IMG/VR virus record: IMGVR_UViG_3300021961_000042
Span: 41,564-105,563 of that record
Length of the DNA: 64,000 nt
From: a virus
Reading direction: 5' to 3' (one strand)
Both the position numbers and the translations under genes were made by a program. Shown here piece by piece: positions 1 through 64,000 of the stretch. Position 1 is the first letter of the stretch, and every line of letters begins with the position of its first letter. The notes beneath the pieces were generated by a model. That model was not told where the DNA came from and did no database searches. It saw nothing but the letters and a program-made list of their open reading frames with translations.

Positions 1-3000
1 TTAAATTTAATATTTGATATATTATTTGTTATCATAATTGGAATTTGTAATGCATTAAATTGGGTTAGAAGAAAATTTAATTTAAGTGAATTAAATTGTC
101 CTGATAGTAACCCAATTAGATTAGATGATAGGACATTTCCTAGATTATCATTACCTATGATGGGTTATCCTGATTGTGAGGCGTGTACTTGTGAAACATA
201 TGAAATGGCGCAGGATTTAAGCGACCCAATATATGCGGTTGAAAGAATAAATTATAGCGTTTTAATTGATAGTAATAGTGCTGGTGAATATACTTGGACA
301 GAACTACAAGAATATCAAAAATTAATATCACCTGCATACTGTAATACATTTGATACTTGTGAAATTGACGAACAATCATTCTTTTTTGGAATAAACCAAG
401 GATTTGCCGGATATAGTGGACCATATACACAATTATCAAAAACAAATGTAGTTGTTTGGCCAAAACAAGATAGTAGAGTCGGGGCTTTAGGTTATACACC
501 AAATTGGTCACACATTTTAAATAAATTAAATTCAAGAGGTGCTTATTTTGAAAACGGTACTTTTATAAAAACCACCGTGAAAAATATAAATCCTCAAACA
601 AACGTAGAACAACCATCAGAACCATTTTTAGACCTACCATTAATATTAATTTGTGATGAAGGGACTTTACAACAACTAGGGGGTGCGGGACAGTTATTGA
701 CTTTTACAGATATTACAAAAATAAATGACCCAAATTTAACAGGAGCAACATTAAATCAATTTGGTACTTTAGGAGTTACTGGAACAACCTCAAATAATCA
801 AAGTAATTTAATAACAATAAATGAAAGTTTTATAACACCAGGTCTACAACTTTCAGCAGCAACCCTTCACCTCAAATTAACAGAACAAACTAAAGATTAC
901 AAGTTTCCTGCTGGTGTCGAATACTTTCAAATAATAACAGGAGGAACCTTAAATCAATTTGAACAAATAGCAGATATATACTCACAGTATGGGGTATTAA
1001 GAAATTTTGTTTATGAAACAGGGATTAAATTTAGATGGGGTAATGGGTATTTCACTGCAGAAGATTGGGGTGGAAGGTTCAGTAACCAAGTGACATCAAT
1101 AGACGTTGATTTAAATAATAATATAATAGTTGGAGGTCAATTTGAATATTACTCACAATCCACAACAAACTTCAATAATGGAAACTTAACGTCAGGTATA
1201 GTAAAACTAAGTAATAGTGATGGAAGTGTAGACGCCGATTTTGGTAACGGATCGGGGTACGGTAGCTACGATAGTGGGTTTGGTACAGGTGTGGTTATGG
1301 CACTTGAAACCCAAAGTGATGGTAAAGTTGTTGTTGGTGGTGGTTTTGATACATATTGGGACGCAGGTAATCAATCAACAGGATTAGGTAGTATTGTTAG
1401 GTTAAATGACCCTTATGGTGAAATTGACACCACATTTAATTTTGGTGGGTCTGGATTTCAAGGACCATTTATACTTAACGTTAAGGCAATTAAAATACAA
1501 CCTGCGGATCAAAAAATATTAGTTGGTGGTAGTTTTGCATCGTATAATGGAACACTTATAAATGGATTGATAAGACTAGAAACTGATGGTAGTATTGATA
1601 GTACATTCGTATCTAACTTAGGATCAGGTATATCAGGAGCTGAAGGTGTATGGTCAATAGATTTATTAAGTGATGGTAGGATTGTTGTTGGTGGTGATTT
1701 TACAACAGTTAACAGTAACTCTTATAATAATATAGTTGTTTTGAATCCTAACGGAACAATAGATACAAACTTTATTGTAGGTAGTGGTTTTGACGTTAAA
1801 GTTTTTTCAGTTAAAGTGGATAGTAATGATAATATTTTTGTAGGTGGAGAATTTACAACATATAATGGAAATTTAGCACCTAAACTTACAAAATTATTAT
1901 CCACAAATGGAAATATAGATTCATCATTTGTTTTGGATCCGTCAATAAACACTGCATTATCAAACAACACAAACTTTTTAATTAAAACAATTGAGTTAGA
2001 TACATTTAATAATAATATTTTAATTGGTGGGTTATTTTCTATTGAGGGAAGAAATAATATAATGAGAATAACCAATAATGGAGGAACAGACCCAACGTTT
2101 AATTCCAATTTTAACTGGGGTACTTTAGTTTCTGTTATTAAATTTCTTCCTGACAACTCAATTTGTGTTGGGGGTAATTTTGGACCAAATGTTAATGAAA
2201 ACACGGCAAATATTAGAAGAATAACAAATAGTGGTACTAAATTTACAACAATAAATATAAATAACCAAATACCATTCAATACTTGGCATAACGTGGCACA
2301 AGGTTATAATGCTTATCCAAAATTCTTTTTTGAAAATTTTGGAAATAAAGAAATAATATTTTTAACAAGAGGCACTGACCCTTATACTCAAAAACAAACA
2401 ATAGAGTACGATTTGTCTGTATTATTTGGTTTATCGTATGACACAGTAAAGGTTAAGGGGGAATATTATTTAAATGTTCCAATAAAACCTAATTTTGTTA
2501 ATCAGTCAGGGCAGAATGCTTCCACCACTAATCTACCTTGGCAAGAACCTGGAATATCAAACTCATTATGGTATGGAGGAGGAACAACACCCGAAAGTCA
2601 CGATGTTATAAACAATAACAATCCTATATTATTCCATAAACCATATAATAATTTTAATATACCAACCAGCTCTTGGACCGCCTTCACAAATAACTCTTTG
2701 AAATATTATAACTCAACTGATAAATCTAGAGTAAATCACGTTGCGTTTCCTGGTGACAGTAAAAATATAGGAAATTTTACCCAAAATTTTGGAAGAGAAT
2801 CGACGGTTAGTTATCAATATGTAAACGGTAAAAACACTATAGGTATTCAGTGGTCTCAGGGAGACCCACCAAGCACTATACCAACAACACCTGATTATTA
2901 TGTTAACTCTAATGTTGGGGATCCTGTTTATAAACAAGGTAATATTGAAGGTGCTTCATTTTTGGCTGCTGACTTTTCACCAGGTGAAATATTTGATTTA

Positions 3001-4698
3001 GAAGATTCGTCAAAATTCGCTAGGGTTTTTTCACCTGCATATCATTTAGATTATTTAACAGATAATGTTATGATAAACAAACAAAGATTAGTTTTTAGAA
3101 GTGACAGATTACCAACATCTACTACAACAGAAGTTAATGGAAACACTTCTTATTCACTTTTCTTAAATGATAATTTTGCAATATATAGAATTTCAGATCA
3201 AGGCATATTGGAAGGTCTTACTTATCAAATAAACCAACAAACAGACACTACAAACAATTTTCAAGATTTTGCTGATGATAACTCAAGTCAAGTTAATGAT
3301 GCGATTCTTAATACTTTGACATGTGAAGGTTTAAAACCACTTGATTGTTATGTTGGACAAGGAACCTCTTTTTCTGTTTCAGACCCATGTCCGACAAATG
3401 AAGACACTAGTTTATCAACACAAAGAGTTATTGGTGGTTGTTATTATTTTGTACAAGAACCATTTTTTAAAGTTGAGAGCATTAAAAAAGACATTAACTT
3501 TTTTGCTGAATGGAAAGCAAGATTTAGATTTACATATGCGGCATGTAGAGGTGTTATAAGTCATGTATTTCAAAATAATTGGGTCAATGGAAGTCTATAT
3601 ATGTTCCCAATAAAAAAACAAACAATATTTGATATACAAGGAAACCCAACAAAAAGAATACATTGTGGATCAAAAGATACTTTTTACAGTGATCAAGGAC
3701 CAGTTTACTACAACGAAGATTATAACGGATATTTTTATAGAGCAACACCGTATAATCAAACAAATGGTTTCATAGGTCAAAAACCTAAATATTTTGATAC
3801 CACAACAATAACATGGATAGATGCTGAACCTAAGTTTAAGGGAATGAATAAAAGAAATATCCATTTCCCAACAACAATAATGGATTTAGGGGCTAGAGAT
3901 CAATTCGCAAAAGAAATATGTTTTAATCCTGAACTTGAAGGGTATTTAATAGAAACAATAAAATCCACATCATTTAATGAAACTTCAGACATACTTCTAT
4001 TTTTTATTTTATCAAGACTACTTAGCTCAACTAACGGACAAAGATTGATAGGTTCTGGAGACGCGTCAATTAATACTATATTTAGTAGAAGTGAAAATAG
4101 AATAGACGGAGATTTGGCCCAATTATTCAGTATAAATTCAGAGTATGGTATTGTACCATTTAATGATCAATTTTATGATGATTTTGATATATATTTAGAT
4201 TCTCAAGGTAGTGCATTAATTGGAATTTTCTTTAGTGCCGATACCAAAAATAGAATACTTTTAACTCCTGGCATTAATACGTTTGGCGCCGTACAACAAC
4301 TCATACCATATCCAAAAACACAAGAAGTACCTTTTTACAAATGGAGAAAAGTTGACCCACAAGCGTCAACACCTAGTGACCCACAACCCGCACCAACAAT
4401 TTTTGGATCTGAATTAAATGATTGGAATACCGATTTACAAACAACTAATAACTTGTATTCGGTAAAATACCAAACAATGTCATTTAATGGTACGCCTTAT
4501 TTTCAATCAACTAATGGAAATAACACCGGATATATAATTAACTATGGAGTTAATGGACAACCAACACCAACACCTTCTCAAAATCAAGCAACTGATTCAT
4601 TTATTGTTGGTGCCCCTTACCATTTTTATTTTGGGTTAAATAAAGGAAAAAGTGCAATGAACAGGTACATATCAAAATATATAGTAGGTCAAGAATAA
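1..4698 (+). CDS. Very large virion protein with delta-60 beta-propeller repeats (5' partial)
   Basis: The frame is open from base 1 with no stop, so the gene starts left of the window; the first internal ATG is at 157. At about 1090-2250 there are seven repeats of the delta-60 / DUF5122 type: a stretch like DGKVVVGGGF, then a G-x-x-R-L-x-x-DGSID-x-x-F unit. These are known from bacterial secreted proteins and are thought to form a beta-propeller. The flanking regions are rich in N, T, S, Y and F, as phage tail and fibre proteins usually are. The stop overlaps the next ATG (TAATG), so it is the first visible gene of a translationally coupled structural operon. A tail-tip, baseplate or receptor-binding role is inferred from context only. 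I recognise no specific T4 homologue. Confidence 0.8.
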   Translation, partial: LNLIFDILFVIIIGICNALNWVRRKFNLSELNCPDSNPIRLDDRTFPRLSLPMMGYPDCEACTCETYEMAQDLSDPIYAVERINYSVLIDSNSAGEYTWTELQEYQKLISPAYCNTFDTCEIDEQSFFFGINQGFAGYSGPYTQLSKTNVVVWPKQDSRVGALGYTPNWSHILNKLNSRGAYFENGTFIKTTVKNINPQTNVEQPSEPFLDLPLILICDEGTLQQLGGAGQLLTFTDITKINDPNLTGATLNQFGTLGVTGTTSNNQSNLITINESFITPGLQLSAATLHLKLTEQTKDYKFPAGVEYFQIITGGTLNQFEQIADIYSQYGVLRNFVYETGIKFRWGNGYFTAEDWGGRFSNQVTSIDVDLNNNIIVGGQFEYYSQSTTNFNNGNLTSGIVKLSNSDGSVDADFGNGSGYGSYDSGFGTGVVMALETQSDGKVVVGGGFDTYWDAGNQSTGLGSIVRLNDPYGEIDTTFNFGGSGFQGPFILNVKAIKIQPADQKILVGGSFASYNGTLINGLIRLETDGSIDSTFVSNLGSGISGAEGVWSIDLLSDGRIVVGGDFTTVNSNSYNNIVVLNPNGTIDTNFIVGSGFDVKVFSVKVDSNDNIFVGGEFTTYNGNLAPKLTKLLSTNGNIDSSFVLDPSINTALSNNTNFLIKTIELDTFNNNILIGGLFSIEGRNNIMRITNNGGTDPTFNSNFNWGTLVSVIKFLPDNSICVGGNFGPNVNENTANIRRITNSGTKFTTININNQIPFNTWHNVAQGYNAYPKFFFENFGNKEIIFLTRGTDPYTQKQTIEYDLSVLFGLSYDTVKVKGEYYLNVPIKPNFVNQSGQNASTTNLPWQEPGISNSLWYGGGTTPESHDVINNNNPILFHKPYNNFNIPTSSWTAFTNNSLKYYNSTDKSRVNHVAFPGDSKNIGNFTQNFGRESTVSYQYVNGKNTIGIQWSQGDPPSTIPTTPDYYVNSNVGDPVYKQGNIEGASFLAADFSPGEIFDLEDSSKFARVFSPAYHLDYLTDNVMINKQRLVFRSDRLPTSTTTEVNGNTSYSLFLNDNFAIYRISDQGILEGLTYQINQQTDTTNNFQDFADDNSSQVNDAILNTLTCEGLKPLDCYVGQGTSFSVSDPCPTNEDTSLSTQRVIGGCYYFVQEPFFKVESIKKDINFFAEWKARFRFTYAACRGVISHVFQNNWVNGSLYMFPIKKQTIFDIQGNPTKRIHCGSKDTFYSDQGPVYYNEDYNGYFYRATPYNQTNGFIGQKPKYFDTTTITWIDAEPKFKGMNKRNIHFPTTIMDLGARDQFAKEICFNPELEGYLIETIKSTSFNETSDILLFFILSRLLSSTNGQRLIGSGDASINTIFSRSENRIDGDLAQLFSINSEYGIVPFNDQFYDDFDIYLDSQGSALIGIFFSADTKNRILLTPGINTFGAVQQLIPYPKTQEVPFYKWRKVDPQASTPSDPQPAPTIFGSELNDWNTDLQTTNNLYSVKYQTMSFNGTPYFQSTNGNNTGYIINYGVNGQPTPTPSQNQATDSFIVGAPYHFYFGLNKGKSAMNRYISKYIVGQE

Positions 4699-6407
4699 TG
4701 AGTGGAGAAAAACAAATATCATATATTTTAGGTAATAAAAGATTTGCGGGTAGTACAATAACGCCACAACAAATACCGTTAAACCTACAAAGTAATTACA
4801 GAAACTATGTTCAAGGAGATAGAAGTACACTGGTTGATTTACCACAAATTTTTGATTTTGAAAGACAAAACTCATCTACATTTAGAATAAGTGGTAAAAT
4901 TATAAACATATTCGATAATTCAATATCAGGAAAAACCAATTATACACCATTCAAAAATAATTTATATTATTTAGATTCGGCAAATTCAGTAAATACTAAC
5001 GTATGGAAAGGTTACCCACAATATGACGAGTTTTCTTTTATAAGAAATTTAGCAGTTACTTCACATATAGATTTTGTTTCTAAAAGTGCGACAACATATA
5101 ATTGGGGTGTTTATGCTAGTTATGCGTATAGTAGTACTACTGCTCAAACTATGACATATTATAGTGAAAAGTTTGGTGTAAATAATACTTTTTCTGTTAG
5201 TGATGGAATTCCTTTTGTTATTGATACAGGAACAATTGATGGTAAATCTTTAGTTTTCTTTTATTGTGCCACAGACCATAACTTAAAAGAAAATGATTAC
5301 GTTAAATTAAATATATCAATTAATAATAAAGATTTATATAGTGTTTATTCTTTAGGTGATGGAACCTATAGGTCAGAAAAAAGAGTATTTGCAATATACA
5401 ATTTAAAATTTAATACAAGTGATATTGTATCAGGAAGAGTCGGTAACTTTAAAAGAGTAACAGACATTTCTAATACCGCAGAAACAACATCTAACTATTA
5501 TGTTAGGCTTCATAAGATTTTAAAAACACCAAAAGACATTTTTTTAGTTAATAGCGGTTATGAAAATAACCCATTCCCAATAAAAAAGAAACTTGAATTT
5601 TCTGGATTAACACCAAATAGTGTTCAAAGAATTTCAGTAAAAGACGGATCCCAAACTTATGGGTTTTCGGTTAATTCTGATATAGATATTGAGAATTTAC
5701 TTGATTGTAACGGAAGACCAATTACCGAACTGTTTATAACTATAGTTAATCGAGGTTATATGGGTTGGTTTAACCAACCTAGCGGTAATGGAACAAGAGC
5801 GATCGATGTTGGATGGGAGTTTAACTTTTCAAAGGACTTTTATGATAATTGGTGGAATCATAATTCGACAGATAATAAAGATAACATTTTTGTTGATTCT
5901 TATAATAGGTCCAACCAAACATTTTACTATAACAAACTTTTAAATGAGGGTGATGTAATAAAAGGCGATTTTTGCGAATATAATAATATTGAACAAATAG
6001 AAAAAGTACTTTCACCTATTTATCACAAATACTCTTATAATCCTAATATTTTTTTAGATGATCAAACGATAAACGCACCACAATATCCTTCAGGTTATTT
6101 ATATAAACCACATTATAGTGTGCCGGTAAGAACGTTTAGTGATTATCAAGAAAGATCAGGTCTAAATGAAATCGATAATGCTCCATTTTATGCTTATTAC
6201 TCTAACTATTTTGAAAAATTTATATGGAGAGATATCTATGATTATGGGTTTATTGATAATGATGGAAATGGTTTAAATGTTCCATTTGTAAATGGAGCTC
6301 ATTATCCCTATAAAAATATAGTATTTTTACATCACCCTGTATTTAGAAACACAGAAACAATTGATACAATACTAATAAACCCAATAGAAGTAGACGAGTG
6401 TGAGTAA
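4698..6407 (+). CDS. Putative virion structural protein (569 aa)
   Basis: This is a long N-, Y- and F-rich protein without a recognisable catalytic motif, signal peptide or membrane segment. It overlaps the upstream stop by one base and the downstream gene by eight bases, which indicates one co-translated structural operon. The near-continuous predicted beta composition and the neighbours suggest a tail or baseplate component. No family was recognised, so the product name is a context call. Confidence 0.7.
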   Translation: MSGEKQISYILGNKRFAGSTITPQQIPLNLQSNYRNYVQGDRSTLVDLPQIFDFERQNSSTFRISGKIINIFDNSISGKTNYTPFKNNLYYLDSANSVNTNVWKGYPQYDEFSFIRNLAVTSHIDFVSKSATTYNWGVYASYAYSSTTAQTMTYYSEKFGVNNTFSVSDGIPFVIDTGTIDGKSLVFFYCATDHNLKENDYVKLNISINNKDLYSVYSLGDGTYRSEKRVFAIYNLKFNTSDIVSGRVGNFKRVTDISNTAETTSNYYVRLHKILKTPKDIFLVNSGYENNPFPIKKKLEFSGLTPNSVQRISVKDGSQTYGFSVNSDIDIENLLDCNGRPITELFITIVNRGYMGWFNQPSGNGTRAIDVGWEFNFSKDFYDNWWNHNSTDNKDNIFVDSYNRSNQTFYYNKLLNEGDVIKGDFCEYNNIEQIEKVLSPIYHKYSYNPNIFLDDQTINAPQYPSGYLYKPHYSVPVRTFSDYQERSGLNEIDNAPFYAYYSNYFEKFIWRDIYDYGFIDNDGNGLNVPFVNGAHYPYKNIVFLHHPVFRNTETIDTILINPIEVDECE

Positions 6408-7287
6408 TTATAGATTTCCAATATCAAGTAATAGTAAATATATTAATATCCCTATTGATATGAATTTTGATTTTGAGGGTAGAGATAATGCGATACAAAA
6501 ATACGAAACGGAAATAAAAAATAAATTAATTAATCCAATAATTGATTTTGATACGACTAAATTCTCACATTCAGCGTATACTCAATTAATCAATACTGTC
6601 ATAACAACAACAACACCATTAGGTTTACAATTAACAATACCGATAACCGTACCTAATGTAGAAACTTCTATAAATTATGAGTTTTACTTTTTTGATTTTT
6701 TAACAAATGTAACGGCATCTACTATTAACAATTGGGCGACAGACTATGAAAACGCCAGTTTTACAGATGCCGAAATATATTATTTTGCAAACTCATTTAA
6801 GGGTAGTTTTTTTAAATTAGATTTTTATGACACAAATAATTCACAAAATCAATTGTTATTATTTACCGTTATTATACCAACACAGCAAGGACTTAAAGAA
6901 CCAGGTACGATAGGTCCCGTGACTAATCAAACAAATGTTGAAGTAAAAAAACCAAAATTTATTTTAGATTCAATAGGAAAAGATAAGGAGGGTTATTTTT
7001 TATATTGGTTGAAAAATAAAGATTACTTACTTACAAATGAAATTTATTGTTCAGTAAAATTCTTTAACGCAAAAAAAGGTGAATTTATAAGAATGATAAA
7101 TAAACCACAGTCCGATTTTTCAGGAATAAACATGTTAAACTTGGAACAAGAAATATATTTCTATTTGAAATATAAATTGGATTACGACACAAATGAGTAC
7201 GTTGTTTTTCAAGAAAACAATAACACAACAATAAGGGTTGGAACTACTAACGAACCCATAAAATGGTATGAATACGTTAACCCATAA
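6400..7287 (+). CDS. Putative virion structural protein (295 aa)
   Basis: The start overlaps the previous gene by eight bases and the stop overlaps the next ATG by one base. The protein lacks Cys-rich, membrane or enzymatic motifs and has the polar, aromatic-rich composition of its neighbours. It contains Thr-rich stretches around residues 70-100. Function is unknown; a baseplate or tail accessory protein is the best guess from position. Confidence 0.68.
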   Translation: MSNYRFPISSNSKYINIPIDMNFDFEGRDNAIQKYETEIKNKLINPIIDFDTTKFSHSAYTQLINTVITTTTPLGLQLTIPITVPNVETSINYEFYFFDFLTNVTASTINNWATDYENASFTDAEIYYFANSFKGSFFKLDFYDTNNSQNQLLLFTVIIPTQQGLKEPGTIGPVTNQTNVEVKKPKFILDSIGKDKEGYFLYWLKNKDYLLTNEIYCSVKFFNAKKGEFIRMINKPQSDFSGINMLNLEQEIYFYLKYKLDYDTNEYVVFQENNNTTIRVGTTNEPIKWYEYVNP

Positions 7288-8369
7288 TGTCTAATAGTGT
7301 TTTAAAATATAGAATTAGTCCTGAGTTTCTTAAAACTGATATTTTTGAAGAAACATATAATGGAGTAGATTTTGGGGTCTATTCATCTATAACTGAAATA
7401 GTTAGCGGAGGAACTAATGGTAATTCATATTTAACCGGTTTAACTATACCTATTGTTTTAAATCAGTCATATAATGATATTGGTTATTATTCTGAGTTTA
7501 GTGGTTTTATTGATCAAAAAGATATTGTTGGAAATTTTGTTATTTCAGGTAATAGTCAAAACCCGTATACTGTAACCGTTTATAATTCAAGTTCTTTTGT
7601 GTTCAACAGTTACTTGCAATTGGCTAATTACACAATAGATTGGGGAGACGGATCTGTGTCAGGGCAATTATCTACAACTAATGGACAACAATCACACACA
7701 TATCAAAACTCACCAGGTAATTATATTATTACATTATCGCAATTAAATCCTTTTGGATTAACAACAATCCAAAAACCAATATTTTTACCATTTACGGGGG
7801 TAACCATAGATAACCAATTAGGTGAAGTTTTTTTTACACAACAAGGTGGTTCTTGGTCAGGGATACCGATTTCATATAACTACATTTTCACAGGTGATTC
7901 TGTTAATGACGCCCAATATCACGTATCAAGTAACTATACACAAGTACCTTTTAATATTGTTGGTAAAACAAAATCTAAGTTGAGACTTCTTAAATTATGG
8001 GGACCACAAGAATACATTCCTGGTTTTTTTGTGCAAATAAGTGATAACAGTATTGGTGTTGTTGATGAAATTGAGACTGATTATATTGCATACACTATCG
8101 ATGGAATACACTATATAGATTATTTTAGTGGGACAACTTTCTTTTCTTTTGAATCGTCAGGGTTTACTATTAATGATTTAGCGTCATCTGGTTTAACAAA
8201 AGACGAATTACTTTTAGATTTTGTTATGGCACCTGAAGTTCAGACAGACGTTTTTGTAGAAAGAGGTAAATACTCTCCTTTTGAATATACACAAAGACTT
8301 GGTGAGGTGGATAATGTAGGGGATTTACAAAGGTACGGATATGGTTTTTTTAAAATTAACACCACCTAA
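7287..8369 (+). CDS. Putative virion protein with PKD-like domain (360 aa)
   Basis: Around residues 110-150 there is a PKD-type Ig-like motif: an IDWGDGS turn, then SHTYQNSPGNYIITL. This is the W-G-D-G ... H-x-Y-x-x-x-G-x-Y pattern of PKD domains, which occur in surface and adhesive proteins. The C-terminal third (around residues 230-350) has no recognised domain. This gene ends the coupled block that began with the delta-60 protein; a candidate promoter follows at 8386. Confidence 0.72.
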   Translation: MSNSVLKYRISPEFLKTDIFEETYNGVDFGVYSSITEIVSGGTNGNSYLTGLTIPIVLNQSYNDIGYYSEFSGFIDQKDIVGNFVISGNSQNPYTVTVYNSSSFVFNSYLQLANYTIDWGDGSVSGQLSTTNGQQSHTYQNSPGNYIITLSQLNPFGLTTIQKPIFLPFTGVTIDNQLGEVFFTQQGGSWSGIPISYNYIFTGDSVNDAQYHVSSNYTQVPFNIVGKTKSKLRLLKLWGPQEYIPGFFVQISDNSIGVVDEIETDYIAYTIDGIHYIDYFSGTTFFSFESSGFTINDLASSGLTKDELLLDFVMAPEVQTDVFVERGKYSPFEYTQRLGEVDNVGDLQRYGYGFFKINTT

Positions 8370-8385
8370 AAAAAGGTACATAAAC

Positions 8386-8393
8386 TATTTATA
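8386..8393 (+). promoter_or_regulatory. Candidate phage late promoter element TATTTATA
   Basis: TATTTATA lies 13 bases before the ATG of the next virion gene, directly after the preceding stop. The same octamer recurs before many virion and cargo-type genes in this window. Its strand and spacing are consistent with a late -10-like element, but no transcript start is known. Confidence 0.45.
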
Positions 8394-8406
8394 AAATAAA
8401 AAAAAT

Positions 8407-9315
8407 ATGGCACTTGGTTCATATGGTACAATAAGACCCGCAGACGTTTCACCGGCTGACGTAGAGATAATTTTACATTATACTCCGTCTAGAGATGTTA
8501 CAGCAAACTTTACGCTTAAAAAATTAAACTCAACACAAATTTTAACACCTTATTTCCATAATGGAAACACAGGTGGTAATACTAATATTGAAGTGTTAGG
8601 TGGTTTATATAATTTAAAACTACCAGCAGAAGAGTTTAATGCGATAGGTGTTTACACGGTGTATTTAAGACCTGCACAAATAAGAACAAGAATTAGCGAT
8701 TGTGGTACTCTATCCGCCTTACCAAACGTTAAAGGGATTATAGTGGACATAAGTAATGTACCTCAAAATTTTAGAAACAAATTCGTTAATCAAGGACTTG
8801 TTGGTTACAGAGTAGAATATTTGAATAATGACGGAAGTAAAATTCCTAACTTTTTTAGAATTATAACATCTTCATTTTTTTGTGAACCAACATTAACTGA
8901 TCAGGTTAATAGTTCTCAAAAAACATTAAGATATAGATATGTTGAAACTGGAAGCAATTTAATATTTTGTACATTATCACCATCGTCATCACCAACCAAC
9001 AAACCAAACGCAACTCCTTTTATAGGGCAACCCAATCAAAATATCATTATAACAAATACTTTTTTTAATCCAATATCAGTGGATATTGAAATCGGCGAGT
9101 ATGACTTAGATACTTTAGGAATTGCACTTTATGGTAACCAAACTAAGAGTATTGATGACGGGATTTATACTTTATATGATAGAGCAGGAAACATATATAA
9201 ACAATATAACTTATTTGAAGTTAGGGATAATTTCAACGAATTACTATACGAAGTTAGACAAGATAGAGGTAGTAATATTGATTTTACTAAAAACTTTACA
9301 AATATAATTACTTAA
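8407..9315 (+). CDS. Putative virion structural protein (302 aa)
   Basis: This is a polar protein of 302 aa preceded by a TATTTATA element and an A-rich leader, with no Shine-Dalgarno. It has no catalytic or membrane motif. Its stop overlaps the following ATG (TAATGG), so it is coupled to the 996-aa structural gene. It lies between the PKD protein and that gene, so a tail or baseplate subunit is likely, but the family was not recognised. Confidence 0.7.
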   Translation: MALGSYGTIRPADVSPADVEIILHYTPSRDVTANFTLKKLNSTQILTPYFHNGNTGGNTNIEVLGGLYNLKLPAEEFNAIGVYTVYLRPAQIRTRISDCGTLSALPNVKGIIVDISNVPQNFRNKFVNQGLVGYRVEYLNNDGSKIPNFFRIITSSFFCEPTLTDQVNSSQKTLRYRYVETGSNLIFCTLSPSSSPTNKPNATPFIGQPNQNIIITNTFFNPISVDIEIGEYDLDTLGIALYGNQTKSIDDGIYTLYDRAGNIYKQYNLFEVRDNFNELLYEVRQDRGSNIDFTKNFTNIIT

Positions 9316-12305
9316 TGGCTAAAACTAAATTTTTATGTCCACCAATTGCGGCCACAGGTTCTGCAACTTTTTCCGACAATTTAGTCGGATTTCAAGTTGT
9401 GGACGGTGGAGGATTAACCCAAGGAAATTTTCAATTTACAACATCATCTTTTGAAAAAGTAAATAGAAGTTTTTCTCTTGGGGTTTTTTCACAACCATAC
9501 ACTCTTGAAACATTAAAAATTGATAATATAGAGCAAAGTAAATTATTTGTTGAAAAGAACTTTCAAGTAGTACCAAACTTTGATTTATCACAAGTAACTA
9601 GTTTTTCACTATATGGTTCTTTTAGTAAAAGAATTTCTTCATCTATTACAAAAATTATAAGTAATTTTCCCGCAGCATTACAAATTGATTTTAAAAATTT
9701 TTCACAGTTTACGGGAAATACCGCTTTTAATATACAATACGATAGTATTGAAAATGAAACTAGTTTTGATGTAAATATTTCATTAATAAAAAACCCATTT
9801 GATATTGATTACTCTATAAATGCAACATCGAATTTAGCGACAAGACCAATAAAGGTTAGTGAATATAGAAACCTTACAGTAAATTATACAAAATTTTCTT
9901 TATACGTTTCAAATTTAAATACACAATACAAAGTACTTGATTTTACCCCATCAACATTTATAAGTGCAGGAACTTTAAGTTTTATTGTTGAAGGTAATCC
10001 TTTTTCTTCACAAACAGCAACAACGGATACTTTAATTATAAAACCAAATGATGAAAAAACAGAAGAAATTTTTAATACAAATTTTGATTATGTTGAAAAA
10101 TATATTTTAAATAGACAAAGTTTTCCATTATATACTTCTGTTTATGAATATCCTGAATATAACGATAACGGAGAGTTAACTATGTATTCACAAAAATTAT
10201 CATGGGGTTTAGACGGACTTTGGAATTTAGATATATTCAGCAATAATTTTGAGACATACTTACAAGATTTAAGTAATATAACGGAAAATATAGATAGCTA
10301 CAGAACCAATTTAATAAGTAGATTTTTAACTTCAGGTTCAATAAAAGAATTTGATACTAACGATCAGAAAGTAGAAAAAGTATTACAGTTATACGGAAGA
10401 AGTTTCGATGAAACAAAAAAGTTTATTGATTCTTTAGCTTATATGACATCGGTTAATTATAAGGTGGGTAACGACATACCCTCACAGTTGTTAGTGAATT
10501 TGGCAAACACTTTAGGGTTTGATACTAAAACAACACCAATCACTAATGATGATTTAATGAATTCTATTTTTACAACATCAAAAGAACAAATTTATTCGGG
10601 ACAGGCTGTTCAAAAAACACCACAAGAACTAAATTATCAGTTTTATCGAAATTTAATTTTAAATGCTTCATATCTTTTTAGGTCTAAAGGTACTAGGAAA
10701 TCAATTGAATATATTTTAAGATTTATTGGTGCACCCGAACAATTAATAGAATTTAACGAGTACATTTATTTGGCCGATAGTAGAATCCCTATTGAAGATT
10801 TTGATTCCCAATATGCGACAATTTCTGGAGGTACTAAGTTTTTTACAAGACCTTCTTTAGATTCAAACAATACTTTTAAAATTAGAGGTGTAAAATACAC
10901 TGCGTTTACTACTGACGGGTTTATACAAAGTACCATAATAGATGAAACAGATTACCCAATAAATTTGATAACAGGATATCCTGAAGTTCCTGTTTTTACT
11001 GCTGATTATTATTTCCAAAAAGGATCAGGTTGGTTTGAAGTAACAACACAACATAGGTCTCAGGAAGTGGTTGATTTTGAGTTATCTAATTTTACGGTAA
11101 CACCATCTATTGTTAGGACTAAACTGGCTCCATTTACATATGGAAAAGAATATTTAGATAGGTTTGAAAATTTTCCATATATGGAACTTGGATATAATTT
11201 ATATAGGACTATTGATAACAAAAAATCTTGGAGAAAAGATGAGGTTGGTAGACGAAAATATACTAATGGCCTTGGATCAACACTTTATGAAACTAGTGAT
11301 GATAGGTTAGTTATTAATAGTAAAAACATGGAGATATATTTAAATATGGGACAAGGATTGACATACGATGTATGGAATACTTCAGTACAATATAATTACC
11401 CTATACCGAATAGTGGATTATCAGGTAATTATCCATCACCAGGTTTAAATGATTGGACAGTTATAAATCCAAAACCAAAAGAAAAAACATTTTTTGAGTT
11501 TGCTCAAACTTTTTATAATAACATGATTAATGTTAGAAATAGACAAACAATATCTGATGGTAAAACAGGAGGGTACCCAACACTACAGTCTATTTTTTGG
11601 AAATATCTTCAATCACAACAAACTGTAAATATACCAACAAATAATTACACTTATCAAAAAATGATAGATTATACACTTGGTTTAGGTGATTATTGGGTTA
11701 GACTTGTAGAGCAATTTGTACCCGCAACTGCGTTGTGGATGACGGGACAAAAAATGGATAACTCCGCATTTCATAGGCAAAAAGTCGTTTGGAGAAGACA
11801 AAGAGGGTGTTCATTTATTGAAAGCATATGTCCTCCTTGTGAATATAATGGAGAACCATTTACATATGATTGTATCGATCAAACAACAACATGTAACATA
11901 CCAAGCTTTAATCCAGCAACTGTTTTAAATAATAAAATTAATCAGTTAATAACAAGTAGTGGATATACAACCAACCAGTGTAACTTTAATACAATTTTAT
12001 CTGATTGGTATGTTGATTTAAGATTAAAGGATATTTTAACAAATACTGAACAAAGTTTAATATTAGAAAAATTTTATACAGGTTATGGTCAAAATGCTTC
12101 AAATTTAACTACAGGTTTACCTTTAACTTATTATGATATAATAAATGCGATAGACGATAAACTAGAGTTATTGTACCAAGATGGGTTGAATTACTATTTA
12201 TCGGGAGGAAATCTTATAATAAGTAATTCTAGTTGTTATGATGATTTCAATAATAAACAAATCAAATTATATATTGGTTTGGACGTACAAATTAATTGTG
12301 GATAA
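9315..12305 (+). CDS. Putative tail/baseplate structural protein (996 aa)
   Basis: A conserved-looking stretch near residues 450-480 reads YLFRSKGTRKSIEYILRFIG. An 'x-K-G-T-(R/K)-K-(S/G)-I-E-x-x-L-R' signature is one I associate with phage tail/baseplate proteins of the P2 gpI type, though I cannot confirm this without a search. The C-terminal third contains a Cys cluster (CSFIESICPPCEYNGEPF region, then further Cys), unusual in the otherwise Cys-poor structural block. The stop overlaps the next gene start. A baseplate or tail-fibre connector role is inferred. Confidence 0.7.
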   Translation: MAKTKFLCPPIAATGSATFSDNLVGFQVVDGGGLTQGNFQFTTSSFEKVNRSFSLGVFSQPYTLETLKIDNIEQSKLFVEKNFQVVPNFDLSQVTSFSLYGSFSKRISSSITKIISNFPAALQIDFKNFSQFTGNTAFNIQYDSIENETSFDVNISLIKNPFDIDYSINATSNLATRPIKVSEYRNLTVNYTKFSLYVSNLNTQYKVLDFTPSTFISAGTLSFIVEGNPFSSQTATTDTLIIKPNDEKTEEIFNTNFDYVEKYILNRQSFPLYTSVYEYPEYNDNGELTMYSQKLSWGLDGLWNLDIFSNNFETYLQDLSNITENIDSYRTNLISRFLTSGSIKEFDTNDQKVEKVLQLYGRSFDETKKFIDSLAYMTSVNYKVGNDIPSQLLVNLANTLGFDTKTTPITNDDLMNSIFTTSKEQIYSGQAVQKTPQELNYQFYRNLILNASYLFRSKGTRKSIEYILRFIGAPEQLIEFNEYIYLADSRIPIEDFDSQYATISGGTKFFTRPSLDSNNTFKIRGVKYTAFTTDGFIQSTIIDETDYPINLITGYPEVPVFTADYYFQKGSGWFEVTTQHRSQEVVDFELSNFTVTPSIVRTKLAPFTYGKEYLDRFENFPYMELGYNLYRTIDNKKSWRKDEVGRRKYTNGLGSTLYETSDDRLVINSKNMEIYLNMGQGLTYDVWNTSVQYNYPIPNSGLSGNYPSPGLNDWTVINPKPKEKTFFEFAQTFYNNMINVRNRQTISDGKTGGYPTLQSIFWKYLQSQQTVNIPTNNYTYQKMIDYTLGLGDYWVRLVEQFVPATALWMTGQKMDNSAFHRQKVVWRRQRGCSFIESICPPCEYNGEPFTYDCIDQTTTCNIPSFNPATVLNNKINQLITSSGYTTNQCNFNTILSDWYVDLRLKDILTNTEQSLILEKFYTGYGQNASNLTTGLPLTYYDIINAIDDKLELLYQDGLNYYLSGGNLIISNSSCYDDFNNKQIKLYIGLDVQINCG

Positions 12306-15073
12306 TGGCGGGAATATCGGGTAAAACGTTAGGTGGTTATTATAGTTATGTGGACTCTTGTGGTAATGCCCAACAAGGTTTTGCATTTGCAGATGTTTCC
12401 GTTTGTATTGATCAAACATATTCAGCAAGTACTGTTGGTTTAATTATTGATAGTGGTGCCACTTGTAATTTAAACTGTAATCAGGGACCAATAAGTTATA
12501 CGTATAGTGTAACCGGTACTTGTGATAATGTCAGTGGAGGGACTATTAATTTACAAGTTTTTGGTGGTATTGCGCCATACACGATAACAAATACACAACC
12601 TGGTAGTGTTCCTGTACAAACTAGTTCGAGTTTATTTTCATATACAGGTTTAAGTGCTAGTACATACGTTTTTAGAATAAATGATTCATCTGCACCACAA
12701 AATAATGAATTATACTTTAATATTAACATATCTGAGTGTTTTGAAACAACAATAGATAACGTTTCAGGAACAACTTGCGGAGATAATGACGGATCTTTTT
12801 TCATTAATGCCAACTCCAATTCATCTCCTTATAATATAATACTTTATAAAAACGGGATTTATTATTCGTTATATCAAACAAACACACTACCTTATTTAAT
12901 TAATGGGTTGAGTTCTGGGATTTATAATGCGGTTGTTTATGATTATGGACTGACCACAGCTAATACTGAAAATGTAGTGATTAGTGCTAGTACCCCAATC
13001 GAATACGGAATTTGGAAAGTTAACACTTCTACATGTGTAATTAATACAGGTAAGTTGGCGGTAACTGGATTAACAGGAAATGGTCCTTTTACTATTCAGT
13101 GGTCTGACGGGCAGACAGGACAATTGGCTACAGGGTTAACAGAAGGTACATATAGTGTAACGGTTACTGATTATTACGGGTGCCAATCAACACAAACAGA
13201 AACAATCGGAGCGGCACTCCCTTTAGGGATTGTTGGATCAACATCAGTTAATCCAACAGGTTGTTTTTCTTCTGATGGTAGTATAACCGTAAATATTTCT
13301 GGAGGTACGGGACCTTATTATTACTCTGCAAATACAAACCAAGTTGGTTATACTTTGTCTGATACCTTTACTTTATCTAATATGCCTTCGGGTAATTATA
13401 CTGTTTTTATTAGAGATGCTAACTTTTGTTCTATAACAACAAACGTAAGTATTGGAGTACCATTTGGGTTCACATTTGTAGGGAATACAATAACAAATAG
13501 TCAATGTAATCAAAATTCAGGGTCTTTAACCACAACAATACAAGGGGCAAATGGTTCTGTATTTTATAGTCTTTCAGGATTAACAAACGGAACATTTTAT
13601 TCACAAAATTTACAATCAAATACTGCGACTTTTAATAATTTATCTCCCGATAATTACTTATTAACAATATCAGGACAATCTAGTTCTTGTAATTACACAG
13701 ATACGGTTTTAATACAATCTGTTGATAAGTTTAATGTATCATTAAGTGTTACGGGGGACACATGTAATTCAGGTAATGGAAAAGTTGCTATAAATGTGGG
13801 TACTGGATACACTAATTGGCAAACAAACGGACAATTGGATTATATTTTAAGTAATGGTCAATCTATTATAGATACACCACTAACTTCATATACATTTACC
13901 AACCTAACTTCAGGAAATTATACATTACAAGTTGTAGATGAAGATAATTGTTCTGTAACAAGAAACTTCACAATAGTACCGGGGGGTAATTTAAATAGTT
14001 TTGTAACAACCACAAATTTAATTAATGGAAATGATGGGTCTGCGACTGTTTTTATATTTGAAGGAGAACCTACGTTTACATACACTTGGAGTGATAACGT
14101 GCCCGCAGGAACAACAGGTAGTACCGCTACCGGATTAAGTGGTGGATCATATTCTGTTTTAGTTACAGATAGTAGTGGGTGTACAAATCAATTATCTTTT
14201 GAAATTATAAGCAATTCTAATAACCCAGGACTACCACCAGGTATTAGTCCGAGTATTGTTTCAAATTATGTGGTTTATGAAATATGTTCCTCAAACTTTA
14301 TAACAACATCGAACACAAAAAGAGGTATAAGTGAAATGCTTAATGAAGGTTATTTGGATTTGAGTAGTGGTTATACAAATTGTATATTAAACACAGTTTC
14401 TTTAGATTGTATAATAACTATAAGTGGTGTTTCATATACACAAACACTAACCGCACCAAACGACGAATCATGGAAAACCGCAATTGAAACAATTTTATCA
14501 TCAATACCTGAAATAAGTGATTATGACGTTGATTTATTTAATAACACACTCCAAATAAAATCAACATGTACAGATGGTGTTGATAGTTTAGGAGAAACCG
14601 ATTTTAAATTAGAGTTAGCAATAACATACGACATTAGTTGTTATGAACCGGTAACACCAACCCCAACAGTTACCGTGACACCAACACCTACACCAACCCC
14701 TACACCTACACCAACTCCTACACCTACACCAACACCTACACCAACTCCGACGGCAACACCGGTACCTCCTCCATCATTTATGTGGTTCACAAATGGTCAG
14801 ACATATCCGAGTACTGTTAATACTTACTGTACTGCGACTAACTGTGCAACATTTACTTTTTATACAACAGGCGCCACAATATCTCAAAACGATATAATTT
14901 ATGCGGATGTTGCACTTACACAAAATATTGGAGGATTAGCGACAAATTTTGGACCATCTGGTGGTGGATTTGGAAGAATGTTCCTATCTAATGATTGTCC
15001 AATAGTTGGTACAAGAATAATTGTACAAATAGATGGGACAGGAAAAGTAATAAGTCAACCATACTCTTGTTAA
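12305..15073 (+). CDS. Fibre/adhesin-like protein with SprB-type repeats and Thr/Pro linker
   Basis: The start at 12305 (MAGISGKT) forms TAATG with the previous stop and is preferred over an in-frame ATG nine bases upstream. Between about residues 55 and 640 there are several units of the form GG-x-x-P-[YF]-x-[YI]-x-W-S-[DN], then T-G-L-x-x-G-x-Y-[ST]-V-x-V-T-D-x-x-G-C. This matches SprB repeats of flavobacterial gliding adhesins. A Thr/Pro repeat linker of about 30 residues follows near residue 800, then a globular C-terminus of about 100 residues with Cys pairs. By analogy with host surface adhesins, this is a receptor-binding or accessory fibre. The origin (shared host/phage domain) is inferred, not proven. 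Confidence 0.8.
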   Translation: MAGISGKTLGGYYSYVDSCGNAQQGFAFADVSVCIDQTYSASTVGLIIDSGATCNLNCNQGPISYTYSVTGTCDNVSGGTINLQVFGGIAPYTITNTQPGSVPVQTSSSLFSYTGLSASTYVFRINDSSAPQNNELYFNINISECFETTIDNVSGTTCGDNDGSFFINANSNSSPYNIILYKNGIYYSLYQTNTLPYLINGLSSGIYNAVVYDYGLTTANTENVVISASTPIEYGIWKVNTSTCVINTGKLAVTGLTGNGPFTIQWSDGQTGQLATGLTEGTYSVTVTDYYGCQSTQTETIGAALPLGIVGSTSVNPTGCFSSDGSITVNISGGTGPYYYSANTNQVGYTLSDTFTLSNMPSGNYTVFIRDANFCSITTNVSIGVPFGFTFVGNTITNSQCNQNSGSLTTTIQGANGSVFYSLSGLTNGTFYSQNLQSNTATFNNLSPDNYLLTISGQSSSCNYTDTVLIQSVDKFNVSLSVTGDTCNSGNGKVAINVGTGYTNWQTNGQLDYILSNGQSIIDTPLTSYTFTNLTSGNYTLQVVDEDNCSVTRNFTIVPGGNLNSFVTTTNLINGNDGSATVFIFEGEPTFTYTWSDNVPAGTTGSTATGLSGGSYSVLVTDSSGCTNQLSFEIISNSNNPGLPPGISPSIVSNYVVYEICSSNFITTSNTKRGISEMLNEGYLDLSSGYTNCILNTVSLDCIITISGVSYTQTLTAPNDESWKTAIETILSSIPEISDYDVDLFNNTLQIKSTCTDGVDSLGETDFKLELAITYDISCYEPVTPTPTVTVTPTPTPTPTPTPTPTPTPTPTPTPTATPVPPPSFMWFTNGQTYPSTVNTYCTATNCATFTFYTTGATISQNDIIYADVALTQNIGGLATNFGPSGGGFGRMFLSNDCPIVGTRIIVQIDGTGKVISQPYSC
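14679..14762 (+). repeat. Short tandem repeat encoding a Thr-Pro linker
   Basis: Units close to ACACCTACACCA repeat in frame and encode alternating T and P. The repeat is part of the fibre gene at 12305 and recurs in the fibre gene at 19600. Such tracts can expand or contract by slippage and would give an extended, potentially O-glycosylated stalk. Confidence 0.85.
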
Positions 15074-15361
15074 ATGCCATATTCAATAGACATATTAAAT
15101 ATTTCAGGAGGTACACCACCTGTTTCATTATTTGCCTGTGATGAATTTGGTAATAATTGTACATTGTTAGGGACAACAACAGGCACTTATGTTTTACCCG
15201 CTCTTTTACAAACGGCAACTACTATTATGGTTAAAACGGTTGATAGTACGGGTTGTATTTACTTTAAGATATTAACTTGTGAAGAAGAAACATATTTTGT
15301 ATTAACAGAATTAGGAGACATTTTAGAAACTGAAAGTGGAGATTCATTAGTTTGGTCCTAA
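15074..15361 (+). CDS. Small fibre-associated protein, paralogue 1 (95 aa)
   Basis: This protein begins immediately after the SprB-type fibre stop. It belongs with the proteins at 15377 and 21218: each has an N-terminal beta-rich segment, a CD or CDP motif near residue 20, a second Cys near residue 30, and an x-V-D-x-x-G-C-x-Y motif near residue 60. The recurrent position between a fibre gene and a SHAEG fibre suggests a small fibre adaptor or decoration protein. The function is inferred from gene order only. Confidence 0.7.
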   Translation: MPYSIDILNISGGTPPVSLFACDEFGNNCTLLGTTTGTYVLPALLQTATTIMVKTVDSTGCIYFKILTCEEETYFVLTELGDILETESGDSLVWS

Positions 15362-15376
15362 TCTATATTTATTATT

Positions 15377-15664
15377 ATGATAATTAATATTACTGGAGAA
15401 ACAGGAACTTTAGAACCTTTAGATATTTTTCTTTGTGACCCAACAAATACAGGATGTTTTTACATTTCAGGATTAACAAATATTCCAGCAACTGTTGTAA
15501 TAAACACTGAAAACTATTTCCCAAACGAAAATTTTTTATATTTAAGAATAGTCGATACTAATGGTTGCATTTACTCAACAATAATAGACTGTTTAGGTCA
15601 AAAGGCTTTCCAAGATGACATATACTTTAATTTTATGGACGGGTTTGGGTATATTTTTCAATAA
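15377..15664 (+). CDS. Small fibre-associated protein, paralogue 2 (95 aa)
   Basis: This is a tandem paralogue of the preceding gene: same length, LCDP near residue 20, and VDTNGCIY against VDSTGCIY upstream. It ends in a short acidic and aromatic tail (DDIYFNFMDGFGYIFQ). That tail matches the tail of the third paralogue at 21218 (DDDIFIFMDDTPYEFQ). The matching tail suggests a conserved docking end. No known family was recognised. Confidence 0.7.
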   Translation: MIINITGETGTLEPLDIFLCDPTNTGCFYISGLTNIPATVVINTENYFPNENFLYLRIVDTNGCIYSTIIDCLGQKAFQDDIYFNFMDGFGYIFQ

Positions 15665-15668
15665 TTAA

Positions 15669-15676
15669 TATTTATA
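15669..15676 (+). promoter_or_regulatory. Candidate late promoter element TATTTATA
   Basis: TATTTATA lies nine bases before the ATG of the SHAEG fibre gene, followed by AAATAAAG. It belongs to the recurrent TATTTAT(A/T) set. Confidence 0.45.
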
Positions 15677-15685
15677 AAATAAAGT

Positions 15686-17527
15686 ATGCCAACATATCAA
15701 TTATTAACGGATAGAACATTAGCAGATGCGTCAGCAATAACGCCAACGACACTAATACATATAGTATATACAGGAGACCCATCTCAAAACCCTGCCGGAT
15801 CCTCATATAAAGCAGAATTAGGACAATTAGTTGGATTATTTAGTGGAGCATCTGACACTTTAGTGACGGGTGGAACATATAGTGCAGGAACAATTACTTT
15901 TACAAATAATAGTGGAGGAACATTTAATGTTTCAGGATTAACAGAACCATTTAGCGGAGGATCAGGAAACTGTATTGCAGATCTATATGTTACAAATATA
16001 CATGGATGTTCACCAATAACAATATACGATTCTATTAGATCTACAGGTTCTACGGTCTCAGGATTAACTTCATTTTCTTTTGGTTTTGAAACCTCCGCAA
16101 CTACTGATTATTCTTTTGCTACTGGAGCACAAACTTTGGCTTCGGGACCATACTCACACGCTGAAGGTATTTTGACAATATCTTCAGGTATATCTTCACA
16201 TGCAGAGGGAGTATTAACAGTTGCCGCTGAGTGGGGGTCCCATGCTGAGGGAGGATATTATAATGGTGCTAATTTTGCACCTGGAGGTAAGGCTCTTGCT
16301 TGGGGTTCACATGCTGAAGGAACATTAACTATCGCTTCGGGTGTTTCATCACATTCTGAAGGTGTTTATACTGTTGCCTTAGGATGGGGTTCACATGCAG
16401 AAGGAGGGTATGTAGATGGCGGTTTATATTCTGGTGGTACCGCTGTTGGTTTGGGTTCACATGCTGAAGGACAAGAAACAATATCATCGGGAACATCTTC
16501 ACATTCAGAAGGTTGGTTAACAAATTCTAGTGGTTCTTATTCACATGCGGAAGGGCAACTAACACTATCTTTGGGACAATCTTCACATGCCGAAGGACAA
16601 ACCACAATATCTTCAGGTGATTGGTCACATGCGGAAGGAAGTTCTACAATTGCATCAGGTAATTGGTCACATGCTGAAGGAAGTCAAACAGTCGCTAGTG
16701 GTGATTTTTCACATGCGGAAGGTTTTGGAACATTAGCAGATGGCAAGGGTTCACATGCGGAAGGAGGTTATTTCCTACACCCAACATACGTAAGTGGAGG
16801 TACCGCATTGGGTAGGGCTTCACATGCTGAAGGGGTAAAAACTACGGCTTATGGGATAGCATCCCATGCGGAAGGTGACGAGACATACTCTTTTGGTTTT
16901 GGGTCTCACGCCGAAGGTAATGGGACGTACACTTCAGGAACATACCAACACGCAACAGGAAAATGGAATTTGACTGCGGACACCAGTTCAGGTGCATTTA
17001 TCATTGGTAATGGAACAAGTAATTTAAATAGAAGTAATTTACTATTTGCGGCAAATTCAGGTGTTACAATTTATGGTAATTTTACTGCAAACACGGTATC
17101 TGCCACAACATATTATAATTTACCACCAAAAGAGGTTTTTTATAAATCTTCAGGACCTGGTTTTGCATATCTTGGTGAATTTTATGAACCATATTGTAGT
17201 GGTAGTTCCGATAAGGTTTATGTTAGCGGAACAATACCTTATGATTTTGATAGTTTAATTAGTAGTAAACTAATAACTATTTCAGACTTCACGGCAAGTG
17301 AATTGACTGATTTGAGAATAAATTATAACCAAACGGGAGGTATTTTTAGTGCTAACACGGCCTTTACTCAAACATCAATTAGTTACACCACCGAAGAATT
17401 TACTGAAGTTGATATACTACCAATTTTTTCAGGTTTATCCGCTAACGATAACTTTTCTGTTAGTATATTTCAAAATAACACTAACTTATTAGTCTTAGGT
17501 TTAAAAATGAAATATAATAGATTGTAA
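15686..17527 (+). CDS. YadA-head (SHAEG) repeat tail-fibre protein (613 aa)
   Basis: Residues 1-55 form a conserved attachment region (AITPTTLIHIVYTGDPSQN and AGSSYKAELGQL) shared almost unchanged with the fibre at 21527. Residues about 155-415 carry 17 copies of S-H-[AS]-E-G in 14-residue-type repeats, the left-handed beta-roll of YadA-like trimeric adhesins. Three of the turns carry longer loops (SHAEGGY plus about 12 residues). The C-terminus differs from the other fibre. This is a probable trimeric fibre with a conserved base and variable tip; host-receptor binding is inferred. Confidence 0.85.
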   Translation: MPTYQLLTDRTLADASAITPTTLIHIVYTGDPSQNPAGSSYKAELGQLVGLFSGASDTLVTGGTYSAGTITFTNNSGGTFNVSGLTEPFSGGSGNCIADLYVTNIHGCSPITIYDSIRSTGSTVSGLTSFSFGFETSATTDYSFATGAQTLASGPYSHAEGILTISSGISSHAEGVLTVAAEWGSHAEGGYYNGANFAPGGKALAWGSHAEGTLTIASGVSSHSEGVYTVALGWGSHAEGGYVDGGLYSGGTAVGLGSHAEGQETISSGTSSHSEGWLTNSSGSYSHAEGQLTLSLGQSSHAEGQTTISSGDWSHAEGSSTIASGNWSHAEGSQTVASGDFSHAEGFGTLADGKGSHAEGGYFLHPTYVSGGTALGRASHAEGVKTTAYGIASHAEGDETYSFGFGSHAEGNGTYTSGTYQHATGKWNLTADTSSGAFIIGNGTSNLNRSNLLFAANSGVTIYGNFTANTVSATTYYNLPPKEVFYKSSGPGFAYLGEFYEPYCSGSSDKVYVSGTIPYDFDSLISSKLITISDFTASELTDLRINYNQTGGIFSANTAFTQTSISYTTEEFTEVDILPIFSGLSANDNFSVSIFQNNTNLLVLGLKMKYNRL

Positions 17528-17571
17528 TATTTTTAATTTACAAAAAATACTATAACATTTATTATAACTAT

Positions 17572-18768
17572 ATGAAAATATTTGTTCAAATCGCATCATA
17601 TAGAGATCCAGAGCTTCTACCAACAATTAGAGATTGTATTAATAAGGCAAAACACCCTGAAAATTTAACTTTTGGTATATGTTGGCAAAAAGACGAAACA
17701 GAATCTTTAGAAGAATTTTATACCGATGATAGATTTAGAATTTTAGAATATCATTGGTCAGAAAGTAAAGGTTTATGTTGGGCACGTTCAGAAATACAAA
17801 AACTTTGGAAAGGAGAAGAATATACCTTACAACTAGATTCACATCATAGATTTTTACAAAATTGGGATGAAGAATTAATCAATATGATGGGTATGGTTGA
17901 CTCTGAAAAACCAATTATCACATCATATGCTGGAATGTACCGACCAAGTAATAATGAGTTATTAAATGTTGAACCATATAAAATGGTTGCTACAAATTTC
18001 ACAGAAAGTGGAACAATTATGTTCAGACCACACTCAATACCAAATTGGGAAACATTAGAAAAACCAATACCTGCTAGATTTGTTAGTGGACATTTTTTCT
18101 TCACATTAGGAAAACATTGTGAAGAATACAAATACGACCCAAACATTTATTTTGCCGGTGATGAAATTAGTTTATCAATTCGTTCCTATACATTAGGGTA
18201 TGATTTGTTTCACCCTCATAAAACAGTTGTGTGGCATGAATATACAAGAGAAGGTAGAACAAAACATTGGACAGATTTTAATCAGGAAAATAAAACAAAA
18301 GGGGTTGTTGAAAAACAATGGTGGGAAATGGATAATGAATCCAAAAGAAGACTAAGACATATGTTACAAGAAGAAGATAATAACATAGACTTAGGAATAT
18401 ATGGATTAGGTAGTGTTAGAACACATAAAGAATATGAAGACTACGCAGGAATAAATTTTAAGTATAGGAAACTTCACCAAGAAACACTCAAAGGAACCAA
18501 TCCACCAATTAATGATTCATCAGAATGGTATTTTAGTGAAGAAAAAGAATATAACTTGGAATTAGAAATACCAATTACCGAAGACTTTAAATTTATTTAT
18601 GTTGGTATTGAAGATGATAAAAATAATGTTATCTACCGTAATGATCTAACCACTTACCAAGAAAAAATAACAGCATGTTTCAAGTCATTTTCTCAACCAT
18701 ATAAATGGGTATATTGGGTTTATGATAATACAGACAATTGGATAAACAGACAAGATTTTTTATTATGA
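17572..18768 (+). CDS. GT60-type (Skp1/mucin GlcNAc-transferase-like) glycosyltransferase
   Basis: The N-terminus IFVQIASYRDPELLPTI, then FGICWQ, G-L-C-W-A-R, and LQLDSHHRF-x(4)-WD match the GlcNAc-transferase family PF11397 (CAZy GT60). In that family D-S-H replaces the usual D-x-D metal motif. Characterised eukaryotic members transfer GlcNAc to protein Thr or hydroxyproline. The enzyme lies between two fibre cassettes whose proteins carry Thr/Pro linkers, so modification of the phage's own fibres is an attractive inference; a host surface target is possible. The stop overlaps the next gene (ATGA). Confidence 0.82.
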   Translation: MKIFVQIASYRDPELLPTIRDCINKAKHPENLTFGICWQKDETESLEEFYTDDRFRILEYHWSESKGLCWARSEIQKLWKGEEYTLQLDSHHRFLQNWDEELINMMGMVDSEKPIITSYAGMYRPSNNELLNVEPYKMVATNFTESGTIMFRPHSIPNWETLEKPIPARFVSGHFFFTLGKHCEEYKYDPNIYFAGDEISLSIRSYTLGYDLFHPHKTVVWHEYTREGRTKHWTDFNQENKTKGVVEKQWWEMDNESKRRLRHMLQEEDNNIDLGIYGLGSVRTHKEYEDYAGINFKYRKLHQETLKGTNPPINDSSEWYFSEEKEYNLELEIPITEDFKFIYVGIEDDKNNVIYRNDLTTYQEKITACFKSFSQPYKWVYWVYDNTDNWINRQDFLL

Positions 18769-19562
18769 ATATAGGTGTATTTTACCAATCGGGACATAAA
18801 TTAGTGGCATGCTACAAGGCGTTAGAACAATTAAGAAAAATCTACCCTAATGTACCTGTCGCATTATTTGAAGATGGATCTGATATTTTAGAACCCGTTG
18901 CAAAAAAGTTTAACTGTGATTACACTTGGTTAGAACAACAAGGAGTGAATAATCCAACATCGGGGAGAGTTTTTGTAAAAGAAAACGGACAACTTGATTG
19001 GTTAAAAAGAATATATGATGCCTGTACTACAACATTAAAAGATGTTGATTGGGTTTTACATTATGAGGATGATGTTTGGTGTCGATTTGAAATAACAAAA
19101 CCACCTAAGTTTGATATTTCAGGGGCAAATGGTCCATTATATACTAAAGAACTTTATCAATATTTAAAAAATAAATTTAACGTATTGGACGAATCTAGAC
19201 ATCATTGGAGTCATTTAGGTTCATTAGAAAGTTATGGTGCTTGTGGAGGAACTATATTTAATAGAGAAAAATTTATTGAAATTTATAATAGATTAGATGA
19301 AGTACCGTGGAGTGAAATTTATAAATTAGATTCAAGACCTATTGAATGGTGCGACGCAACACTATCATTTTTGTTTCAGTTTTTTGGTTATACTAGTGGT
19401 GTTTGGGAGGATTGGGCACAATACGATTCAAAAAATATAGGTAATTGGTGGGATAAAACAGGGTGGTCAGTACCTATGGAAGAACAACCAAATGTTGCTT
19501 TTTTACACGCATATAAACATTTTTATAATTATAAACCTGAAGAAGTAATTTTAGATTTATAA
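18765..19562 (+). CDS. Putative second glycosyltransferase (265 aa)
   Basis: The start at 18765 overlaps the GT60 stop as ATGA; this is more likely than the upstream in-frame ATG within GT60. The N-terminus IGVFYQSGHKLVACYKAL followed by YPNVPVALFEDG, and VDWVLHYEDDVW around residue 95, resemble a GT-A fold with an E-D-D metal-binding motif. A late W/C/Y-rich region (GACGGTIFNR, IEWCDATLS) is compatible with acceptor binding. It is probably coupled to GT60 and could extend or branch the same glycan. The specific donor and acceptor are unknown. Confidence 0.65.
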   Translation: MNIGVFYQSGHKLVACYKALEQLRKIYPNVPVALFEDGSDILEPVAKKFNCDYTWLEQQGVNNPTSGRVFVKENGQLDWLKRIYDACTTTLKDVDWVLHYEDDVWCRFEITKPPKFDISGANGPLYTKELYQYLKNKFNVLDESRHHWSHLGSLESYGACGGTIFNREKFIEIYNRLDEVPWSEIYKLDSRPIEWCDATLSFLFQFFGYTSGVWEDWAQYDSKNIGNWWDKTGWSVPMEEQPNVAFLHAYKHFYNYKPEEVILDL

Positions 19563-19576
19563 AACAAAAGTTAGAT

Positions 19577-19584
19577 TATTTATA
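19577..19584 (+). promoter_or_regulatory. Candidate late promoter element TATTTATA
   Basis: TATTTATA lies 15 bases before the ATG of the second Thr/Pro-linker fibre gene and starts 15 bases after the glycosyltransferase stop. Confidence 0.42.
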
Positions 19585-19599
19585 TAATATAAAAATTAG

Positions 19600-21216
19600 A
19601 TGGCAGATTTAAGATTTCAAGGTTGTTGTTATGACGCTTATCAATATGTGACGGACGATACCGCTTGGGTAGCGACTGGTGGTACTGCAACAACAGGTTT
19701 AACATATCATTTTTCGGGAGACCCTATTGTACCTGATGGGTGTTATACTATTGTATCGGCTTTTACTTCAGGGTTTACTGCAACAACATTTACAAATTTA
19801 GATGGAACTTATACTTTACAAACCGATTGTTCAGATACGTTATGTGCTACTGGTGATTGTTGTAGTAATGAAGTTTGTATTTCGATAAACTTTAGTGGAT
19901 ACACAGCAATAACCGGAAATTATAATGTTTCTGGATATAATAATGGATATCCATTTTGGACAGGAGGAACAAATCCGGGTTACCTTTTTTATGATAACAC
20001 TAAATGGTGTTTATCTACAGGACTTACAGGTAATTGTTTTTTTTATGGATCACAACCAACAACACAAACTTGTCCTGATTTAGACTCAACAATTTTAAAC
20101 AATGGTGTTTGTCCTTCAGGATCTACACCATCTGACCCATGTTCATTATTAGATTTTGATATTTTATTGGAATGTGAAATACCAACACCTACACCAACAC
20201 CTACACCCACACCCACTCCTACACCCACTCCTACACCCACACCAACTCCAAACCTATGCTCAGGTTTTACGGTTTCCATTTCAATATCAGGATCACCAGC
20301 ACCTTTACCCCCACCCACACCTACACCTACACCCACACCAACCATGTATCCAATTTTATCATCGGTTACTTACGTAGTGGATAGTGGGTTATTTGATTGT
20401 GCAAATGTTAAGCAATTAGTAGACTGTGATACAGGTTTAAGTTATTATGTAACAGGACCTATAACATTTTCAGGATCAGGAGTTACAACAGGGACAACAT
20501 TTTTGGCGGTTATTAATGGAACTTATAAATGCGTGACATACCAAAATGATATATTTGGTAGTGTTTCAAATTATTTGAATTCAGTTCAAGCCATTTATAT
20601 ATCGGGATGTACGTCTTGTATTGCACCTACACCCACACCAACCGCAACACCTACACCTACACCTACTCCGACACCTACTCCGACACCTACACCTACTCCG
20701 ACATTTCCGGTAAATGCTCAATTTATATTTACATCTTGTACAAATAACAGTATGATCATTCAATACACATATCCAGGATCTACTGTTGATGTTGGAGATG
20801 TTTTAAAATCTTCTTCAGGTAGTTGTTATACCTATATTGGTAACTTTGTTGGTTATACGCCACCTGCTGGGTTTATATGGTCACAACAAGAGGTATTTAC
20901 AGGTACTTCTTTTACGGTGTTTAAATCATGTGAGGCATGTTTGTTACCAACACCAACACCAACACCGACAGTCACTTCTTGGAATGTAAAGGGCGAATTT
21001 AGTTTGAATTGTCCTGTTTGTGAATTAACAAATGGAGGTACAACACAAACAATATACGCTGACGGATTATTGTTAGAAGATGGTGTTTATGTTTATGAAG
21101 ATGTTGGATTAACAATTCCGGTATTTGTAACCTACATAAAATACGGAACCAAAATATTTGAGGTGAGTTCAACAGGGTTATTAACTGAATATTGTAATGT
21201 AAACGGAAATTGTTAA
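19600..21216 (+). CDS. Multi-linker Thr/Pro fibre protein (538 aa)
   Basis: Cys-containing globular modules of roughly 90-120 residues are separated by four Thr/Pro tracts (coding positions about 20180-20250, 20308-20343, 20622-20703 and 20947-20970). The modules share G-x-x-C and S-G-x-T features. The C-terminal module has an [20 protein letters not shown] pattern resembling IIYADVALTQNIGG in the fibre at 12305. The beads-on-a-string architecture suggests an extended surface fibre with disulfide-stabilised knobs. Binding targets are unknown. Confidence 0.78.
20181..20250 (+). repeat. Thr-Pro coding tandem repeat
   Basis: The unit is CCTACACCCACA-like and encodes alternating Thr and Pro. The antisense reading gives a long V-G-V-G frame, which is an artefact. 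Confidence 0.85.
20622..20703 (+). repeat. Thr-Pro coding tandem repeat
   Basis: ACACCTACTCCG-type units repeat in frame and encode the third Thr/Pro linker of the same fibre. Confidence 0.85.
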
Positions 21217-21217
21217 T

Positions 21218-21502
21218 ATGGCACAAATTGTAACATTAAATTCAACAACAGGTACATTCCCATTAGATGTTTGGGTATGTGATGGGTGTGTTTCCACATC
21301 TACTTGTTTATATATTGGAACAACATCTTCATTACCTTATAATTTTACATTACCATCTTTTTTTGAAGAAAGTCCATCGTACTCAATAAAAGTTATTGAT
21401 GCAAATGAATGTGAATATTGTTTAACCGACAGTTCATTTAAAGAGTTTATGGATGACGATATTTTTATATTTATGGACGATACACCATATGAATTTCAAT
21501 AA
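21218..21502 (+). CDS. Small fibre-associated protein, paralogue 3 (94 aa)
   Basis: This is the third member of the family at 15074 and 15377: V-W-V-C-D near residue 20, a C-L-Y-I-G-T segment, I-D-A-N-E-C-E-Y near residue 65, and the same acidic/aromatic tail ending in EFQ. It again lies between a Thr/Pro fibre and a SHAEG fibre, which supports cassette duplication. It has an extra Cys pair compared with its paralogues. Function is unknown. Confidence 0.7.
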   Translation: MAQIVTLNSTTGTFPLDVWVCDGCVSTSTCLYIGTTSSLPYNFTLPSFFEESPSYSIKVIDANECEYCLTDSSFKEFMDDDIFIFMDDTPYEFQ

Positions 21503-21526
21503 ACTTATATATATTATATAAAAGAC

Positions 21527-22387
21527 ATGGCAAAATTAACTGATAAAACATTAGCACAAGCAACAGCAATAACACCAACGACGTTGATACATATTGTGTA
21601 TACAGGAGATCCTTCGCAGAATGCTGCAGGATCTTCGTATAAAGCGGAATTAGGTCAATTAACTACGATATTTGGTAGTGGTGGTAATTATTGGACATCG
21701 GGATCAAGTGGTACAGACTCTGTAGTCATAATAAATTCAAGTGGGGCTGACGCCACCGCAAATAGAGCATTGGCTTGGGGTAATCAAACACTGGCTTCAG
21801 GTTCTGATTCCACCGCTAGCGGATTTCAGACACAAGCGACTGGGTCAACATCGACCGCTCAAGGATATGAAACAATTGCTGGGGGCAGTAGATCACATGC
21901 GGAAGGGTTCCAAACTAGAGCGATAGGAACTAATTCACATGCCGAAGGAAATGCCTGTGAGGCGAATGGAAACACGTCACACGCAGAAGGTTGGGTATGT
22001 TTGGCGAACGGAGATTTTTCACACGCAGAAGGTTGGACAACTACTGCGGATGGAGATAGGTCCCATTCCCAAGGATATCTAACCGTTGCTAGTGGTAATA
22101 AATCACACGCGGGTGGAGATTCCTCAATTGCATCAGGGGAGACATCATTCATTCATTCAACTAATTCATTAGTCACTGGTACAAGAAGTGTATTATTGGG
22201 AGGACAGAATTTAACAGGAACAACAGACGATACCGTTTATGTACCTAATTTTATTATAAAAACATCTTATACACCAACTAGTACCGCTGATGTTGCTGGT
22301 GAACCCGGTTCTATAACATGGGACGATGATAATTTTTATTATAAAACTAATAATGGTTGGTTTATAGTTACAGGATCTACTTTCTAA
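21527..22387 (+). CDS. YadA-head (SHAEG) repeat tail-fibre protein, short form (286 aa)
   Basis: The first 50 residues are nearly identical to the fibre at 15686 (TLAQATAITPTTLIHIVYT, then SSYKAELGQL). Residues about 80-215 form a shorter beta-roll with six S-H-x-x-G turns, four of them SHAEG. The C-terminus (ITWDDDNFYYKTNNGWFIV) looks like a fibre tip or trimerisation end. The shared base suggests that both fibres attach to the same virion site. The stop is followed within two bases by the next fibre gene. Confidence 0.85.
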   Translation: MAKLTDKTLAQATAITPTTLIHIVYTGDPSQNAAGSSYKAELGQLTTIFGSGGNYWTSGSSGTDSVVIINSSGADATANRALAWGNQTLASGSDSTASGFQTQATGSTSTAQGYETIAGGSRSHAEGFQTRAIGTNSHAEGNACEANGNTSHAEGWVCLANGDFSHAEGWTTTADGDRSHSQGYLTVASGNKSHAGGDSSIASGETSFIHSTNSLVTGTRSVLLGGQNLTGTTDDTVYVPNFIIKTSYTPTSTADVAGEPGSITWDDDNFYYKTNNGWFIVTGSTF

Positions 22388-22388
22388 A

Positions 22389-24038
22389 ATGGTTAATTAT
22401 AGTGCAAATACATGTGATATTATTACTTTATACCCTTTAGGTGTTGAGTGTATAGTTACAGACGCATATAGTCCTTTCACTACCGATGGTGCGATTTCAT
22501 TATTTATCACAGGTGGCACTTCACCGTATTATGTTAATTGGTCAAGTGGTTCACAATTACAATCCATATCAAATCTAGCACCAGGAGAATATACGGCAAC
22601 AGTTACAGATTTTTTTGGTGATTTTACCGCAACTACAACATGTGAAGTAGGTTTTGAAACATTTTATATAGAATCTTTTTTTAATTGTAATGATCCTGAA
22701 AGTTATTTATATTACACCGCCGATTTAGAAAATCAAATCACAACAGGAAAAACATATATATTAGCATCTCAAACAGGATGTTGGGTTAGTGACGGATTGG
22801 TTTTGTACACAGGACAAACGTATTATCAATTTACCGCAACAACGACTTCAGGTCCTTTTGATAATTGTACAGAATGTTTACCAGTCACACCTGAATTTGA
22901 AAATACAGAAACACTTTGTTTAAATTCTAAAATTTATACAGCAACACCAACATTACCACCAGTTGTAACAGTTACAAATAATCAATTTCAATTCTACTCT
23001 GCATCAACAATAAATGGGTATCCATCTTGGACAAGTAGTACTAAAACCATTTATTATAATGCAAATTCATTACAGTGGATGGTTTCAGGTTGGACTTTAG
23101 CAGGTCAACCTGTTTTACAATCGAACATATCACCACCTATTGGTATTTGGACGTTTAACGGTGTTAGCGGAACAATAAATGTAACACAAGGATTATGTGA
23201 AGATAATATTGTTTTAAATACTACCCAATCACAAGCAACCTGTAATAATTCAAATAACGGATTAATACAAGTGACATCAGTTGTTGGAGGAATAGCACCA
23301 TATACGTACTCATTAACAAATAACCCATTAGACTACCAAAGCTCACCATTTTTTTTAAATTTAGATACAGGTACATATACAGTTTATGTTAAAGACATTA
23401 TTGGAAATATTGGAAGTAAGTTAGCAACAATCACCCCACAAACATCGGTAGCAAATTATCAAATAACATTAAATTTTGTACCCTCAACACCAACAATAAC
23501 CGACACTCAGTCATATAAAGAAACGACCTTTGATTGGCAAGTTAGCATTCAACCACCATTACCACCTAATAAAACTATTACGTTTGATATTATTCACACA
23601 ACAAATATTTCAGGAGGTACTTATACAACAAGTTCACCAATATTATTACACTCCTCAACAACAGGACAAACAGGTGGAGGTCAATATTTAACAAGTGGAA
23701 TTACAAATAGTTTCAATAACTCAACAACAACTTTTTGTGCTGGGTCAACTAACTTTACTAATTTTAATGTAACTGCAACAACAAGAACATATTCTGCAAA
23801 AATAACAGGACCTGGTACTGTTGGAGGTCAAATATTTAAAAAAATAACAACTAATAATTCTACAGTATGTCCAACAAAGGGAGTTATTAGAGATAGTTTT
23901 TCGGTGATTAATGCAACTATAGTTAATCAAAATGTTTGTGAAACTTTAAACATACCTGCTAACCCAATAACAAATACATTAGATAAAGAAGGACTATTAA
24001 CTGTTGCACCAACCGGTGGTGGAGGTATCGGAGGATAA
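22389..24038 (+). CDS. SprB-repeat-containing fibre/adhesin-like protein (549 aa)
   Basis: Residues about 25-75 (GGTSPYYVNWSSGSQ, then LAPGEYTATVTD) and 300-345 (GGIAPYTYSL, then LDTGTYTVYVKD) are SprB-type repeats. The middle portion contains Cys and W/G-rich modules resembling those of the 19600 fibre. The C-terminus ends in a Gly-rich tail. It is likely a distal fibre or accessory adhesin. It completes the second fibre cassette. Confidence 0.75.
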   Translation: MVNYSANTCDIITLYPLGVECIVTDAYSPFTTDGAISLFITGGTSPYYVNWSSGSQLQSISNLAPGEYTATVTDFFGDFTATTTCEVGFETFYIESFFNCNDPESYLYYTADLENQITTGKTYILASQTGCWVSDGLVLYTGQTYYQFTATTTSGPFDNCTECLPVTPEFENTETLCLNSKIYTATPTLPPVVTVTNNQFQFYSASTINGYPSWTSSTKTIYYNANSLQWMVSGWTLAGQPVLQSNISPPIGIWTFNGVSGTINVTQGLCEDNIVLNTTQSQATCNNSNNGLIQVTSVVGGIAPYTYSLTNNPLDYQSSPFFLNLDTGTYTVYVKDIIGNIGSKLATITPQTSVANYQITLNFVPSTPTITDTQSYKETTFDWQVSIQPPLPPNKTITFDIIHTTNISGGTYTTSSPILLHSSTTGQTGGGQYLTSGITNSFNNSTTTFCAGSTNFTNFNVTATTRTYSAKITGPGTVGGQIFKKITTNNSTVCPTKGVIRDSFSVINATIVNQNVCETLNIPANPITNTLDKEGLLTVAPTGGGGIGG

Positions 24039-24058
24039 TAACAAAAAAATAAAATAGA

Positions 24059-24066
24059 TATTTATA
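24059..24066 (+). promoter_or_regulatory. Candidate late promoter element TATTTATA
   Basis: TATTTATA lies four bases before the ATG at 24071, a spacing repeated at 43288, 54127 and 58074. Confidence 0.45.
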
Positions 24067-24070
24067 ACAT

Positions 24071-26263
24071 ATGTCTTATATAAACAAAACAACTGATGGT
24101 TTAGTAAATACAATTCTTACGGATGCGGGAAGAAGAAGATTGTCTCAGGGTAATTTTAATATCTCGTATTTTCAAGTAGGTGATAGTGAGGTTTGTTATA
24201 ATTTTAATGGTGAAAATGTAATTAACACATTTAACGTATTAAGACCACAATACAATTCACAAAATCTTACACCTGTTCCTGAATTTAACAAAATGAATAT
24301 AAAATATCCTATTTTTGTTGATGCAAATTCAGGATCAACATACGGTATACCATATGACGCATCTTTTGTTGATGACATATTTAATTCTGCAGCACCAAGA
24401 GGATTTTTTACAGGATCCACACTATATACTAGTTCTGCATATACTGTAAATCCAAATTTTGTTATTTTAAATAGTAACCTATCTTCAGGAACTGTAATCA
24501 CAATATCAGCAAATACAATTAATGCATCCGTATCAGGAGTTGCAACCCCTGGTATGTTTGTAACTTTATTTAGTACGAACTCAGTAACCCCTTTGAGTGG
24601 CAATTCTTCTATATTCACCTATAAAGTAATTAACATTACTGGTGACACATCATCAGCAACCACAGTTACAATAGAATTAGATAGACAATTACCTGATTTT
24701 TTAAATATGGGTTATTCAGGACAAAGTAGAGTTGTATTTTACCCTTCAGGAATGACTGAATTATATGATTCTATTACTCCCGAACCATATTGGGCGACAA
24801 ACGTATTTAATTTTGAAACAAATTGTGATGTCTCACAAACAGATGTAAAAGTTTGGAACATGAATATTCCTTGGACAGAAAACCCTGCTGGTGTTTTTCC
24901 AACAACAGTCCAAGGTTATTTAAATTATGAATCATCGGGTTATGTTGGTACAAAAGAATATTTAGGTTACAACACAAATACAGGTCAAAAAGATACAAGT
25001 AGTGTATTTTATTATAATTCATTAGGTGAAAAAATCACTGTAAACCCCTCAGAACAAAAAGCAATTGCAATTGTACATTATACAAACCAATCAATAGATA
25101 ATTTTTATGGAGAAAAATTTGCGCAAGAACCTTTTGATGTTGCAAATTCAGGAAATACCGGACAAGCAAGAAATTTAAAAATATCAATACCTTGGTTGAT
25201 GTGGCATAAAAATCCAAACGGAACAATAGGTGAAGATTTTTACACCGACCCTGATGGGTTTTCTTCTCTTAATTTATTAACCCCTTATTATATTAAATCA
25301 TTAAAAAGTGCTGATTTTAACAAACCAGGTATAAGATACTATCACTTATGGGACACCCATGCAAATGTTAATGGATACCCTAATAGAGTTGGTAAAGTTT
25401 TTCCTGATTTAAAAATGATAGTTTTTGATGATGATGAAATTGTTGCAACATTAAATAATAAATCAAACAGATCTTGGACTTTACCGGCACCTAAAGTAGG
25501 GACAATAATTCCTAACGCTTGTGATGGTATATTAGGTCAAGACGAAGGGTTAATAAGTGCAAATACAGAAAGTTTATTTGTAACTTATAGGTTTAATAAC
25601 TCAGCATTTACAAACTCACTTCACTGTAATTATTATACTCAAGTAACGCCAACACTTATCGATCCATCACAAACAACTTATAATGTATTTTTAAAATTTG
25701 GAAACGAGTTTCCGTTTTTAATATCTAATAATAATACAATACCTACAGGTTTTACTGCAAATGAAATGAAAGTGATTGCTCAAAAAGTGGCTTCAGGGCA
25801 AACAAGACCGTTAAGTACTTCTTGGGTTGAAATAGATGTTATGGAACAATTGTCGGCTAAAACAACAAATGGTTTTATAACTCTTAGTGGTTTAACTGGC
25901 ACAACCATACAAATTACAAAAGACATGTATGATAATGGCGTTTCTTATGATTTAAGTGATTATATTAATCTTCCTGTTGTAAATCAAACAGGTTTGACCA
26001 TGAATTTTGGTGGAGAATATTACTTTTTTGGTAACATTCAAACAGATATTGCTGCAACCATATATGTTATGAATTTCCTATGTAATTTAGGTCAAACACA
26101 GTTTTTAAAATCAACAAACCCAACATGGGATAATGTAACACCACCATACATAACAGAGGTTGGACTTTACAATGCCGAAAAAGAACTTATGGTTGTTTCT
26201 AAGATACAATCCCCACAAAAAAGACAAGGGATCCAACAGTATCCGGTTAAACTTGATTTTTAA
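24071..26263 (+). CDS. Putative virion structural protein (730 aa)
   Basis: The N-terminus contains T-D-A-G-R-R-R-L-S-Q-G-N-F-N-I-S-Y-F-Q-x-G-D-S-E. A 'G-R-x-x-L-x-x-G-N-F' start is one I have seen in structural proteins of large marine phages, but I cannot name the family. The rest is an N-, T- and Y-rich protein without enzymatic motifs. It closes the structural block and is preceded by a late-type element. A baseplate or tail role is inferred. Confidence 0.7.
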   Translation: MSYINKTTDGLVNTILTDAGRRRLSQGNFNISYFQVGDSEVCYNFNGENVINTFNVLRPQYNSQNLTPVPEFNKMNIKYPIFVDANSGSTYGIPYDASFVDDIFNSAAPRGFFTGSTLYTSSAYTVNPNFVILNSNLSSGTVITISANTINASVSGVATPGMFVTLFSTNSVTPLSGNSSIFTYKVINITGDTSSATTVTIELDRQLPDFLNMGYSGQSRVVFYPSGMTELYDSITPEPYWATNVFNFETNCDVSQTDVKVWNMNIPWTENPAGVFPTTVQGYLNYESSGYVGTKEYLGYNTNTGQKDTSSVFYYNSLGEKITVNPSEQKAIAIVHYTNQSIDNFYGEKFAQEPFDVANSGNTGQARNLKISIPWLMWHKNPNGTIGEDFYTDPDGFSSLNLLTPYYIKSLKSADFNKPGIRYYHLWDTHANVNGYPNRVGKVFPDLKMIVFDDDEIVATLNNKSNRSWTLPAPKVGTIIPNACDGILGQDEGLISANTESLFVTYRFNNSAFTNSLHCNYYTQVTPTLIDPSQTTYNVFLKFGNEFPFLISNNNTIPTGFTANEMKVIAQKVASGQTRPLSTSWVEIDVMEQLSAKTTNGFITLSGLTGTTIQITKDMYDNGVSYDLSDYINLPVVNQTGLTMNFGGEYYFFGNIQTDIAATIYVMNFLCNLGQTQFLKSTNPTWDNVTPPYITEVGLYNAEKELMVVSKIQSPQKRQGIQQYPVKLDF

Positions 26264-26268
26264 TTTTT

Positions 26269-26871
26269 ATGGCAAAAACAGATTTAAAAAACTCCCCAAA
26301 AGTTTTGGGTTTGGACATATCCACCAAAACTATAGGTTGGAGTTTATTTGATATCAAATCACAAGAGTTATTAGAATTAACACATTTCTCACCCATTATT
26401 AAACCAAAAGTTGATGATAAAATACAAGAACTTTTATTAAAAGTTAAAGCTTTTGAAGATAAATTGATAGGGTATCAAAATTTAGGTATTACTAGTGTTG
26501 TGATTGAAGAACCATTACTTAATTCAAATAATGTTTGGACAGTAGGTACACTTTTAAGATACAACTCGATGATTACTAAATCCATTTATGATATTTTAGG
26601 GATAGTGCCAAATTTTATATCAACATATAATTCAAGAAAATTTGCTTGGCCAGATTTAACTCAACAAAACGATAAAGGAAAATACGTTTTATTTGGTGGG
26701 TTACCAAAAGACGTTGATAAAAAAGAATTAATTTGGAAAAGAGTATCCGACAAAGAACCGCAAATCACATGGTTATACACAAAAAATAACACATTAAAAA
26801 AGGAGTGTTATGATATGGCCGATTCTTACACATGTGTTCTTGGTTATATGAAACAAGAAAATATATGGTAA
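26269..26871 (+). CDS. RuvC-like resolvase / RNase H-fold nuclease (200 aa)
   Basis: Three acidic motifs fit the RuvC active site: VLGLDISTKTIGWSLF near residues 12-27, VVIEEPLL near 77-84, and D-M-A-D-S-Y near 185-190. RuvC-family enzymes cut branched DNA such as Holliday junctions. The gene starts five bases after the structural gene stop. An EndoVII-like gene is also present at 30285, so the phage may have two junction-cutting enzymes. Specificity cannot be read from the sequence. Confidence 0.8.
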   Translation: MAKTDLKNSPKVLGLDISTKTIGWSLFDIKSQELLELTHFSPIIKPKVDDKIQELLLKVKAFEDKLIGYQNLGITSVVIEEPLLNSNNVWTVGTLLRYNSMITKSIYDILGIVPNFISTYNSRKFAWPDLTQQNDKGKYVLFGGLPKDVDKKELIWKRVSDKEPQITWLYTKNNTLKKECYDMADSYTCVLGYMKQENIW

Positions 26872-26887
26872 TTTTATATTTAACTAA

Positions 26888-26895
26888 TATTTATA
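26888..26895 (+). promoter_or_regulatory. Candidate late promoter element TATTTATA
   Basis: TATTTATA lies 13 bases before the ATG of a cargo-type gene, followed by AATAAAAAAG. Confidence 0.45.
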
Positions 26896-26908
26896 AATAA
26901 AAAAGATT

Positions 26909-27532
26909 ATGAAAAAAATAATAAGACTTACGGAAAGGGATTTAACAAGAATAGTTAGAAGAGTATTAAATGAAGAACCAATGACTAATCCTGAAGAAGA
27001 AATGCCAACATTACCAATGCAAGAAATACCTAGTAATATACCTAATAGTATACATTCAGATATCGATGATTTATATGAAAAAAGAGATGAATTGGCTAAA
27101 GAGTTTATGAAGTTGGAACGTAGAAGTGGTGGTTTAATGGGTAGATTGAAAAATAAAGTAGGAGATAAAATGGGTGAGTTGGAAGATAGCGCAAAAGAAG
27201 AAATTGAAGAAATTAGAGTAAATGTATTAATGATACTTGATGACATCAAAAGAAAATTACAATCTTTGAAGTTAAACGCTAAAAAAAGAAAAGAGGAAAG
27301 AATGAATAGAAGACATAAAGAAAGATTAGAAAGAGAAATTGACATATATGAAAAAAGCATTCAAGATATTAAAGATAAAAAAATAATAACTGCTAGAGAT
27401 TTACAAAACTTAAAAGATATTCTATCAATCAGTGGTATATACATAACCATGATCGGAAGTATAATTGCAAGATTTATATACATGCATAATGATGAATCAA
27501 ATTCAGAAATTAATCCTCATCTAAGAGACTAA
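26909..27532 (+). CDS. Putative packaged internal protein, coiled-coil (207 aa)
   Basis: The N-terminus MKKIIRLTERDLTRIVRRVL ends in L-N-E, like the capsid-targeting and prohead-protease-cleaved leader of T4 internal proteins. Residues about 50-160 are highly charged and helical (E/K-rich), followed by a short hydrophobic helix near residue 175 (IYITMIGSIIARFIY). The gene is a single-gene unit: late-type element before, strong terminator after. A head-packaged protein is inferred; the domain itself is unknown. Confidence 0.7.
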   Translation: MKKIIRLTERDLTRIVRRVLNEEPMTNPEEEMPTLPMQEIPSNIPNSIHSDIDDLYEKRDELAKEFMKLERRSGGLMGRLKNKVGDKMGELEDSAKEEIEEIRVNVLMILDDIKRKLQSLKLNAKKRKEERMNRRHKERLEREIDIYEKSIQDIKDKKIITARDLQNLKDILSISGIYITMIGSIIARFIYMHNDESNSEINPHLRD

Positions 27533-27545
27533 ATAATAACTTAAC

Positions 27546-27569
27546 CCACCCCAAAAAGGTGGATTTTTT
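27546..27569 (+). terminator. Rho-independent terminator
   Basis: CCACC and GGTGG form a stem around CCAAAAA, followed by TTTTTT after one A. Almost the same sequence terminates the gene at 31759. Confidence 0.85.
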
Positions 27570-27573
27570 GTTG

Positions 27574-27604
27574 TTTGACAATTCCTCCTTATTTCTTATC
27601 TTTT
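27574..27604 (+). promoter_or_regulatory. Bacteroidota-type promoter for primase
   Basis: TTTG at 27574-27577 and TATCTTTT at 27597-27604 are separated by 19 bases, close to the TTTG-N19-TAnnTTTG consensus. The ATG begins only four bases after the -7 element. Confidence 0.6.
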
Positions 27605-27608
27605 ATGT

Positions 27609-28529
27609 ATGAAAGAAGAGTCACTATTAGTTGACCTTATCGAGAATATTTTTGGTGAACCTAAAAACGTAAATGAATATAGTGGTCAAATATCTGTTGA
27701 CTGTCCCGTTTGTTCCTACGAGATAAAAGGTTTATCAAAAACCGATGGTAAGGGAAATTTAGAAATAAATTATATTAATCATGTTTATAAATGTTGGGCG
27801 TGTTCTGAAACACACGACACTCACGGACATTTGGGTAGGTTAATTGAACAATTTGGGTCAAAAAAAGATAAAAAAACATATAATCTCATAAGACCCGATA
27901 AGGTAGAAAAAAAACAAAAAGAATATAAAAAACTTGAACTACCAAAAGAATATAAAAGATTTGAAGAAATACACCCCTTACATTTACCAAGAAAAGAGGC
28001 TTGGAACTATCTAAAAAAAAGAGGAATAACTCAAGAAACAATAGATAAGTATAAAATCGGTTTATGTATTGAAGGTGAGTATGCTGGTCGTATTATTGTC
28101 CCATCATTTAATAAAAAAGGTGAATTAAATTTTTTTGTTTCAAGATCATGGAATCCAAGAGCGAAGTTAAAATACAAAAACCCTGAAGCGGCTAAAGACT
28201 TTCTTATTTTTAATGAAAGTTTAATTGATTGGAAAAAAGACATTTATTTAGTTGAAGGAGTATTTGACTCATTCTTTTTAGATAATTCAATAGCGTTACT
28301 TGGAAAGTATGTGAATGATAATTTATGGGAAAAATTATATGAAAAGGCAAAAAAAGATATAATAGTTTGTTTAGATGGTGACGCATTTAATGATGCTAAA
28401 AATATATATGACAAACTTAATGGAGGGACACTATATGGTAGAGTTAAATTAATGAAACTACCAAAAGATAAAGACGTTTGCGATCTTAGAGGTCAAATAA
28501 ACGAATATATGATACAAGAAAAAGAATGA
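27609..28529 (+). CDS. DnaG-type DNA primase (306 aa)
   Basis: Residues about 28-60 carry a zinc-binding motif (C-P-V-C ... C-W-A-C). The TOPRIM core follows: IYLVEGVFDSFF near residue 215, then IIVCLDGDAFNDAKNIY near 255, with the conserved E and D-x-D residues. It synthesises primers for lagging-strand replication. It is shorter than cellular DnaG and has no helicase domain. It overlaps the next gene by four bases (ATGA). A host-like promoter lies directly upstream, so early or middle expression is likely. Confidence 0.88.
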   Translation: MKEESLLVDLIENIFGEPKNVNEYSGQISVDCPVCSYEIKGLSKTDGKGNLEINYINHVYKCWACSETHDTHGHLGRLIEQFGSKKDKKTYNLIRPDKVEKKQKEYKKLELPKEYKRFEEIHPLHLPRKEAWNYLKKRGITQETIDKYKIGLCIEGEYAGRIIVPSFNKKGELNFFVSRSWNPRAKLKYKNPEAAKDFLIFNESLIDWKKDIYLVEGVFDSFFLDNSIALLGKYVNDNLWEKLYEKAKKDIIVCLDGDAFNDAKNIYDKLNGGTLYGRVKLMKLPKDKDVCDLRGQINEYMIQEKE

Positions 28530-29383
28530 ATTTAAAAGAAGTTGCAAAAGAAATAAGAGATATCTTATTAAAAAGACAAAATGAGCTACATTTAACTTTT
28601 GAAGAAGAGAAACATAGATACACCATGAAAGATGTTGATGGAACCATCAGAGATGATTTTCCATCAGTATCGAAAGTAATGAAGTTATTTTATGATGAAT
28701 TTCCTACCGAAGAGGCTGCAAGAAATAAGGCAAAAGGGGACCCATATATTATGCAAACACTACTTGCTGAATGGGACGAGGCTGGTAAAACATCAACAAA
28801 CATGGGAAGTCGTGTTCATTATGAGTTAGAAATTGAAACAATCAAAAGACACGGAATTAAAAAAGAAGTGAGACAACCACTTTATGAGTGTGATATGGAA
28901 ATGATCATGAAAGGTGATCGTATGATTAAGGCCGGATATAAGTTTTTGAAACTAATGGAAGAAAGAGGTGCGGTTTTATTAGATACTGAGATTGTTTTGG
29001 GAGATCCCGAACTTGGTTACACGGGACAACCCGATAAAGTTTGGTTAATGTTTAATAAACAAAGGACGGGTTTTGGAATAGTAATTACCGATTGGAAAAC
29101 TAACAAAAAGAAAAACATGGAAAGTAATGATTACACAAAACCCATGAGAGAACCATTCAAGTTTTTACCAAACACTGCTCTTGGTCACTATAACACACAA
29201 TTACCACTTTATGGTAAATTACTTTTAAAAATGTTAAAAGGTAGTAAATATGAAAACGTACCATTTTATGGTTGTGTTATTGTTCATTTAACTGAAGAAC
29301 AAGAATTTACTGAATATAGAGTTGAAAGAAAAGTAATTGACACCATTATGAACATGGATATTAAACAACGTTTGACAAAATAA
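28526..29383 (+). CDS. PD-(D/E)XK nuclease, RecB/exonuclease-like (285 aa)
   Basis: Residues about 155-195 show the active-site pattern: E in LLDTEIVLG, then G-Q-P-D-K-V-W, then VITDWKTNKKK (D-x-K). A conserved downstream Q-L-P-L-Y-G motif is typical of this nuclease superfamily. N-terminal F-P-S-V-S-K-V-M also occurs in related phage exonucleases. It is co-translated with primase and probably acts in recombination or DNA degradation. Confidence 0.82.
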   Translation: MNLKEVAKEIRDILLKRQNELHLTFEEEKHRYTMKDVDGTIRDDFPSVSKVMKLFYDEFPTEEAARNKAKGDPYIMQTLLAEWDEAGKTSTNMGSRVHYELEIETIKRHGIKKEVRQPLYECDMEMIMKGDRMIKAGYKFLKLMEERGAVLLDTEIVLGDPELGYTGQPDKVWLMFNKQRTGFGIVITDWKTNKKKNMESNDYTKPMREPFKFLPNTALGHYNTQLPLYGKLLLKMLKGSKYENVPFYGCVIVHLTEEQEFTEYRVERKVIDTIMNMDIKQRLTK

Positions 29384-29411
29384 ATAAAATAAAAAATTTT
29401 AAAAAAAAGAA

Positions 29412-30233
29412 ATGGAAGAAAATATGAAATTGATGAATGGAGATTGTTTAGAACTAATGAAAACAATTCCAAATAATTCGGTAGATTTAATTTGTTGTGA
29501 TTTACCATATGGTACTACTGATAGATATGGCGGTAAAAAAACTAAGTCTAATAGGTTTATGGAATGGGACAATATAATACCATTAGATAAATTATGGGTT
29601 GAGTATAAAAGGATCTTAAAACCAAACGGTGTCGTTTGTTTAACTGCGGACCAACCCTTTACCTCCCAATTAGTGATGTCCAACTTAGATTGGTTTAAAT
29701 ATGAATTTATTTGGAAAAAAAACATAACCACTGGATTTCTTTTGGCTAATTACAGACCTATGAAACAAACCGAGGACGTTCTGATTTTTTCAGAAGGAGG
29801 TGCTTCCGCGGCATCCGCAAAGGCGGGTAATAATATGACCTATAACCCCCAAGGGTTAGAGCCTAAAGTAGTTGTTCGAAAAAATGGTAAAAATAGACTC
29901 GGTAAATTTTTATCTAATGAAGAATTCTTAGGTAAAAATAATTCTTTACTTGGTGATAAAGAATATAGTCAAAAATTTACAAATTACCCTAAAGAGATTA
30001 TAGAATTTGGTATGGATATCGACACTATACACCCAACACAAAAACCAGTCTCTTTAATGGAGTATCTAATAAAAACCTACTCAAATGAAGGGGAAGTTGT
30101 TTTAGATAATGCAATGGGATCGGGGTCTACGGGAGTTGCGTGTATGAACACTAATCGTAAATTTATAGGTATTGAATTAAATGTGGACTATTTTAACTCC
30201 GCTAGTGAAAGAATTAAAAAACTAAAAAAATAA
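29412..30233 (+). CDS. DNA adenine methyltransferase, DLPY type (273 aa)
   Basis: Motif IV is D-L-P-Y-G near residue 35 (ICCDLPYGTT). Motif I is MGSGSTGVACMNTNRKFIGIE at the C-terminal side, preceded by H-P-T-Q-K-P. This order (IV then I) is the beta class of amino-methyltransferases. It probably forms m6A in a short recognition site to protect phage DNA or redirect restriction. No cognate endonuclease is adjacent. The start at 29412 is four codons before another in-frame ATG (29424) and is uncertain. Confidence 0.85.
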   Translation: MEENMKLMNGDCLELMKTIPNNSVDLICCDLPYGTTDRYGGKKTKSNRFMEWDNIIPLDKLWVEYKRILKPNGVVCLTADQPFTSQLVMSNLDWFKYEFIWKKNITTGFLLANYRPMKQTEDVLIFSEGGASAASAKAGNNMTYNPQGLEPKVVVRKNGKNRLGKFLSNEEFLGKNNSLLGDKEYSQKFTNYPKEIIEFGMDIDTIHPTQKPVSLMEYLIKTYSNEGEVVLDNAMGSGSTGVACMNTNRKFIGIELNVDYFNSASERIKKLKK

Positions 30234-30254
30234 TTTTTTAATTAAAAAAAATTA

Positions 30255-30262
30255 TATATTTG
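30255..30262 (+). promoter_or_regulatory. TATATTTG promoter -7 element
   Basis: This is an exact TAnnTTTG match 22 bases before the EndoVII ATG, within a very AT-rich leader. No clear TTTG box is visible about 20 bases further upstream. Confidence 0.5.
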
Positions 30263-30284
30263 TAAAATATAAAAAGATAGAAAG

Positions 30285-30767
30285 ATGAGAAAAGTAAAAT
30301 TAACTGAAAATGAAAAACAAAACTATGTTAAATATATCGGAGTACCTAAGTTTATGAGTGCGCAAGAAGAGTTTGAATGGGCGGATTCTCAGGAAAAAGA
30401 ATGTAATAAATGTCATAAACATTTACCACTTACTTGTTTTGGTTTTAGTACTTCAGGTAGATTTCCTTTTAATAAAGAAGGATTGAGATATCGTCGAGGA
30501 GAATGTTTAGAATGTGGATCAAAAATCTCTAATGGTAAAAAAAGGGCTAAAAAAATTTCTGAAAACTTAGGTAATAATATAGAAGCATCTGAAGAGAATA
30601 AATGTGAGCTTTGTGGTTGTAAACAAAAATTGGTATTTGACCACAATCATCAGACAGAAACTTTCAGAGGTTGGTTATGTGATCCTTGTAATAGATCTTT
30701 AGGTACTATTGAAAGTCGATTAGGGGCAAATTGGCTAAATTTAATTAAAGATTACGTTAATAAGTAA
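30285..30767 (+). CDS. Endonuclease VII-like recombination endonuclease
   Basis: The C-terminal half has C-E-L-C-G ... K-L-V-F-D-H-N-H-Q-T ... R-G-W-L-C-D-P-C-N-R-S-L-G. This is the zinc-bound HNH/beta-beta-alpha-metal core of T4 endonuclease VII (gp49). Length (160 aa) is close to T4 gp49. An extra Cys pair set lies N-terminally (C-N-K-C-H and C-L-E-C-G). The enzyme resolves Holliday junctions and branched DNA before packaging. A free-standing homing-type HNH is a less likely alternative. Confidence 0.82.
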   Translation: MRKVKLTENEKQNYVKYIGVPKFMSAQEEFEWADSQEKECNKCHKHLPLTCFGFSTSGRFPFNKEGLRYRRGECLECGSKISNGKKRAKKISENLGNNIEASEENKCELCGCKQKLVFDHNHQTETFRGWLCDPCNRSLGTIESRLGANWLNLIKDYVNK

Positions 30768-30817
30768 TGACGGACTCAACTATTTGACAAACTAAACAAA
30801 ATAAATTATATTATAGT

Positions 30818-30937
30818 ATGAAACCAGAAATTACAATTGCTTGGTGGTATAATACCACTTGGGACACAAAGGAAAGTAAAATAAAAGTAAAATATAAAAC
30901 AAAATGGAAGAAATCATCAAACCAAAAATCAATCTAA
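30818..30937 (+). CDS. Small hypothetical protein (39 aa)
   Basis: A short reading frame (MKPEITIAWWYNTTWDTKES) starts near a TTTGAC ... TATTATAG promoter-like pair at 30783-30816. It overlaps the next gene start by 34 bases. The Trp-rich start is unusual. It is too short for a firm call. Confidence 0.4.
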   Translation: MKPEITIAWWYNTTWDTKESKIKVKYKTKWKKSSNQKSI

Positions 30938-31119
30938 GAGATCAACCAACAGTTGAATGTGAAAAGTGTAAATCTGTTTACTTCAAAGAGGTCACAATAT
31001 TAAAAAAAGTATCAAAAATTTTAACAGGGAGTCCTGAAGATACGATCGTACCATTTCCAACTTACATGTGTAATGAGTGTGGAAACGTAAATGAAGATTT
31101 TAAATTATTTGATAAGTAA
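30904..31119 (+). CDS. Small zinc-ribbon-like protein (71 aa)
   Basis: Two Cys pairs, C-E-K-C near residue 19 and C-N-E-C-G near residue 58, are about 35 residues apart and fit a zinc ribbon. The spacing could bind one Zn ion and support nucleic-acid or protein contact. Its stop overlaps the next small gene (TAATG). The role is unknown. Confidence 0.65.
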   Translation: MEEIIKPKINLRDQPTVECEKCKSVYFKEVTILKKVSKILTGSPEDTIVPFPTYMCNECGNVNEDFKLFDK

Positions 31120-31265
31120 TGGAAGTAGGTAAAATGACTATAAGCAAAGCGTACCCACACCTTAGAAGTATCGCACTTGCTTATGGATTAAAATTAAATA
31201 TTGCAAAAGATTTCAAATTCGCAAGAATTATTTTAGTAAATCTTTATAATCGTGAATTAATATAA
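31119..31265 (+). CDS. Small hypothetical protein (48 aa)
   Basis: This frame begins within TAATG of the zinc-ribbon gene and ends six bases before the next ATG, filling the gap exactly. It is basic with a hydrophobic middle (RSIALAYGLKLNIA). Tight packing supports it as a real gene; no family recognised. Confidence 0.5.
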   Translation: MEVGKMTISKAYPHLRSIALAYGLKLNIAKDFKFARIILVNLYNRELI

Positions 31266-31271
31266 ATAAAA

Positions 31272-31472
31272 ATGGGAAAAAAATTAGTATGGTTTGAATC
31301 TTACACAACAATTTGTAAGTATTCTACCGAGTTAACAGATGAAGAAGCAAAACTTTTTGAAGAAGATGAAGAAAAGTTTTATGAAGAAGTGGATTTTAGA
31401 GGTGACCAAGAATTAGAGTGGGACAAGATAGAAAACGAAGACGAATACGACTTTAGTGTAGAGGAGGACTAA
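31272..31472 (+). CDS. Small acidic protein (66 aa)
   Basis: Roughly one third of the residues are Asp or Glu, clustered from residue 22 to the end. Strongly acidic small phage proteins can mimic DNA or bind host regulators, but nothing specific is visible. It is two bases upstream of the next gene. Confidence 0.6.
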   Translation: MGKKLVWFESYTTICKYSTELTDEEAKLFEEDEEKFYEEVDFRGDQELEWDKIENEDEYDFSVEED

Positions 31473-31474
31473 AT

Positions 31475-31708
31475 ATGACACATAAAGAATTTTATATTTG
31501 GTTAGAAGGTTATCTTTATGGTAAACTAGAAAACAAACATATAGATATTTCACCAATTGTTGAAAAAATGGGACAAGTTAAAGATGAAATAAAATTTGGT
31601 ATTGCCGAACCGTACAGAGCACCATTACCAATAAACCCATTCCCAAATAATAATGATCCATATAAACCACCGTATGAAGTTTACTGCGGTGATAAACAAA
31701 AATTGTAA
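31475..31708 (+). CDS. Small hypothetical protein (77 aa)
   Basis: This is a 77-aa protein with a YIWLEGYLYGKL helix near the N-terminus and a Pro/Asn-rich tail. A 'F-x-x-W-L-x-G-(F/Y)' start is seen in some small phage proteins of unknown role. It ends the small-gene cluster before a late-type element. Confidence 0.6.
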   Translation: MTHKEFYIWLEGYLYGKLENKHIDISPIVEKMGQVKDEIKFGIAEPYRAPLPINPFPNNNDPYKPPYEVYCGDKQKL

Positions 31709-31737
31709 TGTAAAATTTGTTTTTTTTTTGATTGATA

Positions 31738-31745
31738 TATTTATT
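31738..31745 (+). promoter_or_regulatory. Candidate late promoter element TATTTATT
   Basis: TATTTATT lies 13 bases before the ATG at 31759, followed by AATAAAAAAC as at 26888. Confidence 0.45.
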
Positions 31746-31758
31746 AATAAAAAACATT

Positions 31759-32388
31759 ATGAAAAATATTTTATCAAGTTTAAATGAATCTGAAAAAGTA
31801 AGGATTCTTGAAATGCACAAAAATGCAACAAGAAAAAATTATCTTAAAGAACAAGATAAAAACCCATTGGCATTTGCTACTGATCCTAACTATATGGATT
31901 ATTCTGGATTCAACAAGTCTAGTGAACCTGATGAGGAGGTTAAAAAATTATCAGAAGTTACATTATCCGCTTGGTTACCATTTGATGCGGCAAAACAAAG
32001 AGCGTCAAAAAAGGGTGGAGATATATTAGTATACTTCTATAACGATGGTTGTCATTATTGCGAAAATTTTACAAAAAATATAATGTCAAACGAAACGATA
32101 AGAAAAAAAATAGTTGAAAATAATTTAACTCTATGTAAAATAGTCATGTGTGTAGAGAAAGGTAAAGAAAAAGTGAATTGGCAAGGAAAAGAAATTACTT
32201 ACACTACTTGTGACGATAGTCAAAGGGAAGTTTGGGAACGTTTTGAAGATCAAGTCACTGGTGTTCCTAGTATGGTAATTGTAGATAGTAGTGGAGATAA
32301 AGTTAAGGCTGAATCTACAATAGCAGGTGACCCAAGAATTGCAACCAATGCTCAAGCTATGGCGTTATCACTGATGGATAAAATATAA
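31759..32388 (+). CDS. Thioredoxin-fold protein with capsid-targeting-like N-terminus
   Basis: The start at 31759 is chosen over an upstream in-frame codon because of the late-type element and the leader MKNILSSLNESEKVRILEMH, which contains L-N-E and I-L-E. Residues about 90-200 form a thioredoxin fold: VYFYNDGCHYCENF (C-x-x-C), later GVPSMVIVD with the cis-Pro loop. Another Cys pair lies near residues 128-148. It may act on disulfides or as a protein carrier. Isolation between a late-type element and a terminator suggests a late, possibly packaged protein. Confidence 0.78.
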   Translation: MKNILSSLNESEKVRILEMHKNATRKNYLKEQDKNPLAFATDPNYMDYSGFNKSSEPDEEVKKLSEVTLSAWLPFDAAKQRASKKGGDILVYFYNDGCHYCENFTKNIMSNETIRKKIVENNLTLCKIVMCVEKGKEKVNWQGKEITYTTCDDSQREVWERFEDQVTGVPSMVIVDSSGDKVKAESTIAGDPRIATNAQAMALSLMDKI

Positions 32389-32420
32389 AATAGTTAAAAA
32401 TTTATAATAGTTGTTTCAAA

Positions 32421-32445
32421 CCCACCCCAAAAAGGTGGGTTTTTT
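32421..32445 (+). terminator. Rho-independent terminator
   Basis: CCCACC pairs with GGTGGG around CCAAAAA, followed by TTTTTT. It is nearly identical to the terminator at 27546. Confidence 0.88.
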
Positions 32446-32450
32446 GTTAA

Positions 32451-32481
32451 TTGACATTTTAATCAAATTTGACTATATTTA
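32451..32481 (+). promoter_or_regulatory. Bacteroidota-type promoter for gp47/SbcD
   Basis: TTGAC at 32451-32455 and TATATTTA at 32474-32481 are spaced as in the host-type promoter. The ATG follows four bases later, so the transcript would be close to leaderless. Confidence 0.55.
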
Positions 32482-32485
32482 GTCT

Positions 32486-33265
32486 ATGATTAAAAAACTT
32501 GTACACTTTTCTGATTTACACATCAGATTATTTAAAGACCACGACCTTTACCGGTCAATACTTGAAGACGCTATTAATCAATGGAAAGAAATTAAACCTG
32601 ATAGAATTGTTTTTACCGGTGACCTTGTACATTCTAAAAATCAAATGACACCTGAACTTATTGAAATGGTAAGTTGGATATTAAAAGAATGTTCAAATAT
32701 TGCAAAAACAATTATAATTCCTGGTAACCACGACGCTAATTTAAGAAATGAAGATAGATTAGATAGTATTACACCAATTGTAGATTCATTAAATAATGAA
32801 AATATTTTTTATCATAAAAATCGTGGGATATACGAGGATGAAAATGTTAGTTGGTGTGTATTTTCACAATTTCAAGGAAACATTCCACCAGATTTAAATG
32901 TTGCAACCGGAATTAAAGTTGGTTTATTTCACGGACCAATTCAAGGAATGAAAACAGATTTAGGTTTTGATTTTGGTGAAGAAGCTTATGATGTTGAAAA
33001 GTTTAACGGACTTGATATTGTATTATGTGGCGATATCCATAAAAGACAAGAATTTAAGTTCAAAACCGGAAAAGGATATATGATTGGATCACCAATCCAA
33101 CAGAATATTGGTGAAAGTATTAGAAATCATGGTTTCGGGATTTATGATTTGGAAAGAAATGAATATAAATATATTGATTTACATAATCCAAGACCCTTCT
33201 TAAAATTTTCAATAAAATCGTTTGAGGATATTGAAAACGGAACAGAAAAATTATTAAATATTTAA
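32486..33265 (+). CDS. SbcD/gp47-like recombination nuclease subunit
   Basis: Metallophosphoesterase motifs are in order: FSDLHIRLF, D-R-I-V-F-T-G-D-L-V-H, IIPGNHDAN, then G-L-F-H-G-P and C-G-D-I-H-K-R. With the SbcC-like protein at 35463 it would form the Mre11/Rad50-type complex that processes DNA ends for recombination-dependent replication. The 3' end is odd: the last 13 codons are duplicated in diverged form 844 bases downstream, after an RHH and HNH insertion. Length (259 aa) is shorter than typical gp47. Confidence 0.87.
   Translation: MIKKLVHFSDLHIRLFKDHDLYRSILEDAINQWKEIKPDRIVFTGDLVHSKNQMTPELIEMVSWILKECSNIAKTIIIPGNHDANLRNEDRLDSITPIVDSLNNENIFYHKNRGIYEDENVSWCVFSQFQGNIPPDLNVATGIKVGLFHGPIQGMKTDLGFDFGEEAYDVEKFNGLDIVLCGDIHKRQEFKFKTGKGYMIGSPIQQNIGESIRNHGFGIYDLERNEYKYIDLHNPRPFLKFSIKSFEDIENGTEKLLNI
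33227..33265 (+). repeat. Upstream copy of duplicated gp47 3' end
   Basis: It encodes D-I-E-N-G-T-E-K-L-L-N-I-stop. The first 21 bases match 34071-34091 with one difference; the remainder is diverged at DNA but similar at protein level. It marks the left border of the RHH/HNH insertion. Confidence 0.85.
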
Positions 33266-33298
33266 TTACTATTATTCACACTTTTTAATTTATTGAGA

Positions 33299-33306
33299 TA
33301 TTTATA
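33299..33306 (+). promoter_or_regulatory. TATTTATA element before RHH/HNH genes
   Basis: The octamer lies six bases before the ATG at 33313, inside the inserted segment. It may give the element its own expression. Confidence 0.35.
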
Positions 33307-33312
33307 TTATAT

Positions 33313-33474
33313 ATGGGAAGATTGAAAATAAAAGATGAAGATAAAAAAACTAAAGTGTCTGTTGCACTTGATCCTGAATTATTAAAATTTTATCGGTCAT
33401 TACATATTAATTTATCTTCTTTGGTAAATAAACTTCTTAAAGATTATAAAGATGAAAGATACAAAAACTTGTAA
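33313..33474 (+). CDS. Small ribbon-helix-helix-like protein (53 aa)
   Basis: The sequence KVSVALDPELLKFYRSLHIN then LSSLVNKLLKDY fits a beta-strand plus two helices, as in CopG/Arc DNA-binding proteins. It overlaps the HNH gene by 23 bases, so the two are probably expressed together. It may repress the endonuclease or assist DNA binding; this is inferred. Confidence 0.55.
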   Translation: MGRLKIKDEDKKTKVSVALDPELLKFYRSLHINLSSLVNKLLKDYKDERYKNL

Positions 33475-34078
33475 TGTTTGTTTTATTGAAAAAGAAATAA
33501 TTGACTTCCATATTAGGAAAGATTCAAAAGACGGTCTTAGAAATGAATGTAAAGTTTGTACCAGAATTAAAATTAACAAATATCGTAAAACAAATAAAGA
33601 AAAAACTAATAAGTGGAATAGGGAAACTTATTACAGAAATATTGAAAAACATAAAGAAACAAAGAAAAAATATAGAGAAAATAATACAGAAAAACAAAAA
33701 ATAAGAATTAAAAAATGGAAAGAAAATAATGAAGAAAAAGTAAAAAATTATGCTAAAGAAAGAAAAAAGTATGATATCGTATTCAAAATTAGGTGTAATG
33801 TTAGAAGTAGGGTTAAAAATTTTCTGAAAAGTAAAAATATAATCAAAAAAAACAAAACTTTTGAAATTGTTGGGTGTGAACCAATAAAATTAAAAGAACA
33901 TATTGAAAAACAATTTAAAGACGGAATGAATTGGGAAAATTATGGATTAAATGGTTGGCACATAGATCATATAATTCCGCTAGTAAGTGGTAAAACTGAA
34001 GATAAAATTTATAAGTTATGTCATTTTACAAATTTACAACCACTTTGGTGGTATGAAAATTTAGAAAAAAGATATTGA
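33452..34078 (+). CDS. HNH endonuclease, probably free-standing homing enzyme
   Basis: The N-terminus has a zinc-type pair set (C-N-V-C ... C-K-V-C). A long basic K/E/N-rich helix follows. The C-terminus has the catalytic signature W-H-I-D-H-I-I-P-L with later H-F-T-N-L-Q-P-L-W-W. Such enzymes cut unmodified sister genomes and spread by repair. The gene lies between two copies of the gp47 3' end, as expected of a mobile insertion. The stop codon is inside the right copy. Confidence 0.82.
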   Translation: MKDTKTCNVCFIEKEIIDFHIRKDSKDGLRNECKVCTRIKINKYRKTNKEKTNKWNRETYYRNIEKHKETKKKYRENNTEKQKIRIKKWKENNEEKVKNYAKERKKYDIVFKIRCNVRSRVKNFLKSKNIIKKNKTFEIVGCEPIKLKEHIEKQFKDGMNWENYGLNGWHIDHIIPLVSGKTEDKIYKLCHFTNLQPLWWYENLEKRY

Positions 34079-34109
34079 AAATGGAACAGAAGTACTCAGA
34101 AATCTTTGA
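34071..34109 (+). pseudogene. Relict gp47 3' terminus (right copy)
   Basis: This frame encodes D-I-E-N-G-T-E-V-L-R-N-L-stop and overlaps the ATG at 34081. Upstream the frame closes at a TAG (34062-34064), as expected if it was cut off by the insertion. Confidence 0.65.
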
Positions 34110-34803
34110 TAAAAAGATAATGCAGGCGGTGTCTGCATATTGTAAACTCAATAGTATTGAAGATATTAATGGGTTTATTAAAAAATGTTTTGAATCGGGA
34201 TTTAATATAGAAAAATACGGGCTTTTAGGAAAAACACTTAATGGAGATGAAAAAGACTTAAAAACAAGTAATGTTGAAGAAAAACAGTTAATAAAGGAAG
34301 TTATTGTCGAGAAAAGAGTGGAAGTACCGGTTGAAGTTATTAAGGAGGTTGAGAAAATTGTTGAAGTGGTAAAAGAAATTGTTGTTGAAAAAGAAGTAAT
34401 TAAAGAGGTACCTGTTGAGGTAGTTAAAGAAGTTGAAAAAGTAGTTACAATAACTAATAATAAGGAATTAGAAGAAAAAATTTTCCATTTAAACCAACAA
34501 ATTGAGTCAGAAAGCAAAATTTTTTCCACTAAGACACAAGAAATGGAAAATAATTTCCAAAAAGAAATGTCTAAAAAAGATGAAGAATTAGCTAAACTTA
34601 GACAAACTTTAGACGTTTCAGTAGACGATAATAAGGTAAAAATGCTTCAACAAACCATTCAAAACCTTAATACTGAAATAAGAGAATTAAAAAAGAAAAA
34701 CGAAGAATTAAATAAAAAACTGTTAGAACAACCAAAACAACTTGGCGATATTCCCGCCAAGTTTCATGGAAGTTCTAACCTAAACGATGATTTATACAAA
34801 TAA
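34081..34803 (+). CDS. Coiled-coil protein with V-E-V-P/E-V-I-K-E-V repeats (242 aa)
   Basis: Residues 1-65 look globular, residues 75-125 are repeats such as VEVPVEVIKEVEKIVEVV, and residues 125-220 are a K/E/Q-rich coiled coil. A similar repeat occurs in the membrane protein at 39802, so the two may interact or share a domain origin. It lies between the gp47 and gp46 genes, originally overlapping gp47. Its function is unknown. Confidence 0.68.
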   Translation: MEQKYSEIFDKKIMQAVSAYCKLNSIEDINGFIKKCFESGFNIEKYGLLGKTLNGDEKDLKTSNVEEKQLIKEVIVEKRVEVPVEVIKEVEKIVEVVKEIVVEKEVIKEVPVEVVKEVEKVVTITNNKELEEKIFHLNQQIESESKIFSTKTQEMENNFQKEMSKKDEELAKLRQTLDVSVDDNKVKMLQQTIQNLNTEIRELKKKNEELNKKLLEQPKQLGDIPAKFHGSSNLNDDLYK

Positions 34804-34804
34804 T

Positions 34805-35155
34805 ATGAATTTAGTAATTTGGGCAATGGTTGCCTACGGAATGACAAACATTTTGGTCTATGGATCAATATTTAACGGATTAAGACAATCCATACATAAT
34901 TGGGGTAATAATCCTTTATCCCTATTTAACTTTTTAGGTCAGTTTTTATCTGGTCTTATATCATGCGTTTTATGTACATCAACATGGGTCGGATTTTTTC
35001 TATCTCTAGTTTATTTTTCACCAAATGTAGAATTAGTTGGACTTAATAAAATTTTATCAGTATTTTTTGATGGTATGTTGTCTGCTGGTTTTGTGTGGTC
35101 AATAAACGCAATAATAGAATGGTTTGAAGAAAATAGACCAAGTAATAAGAACTAA
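34805..35155 (+). CDS. Small membrane protein (116 aa)
   Basis: The start at 34805 (MNLVIWAMVAYG) follows the previous stop directly and is preferred to the upstream in-frame start. About three hydrophobic helices lie near residues 2-20, 45-75 and 82-105. There is no catalytic motif. It could be an inner-membrane protein acting on the host, but no family is recognised. Confidence 0.62.
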   Translation: MNLVIWAMVAYGMTNILVYGSIFNGLRQSIHNWGNNPLSLFNFLGQFLSGLISCVLCTSTWVGFFLSLVYFSPNVELVGLNKILSVFFDGMLSAGFVWSINAIIEWFEENRPSNKN

Positions 35156-35197
35156 TAACAAGTAATAACAAGTAATAATAACTAATAATAACTAATA
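35141..35197 (+). repeat. Short tandem repeat (AGTAATAAC / TAATAACTA)
   Basis: Units of 9-10 bases (AGTAATAACA, then AATAATAACT) are repeated about six times across the gene junction. The repeat overlaps the last codons of the membrane protein and abuts the next ATG. It may be slippage-prone; no RNA structure is evident. Confidence 0.75.
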
Positions 35198-35443
35198 ATG
35201 GGTAAAGCGGCTAAAGCACACAGAAAAAAAGTAGCAAAAAGAAATGCTAATTTGAAACAAACAGAAAAAAGAATGCAAAAACTTTGGCAAGAGGCGTTTG
35301 AAGAACAAATGAACGCGATGAAAGAGAAGTTCGCTGCGATGTCAGGTGAAACAATGTCAGGTTTAACCGAATCAATTGAAAATGAGACAGAAGAAACAAT
35401 ACAAGAAGAATCCGAACCAACTGAACCTGTTTCAGGAGAGTAA
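35198..35443 (+). CDS. Small basic/acidic protein (81 aa)
   Basis: The first 30 residues are basic (KAAKAHRKKVAKRNANLKQ) and the last 30 are very acidic, separated by an amphipathic helix. Such bipolar charge suits a nucleic-acid or protein adaptor. It is followed 19 bases later by gp46. No family recognised. Confidence 0.62.
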   Translation: MGKAAKAHRKKVAKRNANLKQTEKRMQKLWQEAFEEQMNAMKEKFAAMSGETMSGLTESIENETEETIQEESEPTEPVSGE

Positions 35444-35462
35444 ACTATTCAATTATAATATA

Positions 35463-37796
35463 ATGACTAAAGACATTGATTTTTCAAAATATGATAATCC
35501 CACTATTCAAGTGGTGTGGGAAGACTATAATGAAAACTTTACACAAGACAAAATTAAAAGTGTTAAACATTACTTTCAAAAAAAGTATAACACAACAAAT
35601 GTTAATGTCATAACAAAGGCGAAAGTAGAAAAAGAAGAGGGTGAGCAAACTGTAGATGTGTCTGTGAATATCATGGACACAAACTACCAAATTGAACTAC
35701 TTAGACAGTTTTTAACAAGTAAAAATTATGACAAACACTTGGATGATATTTTAAATCATAATAAGATGGTTGAAAATAAAATGCAAGAAACTGAAACAGA
35801 AACTGCGGTATTTAAAAAGTGGTTCATTAAAAATATTGAGTTTTCAAACTTCTTATCTTACGGAGAAAATCAGAAAGTTGATTTTGAAAAAACAGGAGGA
35901 CTTACAGTAATTGAATCAAACCCACCAAACTTTGGAGGTAAAACCGTACTGTCTGTTGATCTTCTATTATTTTTATTCTTTAATGAGACAACAAAAACAA
36001 CAAAAGCTGAAGAAATATTTAATAGGTTTACTGATAAAGATAAAGTAACAGTAAAGGGTGAAATTGTTATTGATGGTGAAGAATATATCATTGTAAGAAA
36101 CATTGAAAGAAAGATGTCTAAAAAAGGTGAATGGAATGTAAAAACTGAATTAGATTTTTTTAAAAAACTATCTGACGGTACACTTCAAAACTTTACAGGT
36201 GAGCAAAGAAGAGAGACTGAAAAATTCATTAAAGAATCTATAGGAACAAAAGAAGATTTCTTAATGACAATTCTTACAACCGCAACAAACCTTGAAGAAC
36301 TAATTGATTCAAAACCAACCGCAAGAGGTCAGGTACTTTCAAGGTTTATGGGTCTTGATTTCTTGAGAAGAAAAGAAGATGTTGCAAAATCAATATACTC
36401 TGACTTTTCAAAATCCATGTTATCAAACATTTATAACACGGAACAGTTGAAAACCGATAATGAAAATAGTGAAACAAAAATAACAGAGTTAAATACCAAT
36501 ATTGAGAGTTATAGACTTGAGTTAATTAATATTGATTCAAACTTAACAAAAGGTAGACAATATCGTGATGACATGCTAAGAAAAAAACATACAGATATTG
36601 ATGTTGAATTAAGTAGATTGAACCCAAGTCAAGTTAAACAAGAAATTGAAGGTCACGAGTCTCAAATTGAACAAACAAAGTTAAAATTAAATGAACTTAA
36701 CGTTGTTGAACCAAAAGAGTACTACAAAGAAGATGAACACGATAAGGTAAAAGAAGAATACAAGATTGTGTTTAAAGAAAAGATTGAACTTGATACTAAA
36801 ATATCAGAAATTGAAAAATTAGCAAGTTCTGTTAGTGGTGGTATTAAATGCGAACACTGTGGAATTGATTTGATGAATGCTAGTATTACCCAACAAAAAA
36901 TATCTGAACTTGATGGTTATATTAGTCAAAAAGAGGAAAAAGAGGGGTTAATGACTATTTTAACAAGCAAAGAAAAAGAATTTGTTGAAACAAAAAGACT
37001 ATTTGATGAGTATGAAAAAAACAAACTCATTAAAGAAAAATATGAAGCAACGATTGAAAATTACGAGTTAAAAATTAATGGACTTCAAACAAAATTGACT
37101 GAATACGATAAGATGTTGGATAAGATCAAAGAAAATGAGCATATTGATTCAATGTTAATTAAGGCTAATTTGAGGTTGGAAGATCTTGATAGACAAAAGA
37201 CACAAAAACAAAATCAGATTAATAGTGACGAGTACTCAATTAAAACACTACAAGAAAAAATTAAAACAAACTTAAATAACATTATTAAAATTTCTGAAGA
37301 AGAAGAAAAAGAAAAAATATATAAAATATACTTGGAGGCCTACGGTAAAAATGGTATTTCTAAAATCATAATGAAAACAATGATCCCGCTTATTAATTCA
37401 GAACTACAAAGATTGATGGAAGAAAGTGCTTACTTTAAACTTCAAATCCAAATTAATGATAAAAATGAGGTTGAATTTAGTATGATTGATAATGGTACCG
37501 GTGTTGAAAAGTTAATGTCTTCTGGAAGCGGATATGAACGTACAATTGCATCACTTGCTTTACGTTCAGTACTGAGTAAGATATGTAGTTTACCAAAACC
37601 AAACTTAATCGTTTTTGATGAGGTGTTTGGTAAAATTTCAAATGAAAACTTAGAAATGGTCCATAATTTCTTCATGGGGATCAAAGACTTCTTTCCGACC
37701 ATTTTACTAATAAGCCACAACCCAATTGTCAATGCCTGGAGTGATAACACAATAAGAATTTCAAAAGAAGATAATATTTCAAAAGTTTTTCAATAA
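35463..37796 (+). CDS. SbcC/gp46-like recombination ATPase (777 aa)
   Basis: The start at 35463 (MTKDIDFSKYD) is preferred to an upstream codon inside the previous gene. An extra N-terminal domain of about 120 residues precedes the ATPase. Then come FLSYGENQ, the Walker A region N-P-P-N-F-G-G-K-T, long coiled coils, a zinc hook C-E-H-C-G near residue 462, the signature S-G-S-G-Y-E-R and Walker B LIVFDEVFGK. The first Walker A Gly is replaced. It partners the gp47-like protein at 32486 in end processing. Confidence 0.88.
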   Translation: MTKDIDFSKYDNPTIQVVWEDYNENFTQDKIKSVKHYFQKKYNTTNVNVITKAKVEKEEGEQTVDVSVNIMDTNYQIELLRQFLTSKNYDKHLDDILNHNKMVENKMQETETETAVFKKWFIKNIEFSNFLSYGENQKVDFEKTGGLTVIESNPPNFGGKTVLSVDLLLFLFFNETTKTTKAEEIFNRFTDKDKVTVKGEIVIDGEEYIIVRNIERKMSKKGEWNVKTELDFFKKLSDGTLQNFTGEQRRETEKFIKESIGTKEDFLMTILTTATNLEELIDSKPTARGQVLSRFMGLDFLRRKEDVAKSIYSDFSKSMLSNIYNTEQLKTDNENSETKITELNTNIESYRLELINIDSNLTKGRQYRDDMLRKKHTDIDVELSRLNPSQVKQEIEGHESQIEQTKLKLNELNVVEPKEYYKEDEHDKVKEEYKIVFKEKIELDTKISEIEKLASSVSGGIKCEHCGIDLMNASITQQKISELDGYISQKEEKEGLMTILTSKEKEFVETKRLFDEYEKNKLIKEKYEATIENYELKINGLQTKLTEYDKMLDKIKENEHIDSMLIKANLRLEDLDRQKTQKQNQINSDEYSIKTLQEKIKTNLNNIIKISEEEEKEKIYKIYLEAYGKNGISKIIMKTMIPLINSELQRLMEESAYFKLQIQINDKNEVEFSMIDNGTGVEKLMSSGSGYERTIASLALRSVLSKICSLPKPNLIVFDEVFGKISNENLEMVHNFFMGIKDFFPTILLISHNPIVNAWSDNTIRISKEDNISKVFQ

Positions 37797-37804
37797 TATT
37801 TATT
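37797..37804 (+). promoter_or_regulatory. TATTTATT element after gp46
   Basis: TATTTATT begins directly at the gp46 stop and lies nine bases before an ATG at 37814. A TAACTTTG host-type -7 element follows at 37840-37847. Confidence 0.4.
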
Positions 37805-37813
37805 TTAAATAAC

Positions 37814-38452
37814 ATGCTAAGAATATCAAAAAAAATATATAACTTTGTACTATATATAAAAAGTAAATTAATGAGAAAAAGACAACCAAAACAAGATCCC
37901 TCTTATATGTTATTTATTTTTGGAGATTTTGACGAACAAGAAAACTTGGCAACAAATTTGTCGTCTCAGTTATTGACAGTCGTATCTTCACCATTTTTAA
38001 AATTTACATATGGTGAGTACGGAGTCGTTTTTCATTTTAGAAGTAAAGAAGTTTTTTCTGACCTAAAAGAGTATATCGATATGGGTATGTCAGAAATCAC
38101 CGAACAATACTTTTTAATGGAAGTAACTAAGAACATGGACATAAAAATGCCAAGAAAACTAAAGAAAGATTTTTTGAATATTGACGGAGAAGAAAAAAAG
38201 AAAGAAACAAAAACAGGAGAAATAAATGTAGAAAGTAAATTAAAAGAAAGAAGAGAAGAATTAAGAAATTTTACGTTTGAGTTTTTAATGCCAACGGACT
38301 TTAATCAAATGGTTCAAAAGAACGAACCGGATTACTTACCAACGGTAGATGAAATATTAGACAAAATATCAGAGAATGGAATTGAATCATTAACAGAGAA
38401 AGAAAAAGAGATTTTAGACAATTATGGAAAGAGAAAAGATGGAGGACATTAA
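37814..38452 (+). CDS. Hypothetical protein (212 aa) upstream of sigma factor
   Basis: Two starts are possible: 37814, after TATTTATT, or 37871 (MRKRQPKQD), 23 bases after a TAACTTTG element. The central part (YMLFIFGDFDEQENLA, then FTYGEYGVVFHFRS) looks like a small alpha/beta domain. The C-terminus LPTVDEILDKISENGIESLT then EKEILDNY is a motif I associate with a short tail on several Bacteroidota proteins. It overlaps the sigma gene by 29 bases, so co-expression is likely. Function unknown. Confidence 0.65.
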   Translation: MLRISKKIYNFVLYIKSKLMRKRQPKQDPSYMLFIFGDFDEQENLATNLSSQLLTVVSSPFLKFTYGEYGVVFHFRSKEVFSDLKEYIDMGMSEITEQYFLMEVTKNMDIKMPRKLKKDFLNIDGEEKKKETKTGEINVESKLKERREELRNFTFEFLMPTDFNQMVQKNEPDYLPTVDEILDKISENGIESLTEKEKEILDNYGKRKDGGH

Positions 38453-39239
38453 GTCGTCAAACCCTTTGAATCAAGATGAGATTCAAATTTATTTAAAAGA
38501 CATTAGAAAATTGAAGGTGATGACACCTGATAGAGAAAAGTATTTAGCTGAACGTATAATGTCTAGTGACTGTACGGAAAGAGAAAAAGAACAAATACAA
38601 AAAGAAATGTTGGAAGGTAATTTACGTTTTGTAATTACTGTGGCGAAACAGTATCAAAATCAAGGAATTGATTTATCAGATTTAATTGCTGAAGGTAACT
38701 TTGGATTGATGAAAGCAATTAAAAACTTCGATTGGAGCAAAAACAACCGTTTTATTTCATATGCGGTATGGTGGATTAAACAATCAATCCTTCAATCCCT
38801 CAATGAAAATTCACGAACTATAAGACTTCCGGTTAATGTTGTTCAAGATATGCAAAAAGAGAAGAAAGAAAATGAAAAAACAAATAAAGATCTTTCCGAA
38901 AAGTTTGCAACACTTCCAAGAATGATTGATCTTGATATGCATATTAATGAAGATGGAGATACCCTTATAGATATCATTAAAAACGATAACGTAGAATCAC
39001 CAGATGAGATATTTTCAACTAAAGATCTTCTGAAAGAAAAAATGATGAAAATTATGAGTGTATTAGACATTAGAGAAAGAACTATAGTTGAAGATTACTA
39101 CGGAATAACCGGCACACCAAGAACATTAGAAGATATTGGGACAGACTTTGGACTTACAAAAGAAAGGGTTAGACAAATTAAAGAAAAGGCTCTTCGTAAG
39201 TTAAGAAATGAATGTTCAGATTTATTTGAATATTTATGA
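38424..39239 (+). CDS. RpoD-like sigma-70 factor (271 aa)
   Basis: Region 1.2 (IQIYLKDIRKLKVMTPDRE), region 2 (NLRFVITVAKQYQNQGIDLSDL, then F-I-S-Y-A-V-W-W-I-K-Q-S-I-L), region 3 and region 4 (LEDIGTDFGLTKERVRQIKE-K-A-L-R) are all present. It is the compact Bacteroidota RpoD layout, with a short region between 2 and 3. The start could also be 38436. As a phage product it may redirect host polymerase to phage promoters; which of the two promoter classes it reads cannot be told. Confidence 0.9.
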   Translation: MEREKMEDIKSSNPLNQDEIQIYLKDIRKLKVMTPDREKYLAERIMSSDCTEREKEQIQKEMLEGNLRFVITVAKQYQNQGIDLSDLIAEGNFGLMKAIKNFDWSKNNRFISYAVWWIKQSILQSLNENSRTIRLPVNVVQDMQKEKKENEKTNKDLSEKFATLPRMIDLDMHINEDGDTLIDIIKNDNVESPDEIFSTKDLLKEKMMKIMSVLDIRERTIVEDYYGITGTPRTLEDIGTDFGLTKERVRQIKEKALRKLRNECSDLFEYL

Positions 39240-39246
39240 TAAAAAG

Positions 39247-39278
39247 TTTGGTAGATTAAAAAAAACTACATATCTTTG
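39247..39278 (+). promoter_or_regulatory. Bacteroidota-type promoter for candidate sRNA
   Basis: TTTG at 39247-39250 and TATCTTTG at 39271-39278 with 20 bases between. It is followed by about 70 bases and a terminator, with no reading frame. Confidence 0.65.
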
Positions 39279-39284
39279 TATTAA

Positions 39285-39352
39285 CAAAAAAAAGTTCTTC
39301 TTGTCAGAATACATTAAGAACAACCACAGTCAGAATACTGTGGTTTTTTTTT
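39285..39352 (+). ncRNA. Candidate small RNA with two hairpins sharing a loop sequence
   Basis: From a host-type promoter the transcript would contain hairpin 1 (GTTCTT/AAGAAC, 39294-39321) and hairpin 2 (AACCACAGT/ACTGTGGTT, 39322-39345), followed by a run of T. Both contain GTCAGAATAC (39303-39312 and 39329-39338), with much of the decamer in the unpaired loop. A repeated loop decamer suggests target pairing or protein binding. No plausible peptide is encoded. The next gene is convergent on the minus strand. Confidence 0.62.
39322..39352 (+). terminator. Rho-independent terminator of the sRNA
   Basis: A nine-pair stem with loop CAGAAT is followed by a run of T ending near 39352. The T run reaches the end of the convergent gene. 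Confidence 0.85.
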
Positions 39353-39746
39353 AAACGAAAATTTGGAGTTGTCCTTTACTTACGGTAAACCCTTCTTTTT
39401 TCATTACTGTTATTATTATCAAATCCCAGTGATTTATATAATTTTTTTTTGGCTCAATAACTATATTAAGTTGATCTCCTTTTAACCTACTTACAATAAA
39501 TCTTTTACCATTTCTGATTTTACCTTCAATAATGTTATAAACTATATCATCTTTTGCGTCCTCTAATAATTTTACAATATTTAAATCGTAAATTTTATTT
39601 CCCGATCCATGTCTCCATTTTCTGTCATTGGTATGACCCCATTCATCGTGGTAAAGATCAAAATCAAAAGTCACATCATTACTAATTTCATGAAATTTTT
39701 GTTCTTGTAATAAAGTTTTTTTAATTATGTTATTTAAACCTATCAT
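39351..39746 (-). CDS. Putative packaged internal protein (131 aa)
   Basis: The leader MIGLNNIIKKTLLQEQ contains L-Q-E, in the style of T4 capsid-targeting leaders. The remainder is a compact acidic/basic domain with D-F-D-L-Y-H-D-E-W-G-H-T-N and a later FIVSRLKGDQLNIVI strand. On its own strand TATTTATT lies just upstream (39750-39757). It is divergent from the membrane protein at 39802. The domain is not recognised. Confidence 0.68.
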   Translation of the reverse strand: MIGLNNIIKKTLLQEQKFHEISNDVTFDFDLYHDEWGHTNDRKWRHGSGNKIYDLNIVKLLEDAKDDIVYNIIEGKIRNGKRFIVSRLKGDQLNIVIEPKKNYINHWDLIIITVMKKEGFTVSKGQLQIFV

Positions 39747-39749
39747 CTT

Positions 39750-39757
39750 AATAAATA
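39750..39757 (-). promoter_or_regulatory. Candidate late promoter TATTTATT (minus strand)
   Basis: Minus-strand TATTTATT ends three to four bases before the ATG at 39746. Together with 39777 it makes a divergent pair. Confidence 0.42.
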
Positions 39758-39776
39758 TGATATTCTTTATTATAAG

Positions 39777-39784
39777 TATTTATT
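39777..39784 (+). promoter_or_regulatory. Candidate late promoter TATTTATT (plus strand)
   Basis: TATTTATT lies 17 bases before the ATG at 39802, the first gene of a membrane/lysis-like operon. Confidence 0.42.
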
Positions 39785-39801
39785 AACTATAATAATATAA
39801 T

Positions 39802-40932
39802 ATGAAAGAAAAGTTTTTACCTTGGTTTTTGTTATTTTGTGCTCTTGGGTTATCAGGAACTGCGGCATACTATAGTGTTGTTGGTTTAGCCGTTGTTTTT
39901 GCGGGTGTTGCAATTCCGGTAATAATCATGGGCGCATTTTTAGAGATATCTAAAATCGCAATTGCAACTTATTTACATGACAAATGGAAAGAAACATACG
40001 GAGTTTTAAAGATATATATGACAATTGCATTAGTTACGTTGTCAATAATAACCTCTTTAGGTATATATGGATTGTTAAGTACGGGATTTCAAGAAAATAT
40101 TGCAAAACTTGAAATAGGAGAGAAACAAGTAAAAAATGTCGAAGTAAAAAAGAAAAGATTTGAAGACATTAAAACTGAACTAACAAAAGAAAAAACAATA
40201 CTTGACGGCGACATAACAAAATTAAGAGACGGACTTTCAAATAATACAACCACCCAAACTGTCGATAGAAGAACAGGTCAGATAATTACAAGAGCAAATA
40301 ATGCAAATAGAAAAACATTTGAAAATCAACTAAAAGAAGCACAAGTTAGAAGAGATACAATATCTAAAAAAATAGATGCATTTAATGACAGTATAACAAA
40401 GTTAAATGTAGACATACTGAATATGGAGTCCAAAGAAATTGGTGGAGGAGAACTTGGAACTATTAAATATTTGAGTGAGTTATTAGGTTGGGACATTAAA
40501 AAAACTGCAAACTTTTTTATTCTAATTTTAATATTTGTTTTTGATCCATTAGCTATCACTTTAGTAATTGCAACAAATCAAGCATTTAAAAATACAAGAA
40601 AAGAAGAAACCATACAAGTACCGACTAACCACCGACCAAGTACCGACCAAGTAGAACCTGTAATTATTGAAAAGATAGTTGAGGTACCTGTTGAAGTTAT
40701 TAAAGAAGTTGAAAAGGTTGTTGAGGTACCGGTAAATAATAAAAAAAATATTACACCGATTGAAGAATTATTTGAAACCGAACAAATATTTGATTTACAG
40801 ATGCAAAATCAAATAAAAGAAGAAGAGATTCAAAATACCAAAATAAATAATGTACAAGTAGTTCAACAAGAACCTAAACGACTTTCTTATTCAAATAGAA
40901 ATGGTGGATCTTTCAGAATTAACAGAGTTTAA
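39802..40932 (+). CDS. Polytopic membrane and coiled-coil protein (376 aa)
   Basis: Hydrophobic helices lie near residues 5-25, 27-50, 70-95 and 238-260 (FFILILIFVFDPLAITLVI). Between them is a charged coiled coil from about 105 to 215. The C-terminus carries V-E-V-P-V-E-V-I-K-E-V repeats like those of the protein at 34081. The gene begins an operon with amidase-like and spanin-like genes. Membrane anchoring and a role in lysis or infection are inferred. Confidence 0.7.
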   Translation: MKEKFLPWFLLFCALGLSGTAAYYSVVGLAVVFAGVAIPVIIMGAFLEISKIAIATYLHDKWKETYGVLKIYMTIALVTLSIITSLGIYGLLSTGFQENIAKLEIGEKQVKNVEVKKKRFEDIKTELTKEKTILDGDITKLRDGLSNNTTTQTVDRRTGQIITRANNANRKTFENQLKEAQVRRDTISKKIDAFNDSITKLNVDILNMESKEIGGGELGTIKYLSELLGWDIKKTANFFILILIFVFDPLAITLVIATNQAFKNTRKEETIQVPTNHRPSTDQVEPVIIEKIVEVPVEVIKEVEKVVEVPVNNKKNITPIEELFETEQIFDLQMQNQIKEEEIQNTKINNVQVVQQEPKRLSYSNRNGGSFRINRV

Positions 40933-41503
40933 ACCTTTGGGTTCATCTAAAAACAAAAAACAAATAATTCTTTGTGAAACCAAAAGGAATGTAAAAAATT
41001 ATATTAACTCTTTAAAATATAGATACAACGGAGAAAATAAAAACCTACCAAATTTTATCATATCTAGAGATGGTGAAATTTATAAAATAATGGAACCATT
41101 ATCTTATGCTAATTATATGAACGATTCTGTTTTAGATAAAAAATCTATTATAATATGTATGGAAAATTTGGGTTGGTTAGAAAGAAAACCACTTAGTTCT
41201 ATATACATAAATTGGATTGGTGATATTTATAAAAAAGAAGCGTTTGAAAAAAGATGGAGGGATAGAGTTTTTTGGCAACCATACGACGAATATAAACAAA
41301 TTGAAAGCTTAAAAAAACTTTTAAAAAATTTGTGTGATGAGTATAAAATACCAAAAATTTGTCCTGAATCTAATGTTAGACAAGAAGGTGTAGAGAACTT
41401 TTCAGGTATTATATCTAAAAGTTCTTATGATTTCAGGTCAAAAGATTTAAACCCATCTTTTAACTTTAAACATTTGAAAAAATTTTTAGAAAATGATGAA
41501 TGA
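40901..41503 (+). CDS. Degenerate amidase_2/PGRP-like protein (200 aa)
   Basis: The order Q-I-I-L-C-E-T, F-I-I-S-R-D-G-E-I-Y-K-I, I-I-I-C-M-E-N-L, then SLKKLLKNLCDEYKIP, and finally F-N-F-K-H-L resembles N-acetylmuramoyl-L-alanine amidase_2. The usual zinc ligands are not where expected: H-H-T is C-E-T, and the later His residues are missing. It may be a binding protein or a divergent lysin. It overlaps the upstream gene by 32 bases. Confidence 0.55.
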   Translation: MVDLSELTEFKPLGSSKNKKQIILCETKRNVKNYINSLKYRYNGENKNLPNFIISRDGEIYKIMEPLSYANYMNDSVLDKKSIIICMENLGWLERKPLSSIYINWIGDIYKKEAFEKRWRDRVFWQPYDEYKQIESLKKLLKNLCDEYKIPKICPESNVRQEGVENFSGIISKSSYDFRSKDLNPSFNFKHLKKFLENDE

Positions 41504-42020
41504 TTATGATGAAATAAAAAATCTTATTAAGAGAAGTAAAATGCTTTTTGAGCAAAAGGGCCCTTTAAATTTGGCAAAAAGTATCGAATCAGATATTGAA
41601 CAAGCGGATCCTGAAGAGGTTAAAAAAGAAAAAAGTAAAACATATAGAATTTCTGGAGGACTTTTAACTATCCATGCTAAAGATAAGAAAGAATTAGACT
41701 TAACCACAGATGAAAAAACAAATTTCCAACAAACAATGGACGAATTTGTTGCGGAAGTTTCAGATTTGGCGGAATTTGGAGTATTAAACATATATGAAAA
41801 CGAAGTTCAATGGAGTGGAAAAATAATGGATTTTGACATTGAATTTTTCTATTCGATAGGTGAAAACAATGGTGTATATGTGAATGGTGATATGATTAAA
41901 TTAGATGAAAAATTGACAGAATTAGTAACAAAACTAACAACATATTACGAAAAATTTAAAGCAAAGTGGGCTAAAGTAATTGCATTAAGAAAAAAAACAA
42001 AAATGAAAAAAGAAAAATGA
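41493..42020 (+). CDS. Putative packaged internal protein (175 aa)
   Basis: The start is 41493 or 41496. The leader NDYDEIKNLIKRSKMLFEQK contains L-F-E. A K/E-rich linker is followed by a small domain (YRISGGLLTIHA, later ILNIYENEVQWSGKIMDFDI). It lacks its own late-type element but is in the operon started at 39777. It overlaps both neighbours. Domain unknown. Confidence 0.65.
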   Translation: MMNDYDEIKNLIKRSKMLFEQKGPLNLAKSIESDIEQADPEEVKKEKSKTYRISGGLLTIHAKDKKELDLTTDEKTNFQQTMDEFVAEVSDLAEFGVLNIYENEVQWSGKIMDFDIEFFYSIGENNGVYVNGDMIKLDEKLTELVTKLTTYYEKFKAKWAKVIALRKKTKMKKEK

Positions 42021-42370
42021 TAAATTTTTTAAAAAAATATTTTAAAGAGATATTGTTAGTATTAACAATTGGCGTTGTAATTTTTTTGTTGGTAAAAATA
42101 TTCACACCAGCACCTGACAAAAGTGAATTGTTGAAATACAAATTAAAACAATTGGACGACAAAATTAATGGTTTGAAGCAACAACAAAAACAGTTGGACG
42201 ACTCTATTTCAATGTATAAAAAAGACATCGAGAGAATTGATGAAAACATTGAAAATATAAGATCTCAAAAAACCACCATAAATAACTATTATGAAGAAAA
42301 AGACAAAGACATCAAGGGATGGTCTAATAAACAAATTGATAGTTCATTAAGAAAAAGATACAAATTTTAG
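42017..42370 (+). CDS. Spanin-like membrane coiled-coil protein (117 aa)
   Basis: A single N-terminal membrane helix (residues about 11-28) is followed by a continuous coiled coil (residues 35-100). This is the layout of inner-membrane spanins (Rz-type). The next gene has a signal peptide and its own coiled coil. A lysis role in the inner membrane is inferred; a structural role cannot be excluded. Confidence 0.58.
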   Translation: MINFLKKYFKEILLVLTIGVVIFLLVKIFTPAPDKSELLKYKLKQLDDKINGLKQQQKQLDDSISMYKKDIERIDENIENIRSQKTTINNYYEEKDKDIKGWSNKQIDSSLRKRYKF

Positions 42371-42373
42371 ATT

Positions 42374-42787
42374 ATGAAAAACATTTTAATTCTTATTTTA
42401 TTTTTACTTCCTTTAACTTTATTATCACAAAAAGATATAAAAAAAGACACAACACAGATATGTTTTCCAACTGAGGTAGGTAGACAAATCGAATCTGATT
42501 TAAATGAACTCGATAAGTTAAGAGAATTAAAAAAACTGACTGATTTTGAAATTAAAGAATTAGAAAAAAAGATAGTTAAACAAGATTCAATAATTTCTAA
42601 ACTTGAACAAAAAGATGTTAATAACCAATTGATTGTTGCTGGGGTTGAAGAAAAATTTAAGTTGGTAGAAAACGACAATAAGGACCTTAGAGGTAAATTA
42701 AAATGGGCTGGAATAAAATCTAACATAATTGAAATAGCATCAGGTGCGTTAATGGCAACTTTTGTTTATATACAATTATTTAAATAA
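42374..42787 (+). CDS. Exported coiled-coil protein with C-terminal anchor (137 aa)
   Basis: Residues 1-18 are a signal-peptide-like segment (MKNILILILFLLPLTLLSQ). Residues 45-110 are a coiled coil and residues 118-136 form a C-terminal hydrophobic helix. No lipobox Cys is present, so it is not a classical outer-membrane spanin. It is adjacent to the spanin-like gene and could complement it. It overlaps the next gene by one base. Confidence 0.58.
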   Translation: MKNILILILFLLPLTLLSQKDIKKDTTQICFPTEVGRQIESDLNELDKLRELKKLTDFEIKELEKKIVKQDSIISKLEQKDVNNQLIVAGVEEKFKLVENDNKDLRGKLKWAGIKSNIIEIASGALMATFVYIQLFK

Positions 42788-43254
42788 TGATAACAAAAAA
42801 ACAAATATATAAGTTTCTAAACGAAAAAGAAACTAAAGAAGCCACGGGAGCCGCATCTGCGGGTGGTTTTTCGGCACCTCTTTTTAGTATGTGGTCTGAT
42901 GATGAAGAGGCAAAAGAAGAATATAAAAAAATGGAGGGTGAATTTAAAGAAGCGACTTCATCTTCTTCAGTTGGTGCGTACGACACACCTGGTTTTGATG
43001 ATGTAAAAATGAAAGGTAATAACCCAGTTGGTAGAGGAAAACAATTTAAAAAACCATTATATAAAGGTGGTGGTTTTGTAAAATTAAATAAAAAATGTAA
43101 AACATTTCCATATTGTAGCCAAGGTAATAGTAAAGACAAACCAGTAAAAGTTTCTACGTCTTTATCGCCTTTGAGCGAAGCAATACAAAATGTATCAAAC
43201 AAAACAGGTTTAAGTGTTGATGAAATAAAAAAAATATTACTTTCTAAAATGTAA
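42787..43254 (+). CDS. Putative packaged internal protein with repeated E-A-T motif
   Basis: The leader MITKKQIYKFLNEK contains L-N-E. Two similar blocks follow: EATGAASAGGFSAPLF and EATSSSSVGAYDTPGF. A basic centre (KGNNPVGRGKQFKKPLYKGG) has a C-x(4)-C pair. The C-terminus T-G-L-S-V-D-E-I-K-K-I is helical. It is the end of the operon started at 39777. The repeated blocks look like linear processing or binding motifs. Confidence 0.68.
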   Translation: MITKKQIYKFLNEKETKEATGAASAGGFSAPLFSMWSDDEEAKEEYKKMEGEFKEATSSSSVGAYDTPGFDDVKMKGNNPVGRGKQFKKPLYKGGGFVKLNKKCKTFPYCSQGNSKDKPVKVSTSLSPLSEAIQNVSNKTGLSVDEIKKILLSKM

Positions 43255-43275
43255 GGTAATTTATAAATCTAAAGA

Positions 43276-43283
43276 TATTTATA
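43276..43283 (+). promoter_or_regulatory. Candidate late promoter element TATTTATA
   Basis: The octamer lies four bases before the ATG at 43288. Confidence 0.45.
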
Positions 43284-43287
43284 TGGT

Positions 43288-44448
43288 ATGGACAGAAAAA
43301 TTTTAAATATAGTAAACAGAGTTCTTGGAGGAAAAAACTCTAACAGAAGATTATTCGAATCAAAAAAAGAAATGTGTTCTGAGTGTGGTAGTGGTGGAAT
43401 GTATGAAGGTGAATGTAACGAATGTGGATACATGAAAGAAAATAAAGGTATGTGTTCAGAATGTGGTGGTAGAATGATGGAAGGTAAATGTTCTGAGTGC
43501 GGACACAGTAAAGAAAGTGAATTAGGCGAAAGACTTCATGGTAAACAATACAAATTAGACAAAAACAAAAATGGAAGATTGGACAGAGAAGATTTTAAAA
43601 TGATTAGAAGAAAAACTGAGGTCAAAGAAAAATTATATGGTAGACAACACGTTCTAGATAAAAATAATAATAAAAAAATAGACGCCGAGGACTTCAAAAT
43701 GATAAGAAAAGAGTCTGTTTATGGTATTCAGATAGATAATAAAACACATTACTTTAAAGAGAATGAAGTTATTAATATAATTGAAAATATTGTTTTAGAA
43801 GAAAAGAAAAAAAGTAAAACAAAAACACCAAATGTAACTAAATCATCTTTAGAAAAATCTAAAAAAGAAAACGATGATTATATTGCAAGTGTTGTTAAAA
43901 AAATGAAAGATTACCTTAAAGATGGTTCAAAAGGCGATTATGACATGATGCCAAAAGATTTTCCTAAAGGTAATGGTCAATTAGAAAAAATGAAAAAAAT
44001 GGCTTATACACCATCTAACACTGCTCAAGAATATATTGATAATTTTACGGCAGCCGGATTAGAAAATTTAGATTATGATGAGATACACCCTAACGATGAA
44101 TGGGTGACGGACAATTTAGTTGGTAGTTCAAGAACAGGTAACAACTCAGAATGGGCAAATGCTGTTGAAACAAATGTCGGTGAAAAAAGAAATAAGATTA
44201 GACAAAACAATTTATTGGCAAAAGTAAAAAGAAAGGCATATCAAAAAGACGACCAACCAGTAAAAATAGATTCTTCGGGTGAAGATTTTGGTGATACTGT
44301 CGACGATCTTTTAAAAAAATATAGTAGTAACCCTAAAAATAGTAAGAAAGTCACTAAAGAGTCTACTAACACAAAACAAGATAATGTTTTAAACGAAGAT
44401 TTGGTCAAAATGAAAAAATTAATTGAGTACGGAAAAAAGACTCAATAA
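43288..44448 (+). CDS. Zinc-ribbon and EF-hand protein, putative packaged cargo (386 aa)
   Basis: The leader MDRKILNIVNRVLGGKN then RRLFES contains L-F-E. Residues 30-75 hold C-S-E-C-G, C-N-E-C-G, C-S-E-C-G and C-S-E-C-G pairs. Two EF-hand-like loops follow: D-K-N-K-N-G-R-L-D-R-E-D and D-K-N-N-N-K-K-I-D-A-E-D, each before F-K-M-I-R. Position 12 is Asp, not Glu. A second leader-like segment occurs near residues 155-173 (VINIIENIVLEEK). The rest is Lys-rich. Calcium and zinc binding are predicted, not shown. Confidence 0.75.
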   Translation: MDRKILNIVNRVLGGKNSNRRLFESKKEMCSECGSGGMYEGECNECGYMKENKGMCSECGGRMMEGKCSECGHSKESELGERLHGKQYKLDKNKNGRLDREDFKMIRRKTEVKEKLYGRQHVLDKNNNKKIDAEDFKMIRKESVYGIQIDNKTHYFKENEVINIIENIVLEEKKKSKTKTPNVTKSSLEKSKKENDDYIASVVKKMKDYLKDGSKGDYDMMPKDFPKGNGQLEKMKKMAYTPSNTAQEYIDNFTAAGLENLDYDEIHPNDEWVTDNLVGSSRTGNNSEWANAVETNVGEKRNKIRQNNLLAKVKRKAYQKDDQPVKIDSSGEDFGDTVDDLLKKYSSNPKNSKKVTKESTNTKQDNVLNEDLVKMKKLIEYGKKTQ

Positions 44449-44491
44449 TTAGTATTTCGTTTTTAATCTTATCGCTTTATAATTAGTTATT

Positions 44492-44983
44492 ATGAGCGGA
44501 GAAAACTTCAAAGGATTTTTTGATTGGTTAGCAAAACCTATGGAACAAGAAGATATTGATGCTTGGTATCTTGCTAATAACATCATACCGGAATACACTG
44601 AGTTATTTAGAGATTTTTGTATATCTTTTTTAAATTTATTGACTAAAACTTATTTAGGTGACGACAAACAAACAAATAATGAAACAAAAGTTGTTATGTC
44701 CGAAAAACAAAAAAAAGAACATTTCCTTTGGTGTTGGAACAAAACAATTGATAATTTTAAAAAAGAAAACATAACTTTTGTTTTTGAAGAAATCGATTAT
44801 AATTATTTTGAATCGTTCTTTTATGAAATATTTTATAATCAAGAAGAAGAAAAAATAAAATTATCATTAAATACATTTTTTGATCACCTATTTAATGATA
44901 ATATTAAAAAAACAAAGGCAGATATTGAAATATTCACTGACATATATAAAAAATTAGAGAGATCGCTTAATTTTGAACATTAG
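44492..44983 (+). CDS. Hypothetical protein (163 aa)
   Basis: This is an aromatic, acidic helical protein (FFDWLAKPMEQEDIDAWYLA at the N-terminus). No catalytic, membrane or metal motif is visible. It is followed by a 64-base AT-rich gap and the Hc1 gene. Function unknown. Confidence 0.62.
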   Translation: MSGENFKGFFDWLAKPMEQEDIDAWYLANNIIPEYTELFRDFCISFLNLLTKTYLGDDKQTNNETKVVMSEKQKKEHFLWCWNKTIDNFKKENITFVFEEIDYNYFESFFYEIFYNQEEEKIKLSLNTFFDHLFNDNIKKTKADIEIFTDIYKKLERSLNFEH

Positions 44984-45047
44984 TATTTACTATCGATACT
45001 CAAACATTTAATTTTTTATAAAAATAAAGAAAATTAATAATAAAAAC

Positions 45048-45227
45048 ATGGAAACTTTAGAACAAATTAAATCACTAACAGAAACTTTGACTTCAGAAAC
45101 TAATAAATTTTTTGAAAAAGGAAATCAATCTGCAGGTACAAGAGCAAGAAAAGCTGCTCAAGAACTAAAAGAACTCATGCAAGTGTTAAGAAAGGAAATT
45201 TTAAATCATAACAAAAAAGATAAATAA
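45048..45227 (+). CDS. Histone H1-like Hc1-type protein (59 aa)
   Basis: The core N-K-F-F-E-K-G-N-Q-S-A-G-T-R-A-R-K-A-A-Q then E-L-K-E-L-M matches the Hc1 histone H1-like proteins of Bacteroidota (K-F-x-x-K-G-x-x-A-A-G-T-R-x-R-K). The protein is predicted to bind DNA nonspecifically. In a phage it may condense genome DNA or alter host nucleoid. Its ATG is at 45048, and its stop overlaps the next ATG. Confidence 0.82.
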   Translation: METLEQIKSLTETLTSETNKFFEKGNQSAGTRARKAAQELKELMQVLRKEILNHNKKDK

Positions 45228-45418
45228 TGTTAGGAATAATTTATCCCTTACTCACTTTCATTTTTATTTTATCAATTTCAATTGTAATAAAATTTATAGT
45301 AAGTTTACTTTTATCGGCGTTATCAAATCCACCAAAAAAGTATGAATTTAAAAACTATGAACAAACATTATATGTTATTTTGATAAGCTACATAATAACT
45401 TTTTTAATATACCTTTAA
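45227..45418 (+). CDS. Small membrane protein (63 aa)
   Basis: Two hydrophobic helices lie near residues 3-30 and 45-62, with a short polar loop containing P-P-K-K. It overlaps Hc1 by one base and is two bases from the next gene. A holin-like role is possible from size, but there is no specific signature. Confidence 0.55.
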   Translation: MLGIIYPLLTFIFILSISIVIKFIVSLLLSALSNPPKKYEFKNYEQTLYVILISYIITFLIYL

Positions 45419-45419
45419 A

Positions 45420-45833
45420 ATGACTTTTTATCCTTTTATAGAAAAAACAAACAAATACCTTAAAACGGTAAGAATCATAAAAAATTACGTAAGTTTTGAT
45501 ATGATTTTTCCTGAAAGTTGGGTCATGATAAAAAAAGCACCGGATAATGTTGAAATTTTACAGACTGAGACATCTGAAGGACAAACATTAACATCTTTTG
45601 TTTGTCAAAATAATAGAGATTTTATAAATTCTTTGGAACAAACGCTTGATTTAGTTGTTAAAAGTAATATCGAAAGAGAAGAAAAAGAAAGACTATTTAA
45701 AATGAAGGTAAAAGAATTACAGAATATTTTTGAGAAAGAAAAACTAGATAGTTTAAAATCATTAAAATTTGATTTAGAAGAATATAGAAATATAATTGAA
45801 GATGAAAAAACCGTTAACGAGGGATCTAAGTAA
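45420..45833 (+). CDS. Hypothetical protein with C-terminal coiled coil (137 aa)
   Basis: An N-terminal alpha/beta region (IFPESWVMIKKAPDNVEI) is followed by a charged coiled coil from about residue 70. The pattern 'F-P-x-x-W' occurs in small phage proteins of unknown role. It overlaps the next gene by 32 bases. Confidence 0.6.
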   Translation: MTFYPFIEKTNKYLKTVRIIKNYVSFDMIFPESWVMIKKAPDNVEILQTETSEGQTLTSFVCQNNRDFINSLEQTLDLVVKSNIEREEKERLFKMKVKELQNIFEKEKLDSLKSLKFDLEEYRNIIEDEKTVNEGSK

Positions 45834-46011
45834 AGAAATTGATAGATTAAGTTCAGAAATAAAAAAAAATGAATTAGAGAACGAAATCTACAAAAAAAAT
45901 ATCTCAGAGCAATTAAAAAAGTTAGATAAAAATTCACTAATAAATACAGATAAAAAAACTGTAAATTTAACTTTATGGCAGAGAATAATGAAAGTTTTGG
46001 GGATGAGCTAA
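45802..46011 (+). CDS. Small coiled-coil protein (69 aa)
   Basis: ATG at 45802 (MKKPLTRDLSKEI) is preferred to an earlier TTG. Residues 8-45 are a coiled coil and residues 55-69 are an amphipathic or hydrophobic helix (WQRIMKVLGM). It overlaps its neighbours on both sides. Function unknown. Confidence 0.55.
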   Translation: MKKPLTRDLSKEIDRLSSEIKKNELENEIYKKNISEQLKKLDKNSLINTDKKTVNLTLWQRIMKVLGMS

Positions 46012-46193
46012 TAAAATTAGCAAACATCGTAGAAATAATAGAAAATAGTTTTATTGGGAGCGAATTTAGTGATGTGGAATTCAAAATAACAGAAGAAAAA
46101 ATGAACTTCTTATCTAAAAATTTAAATTATCAAAAAAATGATAAGATAACTATTAATATTGGTAATATTAATTTTATCTTTTCGAAAAAGTAG
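45975..46193 (+). CDS. Small hypothetical protein (72 aa)
   Basis: This acidic protein has an N-terminal helix and two strands at the C-terminus (ITINIGNINFIFSKK). It overlaps the previous gene by 37 bases and the minus-strand gene by 20 bases. No family recognised. Confidence 0.52.
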   Translation: MAENNESFGDELIKLANIVEIIENSFIGSEFSDVEFKITEEKMNFLSKNLNYQKNDKITINIGNINFIFSKK

Positions 46194-46818
46194 TTTTCAA
46201 CCGATATAATCTTTTTTTATCAAACCCCTTATTAATTAAAACACTGTAAATCCATTTTCTTTGTACTAAAGACGTGTCATAAACAAATATTGCATCCATT
46301 CTACCGTTATCTATAAAATAATCTTCTAAAACCCCTAAAAATCTTTTAGATTCGTCTTTGTTTTTTAATGAAAATAAATAAAAGTTTTCATTTTCTTGAA
46401 CAAATATTTTATTGTTGACTATTGAAATATTTTTAAGATCGGTACTTTTTAAGTAATTTATTAAAAATTCTGAAAGAGTTATTTTTTTTTCTGTTTGCCA
46501 ATCATAAATTTTTTCTTCAATCCTATATGATTTTAATTCTAAAAAAACATATTCTGAATTATTTAAATTAACAGGAATATTCCTACCTAAATCATCTGTC
46601 AAATAAATAGAATCTTGAATTTTTTTTTCATTTGATATCAAACCCAAAAAAAAACTACAATTATCAAAATTTTGAACTTGTTTTTCAAATAATATTTTTT
46701 TATTATCACTTAACAAAGTATTATACTTTTTGATTGCTTTTTCTAAAGTATTATACTTTTTAATAAGTTTTTTTTTCTTATTATTTTCAAATAAAATTAT
46801 ATTATATTTCCCGTACAA
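46174..46818 (-). CDS. Hypothetical protein (214 aa)
   Basis: This protein is divergent from DnaJ with only one base between the starts. The N-terminus Y-N-I-I-L-F-E-N-N-K-K-K-K-L-I is followed by a YNTLEKAIKKYNTLL helix. The centre is strand-rich. No metal, membrane or catalytic motif was recognised. The unusually tight divergent start implies a promoter inside one of the two coding regions. Confidence 0.62.
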   Translation of the reverse strand: MYGKYNIILFENNKKKKLIKKYNTLEKAIKKYNTLLSDNKKILFEKQVQNFDNCSFFLGLISNEKKIQDSIYLTDDLGRNIPVNLNNSEYVFLELKSYRIEEKIYDWQTEKKITLSEFLINYLKSTDLKNISIVNNKIFVQENENFYLFSLKNKDESKRFLGVLEDYFIDNGRMDAIFVYDTSLVQRKWIYSVLINKGFDKKRLYRLKTTFSKR

Positions 46819-46819
46819 A

Positions 46820-47800
46820 ATGAAAAATTATTACGATATTTTAGGTGTTACTGAAACCGCAACACAAGATGAAATAAAAAAATCATATAGAAAATTAAGT
46901 AAACAATATCACCCAGATGTAAACCCTGACGGAGATGAAAAATTTAAAGAAATTGCAGAAGCCTACGAAAATATTGGCGATGAAAATAAAAGACAAGATT
47001 ACGACATAAAAAGAAAAAACCCATTTGCAGGAATGTCTGGAGGGTTTGACATGAACTCAATGTTTGAACAGATGATGAACATGGGTAGACAACAAAAGAA
47101 AAAAGCACCAGACAAAGTCATTCAATTAGATGTCACTATAAATGAAACTTTTTTTGGAACAAATAAAGAATTGAATTATACTTGTGGTGTTAAATGTAAT
47201 CCTTGTAATGGTGAAGGTGGAAGTAAAAAAACTTGTGAAACTTGTAGAGGTAAAGGGATAGTTATTCAGGTGTTTGGTACAGGACTATTCAACCAACAAA
47301 TCCAATCCACATGTCCTTCATGTAATGGTACTGGTAGTAAAATAATAGTTGCTTGTAATAAATGTAATGGAAAAGGACTAAATTTTGAGAATCAAAAAAT
47401 ACAAGTTTCAATACCTAGTGGTGTTGATAGTGGCGATTTTTTAAGGGTTTTAAATAAAGGGGATTATAATACACAAGTTAAAACCTACGGAGACTTAATA
47501 TTAAAAGTTAATCTATTGAATGATGAAAAGTTTCAAAAAATTGGAAATGATTTGGTTTATACAAAAATATTAGATCCTTTAACCCTATTATTAGAAAAAA
47601 ATGTAATAATAGAACATCCCGAAGGTGAATTATCTATTAAAATACCTTATACGTTAAGTACTGAAAAACCATTAAGAATAATGAATAAAGGTTTTAAAAA
47701 TAAAGAATCTATTGGTAACTTTTTTATAAAAATAGTTGTAGAAAAAACAGAAGAATTAGATCAAAATAAAATAGAAAAAATTAAATCTATTTTAAAATAA
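46820..47800 (+). CDS. DnaJ/Hsp40 co-chaperone (326 aa)
   Basis: The start at 46820 (MKNYYDILGV) begins the J domain with H-P-D in the Q-Y-H-P-D-V loop. A short G/M-rich linker (GMSGGFDMNSMFEQMM) follows. Four zinc motifs come next: C-N-P-C-N-G-E-G, C-E-T-C-R-G-K-G, C-P-S-C-N-G-T-G and C-N-K-C-N-G-K-G. Then come the C-terminal beta domains. It would stimulate host DnaK and may aid capsid or fibre folding. It is somewhat shorter than cellular DnaJ. Confidence 0.9.
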   Translation: MKNYYDILGVTETATQDEIKKSYRKLSKQYHPDVNPDGDEKFKEIAEAYENIGDENKRQDYDIKRKNPFAGMSGGFDMNSMFEQMMNMGRQQKKKAPDKVIQLDVTINETFFGTNKELNYTCGVKCNPCNGEGGSKKTCETCRGKGIVIQVFGTGLFNQQIQSTCPSCNGTGSKIIVACNKCNGKGLNFENQKIQVSIPSGVDSGDFLRVLNKGDYNTQVKTYGDLILKVNLLNDEKFQKIGNDLVYTKILDPLTLLLEKNVIIEHPEGELSIKIPYTLSTEKPLRIMNKGFKNKESIGNFFIKIVVEKTEELDQNKIEKIKSILK

Positions 47801-47950
47801 TTCTAAAAATTTTTGAACCAAAACAACAGTACCATAGATAGATGTCAATAACATATATATTGAAAAAACCACCATCCATGATTGTACTTTACTTAGTCCT
47901 TTTTTACATGTGTTACATCCTGTTACCTGTGTTGTCTTTTTTTCTTCCAT
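47792..47950 (-). CDS. Small membrane protein with CxxC (52 aa)
   Basis: Translation gives MEEKKTTQVTGCNTCKKGLS, then a hydrophobic helix (WMVVFSIYMLLTSIYGTVVL). The C-N-T-C pair could bind metal or form a disulfide. It overlaps the end of DnaJ tail to tail by nine bases. Small size limits certainty. Confidence 0.55.
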   Translation of the reverse strand: MEEKKTTQVTGCNTCKKGLSKVQSWMVVFSIYMLLTSIYGTVVLVQKFLELF

Positions 47951-47997
47951 GATTATATTTTAATAAAGTTCGGTTTGAAAATAAATATTTAAATTCT

Positions 47998-48005
47998 TAT
48001 ATTTG
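47998..48005 (+). promoter_or_regulatory. TATATTTG promoter -7 element
   Basis: This is an exact TAnnTTTG match with the Dam ATG beginning four bases later. A TTTG lies about 21-24 bases upstream (47974-47977). Confidence 0.55.
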
Positions 48006-48009
48006 TATT

Positions 48010-48849
48010 ATGTTAAGTTATATCGGTGGTAAAAGTAAGATTGGAAAGTGGATAGTTCCTTTCTATGATAAAAACATGGAGATTTATTTAGAGACCTTTG
48101 GAGGTATGTATTGGTGTTTTTATAACATGGACCTAAAACAATACCCAAACCTAAAGAAAGTTGTTTATAACGACTTTAATCCATTAAATTATAATTTGTT
48201 TAAATGTGTGCAGAACCCATCTGAATTATTAATGGCGATTAATTCAATAGATTGCCAAAAACAAGGGGTCGATCTTACTCCTGAAATATATAAAGAACAA
48301 TTTATAAGCTTTCAGGCTGAAATTTTTAATCAAGGTTTCAGCGTAGAACCTGGCGATTATGAAGTGGCAGCCAAATACGTTTATATTCTTACACAAGTAT
48401 TTAGTGGGTCAAAACCTGAGACATCTAATTTTATTGATCTTAAAGGTAAGTACAAGTCAAAGTATCTAACATTTAGAGATAAGTTATCTAAACCTGATTG
48501 GGTTGATCATTTTTTAAAAATAACTGATGTTGAAAACATGGATTTTTCAGACGTGATCGATAAATACGACTCACCATCCACATATACCTATTTAGATCCA
48601 CCGTATTGGAAAACAGAAAACTACTATTCAAATCACGATTTTGATAGACAAGACCACGAAAGGTTAGCAAATGTTTTACATAATGTTAAAGGTAAATTTA
48701 GTTTGTCTTATTATGATTTTGAATTATTACATGAATGGTTTCCTGAAGATAAGTACCGTTGGGTCAAAAAAGAGTTCGCTAAGGCCGCATCTGCTAAGAA
48801 AGGAGAAAAACAAAATATGGGAGAAGAGTTATTGATTATGAATTATTAA
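48010..48849 (+). CDS. Dam-type (D12 class) adenine methyltransferase
   Basis: Motif I is Y-I-G-G-K-S near the start, a YNDFNP acidic motif lies near residue 58, and motif IV is TYLDPPYWKTENYYS near residue 195. The order (I then IV) is the alpha/D12 class, as in T4 Dam. It forms m6A; the target is not readable. The gene has a host-type promoter with a nearly leaderless start. It is the second of three methyltransferases. Confidence 0.87.
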   Translation: MLSYIGGKSKIGKWIVPFYDKNMEIYLETFGGMYWCFYNMDLKQYPNLKKVVYNDFNPLNYNLFKCVQNPSELLMAINSIDCQKQGVDLTPEIYKEQFISFQAEIFNQGFSVEPGDYEVAAKYVYILTQVFSGSKPETSNFIDLKGKYKSKYLTFRDKLSKPDWVDHFLKITDVENMDFSDVIDKYDSPSTYTYLDPPYWKTENYYSNHDFDRQDHERLANVLHNVKGKFSLSYYDFELLHEWFPEDKYRWVKKEFAKAASAKKGEKQNMGEELLIMNY

Positions 48850-48860
48850 AATATTTTTCT

Positions 48861-48879
48861 TATATTTGTGATATTTATT
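48861..48879 (+). promoter_or_regulatory. Overlapping promoter elements: TATATTTG and TATTTATT
   Basis: TATATTTG (48861-48868) and TATTTATT (48872-48879) are three bases apart upstream of the ATG at 48896. The gene could be transcribed by both classes. Confidence 0.45.
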
Positions 48880-48895
48880 AATAAAAACTTTAATT

Positions 48896-50272
48896 ATGGC
48901 TATTAGATTTACGAGTATTTTAAGAGATTTAATTGTTGAGAGCTCAAGATTCCAAGTACTATTTGACAAATACGTTAAACCAAATAAAGAAACAAGAAAA
49001 GGTATAATGCCTTTTCATGTGTTATTTGAAATAATTGCCGCAGACCCAACATCAAGAGTTCCTGAAGGAATGGAAGCGGTTAATGCAAAACCAGAAGACA
49101 TGGAAAAAGTAAAAATTGGAAAATATACCCAATGGATACTTAAAAATTATGTAACACCAAAATTCGAATTAAGTAGTGGTATTACGGATCCTAATAGCCC
49201 CGCGGTTAAACAAGCAATTAAAGAATACCAAGCATTATTTTTAGAGGATCTTTATAAAGTTACAGGTGACTTAATGAAGTTTGAAAGATTCAAAAATAGA
49301 TTACCCCAAGAATATAGAGATATTAATAAATTAACACCCGAAACACTTTACGATCAAGTTAAAGATTTCAGTTTAGAAAAAACTAAGGCGACCGCTGACG
49401 AGAAAAAAGAGGCATCAACGTCATACCAACATCCAGGAGCTGAAGAAGTTAAAAGATTTGGTGAATGGACTGTTGTTAAAATTTCAAATACAGGACAAAT
49501 AGGTAAAGACGCGGCATGTTTTTATGGTGGATATTATTTAGAACCACAAAAAGGTGAAACAAGATGGTGTACATCATCGCCAGGTTTAACATGGTTTGAT
49601 AGATACATTAAAGATGGTCCTTTATATGTTGTTATCCCTAATTCACCACGTAAATTTACAGGAAGTATGGAAGTTGGCGAAAAAACAGGTCTTCCAGCAT
49701 TAAGATATCAATTTCACTTCCCATCTAATCAATTTATGGACCCTGCGGATAGAAATATTGACTTGGTTAAATTTTTACAAGATAGTGAAGAAGGTTTAAG
49801 AGAATACTTTAAACCTCAATTCATGAAAGGTTTGTCTCAAAATAACGGTGAAAAAGTATCAGTTAACTATCCGGGTGATTCGGCATCTAAATTCATCGCA
49901 CTTTATGGTTTTGAAGAGTTCTTTGATACATTACCTGAAAATATTAAAAGATTGGAATTTACACACAAAGGAGGAGGTGAATCGTTTAATTTACCATTAC
50001 CTGAAAGAATTGGAGATTTCAAACAACTAAGTGCTTTACACCTCGTTGGTTGTGTTTCTAAAATACCTGATAGTATTTGTAATTTAAAAGAATTGAAGTT
50101 CTTATCATTACCTGATAATCCAAACTTACAACCTTTACCGGCATGTTTGGCTGAATTACCAAAATTATCAATTGTTAATATTAAAGGTAGTACTGGTCAA
50201 AACGTAGTACCTGAAGCATTAAAACAGAGAGCAGAAAGAGATAATTCATTCTTTATTTTTGACACAAAGTAA
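48896..50272 (+). CDS. Leucine-rich-repeat protein, putative packaged cargo (458 aa)
   Basis: The leader MAIRFTSILRDLIVESS contains I-V-E. The centre has G-E-T-R-W-C-T-S-S-P-G and Y-I-K-D-G-P-L-Y-V-V-I, then QFHFPSNQFMD. A 'W-C-T ... Y-x-x-x-G-P-L-Y' block occurs in uncharacterised phage proteins. The C-terminus has about three leucine-rich repeats (LPLPERIGDFKQLSALHLVG, then SICNLKELKFLSLPDN). LRRs usually bind proteins. A host-interaction role after delivery is inferred. Confidence 0.72.
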   Translation: MAIRFTSILRDLIVESSRFQVLFDKYVKPNKETRKGIMPFHVLFEIIAADPTSRVPEGMEAVNAKPEDMEKVKIGKYTQWILKNYVTPKFELSSGITDPNSPAVKQAIKEYQALFLEDLYKVTGDLMKFERFKNRLPQEYRDINKLTPETLYDQVKDFSLEKTKATADEKKEASTSYQHPGAEEVKRFGEWTVVKISNTGQIGKDAACFYGGYYLEPQKGETRWCTSSPGLTWFDRYIKDGPLYVVIPNSPRKFTGSMEVGEKTGLPALRYQFHFPSNQFMDPADRNIDLVKFLQDSEEGLREYFKPQFMKGLSQNNGEKVSVNYPGDSASKFIALYGFEEFFDTLPENIKRLEFTHKGGGESFNLPLPERIGDFKQLSALHLVGCVSKIPDSICNLKELKFLSLPDNPNLQPLPACLAELPKLSIVNIKGSTGQNVVPEALKQRAERDNSFFIFDTK

Positions 50273-50292
50273 AAAGTATAGAAAAAATTTCT

Positions 50293-50300
50293 TATCTTTG
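50293..50300 (+). promoter_or_regulatory. TATCTTTG promoter -7 element
   Basis: An exact TAnnTTTG element lies 25 bases upstream of the ATG at 50326. Confidence 0.5.
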
Positions 50301-50325
50301 TTTATTGAAATTAAAAAATGAAGTT

Positions 50326-50607
50326 ATGAGAAATTTAGATATAGACATTTACATGACAAACTTCAAGGGGTTCTTTGATAAAAACCCCGAACAATTGACA
50401 CAACTGATAGGTTTAATAGACTCAGAAAAGTTTTTTGATGGTGTTAGAAGTATTGTAGAAGAAAATTCTAAGGATGAAGAAAAGGCACTTGAACCAACAA
50501 GAAAGCAACTTATAGATTTAATAGTAAAACTTAATGGTAACAAAACAGGCGTTGATAAAGTAATGCCATATATGCAACACCACATGGGTTTAATTTGTAT
50601 GAATTAG
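50326..50607 (+). CDS. Hypothetical protein (93 aa)
   Basis: The start at 50326 (MRNLDIDIYMTNFKGFFDKN) is preferred over a TTG further upstream because the -7 element is at 50293. It is a helical acidic protein with no known motif. It precedes the PcfJ-like gene by 22 bases. Confidence 0.6.
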   Translation: MRNLDIDIYMTNFKGFFDKNPEQLTQLIGLIDSEKFFDGVRSIVEENSKDEEKALEPTRKQLIDLIVKLNGNKTGVDKVMPYMQHHMGLICMN

Positions 50608-50629
50608 TAACATTTAAATAAATTTTATT

Positions 50630-52339
50630 ATGTCAGATATGACAGTCCTTTTTAAAAAGGAATTCAAAGAGTATAATACATTTTTTTATAAAGATTTTAA
50701 TAAAATTGATTACTCAAATAATCATGATGAGTTATTCAATTCAGAAATGTATTGGGTACCAAAAAATCCACCTAGAGGATGGGTTGGTAATTTTACCTCA
50801 ATTAAAGGTGATAGTGGTGTTGCAAAAGATGAAGAAACATATGTAAAAAATTATGGTAATCCTTTAACTGAAACACATTTAAAAAGAATATTATTTGTTA
50901 TTGAAGAAAATGAAGACAAAATAAGTTTTAAAGTTTTCAGATATGTAAGTATGAGAGGTGTAGGTAAAAAATATTTTAAAGTTAGAAAACAAATTTATTT
51001 TCTAACATTTAACTATAAGAGAAAGTTATTTTATACCGGAGAATCTACATTCAAAAGGAAACAAAAATTAGGGTTCAGATGTAAAGTTAATGTTCCCGAC
51101 ATTGAGGTGACATCAATCATGAATGAACTGAATTATTATTTTACAGTTCATGAAAGATATGATGTAATCCATATGTTTTTAAATAAAATAATTGAAAAAA
51201 CTAATGCCAAAGTTTCAACAAATAATTTCAACACAATACAAGAAAAGTATTATGAAATTATTCTTCAAAATTCAAAAATAAAATACCCAAATGCTTTTTT
51301 GAAGTTTTCTAAAATGTTTGCACCAACTAAAGAAGTAAGAAAGTATGATGCCAATTTGGTTACTTGGTTTATGAAAAAAAATAATCTGAAAGGTGTAAAA
51401 ATAAGACAACTTTTAAATAACTATAATTATTTGGACATTGATGGTGTTGTTGAGTTATATAGATTTTTAGGACAAGACTTATTTAATAAAATTAAAGAGG
51501 AGGTTTTTTTTACAACAGAAATGTATTCAGTTTATAATCCGGTATCGGATGGTGGTATATATTATGAAAATATGGAATCACTTATTACAAAAAAAGAAAA
51601 AGAAAATATACTTAACATTTTGAATGAAACAAAATCTAAAAATTTTTTAGGCACATTAAGGGACCATTTAAGATTTAAACATAAACTTTTGAATTATGGT
51701 GAGGAAGTTAAAATAGTTGCAAAGAATTTAGAAGAGTTCGGCCAAGAACACGTAGAATGGTCAACATTACTTGAATCATATAGTAATGGTCACGTCACTA
51801 GATTTTACGGAGAAGATACCGTTTTGGTTGAAGATCCAATCTACACTTCAGACGAAACCTATTTTCCAATACTTTTAAAAACAACAGAAGATTATCAGGG
51901 AGAATCTGCTCATCAACATAATTGTGTAAGAACATATTCGGAAAAGGCCCATTGTTTTATTGTGTCACTTAGAAAAGGATGTAAAGATAGTAATGATAGA
52001 GCAACAATTGAATATCAATTCACGCAAAATGGAATAAGAAGAACACAAACTTTAGGTAAATATAACAAGATGTTGACAGACGAATGGATTGAGGCTGTTG
52101 ATGATTTAGATAAAAGACTAGATTATCTTTTCAAAAAAGGTTTTATAAAATTACCGGTAATGACTAAAAAGTATAAAAATGGAAGGATTAATAGAATGTT
52201 TGCTAAATTTAAGGAGTATGACGAAACAAAATCTGTTTATGATATTTATCCGAGATGGGTTAATGAAATAAATGATGAAATTAATATAAGTTTTGATTTC
52301 AATTATGGTTATGACGAACTATTTATAGACTTACCATGA
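50630..52339 (+). CDS. PcfJ-like protein (569 aa)
   Basis: The C-terminal part includes E-S-A-H-Q-H-N-C-V-R-T-Y, then C-F-I-V-S-L-R, then A-T-I-E-Y-Q-F and a T-L-G-K-Y-N-K motif. This is the H-N-C-V ... I-x-S-L-R pattern of the PcfJ family, found on conjugative elements and phages with unclear function. The N-terminal 300 residues are not recognised. It overlaps the next gene by four bases. Confidence 0.72.
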   Translation: MSDMTVLFKKEFKEYNTFFYKDFNKIDYSNNHDELFNSEMYWVPKNPPRGWVGNFTSIKGDSGVAKDEETYVKNYGNPLTETHLKRILFVIEENEDKISFKVFRYVSMRGVGKKYFKVRKQIYFLTFNYKRKLFYTGESTFKRKQKLGFRCKVNVPDIEVTSIMNELNYYFTVHERYDVIHMFLNKIIEKTNAKVSTNNFNTIQEKYYEIILQNSKIKYPNAFLKFSKMFAPTKEVRKYDANLVTWFMKKNNLKGVKIRQLLNNYNYLDIDGVVELYRFLGQDLFNKIKEEVFFTTEMYSVYNPVSDGGIYYENMESLITKKEKENILNILNETKSKNFLGTLRDHLRFKHKLLNYGEEVKIVAKNLEEFGQEHVEWSTLLESYSNGHVTRFYGEDTVLVEDPIYTSDETYFPILLKTTEDYQGESAHQHNCVRTYSEKAHCFIVSLRKGCKDSNDRATIEYQFTQNGIRRTQTLGKYNKMLTDEWIEAVDDLDKRLDYLFKKGFIKLPVMTKKYKNGRINRMFAKFKEYDETKSVYDIYPRWVNEINDEINISFDFNYGYDELFIDLP

Positions 52340-52689
52340 CAAATGAAATAGAAAAAAATATTGTACCAGATCATGTAGTTGATATTTTTAATAAAAAATA
52401 TGAATTATATCCTTGTTTTACCCAAACAAGGAATGTAACATTAGAAGCAATTGATGTATTGACAAAAAAAAATAAAATATTATGGTTTTACAAGATACAT
52501 AATGATAATTTTTTAATAAGAGAAGCTTTAATAGATTACAGTAGTCTTTACAAAATAATGATCTATGTTGAATCTAAAAAAAATGAAAAAGTCTATAAAT
52601 TAGTTATACTTTCACCAAGCGAAGTGACAACTAACATTGACTTACTAATAAAAGGATTAAATAAATTTTTTACAATTGATAAAATATGA
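52336..52689 (+). CDS. Hypothetical protein (117 aa)
   Basis: A small alpha/beta protein with overlaps of four bases on both sides. No motif recognised. Its coupling with the PcfJ-like and glutaredoxin genes suggests shared expression. Confidence 0.6.
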   Translation: MTNEIEKNIVPDHVVDIFNKKYELYPCFTQTRNVTLEAIDVLTKKNKILWFYKIHNDNFLIREALIDYSSLYKIMIYVESKKNEKVYKLVILSPSEVTTNIDLLIKGLNKFFTIDKI

Positions 52690-52970
52690 AAGTAAGTGTA
52701 GTTTTTACAATGAAAGGTTGCCCACATTGTACAACAATAAAAGAAGAATTAAATAAACAAAATATACCTTTTATTGAAAGAGATATTGACGAATATCAAG
52801 AAGAATATGAAGAATTTTCAAAGGCAACACAAAATGATTATGTACCTGCACTTATGTTACTTACTTTAGATGAAGAAGAAAATGCAACAAATATTAAATT
52901 ACTTGCGCCCGATAGAGACTTCAATGACATATATGAGGGTATTGAACTTATAAAAGAATACCTTTTATAA
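52686..52970 (+). CDS. Glutaredoxin-like protein (94 aa)
   Basis: The N-terminus VVFTMKGCPHCTTIKEELNK carries the C-P-H-C redox site, and later D-Y-V-P-A contains the cis-Pro. Phage glutaredoxins commonly serve ribonucleotide reductase, which is not in this window. It converges with the minus-strand gene, overlapping by six bases. Confidence 0.8.
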   Translation: MKVSVVFTMKGCPHCTTIKEELNKQNIPFIERDIDEYQEEYEEFSKATQNDYVPALMLLTLDEEENATNIKLLAPDRDFNDIYEGIELIKEYLL

Positions 52971-53834
52971 GAATATCAAATCTTTAGTGTTATGATAATT
53001 TTCCCAAATTTGGTTAGATCCATTTTTTAGATAATCAATCGTATCTATTTTTGATAAATCAAATTCTTTTTGTAATCCTCCGATTGTAAAATCAAAATTA
53101 TCTAAAATTAAACTTTCTAAAAAATCTTTTTTGGTAATATCATTTTGAATTTTAAAATTAATTGACTCATTATCTATCTTATCTAATTCTAAATTATTAG
53201 AAATTGATAATTTTATGTTATTACAAAAACCCCTATTGAAAAGATTATAAATAATTTTATTTGCTAAAACATAATAGTATTTAACACCATTATTAGATAA
53301 TCCATAAAATTTATCAGATTGATAAACCTCATATGAAAAATTACTCTTATAAAAAGAATAATTTTTTGTAAGATCACCAAAAATAGAGTCATCATATAAC
53401 TTAATAGACTCAACATCATAATGAACCGATTGATTGGTTTGGTCAACTTTCATAAACACATCATAACCATCTTTATTAAGTTGATTAGAAATACTTTGAA
53501 ATTTCTTTATACACCTAAATTCTTTTTTACCAAAGGAAAAATTAATGTGAAATGTTTCTGAATTTATGTTTTTAGAGTAAGTGATTAAATCAAAAACCTT
53601 TACACTTTGATCAGGTTTTCCACAATAATCTCTATAGAAATTTTTAAATACTTCAGATATTTCTATTATATTAGTTGATGATGTAAAACCTTTAACAATA
53701 AAAAAACTCCTGACGTTAATAACAGTAATTTCTGTTTTTGCGTCAGGAGATTTCTTATCAATTTCTTTTACAACTAATTCGGCTAAAATATTACATAAAT
53801 TTTTCCCTACTGAGAAACTTGAAACTTCAATCAT
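52965..53834 (-). CDS. Hypothetical protein, possibly MetK-like fold (289 aa)
   Basis: Two segments recall S-adenosylmethionine synthetase architecture: LCNILAELVVKEIDKKSPDA near residue 14, and F-Y-G-L-S-N-N-G then VLANKIIYNLFNRG near residue 190. Catalytic Lys/Asp motifs of MetK (G-H-P-D-K) are not found, so it may be an inactive or repurposed relative. Three methyltransferases nearby make a SAM link appealing but unproven. Confidence 0.5.
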   Translation of the reverse strand: MIEVSSFSVGKNLCNILAELVVKEIDKKSPDAKTEITVINVRSFFIVKGFTSSTNIIEISEVFKNFYRDYCGKPDQSVKVFDLITYSKNINSETFHINFSFGKKEFRCIKKFQSISNQLNKDGYDVFMKVDQTNQSVHYDVESIKLYDDSIFGDLTKNYSFYKSNFSYEVYQSDKFYGLSNNGVKYYYVLANKIIYNLFNRGFCNNIKLSISNNLELDKIDNESINFKIQNDITKKDFLESLILDNFDFTIGGLQKEFDLSKIDTIDYLKNGSNQIWENYHNTKDLIFL

Positions 53835-53900
53835 ACTTTTTTTTTATAAGTTTATTTTTAACAATCTTATAAAAAATAAAAATATGTCTAAATAGTTTTT

Positions 53901-54041
53901 TTATTTCTTATTGTAATACTTTTCTACTATGTGTTGTACTGCAGACTTAACCGATTCGTTATTTTGTTGTGTTGTCTGTTGAGTCTGAACAGGTTGTTGT
54001 GCCTGTTGACCATTGTTTTTATTTTTGCAACCGCATCCCAT
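53901..54041 (-). CDS. Small Cys/Gln-rich protein (46 aa)
   Basis: It starts MGCGCKNKNNGQQAQQPVQT and is followed by more Gln/Thr and a helical tail (ESVKSAVQHIVEKYY). The M-G-C-G-C start is reminiscent of acyl-modified or metal-binding termini. On its strand a TATTTATA element lies 30 bases upstream. Short 'MGCGCK' proteins are seen in other large marine phages; role unknown. Confidence 0.6.
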   Translation of the reverse strand: MGCGCKNKNNGQQAQQPVQTQQTTQQNNESVKSAVQHIVEKYYNKK

Positions 54042-54070
54042 GACTAATATTTTTATAGGTTTATTTTATA

Positions 54071-54084
54071 TATAAATATTTATA
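54071..54084. promoter_or_regulatory. Palindromic late-type element TATAAATATTTATA
   Basis: A perfect 14-base palindrome provides TATTTATA on both strands between the divergent genes at 54041 (-) and 54127 (+). It could drive both units or act as a binding site. Confidence 0.45.
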
Positions 54085-54114
54085 ATGTATGATTATTCAT
54101 TTGTAAACATAAAC

Positions 54115-54122
54115 TATTTATA
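54115..54122 (+). promoter_or_regulatory. Candidate late promoter element TATTTATA
   Basis: The octamer lies four bases before the ATG at 54127. Confidence 0.45.
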
Positions 54123-54126
54123 AAAT

Positions 54127-55311
54127 ATGAGTTTAAATTCCTTAATTAAAAAAATAATAAAAGAAGAAACCGAAGAGTGGGTTGACGTTAGTCCTGAAGA
54201 ATATAAAGAACTTTTGGATTATGTTAATGGTGATGGTTCTATTATTAAAAGACTTCCTGATTATGCTGGTAAAAAAATTAGAATTACCGGTGAATTAGAT
54301 CTTAGAGGAAAAGAAAAAGTCACAAATATAGATAGTATTGATTTAGTACAAGGTGATTTAGACATCAGTTATACTAAAATTCCATTTTTTGATAAAAATA
54401 AAGTAAGAGGTAGGTTAGATTATTGGGGTTCTGAAATGCAAAGATTAGAAAAACAAAAAATATACGAAGAAAGAATTGCATATCAAAACGAATTAAGAGA
54501 AGATGGTGCTTGGAATGTTGAAAATGATGATAAAGAATCAAATGAAACTGAAGCAATTTTTTATTATCTTGAAGAAGGTGGGATTGTACAAGAAGGTGAA
54601 GATAAATATTTTTTAGTTAATACCAAATACAAACACTATGGCGATTCAAGTGTGTATATGTGGTTAGGATCAAAAAACTTTGAAAGTGAATATGTTGTTT
54701 ATGAAGGAGAAGATAATTTACATGAAGCTGCAAAAGAAAATTTAGAATCACTAATTGATGATGTTGGTTTTGATGCCTTTAATCAATACGTTTGGGAAAA
54801 CCATATTGATGAAAGATACGTGAGAGACTACCTTTATGAGGACTATAGTGAATACGTTAGACAAAGTCCCGAAGATTGGAATATAAAAAGAGAATTAACA
54901 AATCAACAAAAACAATATTTAGAAATTCACCAAGCAAATATTGATAGGTTAAATCAAAAACTTGAAGAAGGTGGTCTTACTGATGAAGAAGTTGAAGAAA
55001 TTGAAAACGACATTTACGACTACGAACAATTAATGGAAGACATTAAAGAAAATCCAGAAGGTGATTACGATGAAGAATCAATCGAAGAAGCTATAGAAAA
55101 CATGGTTGACGACAATGTTGATAATATTTTTGACCTTTTAAGAGATAGAGGTCTTGATAATAGTGCGCTTTTAGATTTTGTTGATGTAGATGCCGCTATT
55201 GAATACGTAATTAGAAGTGATGGTTACGGACACACGTTAAATAGTTATGACGGAACAGAAGACTCATATAACATCAACGGAGAAGATTATTATGTTATGA
55301 GAATGAACTAA
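54127..55311 (+). CDS. Acidic putative packaged cargo protein (394 aa)
   Basis: The leader MSLNSLIKKIIKEETEEW contains I-K-E. Residues 10-70 (IIKRLPDYAGKKIRITGELD) hold a short strand-rich repeat reminiscent of leucine-rich or pentapeptide folds. The rest is extremely acidic and helical, with repeated D/E runs from residue 240 on. The high negative charge may help it share the capsid with basic proteins or mimic DNA. Function unknown. Confidence 0.7.
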   Translation: MSLNSLIKKIIKEETEEWVDVSPEEYKELLDYVNGDGSIIKRLPDYAGKKIRITGELDLRGKEKVTNIDSIDLVQGDLDISYTKIPFFDKNKVRGRLDYWGSEMQRLEKQKIYEERIAYQNELREDGAWNVENDDKESNETEAIFYYLEEGGIVQEGEDKYFLVNTKYKHYGDSSVYMWLGSKNFESEYVVYEGEDNLHEAAKENLESLIDDVGFDAFNQYVWENHIDERYVRDYLYEDYSEYVRQSPEDWNIKRELTNQQKQYLEIHQANIDRLNQKLEEGGLTDEEVEEIENDIYDYEQLMEDIKENPEGDYDEESIEEAIENMVDDNVDNIFDLLRDRGLDNSALLDFVDVDAAIEYVIRSDGYGHTLNSYDGTEDSYNINGEDYYVMRMN

Positions 55312-55360
55312 TCATTTACACTCATTAAAAAAACATCTATTTTTTATCTAAAATATTTTA

Positions 55361-56110
55361 ATGAAAACTGACTGGTTATTTCAAGACCCGATTGATTTAG
55401 AGCACAAACAATTAGTACTTTTAGGTTATTTACAAAAATTAGATAAAAACTTAAATAGTTTTAAACTATATCCCCAGTTTCAAGAAATATCATTACATCT
55501 GGCGAGTATCAATCTTTTAATAGAAAAAGGTCAAATTCTAACACTTAATAGAACATTAAAAGATCCTGATGATGAAATTTTAATTTCAGACTTAATTCCG
55601 GTTGATTGTCCCTTATTAACAAAAGAAGAAATACTTGAAGTGTATCATGTATGTAGATACTCTTCAACAAAACTAACAGATTACTTCAATCATGCTAAAG
55701 CTATTTGGGATATCGTTAATGATACTGTATCAATAGATCCGGTACAGAACCCAAAAAATATTGAACCAAAACAAGGTCTTTTCTTTTTAGAACATAATAA
55801 TAAAACGTATCTATATGAGTTTATTATAAAACCAATTAAAAGAGGTGGTTTAGAAACAAAGTGTCACATAAAAAGAATATGTGAATGTCCAAAAGGAGAT
55901 TTTGATGAAAAATTACAAGAGGTTAAAAAACCACTTATTAAAAATCTTCAAGATCCCGATGTACATAGTAAATTGATTGTATTTACTATTAACCACAACA
56001 ATAACTACCCACTCAAAGAGACATTACTTCCTATTGCAAAAAGAAAGATAATGAACTACATGATTCAATCAAAAATTATCAAACACAAAAATTTGACAAA
56101 TAAGATATAG
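55361..56110 (+). CDS. Hypothetical protein (249 aa)
   Basis: An alpha-rich N-terminal region (residues 1-100) is followed by a strand-rich part with C-H-I-K-R-I-C-E-C-P near residue 170. No catalytic signature is visible. It is preceded by an AT-rich leader and starts a run of coupled or closely spaced genes. Confidence 0.65.
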   Translation: MKTDWLFQDPIDLEHKQLVLLGYLQKLDKNLNSFKLYPQFQEISLHLASINLLIEKGQILTLNRTLKDPDDEILISDLIPVDCPLLTKEEILEVYHVCRYSSTKLTDYFNHAKAIWDIVNDTVSIDPVQNPKNIEPKQGLFFLEHNNKTYLYEFIIKPIKRGGLETKCHIKRICECPKGDFDEKLQEVKKPLIKNLQDPDVHSKLIVFTINHNNNYPLKETLLPIAKRKIMNYMIQSKIIKHKNLTNKI

Positions 56111-56136
56111 TTTCTTATTTTTCAAATAAAAAAGTC

Positions 56137-56331
56137 ATGGTAGTAAAACAAAGATCATTAAACGAGTTAAGACAGGAAAAAGAGTTCGGGTATAAACATC
56201 CGGCAGTTCAAAAAAAAGAAATCAACATTGATTCAAAAGTAATACTTGAACTAGTAAAAAAATACCCTAACGACATGGAGTTAGGTAAAGAAGTTAGAAA
56301 ATATTTGATACAACTTGGAATTTATGAGTAA
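56137..56331 (+). CDS. Small hypothetical protein (64 aa)
   Basis: A promoter-like TTGAC at 56094-56098 precedes it, with an imperfect -7 box. The protein is basic in its first half and helical in its second half (VKKYPNDMELGKEVRKYLIQ). It overlaps the next gene by eight bases. Confidence 0.58.
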   Translation: MVVKQRSLNELRQEKEFGYKHPAVQKKEINIDSKVILELVKKYPNDMELGKEVRKYLIQLGIYE

Positions 56332-56545
56332 AGAACAAGTAAATCACCCTGATCATTATGGGGGTGAAAATAACCTTTATGAAGCAATCAAGGTTATTGA
56401 TGCTTGGGATCTTGGATTTAGTTTGGGAAATACCGTTAAGTATATCTCAAGAGCTGGTAAAAAAAATAAAGAAAAGGAGTTGGAGGATCTAAAGAAGGCT
56501 TTGTGGTATTTACAACATCATATTGATACGTTAGAGAAAAAATGA
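56324..56545 (+). CDS. DUF3310-like protein (73 aa)
   Basis: The start at 56324 (MSKEQVNHPDHYGG) overlaps the previous stop. V-N-H-P-D-H-Y, then L-G-N-T-V-K-Y-I-S-R-A-G-K-K and L-E-D-L-K-K-A-L-W-Y-L match DUF3310, a family common in phages and related to T7 gp1.7-type proteins. A nucleotide-metabolism role is suggested for some members. It overlaps the lipoprotein gene by four bases. Confidence 0.78.
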   Translation: MSKEQVNHPDHYGGENNLYEAIKVIDAWDLGFSLGNTVKYISRAGKKNKEKELEDLKKALWYLQHHIDTLEKK

Positions 56546-57192
56546 AATATTTTTATTTTTTATTAATACTACTTTTAACTTCTTGTATTGAAATAATAGA
56601 AGATTTAAAAATTAATTTAGATGGATCAGGGACTTTCAAGTATTCAGTAAACCTTAGTCAAAGTAAAACCAAAACCTCAGCAATACTTGCTCTTGATAGT
56701 TTGCATGGCGAAAAAGTTCCTAAAATCTCTGAAATAAAAGAAAAAATTAGTTTGTTTAAAAAAAAATTACAAGAACAAGAAGGTATAACAAATGTCATCA
56801 TCACCGAAGATTATGAAAACTATATTGTGAGAATTCAGTGCGATTTTAAAAATGTGGAATTATTAGAAAAAGGTTTAAAAAACACGGCATCAAAGATGTA
56901 CCAAACAAATGAATATAATTATGATTGGATATGTTATAAGGGAAAAACTTTAATTAGAAAAACACCCATATTTAATTTAGATGATATTAGAAAGTTTGGT
57001 GATAAAGATATTGATAAGTTAAAGACTGGTAATTATACTTCAATTACAAGGTTTGAAAGTAAAATAGATACATTTGAAAATATAAACTCAATTAGATCTA
57101 AAAGTAATATGGCACTTATGATTAAAGTAAGTCCTGATATGTTACTACTAAACCAAAACCTTTTAGATAATAAAATAACATTAAAAAAATGA
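56542..57192 (+). CDS. Phage lipoprotein (216 aa)
   Basis: The signal MKYFYFLLILLLTSC has a typical lipobox with Cys at residue 15. The mature part begins C-I-E-I-I-E-D-L-K and continues as a strand/helix domain without transmembrane helices (LDGSGTFKYSVNLS). Lipoproteins in phages often act in superinfection exclusion or outer-membrane functions. In this genome the gene sits between DUF3310 and a methyltransferase; its role is inferred only. Confidence 0.75.
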   Translation: MKYFYFLLILLLTSCIEIIEDLKINLDGSGTFKYSVNLSQSKTKTSAILALDSLHGEKVPKISEIKEKISLFKKKLQEQEGITNVIITEDYENYIVRIQCDFKNVELLEKGLKNTASKMYQTNEYNYDWICYKGKTLIRKTPIFNLDDIRKFGDKDIDKLKTGNYTSITRFESKIDTFENINSIRSKSNMALMIKVSPDMLLLNQNLLDNKITLKK

Positions 57193-58037
57193 TAGAAACA
57201 GGAAAAATTATAAATGGTGATTGTGTTGAAGTGATGAAGACATTACCTGAAGGATGTATTGATTTAGTCGTAACTAGTCCACCATATGGTGTCGGTATTG
57301 ATTATGACGTACATGAGGATGATGTTGAATTTGAAGATTATAAAGAATTTGCAAAAAACTGGTTGTCTGAGACATATAGAGTTTTAAAAGATGATGGTAG
57401 AATCGCACTTAATATACCCTATGAAATAAACAGACAAAAAAAGGGTGGTAGAATTTTTTTTGTTTCTGAAATGTGGCAAATAATGAAAGATATTGGTTTT
57501 GGGTTCTTTGGTATTGTCGATTTAGAAGAGGATAGTCCACATAGAAGTAAAACAACTGCTTGGGGTTCATGGATGTCACCATCAAGTCCTTACATATATA
57601 ACCCAAAGGAGTGTGTAATTTTGGCCTATAAAAAACATCACATTAAAAAAGTTAAGGGTGAACCACAATGGAAAGGAACTCCGACAGATATTGAGCAGGA
57701 AGATGGGACGTTTAAGAAAAAAATGGTTTATGACGAAAAGGATAAGAAAGAGTTTATGGAACTTGTGTTTGGTCAATGGAATTATTTTGCAGATACAAAG
57801 TCTTTAACAAAGGCAACATTCTCAATGGATATTCCAACAAAGGCGATTAAGATATTGTCCTACAAGAACGATATAGTTTTAGACCCATTTGCTGGTAGTG
57901 GTACTAGTTTAGTTGCTGCAGAAGTATTAGGTAGGAGGTGGTTGGGAATAGAACTTTCACTAAACTATACTGAAGTTGCAAGAACAAGAGTAGAATATTT
58001 TAAAAAATTAGAAGAAGTTAAAGAAGACCAACAGTAA
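57189..58037 (+). CDS. DNA methyltransferase, TSPPY type (282 aa)
   Basis: Motif IV is T-S-P-P-Y-G near residue 31, motif I is D-P-F-A-G-S-G-T-S near the C-terminus (VLDPFAGSGTSLVAAE, then RRWLGIE). This beta-class layout with S-P-P-Y is usual for m4C enzymes, though m6A members exist. It overlaps the lipoprotein gene by four bases and ends in a terminator. It is the third methyltransferase of the window. Confidence 0.86.
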   Translation: MIETGKIINGDCVEVMKTLPEGCIDLVVTSPPYGVGIDYDVHEDDVEFEDYKEFAKNWLSETYRVLKDDGRIALNIPYEINRQKKGGRIFFVSEMWQIMKDIGFGFFGIVDLEEDSPHRSKTTAWGSWMSPSSPYIYNPKECVILAYKKHHIKKVKGEPQWKGTPTDIEQEDGTFKKKMVYDEKDKKEFMELVFGQWNYFADTKSLTKATFSMDIPTKAIKILSYKNDIVLDPFAGSGTSLVAAEVLGRRWLGIELSLNYTEVARTRVEYFKKLEEVKEDQQ

Positions 58038-58050
58038 TGTTGGTTTTTTT
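58027..58050 (+). terminator. Rho-independent terminator
   Basis: ACCAACA and TGTTGGT form a stem around GTAA, followed by a T run. The stop codon of the methyltransferase is inside the hairpin. Confidence 0.85.
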
Positions 58051-58061
58051 GTTTTAGTTCA

Positions 58062-58069
58062 TATTTATT
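58062..58069 (+). promoter_or_regulatory. Candidate late promoter element TATTTATT
   Basis: The element lies four bases before the ATG at 58074 and directly follows the upstream terminator, giving a separate transcription unit. Confidence 0.48.
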
Positions 58070-58073
58070 TAAT

Positions 58074-59888
58074 ATGAAAAAACTACTTAAAGAATCCGGT
58101 ATAAGGGACATAAAACAAATTGCCAAAAGATATAAAAAGGCTAAAATTTATTTTCACCAAGACTTAGATGGTGTAACAACCGCTTTGGCTATGAAAAACT
58201 ACCTTGAACAAAATGGGATCAATGTAGTTGATGCTGAGGTTATACAATACGGTGCTAAAGAATTTGCTATTAAAAAACCTGAAGGTGAAGGTGACGTGAT
58301 GCCGGTATTGGTTGATTTTGCTCACGGAAAACCGATGTTTGTTATCCATACCGATCACCACGATAGTCAAGCCGGTGTTGAGGGAGATACTGCAACAAGT
58401 TTTAGACACGCAAGATCTAATGTCGAAACAATATCACAGATATTATCACCAAAAGAAATTTTTACCGCAGACGACATATTATTAATCTCAACAGTTGACT
58501 CAGCAAACTTTGTTGCAAATAATATAACACCAGAAATGGTTATGAACTACCTTTTCAAATATGATAAAAATGAGTCTTTGAAAAGAAATAAAATGTTAAT
58601 GGGGCTTGTTGTTAATAAATTACTTTTAGCATATAAAGGAAAACCAAATTTTTTAGAAGAAATTGTTTTAAATGCAAAACCATCCCTTTTAAGTATTCTT
58701 AATTTTATAAAAAAAGTGGCATTAGAAAAAGGGTACGCAACCCCTGAAATGATGACAAAAAATACTGAAGATTATGTTCAAAGTAGAAAAGAATCTGGAG
58801 TTGAAAGAACAGGTAGCGTATTATCTCAATACGGTTTTGGTTCGGCAACAAAACCAGGATCATATGATAGATACACACCATTTAGAAATAATCCTGATGC
58901 CGACTTCTTAGTTACAGGAATGCCTTTTGGTAGTGTTCAAGCATCTTGTAACCCATTCAAAGAAAGTAGATCACTCAAAGGTATAAATTTAGGTGAAATA
59001 AAGGATCAAGTTTTATTAGACTTCAAACCAGAGTTAGAAAAACAAATATTAACATTTAGAACAATAAAAAGAATTGCAGAAAAAGAAGCAACAAAAGAAT
59101 CTGTAGGATTCACCTCAAAAGATATGATGGCCCTTTATGGTTCAATGCCATCTTACGATCCAAACACACAATCAATAAATGGTTATGATTTTTTAGTTGC
59201 AAACTCAGGAGGACATAAATGTATTACTAATATTTCAGGAATTAATTTTATGTATAGTGGTTACGACAAACCATACACTAAAGATTTACCAAAAGAAGCT
59301 ATACCTATTGCTTTTTATGAAGGAGATAATAACTTTATTAAAGATATTAAACAAAAACTTTTAAGATTTAGAAAGTTATCTGAAAAACAAATACAGGCGG
59401 CAATTAGTGGAATGAAAAGAGAGGGGATCAATACAGACTCATTAATGAATGTAAAACAAGAAAGAGGTTTTTTAGATTTAGTAAAAGAAATGAAAGACAG
59501 GTTTGTTGATATTTTAAATCAAAAAATGAATTCAGAAAATGAAAGTATTAATGAAAGTTATGATAAAAAAGATATTGCAACATTATTAAAAAAACACGTT
59601 AAAAAAGAAAAAACATTAAATGAAAACGATTGGAATTATATATTAAAAAAAGTTAATGGTGTTATTGATAATAGAGGACAGTGGGAACATCCCGGAAAAT
59701 GTACAATGATTGAAAGTAATACTATTACCATGAAAAATGTTGATTACCCTTTAGTTGGAATAGACAATACAGGACAAATGAAATTAATGTTACCAAACAT
59801 GAATTATGAATTTCCCGGAGAAAAAGTATTTGAAATACCTTGCATGGGTAAATATAAAAATCTTGCAATAGAACTATTAAGAATATGA
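58074..59888 (+). CDS. DHH-family phosphoesterase, putative packaged cargo (604 aa)
   Basis: The leader MKKLLKESGIRDI contains L-K-E. The enzyme core has Y-F-H-Q-D-L-D-G-V-T-T near residue 25, PVLVDFAHG near residue 82, and HTDHHDSQ near residue 96. These are the metal-binding motifs of the DHH superfamily (RecJ, nanoRNase, c-di-nucleotide phosphodiesterases). The C-terminal half is unrecognised. Substrate could be a nucleotide second messenger or short nucleic acid. It overlaps the GNAT gene by four bases. Confidence 0.8.
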   Translation: MKKLLKESGIRDIKQIAKRYKKAKIYFHQDLDGVTTALAMKNYLEQNGINVVDAEVIQYGAKEFAIKKPEGEGDVMPVLVDFAHGKPMFVIHTDHHDSQAGVEGDTATSFRHARSNVETISQILSPKEIFTADDILLISTVDSANFVANNITPEMVMNYLFKYDKNESLKRNKMLMGLVVNKLLLAYKGKPNFLEEIVLNAKPSLLSILNFIKKVALEKGYATPEMMTKNTEDYVQSRKESGVERTGSVLSQYGFGSATKPGSYDRYTPFRNNPDADFLVTGMPFGSVQASCNPFKESRSLKGINLGEIKDQVLLDFKPELEKQILTFRTIKRIAEKEATKESVGFTSKDMMALYGSMPSYDPNTQSINGYDFLVANSGGHKCITNISGINFMYSGYDKPYTKDLPKEAIPIAFYEGDNNFIKDIKQKLLRFRKLSEKQIQAAISGMKREGINTDSLMNVKQERGFLDLVKEMKDRFVDILNQKMNSENESINESYDKKDIATLLKKHVKKEKTLNENDWNYILKKVNGVIDNRGQWEHPGKCTMIESNTITMKNVDYPLVGIDNTGQMKLMLPNMNYEFPGEKVFEIPCMGKYKNLAIELLRI

Positions 59889-60376
59889 ATCTTTACGAGA
59901 ATATATTAAGAATCAATCAATTAATAAAAGAAAACTCTACTATTGAAAACTTTATACAAAAAGGAGAGTTAAATATTGTGCCAGGTGTTAACATTACATT
60001 AGTAAAGGAGAAAGATGAAATAATTGGAGAAACAAATTTAATTGATATGGATAATGCGTATTTGAACGATTACTACTTGAATAATTTTCTTAAAAATGAT
60101 TCTAATAACATGAATGAAAGTAATGGCGACATTGTTATAAATAATTCTAATACTTTATATGTTCATGATGTGAATGTTGATGAAAGTTTTAGAGGAATGG
60201 GTTATGGTAAAAAAGTTATGACTAAATGCCATGAAGTTGCAAAAAAAATGGGTTATGACAACACTTGTTTAATAGTACAAAAAGAAAACACACCGGCGGT
60301 TTCTTTATATGAAGGTTTAGGGTATCTAACAATCAAAGAAGACAATTTAAGAAAATTTATGTTGAAAAAATTATAA
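59885..60376 (+). CDS. GNAT acetyltransferase, putative packaged cargo (163 aa)
   Basis: The leader MNLYENILRINQLIKEN contains I-K-E. The GNAT core has L-Y-V-H-D-V-N-V-D, then R-G-M-G-Y-G-K-K-V-M (acetyl-CoA loop), then TPAVSLYEGLGY. It would acetylate a protein or small molecule. If packaged, it could modify a host target early in infection, as T4 packaged Alt does by ADP-ribosylation. The target is unknown. Confidence 0.78.
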   Translation: MNLYENILRINQLIKENSTIENFIQKGELNIVPGVNITLVKEKDEIIGETNLIDMDNAYLNDYYLNNFLKNDSNNMNESNGDIVINNSNTLYVHDVNVDESFRGMGYGKKVMTKCHEVAKKMGYDNTCLIVQKENTPAVSLYEGLGYLTIKEDNLRKFMLKKL

Positions 60377-60490
60377 AATAAAAGTTTTTTTAATTTTACA
60401 ATGTATTTATAAAATACCTCTGACAAAATTCATTATTTTTTAATAAAAACAGTTGACAGTTTAGAATAAATGTTTTAGATTTGTTAAACA

Positions 60491-60508
60491 ATTAGGAAAC
60501 GTCCTAAT
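60491..60508 (+). promoter_or_regulatory. Hairpin in the leader of the small gene at 60532
   Basis: ATTAGGA and TCCTAAT pair around AACG. It lies between a TTGACAG/TAGATTTG promoter (60453-60482) and the ATG. It could be an operator or an mRNA stabiliser. Confidence 0.5.
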
Positions 60509-60531
60509 AATAATTTGAAAAATTGAAAAAA

Positions 60532-60675
60532 ATGAGTGAAGATCAAGTAACAGTAAACGAAATTTACGCTTACGTTAATGACAAAGGTCAGAAAGTGTAT
60601 ACACCTAATCTAGAGTTTGCTAAGATTATGAGTGATAAATACGGAACCGATAAGGTGTACGTAGAAAAAAACTAA
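60532..60675 (+). CDS. Small hypothetical protein (47 aa)
   Basis: It encodes MSEDQVTVNEIYAYVNDKGQ, then a helix (NLEFAKIMSDKYGT) and a basic end. It has its own host-type promoter and a leader hairpin. The gene ends 22 bases before the promoter of the large RNA. Confidence 0.6.
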   Translation: MSEDQVTVNEIYAYVNDKGQKVYTPNLEFAKIMSDKYGTDKVYVEKN

Positions 60676-60694
60676 AAAAAAGTTCACAAGGTAC

Positions 60695-60725
60695 TTGTCT
60701 AATTAAAAAAAAAGACTTAACTTTG
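60695..60725 (+). promoter_or_regulatory. Bacteroidota-type promoter for the large RNA
   Basis: TTG at 60695-60697 and TAACTTTG at 60718-60725 have 20 bases between. No ATG in a credible frame follows; structured RNA begins within about ten bases. Confidence 0.65.
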
Positions 60726-60732
60726 TAAAAGA

Positions 60733-61761
60733 TTCGAAACCACAGGAGATGAAAGATACTCGTTGTCGAATTAGAGAAAACGTTCTTTGAAAAACTAAAA
60801 CCGACAGAAATAGTCGTCACAATTATGAAAAGCGAATTAACACCTCCCTTTCTTTAAGTGTGAAACTAAATTAAGTCATTGGGCCGTGTATGGTCCATTA
60901 AAATAAACCACGAAAGTGGGATAAAGTGAACCTAACGTGTAATAGGTTTGCGTCTTGGTGAGTCTTCGGACTTGTTGAGGTCGAGTACACAAGCGGGATA
61001 CCGTTTAACCTTTAGTACCGAGGGCAACGCTGTAGGGAAAGTGGTTAGATGAACTGGCAATGTGGGTTGTCAGTTTGAGGTGGGAACACCAAGAGGAATA
61101 ACCCGTAGGAACGATGCAAAAAATAAGGTTATCCAACTTTATCATTGCGTCCTCCATTATGATAGGGTACTTAAAACCGAAAGGTATGTTCGTGTACAGG
61201 TGGTGCTGTTACCAACCCTAATGATTCCTTACCAAAGGAATTGTTTTGAAGTAGTCTTGAAATATGGAAATGGGGACATTTCACGGAGTAGTTGAGTATC
61301 GACTCGTTCAAAAGATGGGTTGGCTCGGGTGACGGACCACTACTTCGACAATCCACAACACAAATACTTTATGGAAAGTAATGATTCTATTATTAACTAC
61401 AGAAAGGAAAAGTGTCCGTCAGGTTTGGATGAAAGGTGACTACATAGTAATGAGCCGTTCATTGCACACAAGGATCCCAAGTCTGAGTGTAATTATCCGA
61501 AAAACCTTTAGTCCCGCAAGGACGAACTGGGGAGGCATCCTCGGAAAGAGTCAAGTAAGGTGAGAGTAATCCAAACCTCAAGGAGTGATTCACCTAAATA
61601 ATCGTCACTGAGGAATACTTCTCAAAAGGAAGTGGATAAGAGTAGAATAAATAATGACTCTAAAGGTTCTCAATAACAGGTGTAATCTCAGCCTTTTTTT
61701 AAAACATGATTACTGGTAAAAAAAATTGAATGGATAGTAAAAAATTATTATCCATTTTTTT
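60733..61761 (+). ncRNA. Large structured non-coding RNA (about 1 kb), GOLLD/ROOL-like candidate
   Basis: About 970 bases without a credible gene, visibly richer in G and C than the surrounding coding DNA. Visible hairpins include CCAC-GAAA-GTGG (60908-60919), AACCTA/TAGGTT (60929-60948), AGTC-TTCG-GACT (60961-60972), AAGCGG-GATA-CCGTTT (60991-61006), CTGGCAA/TTGTCAG (61054-61073), GGTG-GGAA-CACC (61079-61090), ACC-GAAA-GGT (61176-61185), ATTCCTT-ACCA-AAGGAAT (61224-61241) and GAAATG-GGGA-CATTTC (61267-61282). A ten-pair long-range helix joins 61421-61430 to 61569-61578. Many stems carry GNRA or UUCG loops. The 3' end is a T run near 61694-61700 or the terminator at 61729-61761. Size and phage location near a tRNA recall GOLLD and ROOL RNAs, but I cannot assign the family. 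Confidence 0.75.
61729..61761 (+). terminator. Rho-independent terminator
   Basis: AATGGATA pairs with TATCCATT, followed by a T run. It lies 28 bases after the T tract at 61694-61700 and may terminate the large RNA. Confidence 0.75.
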
Positions 61762-61781
61762 GTGCATTAAAATTTTTTGTA

Positions 61782-61789
61782 TATCTTTG
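61782..61789 (+). promoter_or_regulatory. TATCTTTG promoter -7 element
   Basis: An exact match; TTTG is about 20-25 bases upstream within the preceding T run. The ATG at 61794 begins four bases later. Confidence 0.58.
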
Positions 61790-61793
61790 TATC

Positions 61794-62177
61794 ATGAAAG
61801 AAGGAAAGGCAATCAGAGACAAACAAATAAAGGCAATCAAAACGGTTTTGAAAGAATCAAATTTTGAATTAAAACAGTTAGATAACACCGCGTATTCTGA
61901 ACTTGATAAGGCGGTTGTAAAAATTGTTAATGTAAGAAAATATAAAAGCGGTTGGGGTAGTAGTTTTTTGTATGAAGTTGACGTGGTTGTTGATATGAGA
62001 ATAGACGGTAGTTATTTTTACTCAAACAGATACTGTGAAAGATTTAAAGTAAGATGTAATGGTTATTATAGATACAAAATTGAAAAAGTAATAGCAAATG
62101 AGATTAAATATTTTGGTGTAGACACTCAATATGATAATGTATGTGTTAAAAAAATAACTTACAAACAAATTGTTTAA
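61794..62177 (+). CDS. Hypothetical protein (127 aa)
   Basis: A basic alpha/beta protein: an N-terminal helix (AIRDKQIKAIKTVLKESNF) and strands with SSFLYEVDVVVDMRIDGSYF. The start is almost leaderless. No family recognised; it is the first gene after the large RNA and its terminator. Confidence 0.65.
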   Translation: MKEGKAIRDKQIKAIKTVLKESNFELKQLDNTAYSELDKAVVKIVNVRKYKSGWGSSFLYEVDVVVDMRIDGSYFYSNRYCERFKVRCNGYYRYKIEKVIANEIKYFGVDTQYDNVCVKKITYKQIV

Positions 62178-62215
62178 TTCAAAATTTATTCTTAACTTTA
62201 CAATAAATAAAAAAT

Positions 62216-62482
62216 ATGGCAACACATAAACACGTAATGATAGTTCATCCTAAGTTCGGAGAAGTTTTAAATGAGACTTTCATGGATGAGGTACAGTTCA
62301 AAATATTTTTAAATATGGTCCACTCTTCAATAGAGTTGAACCAAAACCTCTCAACTTTCAACGGTAAGGACTTCTTAGTTCACATACCAAACTCAATACT
62401 TAAAGACTCTTTGGTTATCGGTAAGACAAAAGAGGTGTCTATGGCCGAGGTGGTACTTGCAAAATCTAAATTGGAGGGGTAG
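62216..62482 (+). CDS. Hypothetical protein (88 aa)
   Basis: A small alpha/beta protein with a TAACTTTA promoter-like element about 17 bases upstream. N-terminal HVMIVHPKFGEVLNETFMDE is followed by L-V-H-I-P-N. The codon use includes more C than neighbours. Role unknown. Confidence 0.62.
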   Translation: MATHKHVMIVHPKFGEVLNETFMDEVQFKIFLNMVHSSIELNQNLSTFNGKDFLVHIPNSILKDSLVIGKTKEVSMAEVVLAKSKLEG

Positions 62483-62485
62483 TTT

Positions 62486-62573
62486 CTTTGTTAATCTTTA
62501 AAACAAAGTGGTGGCAGTTCGAACACATCTTGTGTCGACCCGAAAATAGGTGAGGTAATACTCACCTTTTTTT
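62486..62573 (+). ncRNA. Structured 3' region or small RNA with terminator
   Basis: Three hairpins occur in about 90 bases. They are CTTTGTT/AACAAAG (62486-62508), TCG-ACACA-TCT-TGTGT-CGA with one bulged A (about 62514-62538), and AGGTGAG/CTCACCT plus a T run (62548-62573). The first two go beyond a simple terminator. It may be a 3'-UTR-derived RNA or an independent sRNA. Confidence 0.45.
62548..62573 (+). terminator. Rho-independent terminator
   Basis: AGGTGAG pairs with CTCACCT around GTAATA and is followed by seven T. Confidence 0.85.
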
Positions 62574-62584
62574 ATTCATTCATA

Positions 62585-62592
62585 TATTTATT
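62585..62592 (+). promoter_or_regulatory. Candidate late promoter element TATTTATT
   Basis: The element lies three bases before the ATG at 62596, directly after a terminator. Confidence 0.45.
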
Positions 62593-62595
62593 TAT

Positions 62596-62979
62596 ATGAA
62601 AATACAGTTAACGGAATCTGATTTAGTAATACTAATTAAAAAAATTATTTCTGAAACAAAAAACCAAACAATTTATGAGGATATGTATGGTTCCGTTGAG
62701 GATATTAATTTACTTAATGAGGCAGAATACCAAGGTAGAAAAGTACAACTTGGTAAAATAATGCAGGGAGACATTAAAAAATTTAAAGTATATGTAAAAA
62801 ATGACAAAGGAAAGGTTGTTAAAGTAAACTTTGGTTTTGGTGGTAAATCTGCTAAAGGTAAAAGAATGACAATCAAAAAAAACAACCCTGAAAGAAGAAA
62901 GTCATTTAGAGCAAGACATAATTGTGATAACCCTGGCCCAAGATGGAAACCAAGATATTGGGCTTGTAGAACATGGTAA
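62596..62979 (+). CDS. Basic putative packaged protein (127 aa)
   Basis: The leader MKIQLTESDLVILIKKIISE ends in I-S-E. A second acidic/hydrophobic segment (EDINLLNEAEYQ) contains L-N-E, a possible second cleavage site. The rest is very basic (GGKSAKGKRMTIKKNNPERR, then RKSFRARHNCDNPGPRWKPR), fit for DNA binding, with two Cys. It lies one base upstream of another leader-bearing gene. A packaged DNA-associated protein is inferred. Confidence 0.7.
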   Translation: MKIQLTESDLVILIKKIISETKNQTIYEDMYGSVEDINLLNEAEYQGRKVQLGKIMQGDIKKFKVYVKNDKGKVVKVNFGFGGKSAKGKRMTIKKNNPERRKSFRARHNCDNPGPRWKPRYWACRTW

Positions 62980-62980
62980 T

Positions 62981-63283
62981 ATGGGAAAAATATTAATAAC
63001 AGAAAAACAGTTTAAAAAAATGGTCAGAGACCTTAAAGAACATGAAGACGATGGTGGTTCTTATATGGCAAAACAACAATTGTTTACAATTGCCACATTG
63101 GCGTATAAAATGTGGGAAATGATGGAAGATGGAGAACAACTTGAAGATTGGATGGAAACTAAAATTGCACAATCAGAACAGTCTGTCACATCAGTTGTTA
63201 AATCTTTTATGTATGATGAGGCTGAAGATAAAATCAAAGGTGCGAATGATATCGATTTTAACGATTTAATAATAGGTCGATAA
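62981..63283 (+). CDS. Putative packaged protein (100 aa)
   Basis: The ATG at 62981 gives MGKILITEKQFKKMVRDLKE, a leader ending in L-K-E. An in-frame start 57 bases earlier lies inside the previous gene and is less likely. The remainder is an acidic helical domain (LFTIATLAYKMWEMMEDGEQ) like those in other phage proteins bearing this leader. It ends in a terminator. Confidence 0.7.
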   Translation: MGKILITEKQFKKMVRDLKEHEDDGGSYMAKQQLFTIATLAYKMWEMMEDGEQLEDWMETKIAQSEQSVTSVVKSFMYDEAEDKIKGANDIDFNDLIIGR

Positions 63284-63303
63284 AATAAATTTATTAAAAG
63301 ATA

Positions 63304-63333
63304 TCCCTCAGTTAATTGACTGGGGGATTTTTA
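63304..63333 (+). terminator. Rho-independent terminator
   Basis: TCCCTCAGT pairs with ACTGGGGGA around TAATTG and is followed by a T-rich tract. Confidence 0.82.
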
Positions 63334-63345
63334 TTTTTTATAATT

Positions 63346-63537
63346 ATGAAAAAAAGAATGTACGTAATTATTAAACACATCAAAATGAATGATAACAAAA
63401 AAAGAGTTCCTGTTATCATATTAAATAGTGAGTCCGAAATTTTGGAATTTGATACCCTCGAAAACGCTGAAAAAATGAGAGAAATTTTTGAATTAAATTC
63501 AGATTCAGGTCACGTTTACGAGGTTAAGAAAATATAA
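63346..63537 (+). CDS. Small hypothetical protein (63 aa)
   Basis: The start at 63346 (MKKRMYVIIKHIKMND) follows the terminator tract; an earlier in-frame start lies inside the hairpin. The layout (strand, basic turn, VPVIILNSESEILEF, helix) is a compact alpha/beta domain. No family recognised. Confidence 0.6.
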   Translation: MKKRMYVIIKHIKMNDNKKRVPVIILNSESEILEFDTLENAEKMREIFELNSDSGHVYEVKKI

Positions 63538-63543
63538 CAATAT

Positions 63544-63617
63544 GGTCCCGTAGCTCAGCTGGATAGAGCAACTGCCTTCTAAGCAGTAGGTCAATGGTTC
63601 GAATCCATTCGGGATCA
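63544..63617 (+). tRNA. tRNA-Arg (anticodon TCT)
   Basis: Seven-pair acceptor stem (GGTCCCG/CGGGATC, one G-U), a D arm with GCTC/GAGC, an anticodon stem ACTGC/GCAGT with loop CTTCTAA, and a T arm AATGG/CCATT around TTCGAAT. The anticodon TCT reads AGA, a major Arg codon in this AT-rich genome. The 3' CCA is not encoded (A then CAAA). Confidence 0.95.
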
Positions 63618-63630
63618 CAAATAAATTAAC

Positions 63631-63738
63631 ATGGAAGACATTCACCAACTACTACATGAAGAATTTATAAACAGCGAGGAGTTTATAAAATATCTTAAAG
63701 AACTTAACGAGTATTCAGAAAATTATGTATCTTTGTAA
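63631..63738 (+). CDS. Small acidic hypothetical protein (35 aa)
   Basis: MEDIHQLLHEEFINSEEFIK is helical and acidic. The frame begins 13 bases after the tRNA and its 3' end overlaps the promoter of the next gene. Short length makes it tentative. Confidence 0.42.
   Translation: MEDIHQLLHEEFINSEEFIKYLKELNEYSENYVSL
63728..63735 (+). promoter_or_regulatory. TATCTTTG promoter -7 element
   Basis: An exact TAnnTTTG match 14 bases before the ATG at 63750. Confidence 0.52.
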
Positions 63739-63749
63739 AAATAAAACAT

Positions 63750-64000
63750 ATGAACAAAGAACTTGTCACCCTATTTTTCTCTATGGAACACGAAACCGAT
63801 GAATTAATAGACGTGTTCAATAAAAAACAACTTTTAGACCTTTACATTGGTGGATGCGAGTTAAGATTACGTATGGAAGGTAGATTTAATGACTTCAATA
63901 AGTTTCATAAAGAAACGGGAATAACTTTAGGTGATTTATTAGTTAACAAGTATAATGTTGCAAGACAACTCCACGTATTAAAACTGGCACTTTATAAACT
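63750..64000 (+). CDS. Hypothetical protein (3' partial)
   Basis: The frame is open to the window end: MNKELVTLFFSMEHETDELI, then LLDLYIGGCELRLRMEGRF and a LGDLLVNKYNV helix. No family recognised. It has a host-type promoter and an A-rich leader. Confidence 0.6.
   Translation, partial: MNKELVTLFFSMEHETDELIDVFNKKQLLDLYIGGCELRLRMEGRFNDFNKFHKETGITLGDLLVNKYNVARQLHVLKLALYK

Follow-up and report, generated by a model that had tools for sequence, protein, structure and literature searches.

The window analysed here comprises 64,000 nt of the virus record IMGVR_UViG_3300021961_000042 (record positions 41,564 to 105,563; all gene coordinates are window positions) and lies on a fragmentary contig of 105 kb that contains no head module. 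As the first-pass annotation had claimed, twelve of its ORFs begin with a leader ending in (L/I)-x-E, with coordinates and endings that match the ORF listing. These leaders are 7–31 aa long, and three more leader genes (G000 11053, 28358 and 36460) are found on the same contig beyond the window. The twelve are given below, with ↓ denoting the putative cut site.

26909..26974, + strand: leader type A MKKIIRLTERDLTRIVRRVLNE↓ (ending LNE; HMM A 35.6 bits) of a 207-aa protein, gene 26909-27532
31759..31851, + strand: leader type B ..SEKVRILEMHKNATRKNYLKE↓ (LKE; HMM B 63.8 bits) of a thioredoxin-like protein, gene 31759-32388
39702..39746, − strand: leader type D MIGLNNIIKKTLLQE↓ (LQE; HMM D 9.2 bits) of a 131-aa protein, gene 39351-39746
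41493..41552, + strand: leader ..NLIKRSKMLFE↓Q (LFE) of a 175-aa protein, gene 41493-42020
42787..42825, + strand: weak candidate leader MITKKQIYKFLNE↓ (LNE) of a 155-aa protein, gene 42787-43254
43288..43359, + strand: weak candidate leader RRLFE↓ (LFE; HMM D 8.7 bits) of an EF-hand protein, gene 43288-44448
48896..48940, + strand: leader MAIRFTSILRDLIVE↓ (IVE) of a protein of 458 aa whose C-terminus is LRR-like, gene 48896-50272
54127..54165, + strand: leader type D MSLNSLIKKIIKE↓ (IKE) of a very acidic protein (net −61), gene 54127-55311
58074..58094, + strand: short leader MKKLLKE↓ (LKE) of a DHH-family protein, gene 58074-59888
59885..59932, + strand: weak candidate leader MNLYENILRINQLIKE↓ (IKE) of a GNAT acetyltransferase, gene 59885-60376
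62596..62721, + strand: leader MKIQLTESDLVILIKKIISE↓ (ISE) with a second site LLNE↓AEYQGRK, of a basic protein, gene 62596-62979
62981..63040, + strand: leader type C MGKILITEKQFKKMVRDLKE↓ (LKE; HMM C 41 bits) of a 100-aa acidic protein, gene 62981-63283

Conservation of the site and nature of the bodies

Homology support for the leader was strong for eight of these genes (26909, 31759, 41493, 48896, 54127, 58074, 62596 and 62981) and moderate for 39746, whose one ortholog carries a different leader (..HLLLE↓E). The observation of a leader on all twelve was confirmed, with individually weak support for 42787, 43288 and 59885, which had an unconserved site or leaderless homologs; a conserved [LI]xE did not hold for 42787 and 59885 and held only in part for 43288. 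Specifically, the site aligned in 2/5 of the variable orthologs of 42787, ortholog leaders of 43288 ended in ..VLSE↓ or ..KIYE↓, and homologs of 59885 had a NIFE↓S ending, were leaderless or occurred as a fusion with the DHH protein. Two further genes considered as leader genes, at 61794 (KTVLKE↓S) and G000 28119 (TRLSE↓K), were rejected with an unconserved site.

Among the well-supported genes, L-x-E↓Q was kept in 5/5 orthologs of 41493 (x = F/M/Q), I-(V/I)-E↓(S/N) in all nine orthologs of 48896 that reach the site, [IL]xE↓[EQ] in 26/26 orthologs of 54127 (P2 = K/Y/R/I/N/C/L), [IL]xE↓S in 39/39 orthologs of 58074 and [LIM]xE in 13/13 orthologs of 62981. In relatives of 58074, MKIIITESQ(L/F/Y)...IKE↓ precedes an identical SGIRDI. 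For 62596 it was the second site that recurred, as L/I-(N/H/Q/T)-E↓A in 12/12 orthologs; type A, type C and type D leaders all occur on these orthologs, and the phrog_7595 match begins only at residue 45. The site signature was likewise present in 52/53 orthologs of G000 11053, despite a leader identity of 0.34. Across the ortholog families E was fixed at P1 and L/I at P3 and P2 was free, a pattern that in most families bears out the earlier reading of (L/I)-x-E as a cut site of the prohead-protease type, and a strict [LI]xE stood at the end of the propeptide in 228 of 252 leaders. Some leader-C proteins were without the terminal site.

Domain searches and body clustering agreed with the annotation that the bodies (thioredoxin, GNAT, DHH, EF-hand, LRR, acidic and basic) are unrelated. 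The body of 31759 matched Pfam Thioredoxin_7 (1.1e-9) from residue 72 onwards, that of 59885 Acetyltransf_1 (6.9e-13), and that of 43288 an EF-hand (2e-6); the LRR_14 match at the C-terminus of 48896 was below cut-off. The 58074 body carries invariant HQDLDG and TDHHD, the DxDG and DHH motifs of a DHH phosphoesterase, and its fold resembled RecJ/Cdc45 and pGpG phosphodiesterase in Foldseek (E 1e-4, prob 1.0); the Pfam DHH match was weak (0.0018), and a PDB sequence search with its DHH profile gave no match. In the AlphaFold model of 54127, residues 5-15 had a pLDDT <50 and the body >90; its fold had no PDB match at E<=0.001 and matched one uncharacterised phage protein in BFVD. The 26909 body had no homolog within the compared set; one weak PADLOC match (LeoBC, 2e-4) was recorded for it.

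Leader families as an exchangeable N-terminal module

The leaders are not of one single kind as first supposed: at least five families, A, B, C, D and F, can be told apart. The non-redundant leaders of relatives had a median length of 20 aa (range 7-49), and the largest relatives carried about 20-45 candidate leaders. The same leader was found on unrelated bodies, which formed 42 clusters in one set, 72 in another and 95 in a third, and the same cargo bore different leader types in different phages. Leader types were swapped on homologous bodies in 8 clusters and in a protein beside the head genes; this comparison supported the proposed modularity of the leader across related phages. Two type A bodies have wall-binding domains (LysM and PG_binding_1), and the cargo set differed strongly between relatives.

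Basic N-termini combined with a common tripeptide might produce such a set by chance, and indeed the bare [LI]xE was only weakly enriched in the first 30 aa (31/85 vs 25% internally, p=0.02), a count that we rejected as evidence because the motif is too common; the unconserved sites of three of the twelve leaders point the same way. However, a net-basic stretch followed by [LI]xE was strongly enriched (17/85 vs 4.6%, p=2e-6), also relative to internal Met (25/430 there, p=9e-5), and in the P1 frame no other residue was as enriched towards the N-terminus as E (3.8x; D 1.4x; all 20 compared). Profiles of the five families matched N-termini in 3,124 ORFs of relatives and almost never the 8,622 internal decoys. 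Moreover, in a blind test IMG/VR was scanned with a DNA pattern for the first part of the type A leader, with position unconstrained and the P1 E outside the pattern. Of the 153 matches 152 were N-terminal, 150 of these 152 had E at the predicted cut position, and 95 unrelated bodies were represented; in 92 proteins whose bodies are unrelated, E22 of the type A leader did not vary. The decoy, blind-pattern and ortholog tests contradict chance, which is refuted for the set and scarcely conceivable as its explanation, and is possible for 42787, 43288 and 59885 individually. A shared DNA element, such as a promoter-proximal or recombination sequence, could also yield a common start in place of a peptide signal. 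Leader genes stand in tandem arrays and one leader is an A/B chimera, which show recombination at the leaders. However, leader codons were near synonymous saturation, type A leaders differing synonymously almost like random draws (0.41 vs 0.48), and the DNA flanking the leaders was unrelated between genes. We therefore regard a DNA element as highly improbable; it is the leader peptide on which selection acts.

Leaders and the prohead protease

The search for a gp21-type protease, which had been suggested as a check, succeeded in part: neither gp21 nor gp23 was found on the headless 105-kb contig, but S77 gp21 (Pfam PF03420) was above cut-off in all three of the largest relatives. The E values of the relatives' gp21 were mostly 1e-23 to 1e-28, and ELNHPESS and G(V/I)SSRGVGS were invariant, and contain the His and Ser that are catalytic in S77 proteases. 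S77 was encoded on 17/27 leader-A contigs and on 9/10 of those >250 kb, and the ten leader-A contigs without S77 were also without gp23. In the relatives the gp21 propeptide has two [LI]xE sites, gp23 has LINE↓A, and a leader-A gene is located between gp21 and gp22.

The isolate phage Mel-JY01, the nearest tail-sheath match, encodes a gp21-like protease and has no type A or B leaders. A tblastn search of INPHARED with the leader peptides, of low power with such short queries, gave no match at E<=10. The idea that leader A belongs to a host system was rejected: bacterial and archaeal genomes totalling 257 Gb gave only 5 pattern matches, one of them convincing (a Prevotellaceae MAG); within the family of that MAG, a related leader pattern occurred in 1/61 genomes. 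Bacteroidota -7/-33 promoters in the window were at chance level (9 vs 8.6) and therefore supported no host inference.

Proposed function and known systems

Computation shows an N-terminal module, a site with fixed P3/P1 and free P2, leader exchange, selection on the peptide and co-occurrence with gp21. The sequence-testable parts of the first-pass reading (modularity, the type of cut site, gp21 in the lineage, unrelatedness of the bodies) withstood each test applied, the blind one among them. Very likely, the leaders are T4-type capsid-targeting sequences, much expanded and diversified into several families. By analogy with T4, the amphipathic peptide at the N-terminus, 7-31 residues long and mostly basic, would bind the prohead core and bring its protein into the assembling head, where the S77 prohead protease gp21 would cut after [LI]-x-E and free the body; the body would be present in the virion and be ejected with the DNA, acting early in the new host. 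In T4, D at P1 prevents processing and leaves targeting intact. The leaders form a recombining module of interchangeable families on >90 unrelated bodies in aquatic T4-like and jumbo phages. Most likely, these interchangeable tags on dozens of unrelated proteins of this aquatic T4-like virus and its uncultured relatives load them into the head for delivery into the bacterium.

The tagged proteins might instead be cut by gp21 in the prohead as core, scaffold or internal structural parts of a complex head rather than as effectors, in keeping with the location of some leader genes within the head module or next to it (G001 61583 and the YMFF protein) and with the small size, charge and lack of enzyme domains of some bodies. 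Several bodies, however, are enzyme-like (DHH, thioredoxin, GNAT), and the cargo varies strongly between relatives, unlike structural components; we consider this explanation possible but rather doubtful. Amphipathic leaders could bind many partners, and the wall-binding type A bodies might suggest another destination (tail, membrane, replication compartment or host partner), with [LI]xE just part of the signal. Against this, fixed P3/P1 with free P2 is the pattern of a protease site, the gp21 propeptide and gp23 bear the same site, and S77 is present wherever leader-A contigs cover the head module, making another destination unlikely.

Capsid targeting is best compared with T4, whose targeting sequences are 10-19 aa long with the gp21 site L/I-X-E (PMC9026906) and whose Ip1-3 have the leader alone in common and are injected (PMC12373910). 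Like IPI, IPII, IPIII and Alt, the proteins described here have a short N-terminal propeptide with the S77 gp21 site L/I-X-E (PMC9026906, PMC12373910), one leader on unrelated bodies and a T4-like head module. T4 has three such IPs and Alt, and at least ten IPs have been reported for its relatives, whereas large relatives here have 20-45 candidate leaders, in at least five families of 7-31 aa or longer and with enzyme-like bodies (DHH, thioredoxin, GNAT); the 58074 leader (7 aa) is below the T4 minimum and type B exceeds the T4 range. The leader function may be analogous, not homologous, to that of the T4 IP leader. The ejection and inner-body proteins of phiKZ, SPN3US and 201phi2-1 similarly form a large repertoire, with many head proteins cut after x-x-E and multi-site propeptides, but the phiKZ motif is S/A-X-E instead of [LI]xE with a T4-type head module (PMC9026906), and the leaders here are short, recombining and common to unrelated proteins. 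The polyvalent proteins found in phages and in conjugative elements are also effectors, presumed to be packaged and to travel with the DNA, but are long and multidomain, in contrast to the mostly short bodies behind exchangeable leaders (PMC5512222). A literature search, largely without subscription papers, found no comparable leader repertoire outside T4, P1 and SPN3US relatives.

The few internal proteins of T4 are a textbook example of phage protein delivery, and the mechanism is already known from that phage; the scale, the leader repertoire and the cargo set appear new. It is somewhat probable that the interchangeable leader families of uncultured aquatic T4-like and jumbo phages constitute a general packaging code. 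In each phage the code would steer dozens of proteins, a rapidly changing arsenal, into the head to be delivered with the DNA, and the injected effector set would be readable directly from sequence. The arsenal in this reading includes nuclease/phosphodiesterase, thioredoxin, acetyltransferase, highly acidic and wall-binding proteins. If the leaders described here serve the same purpose as those of T4, hundreds of unannotated phage proteins from public metagenomes would become predicted injected effectors recognisable by their tag alone, phage deliveries in the first minutes of infection would become directly testable, and new short packaging tags would be available for engineered heads.

Leader families in the window and beyond it

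All twelve open reading frames credited in the first-pass annotation with a short N-terminal leader ending in [LI]xE (a putative capsid-targeting sequence; P3 Leu/Ile, P1 Glu) matched that description, endings included. Near ORF starts, the bare motif was slightly over background (p = 0.02, by simple counting), and a net-basic stretch followed by [LI]xE was in clear excess (17/85 versus 4.6%, p = 2e-6), an excess that held in the window's genome and all six relatives. When the third motif residue was varied over all twenty, Glu was the most enriched. A 569-aa protein matching PcfJ (PF14284, 7e-6; window 50630–52336) lacks a conserved leader.

Among 3,124 ORFs, the type A profile (MKRIIRLTESDLxRIVRRVIxE) matched N-terminally in 68 of 76 cases and the type B profile (ISEQEKxRILEMHxxATxxQYLxE) in 30 of 31, the matches to both spanning 42 unrelated clusters of bodies (the proteins behind the leaders). 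Five leader types were also compared with internal decoys.

N-terminal leader matches versus 8,622 internal decoys (threshold 10 bits or more; the D and F seeds contain the initial Met, which somewhat favours N-terminal matches)
Type A: 54 versus 0 decoys
Type B: 20 versus 1 decoy
Type C: 49 versus 0 decoys
Type D: 66 versus 1 decoy
Type F: 8 versus 1 decoy

In total, 252 leader proteins fell into 72 body clusters, in agreement with the claim that unlike bodies follow the leaders, and 228 had the strict [LI]xE ending. The related contig G001 carries 21 leader genes, while two jumbo relatives yielded 30 and 45 leader-profile matches, some type C ones being without the terminal site. In contig G078, paralogous small genes (1186–3200 and 292395–293080) repeat a type C-like start, MKYLITESQ, with no terminal [LI]xE besides ITE↓SQ (↓, predicted cut).

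Searching 2.9 million viral contigs with a degenerate DNA pattern for LTESDLxRIVxR, which included neither cut site nor start codon, gave at least 153 matches. Among the matches listed, 152 of 153 lay no more than 12 residues from an ATG, and 150 of the 152 N-terminal ones had Glu at the predicted place with I, L, V or M at P3 (130 I and 16 L; P2 free); their bodies formed 95 clusters, and Glu22 was invariant in 92 aligned representatives. Bacterial and archaeal genomes (257 Gb) gave five matches, one with a convincing leader: this 91-aa gene of the rumen bacterial bin Prevotellaceae MAG RUG11288 (L356 / L358) has an extended type A leader, MKRSVRLTESDLHRIVRRSVSMVLRE.

The predicted cut site and the head module

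Aligning the leaders across related phages, a check proposed in the annotation, revealed fixed P1 Glu and P3 Leu/Ile and a free P2 in ortholog families.

Orthologs keeping the site
11053 (window's contig, outside the window): 52/53, the leader being just 34% conserved
54127: 26/26
58074: 39/39
62596: 12/12
62981: 13/13
41493: 5/5
48896: 9/9

In these alignments, the conserved [LI]xE site shows the pattern of a protease cleavage site. When 108 ortholog families were scanned without bias, 58074, 54127, 41493, 11053 and 28358 (also outside the window) emerged unprompted, and among nine residues Glu ranked first in N-terminal rate ratio (3.6; seven cases, small numbers). The head protein gp23 has an equivalent site, LINE↓A, in 4/4. 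Across 15 loci, the propeptide of gp21, the T4-type S77 prohead protease, contains an [LI]xE site twice, and the His and Ser residues within the motifs ELNHPESS and G(V/I)SSRGVGS do not vary. In leaders A, B and C, the terminal [LI]xE is preceded by an earlier one (LTE, ISE and ITE), so each may be cut twice, resembling phiKZ, whose propeptides have several cleavage sites (PMC9026906).

The window covers bases 41564–105563 of a linear IMG/VR record of 105,563 bp, with a tRNA-Arg (tct; window 63544–63618) close to the contig end.

Left end of the window: tail sheath (PHROG 23) and helicase (phrog_62)

Among named phages, the sheath matched T4-like phages at ~30% identity (best, Microcystis phage Mel-JY01). 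The search for gp21 failed on the window's contig, where gp23 was not found either, and this contig is therefore taken as a fragment without head module. The search succeeded in the three largest relatives (G001, 229 kb; G002, 203 kb; G003, 166 kb), collected using the DHH protein and tail sheath as queries: each encodes an S77 protease above cut-off, with gp23 a few kb away, and in G001 a type A leader gene lies between gp21 and gp22. An S77 gene was present in 17 of the 27 long contigs with leader A (in 9 of the 10 longer than 250 kb); the ten without it also lacked gp23, as expected of fragments or divergent heads.

Leader exchange and cargo bodies

Leaders of two or more types occur within each of eight body clusters, bearing out the proposed modularity. 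Orthologs of 62596 have leaders of type A, C or D; the DHH protein (58074) starts with MKKLLKE↓SGIRDI or MKIIITESQLKMLIKE↓SGIRDI; and a conserved protein encoded close to the head genes bears a type D or type A leader, depending on the phage. The mature 62596 body (window 62722–62976; phrog_7595) also occurs in the Kyanoviridae phages C48C1 and HTVC008M (L225:9920–10237 and L226:7860–8261), in C48C1 behind another leader, MKKFKQYIDE, with LTE↓AEYQGKK conserved, and in HTVC008M with LEE↓AEFQGKK. Tandem leader genes in contig G004 alternate between A and B, with one chimera; a six-gene array of mixed A and B leaders with differing bodies (L038, L039, G004 113196–117016) looks like a cassette hot spot. 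The GNAT of 59885 has no leader in some relatives; in others it is joined to the DHH protein, which bears one (fusion at the DHH C-terminus in L062, L063 and L081); in the window, the two genes are separate with a 4-base overlap. Since leader codons are nearly synonymously saturated and flanking DNA is unrelated, selection acts on the leader peptide.

As to the claimed bodies, Pfam supported the thioredoxin-like, GNAT and EF-hand assignments, and the DHH model folds like RecJ/Cdc45 and pGpG phosphodiesterase (mean pLDDT 74). The 54127 body has a net charge of –61, and its model is well folded from residue 18 onward, the leader being a poorly placed helix. Two type A bodies elsewhere are LysM and PG-binding. 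We infer that the cargo would act early in infection on host defence or metabolism.

Relation to known systems

T4 internal protein (IP) leaders comprise 10–19 aa and are cleaved after L/I-X-E (PMC9026906); in the injected T4 Ip1–3, the leader is the sole shared part, and at least 10 IPs are reported in T4 relatives (PMC12373910). The proposal of a T4-like, modular leader and cargo system is supported at the sequence level, with capsid entry, cleavage and delivery putative. In titles and abstracts of the 'capsid targeting sequence' literature searched, no repertoire of this kind was described. The mechanism class is already known; its scale, leader diversity and cargo in uncultured phages appear to be new.

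Follow-up and report, generated by a model that had tools for sequence, protein, structure and literature searches.

The GOLLD RNA and its surroundings

The window, a 64-kb stretch of a virus record of 105563 bases, contains a segment that the initial annotation had read as a phage giant RNA of the GOLLD or ROOL kind with its own promoter. An Rfam scan of the window matched positions 61284-61694 of the plus strand to GOLLD (RF02032) with 323.4 bits (E 7.6e-92; curated cut-off 150 bits) over the whole model, positions 1-416, without truncation, and GOLLD was the sole Rfam family matched at E <=1 between 60400 and 61900. The GOLLD and promoter parts of the earlier reading therefore stand and its ROOL part falls away, RF03087 being ruled out by the lack of a covariance-model match at E <=1. 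The full-length match, 323 bits against a cut-off of 150, also disposes of the suggestion of a divergent member or a new class. Running the Rfam check for introns and rRNA, as had been advised, returned neither in the segment, ruling out both identities.

Only the conserved 3' part of the RNA is represented in the Rfam model. The less conserved 5' domain lies directly upstream, at 60879-61283 (+), and is homologous and covarying in 23 clusters, into which 122 loci were grouped (<90% identity over the first 400 nt of this domain); its homologues occur in about 100 of the fetched IMG/VR loci, the majority of which also carry the 3' domain. Together both domains span 60879-61694, or 816 nt, in agreement with the >800 nt expected of GOLLD. 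Carriage by a phage and proximity to tRNAs, another trait of these RNAs, are also found here: a tRNA-Arg (TCT) is located at 63544-63618 (+), 1.8 kb downstream as had been noted and, as far as can be told, outside the GOLLD transcript, and relatives of this GOLLD have tRNAs or a tmRNA nearby as well. The segment is a clear GOLLD member, ordinary and high-scoring as an RNA.

GOLLD also occurs in two uncultured huge phages (LR745206 and LR756502) and in Sinorhizobium phage Phosso (L292, PV764938), where the RNA (3044-3512, 186.6 bits), unannotated in the record, encloses a tRNA at 3109-3180. A scan of genome contigs for GOLLD ends gave six matches, none of them GOLLD and three overlapping TPP riboswitches; the plasmid search gave no match, and a phage blastn with the L243 locus matched mostly tRNAs. 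Upstream of the RNA, a gene for a protein of 604 aa (58074-59888) adjoins GOLLD in many relatives; DHH-like motifs (DLDG, DHH) can be recognised in it by eye, and it has no match in Pfam or PHROGs. GOLLD was found in 20 of 40 records carrying a relative of this gene, many of which are short fragments.

The fold was evaluated in an alignment of 23 divergent sequences (mean column identity 72%), the consensus structure of which has 182 predicted pairs. Two-sided compensatory changes, that is, at least one sequence changed on both sides with pairing kept, occur in 126 of these, so that the proposed search for covariation in homologues turned out amply positive. The ten-pair long-range helix described earlier (61421-61430 with 61569-61578, spanning 61421-61578, plus strand) is exact in the window and belongs to the GOLLD fold: eight of its ten pairs show two-sided changes, and one pair occurs as G-C, C-G, U-A, A-U and U-G. 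The single sequence folds more stably than 20 dinucleotide shuffles (z -3.6), and hairpins with GAAA and UUCG loops, also reported before, are present (e.g. CCACGAAAGUGG and GUCUUCGGAC). The segment is richer in G+C (about 0.41) than its surroundings (0.24-0.33) and free of genes, both as first described. Its longest plus-strand run without stops is 80 codons, against 41-131 in the 22 relatives, and no reading frame is conserved among the 23, which rules out a protein-coding reading.

The promoter-hairpin-boxA leader

A Bacteroidota-type promoter precedes the RNA at 60695-60725 (+), with TTG at 60695-60697, a spacer of 20 nt and TAACTTTG at 60718-60725, as the initial annotation had it; the -7 box recurs upstream in most relatives, TAnnTTTG standing before boxA in 20 of the 23 GOLLD clusters. 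Between this promoter and the 5' domain lies a leader of about 150 nt (60726-60878), outside the GOLLD RNA as described. It begins with an AT-rich start region (TTTGTAAAAC), where many host leaders have TTTGCAnCCC after the box, followed by a hairpin at 60731-60772 (+) with arms GATTCGA/TCGAATT, which stands where rRNA leaders have boxB; its sequence differs among the relatives, and a stem forms in nearly all clusters. Downstream of the hairpin, at 60782-60792 (+), is GTTCTTTGAAA, which occurs exactly only once in the window. This element had been missed by the earlier reading, which otherwise stands as to a GOLLD-like RNA and its promoter.

The core 9-mer GTTCTTTGA is present within 260 nt upstream in 22 of the 23 GOLLD clusters (dinucleotide shuffling of these leaders, which ignores ancestry, predicts 0.055), LR756502 being the sole cluster without it. 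An open count of all 9-mers ranked it at the top of the leaders, above the promoter. The 25-26 nt flanking it on each side have 39-41% identity between clusters, and between 19 and 127 nt separate it from the 5' domain. Relatives share the arrangement TAnnTTTG, hairpin, GTTCTTTGA(AA), GOLLD. Among the viral loci fetched (2.75 Mb, both strands), 34 of the 42 distinct GTTCTTTGAAA sites lead a GOLLD.

Of 19 16S leaders from hosts, 18 have the same core behind a TAnnTTTG box and the remaining one has GTTCTTTGGA; they come from Hymenobacter, one genome of which supplied three, and from genomes belonging to the same order as a Flavobacteriales genome. Placed after promoter and hairpin and before the RNA, GTTCTTTGAAA has, by its sequence, both the position and the form of a Bacteroidota rRNA boxA. 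The type of promoter and boxA also suggests that the host of this phage is a member of the Bacteroidota. As a gene, the GOLLD described here is new through its rRNA-type boxA leader, the RNA itself being already known; no paper linking GOLLD with boxA was found among the open-licence papers searched, in which those using both terms are plant papers.

Further down the leader, the stretch AACACCTCCCTTTCTTTAAGTGT (60840-60866) is kept in near relatives and resembles a second boxA core (TTCTTTAA); it presumably also resembles the 3' end of 16S rRNA. At the other end of the gene, a T-run (61694-61700, plus strand) directly follows the last GOLLD hairpin, and a likely intrinsic terminator, AATGGATA...TATCCATT plus T (61729-61763, plus strand; hairpin at 61729-61756), comes after it, bearing out the T-rich terminator sequences seen earlier. 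A T-run within 16 nt of the end is found in 16 of the 23 clusters, and a terminator-like hairpin within 120 nt downstream in 17.

boxA at other GOLLDs and other phage RNAs

The gamma-proteobacterial boxA consensus is GYTCTTTAANA (PMC5725501). In GOLLDs of another type, which have -35/-10 promoters, this proteobacterial boxA occurs behind the promoter in three of 24 distinct sequences (0.03 expected); in a fourth (L240), a hairpin is followed by GATCTTTAAAA. The exact motif is absent from the other 21 of the 24, as it is from the long RNA of phage ICP1 (HQ641347, L328): the segment 12098-13108, which contains this abundant RNA of about 800 nt, lacks boxA and matches no Rfam family at the curated cut-off. 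Since these 21 GOLLDs, LR756502 and the ICP1 RNA all do without the exact motif, GOLLD as such needs no boxA.

A search with a shorter boxA motif revealed promoter-boxA leaders also before phage tmRNAs, tRNAs and one small RNA. Three tmRNAs near GOLLD have a TATATTTG promoter and boxA on their 5' side (L069, 5157-5554; L050, 7397-7787; L025, 3111-3521), and such leaders precede tRNAs in L046 (+2019; tRNA-Leu at 2048), L053 (+2041; tRNA array from 2158) and L290 (+1306). The small RNA is an RNA-like conserved segment of about 190 nt (L018, 3246-3440) whose core is AGTCTAGGTCCGTAGGGCTAC...GTGAGGAAAGTGACTACGGGAC. It is preceded by a promoter-hairpin-boxA leader of its own, also lies upstream of GOLLD in L013, L031, L052, L010 and L060, with little variation among copies, and has no Rfam match. 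Among 20 chromosomal tmRNAs of the hosts, GTTCTTTGA occurs in only one, and GTTCTTT abuts the GGGG start in three more; a boxA before tmRNA is therefore not a general habit of the hosts.

A possible role for the host antitermination machinery

The closest known counterpart of this RNA is GOLLD env-38, with a 5' region at 1-420 and a 3' region at 421-833, which a cryo-EM structure shows as a hollow 14-mer (PMC12286853). Both share a 3' domain over the full model, a 5' domain, a length of about 820 nt, covarying stems and a long-range helix. Phage location and a nearby tRNA are GOLLD-like too, although this tRNA lies 1.8 kb away and outside the RNA, and the promoter-hairpin-boxA leader with its Bacteroidota-type promoter sets the locus apart from env-38. 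ROOL is likewise a cage-forming giant RNA of phages and of similar size, but the segment does not match it.

The leader itself resembles those of bacterial rRNA in the order promoter, hairpin, boxA and in carrying the boxA of Bacteroidota 16S leaders, but it leads a phage RNA instead of rRNA and its start region is AT-rich. In E. coli the rRNA leader has the order boxB-boxA-boxC, boxA is reported to be necessary and sufficient for the antitermination complex, and help of this complex in co-transcriptional folding has been proposed for rRNA (PMC10250234). No boxC was recognised in the GOLLD leader, nor, by eye, a leader-trailer helix at GOLLD like that of pre-rRNA. boxA is also known outside rRNA, at suhB and other genes (PMC5725501), likewise on non-rRNA transcripts, but there it leads protein genes.

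Together with the RNA family, the covarying fold and the leader layout, the fact that the motif is identical to host rRNA boxA suggests that the phage probably borrows the NusB/S10 antitermination complex of its host to make, and perhaps to fold, this long untranslated RNA. Host RNA polymerase would start at the TAnnTTTG promoter and transcribe the hairpin and boxA; NusB and S10 (NusE) would bind boxA and switch the polymerase to antitermination of the rRNA type, enabling it to finish the untranslated RNA of about 816 nt despite Rho or internal pauses. As a further step beyond antitermination, the rRNA-type complex may improve folding of the transcript, which would then adopt the GOLLD structure and, by analogy with env-38, may assemble into a cage.

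The same leader could have been captured from a host rRNA operon by a plain GOLLD gene and inherited since then without serving any function today. The Bacteroidota-type GOLLDs may all descend from one ancestor, and the layout of host 16S leaders is similar; yet the 9-mer has been kept while its flanks have dropped to about 40% identity and its distance to the RNA has varied from 19 to 127 nt, the AT-rich TTTGTAAAAC contrasts with the TTTGCAnCCC found in many host leaders, and the same leader unit also stands at other phage RNAs, all of which makes capture without function highly unlikely. A purely structural or processing role of GTTCTTTGAAA, for instance in nuclease cleavage or in the fold itself rather than in Nus binding, draws on its invariance, which leaves covariation silent on its pairing. 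The variable distance, the unrelated RNAs downstream and the occurrence of the same sequence as host boxA in the equivalent position argue against it, and we regard it as very unlikely.

Alternatively, an abundant boxA-bearing RNA could act as a decoy, titrating NusB/S10 off the host rRNA operons and so leaving the phage with a larger share of the capacity for transcription or translation. Identity with host rRNA boxA is consistent with this, as are the observations that a large phage RNA can be the top phage transcript, as in ICP1 (PMC7567579), and that, in a study to which PMC12286853 refers, ribosomes were pulled down with GOLLD. However, boxA lies outside the described GOLLD and stands beside the promoters of quite different RNAs (tRNAs, tmRNA), as would be expected if it served the transcription of these RNAs themselves, and a decoy function appears unlikely. 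Both the decoy and the structural roles are less well supported than antitermination. With regard to the role of the RNA in infection, the GOLLD of a Lactobacillus prophage is described, in work cited in PMC7567579, as accumulating in lytic infection and yet being dispensable.

A broader reading, which we hold tentatively and with slightly more doubt than belief, is that phages generally place a host rRNA antitermination leader before stable RNAs (GOLLD, tRNA arrays, tmRNA, the small RNA), with boxA adapted to the phylum of the host, and that the machinery for transcribing and folding rRNA would in this way build an RNA cage. Nothing was found in the literature searched on how long untranslated RNAs like GOLLD escape Rho or fold in vivo. 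The promoter-boxA signature offers a simple sequence tool for finding structured RNAs in Bacteroidota phages, and has so far led to tmRNAs, to tRNA arrays and to one small RNA without an Rfam match. These findings add phage non-coding RNAs, which the published boxA survey left out (PMC5725501), to the transcripts that carry boxA, and the presence of host rRNA boxA in the leader provides a direct and testable link from GOLLD to NusB/S10 and rRNA biogenesis.
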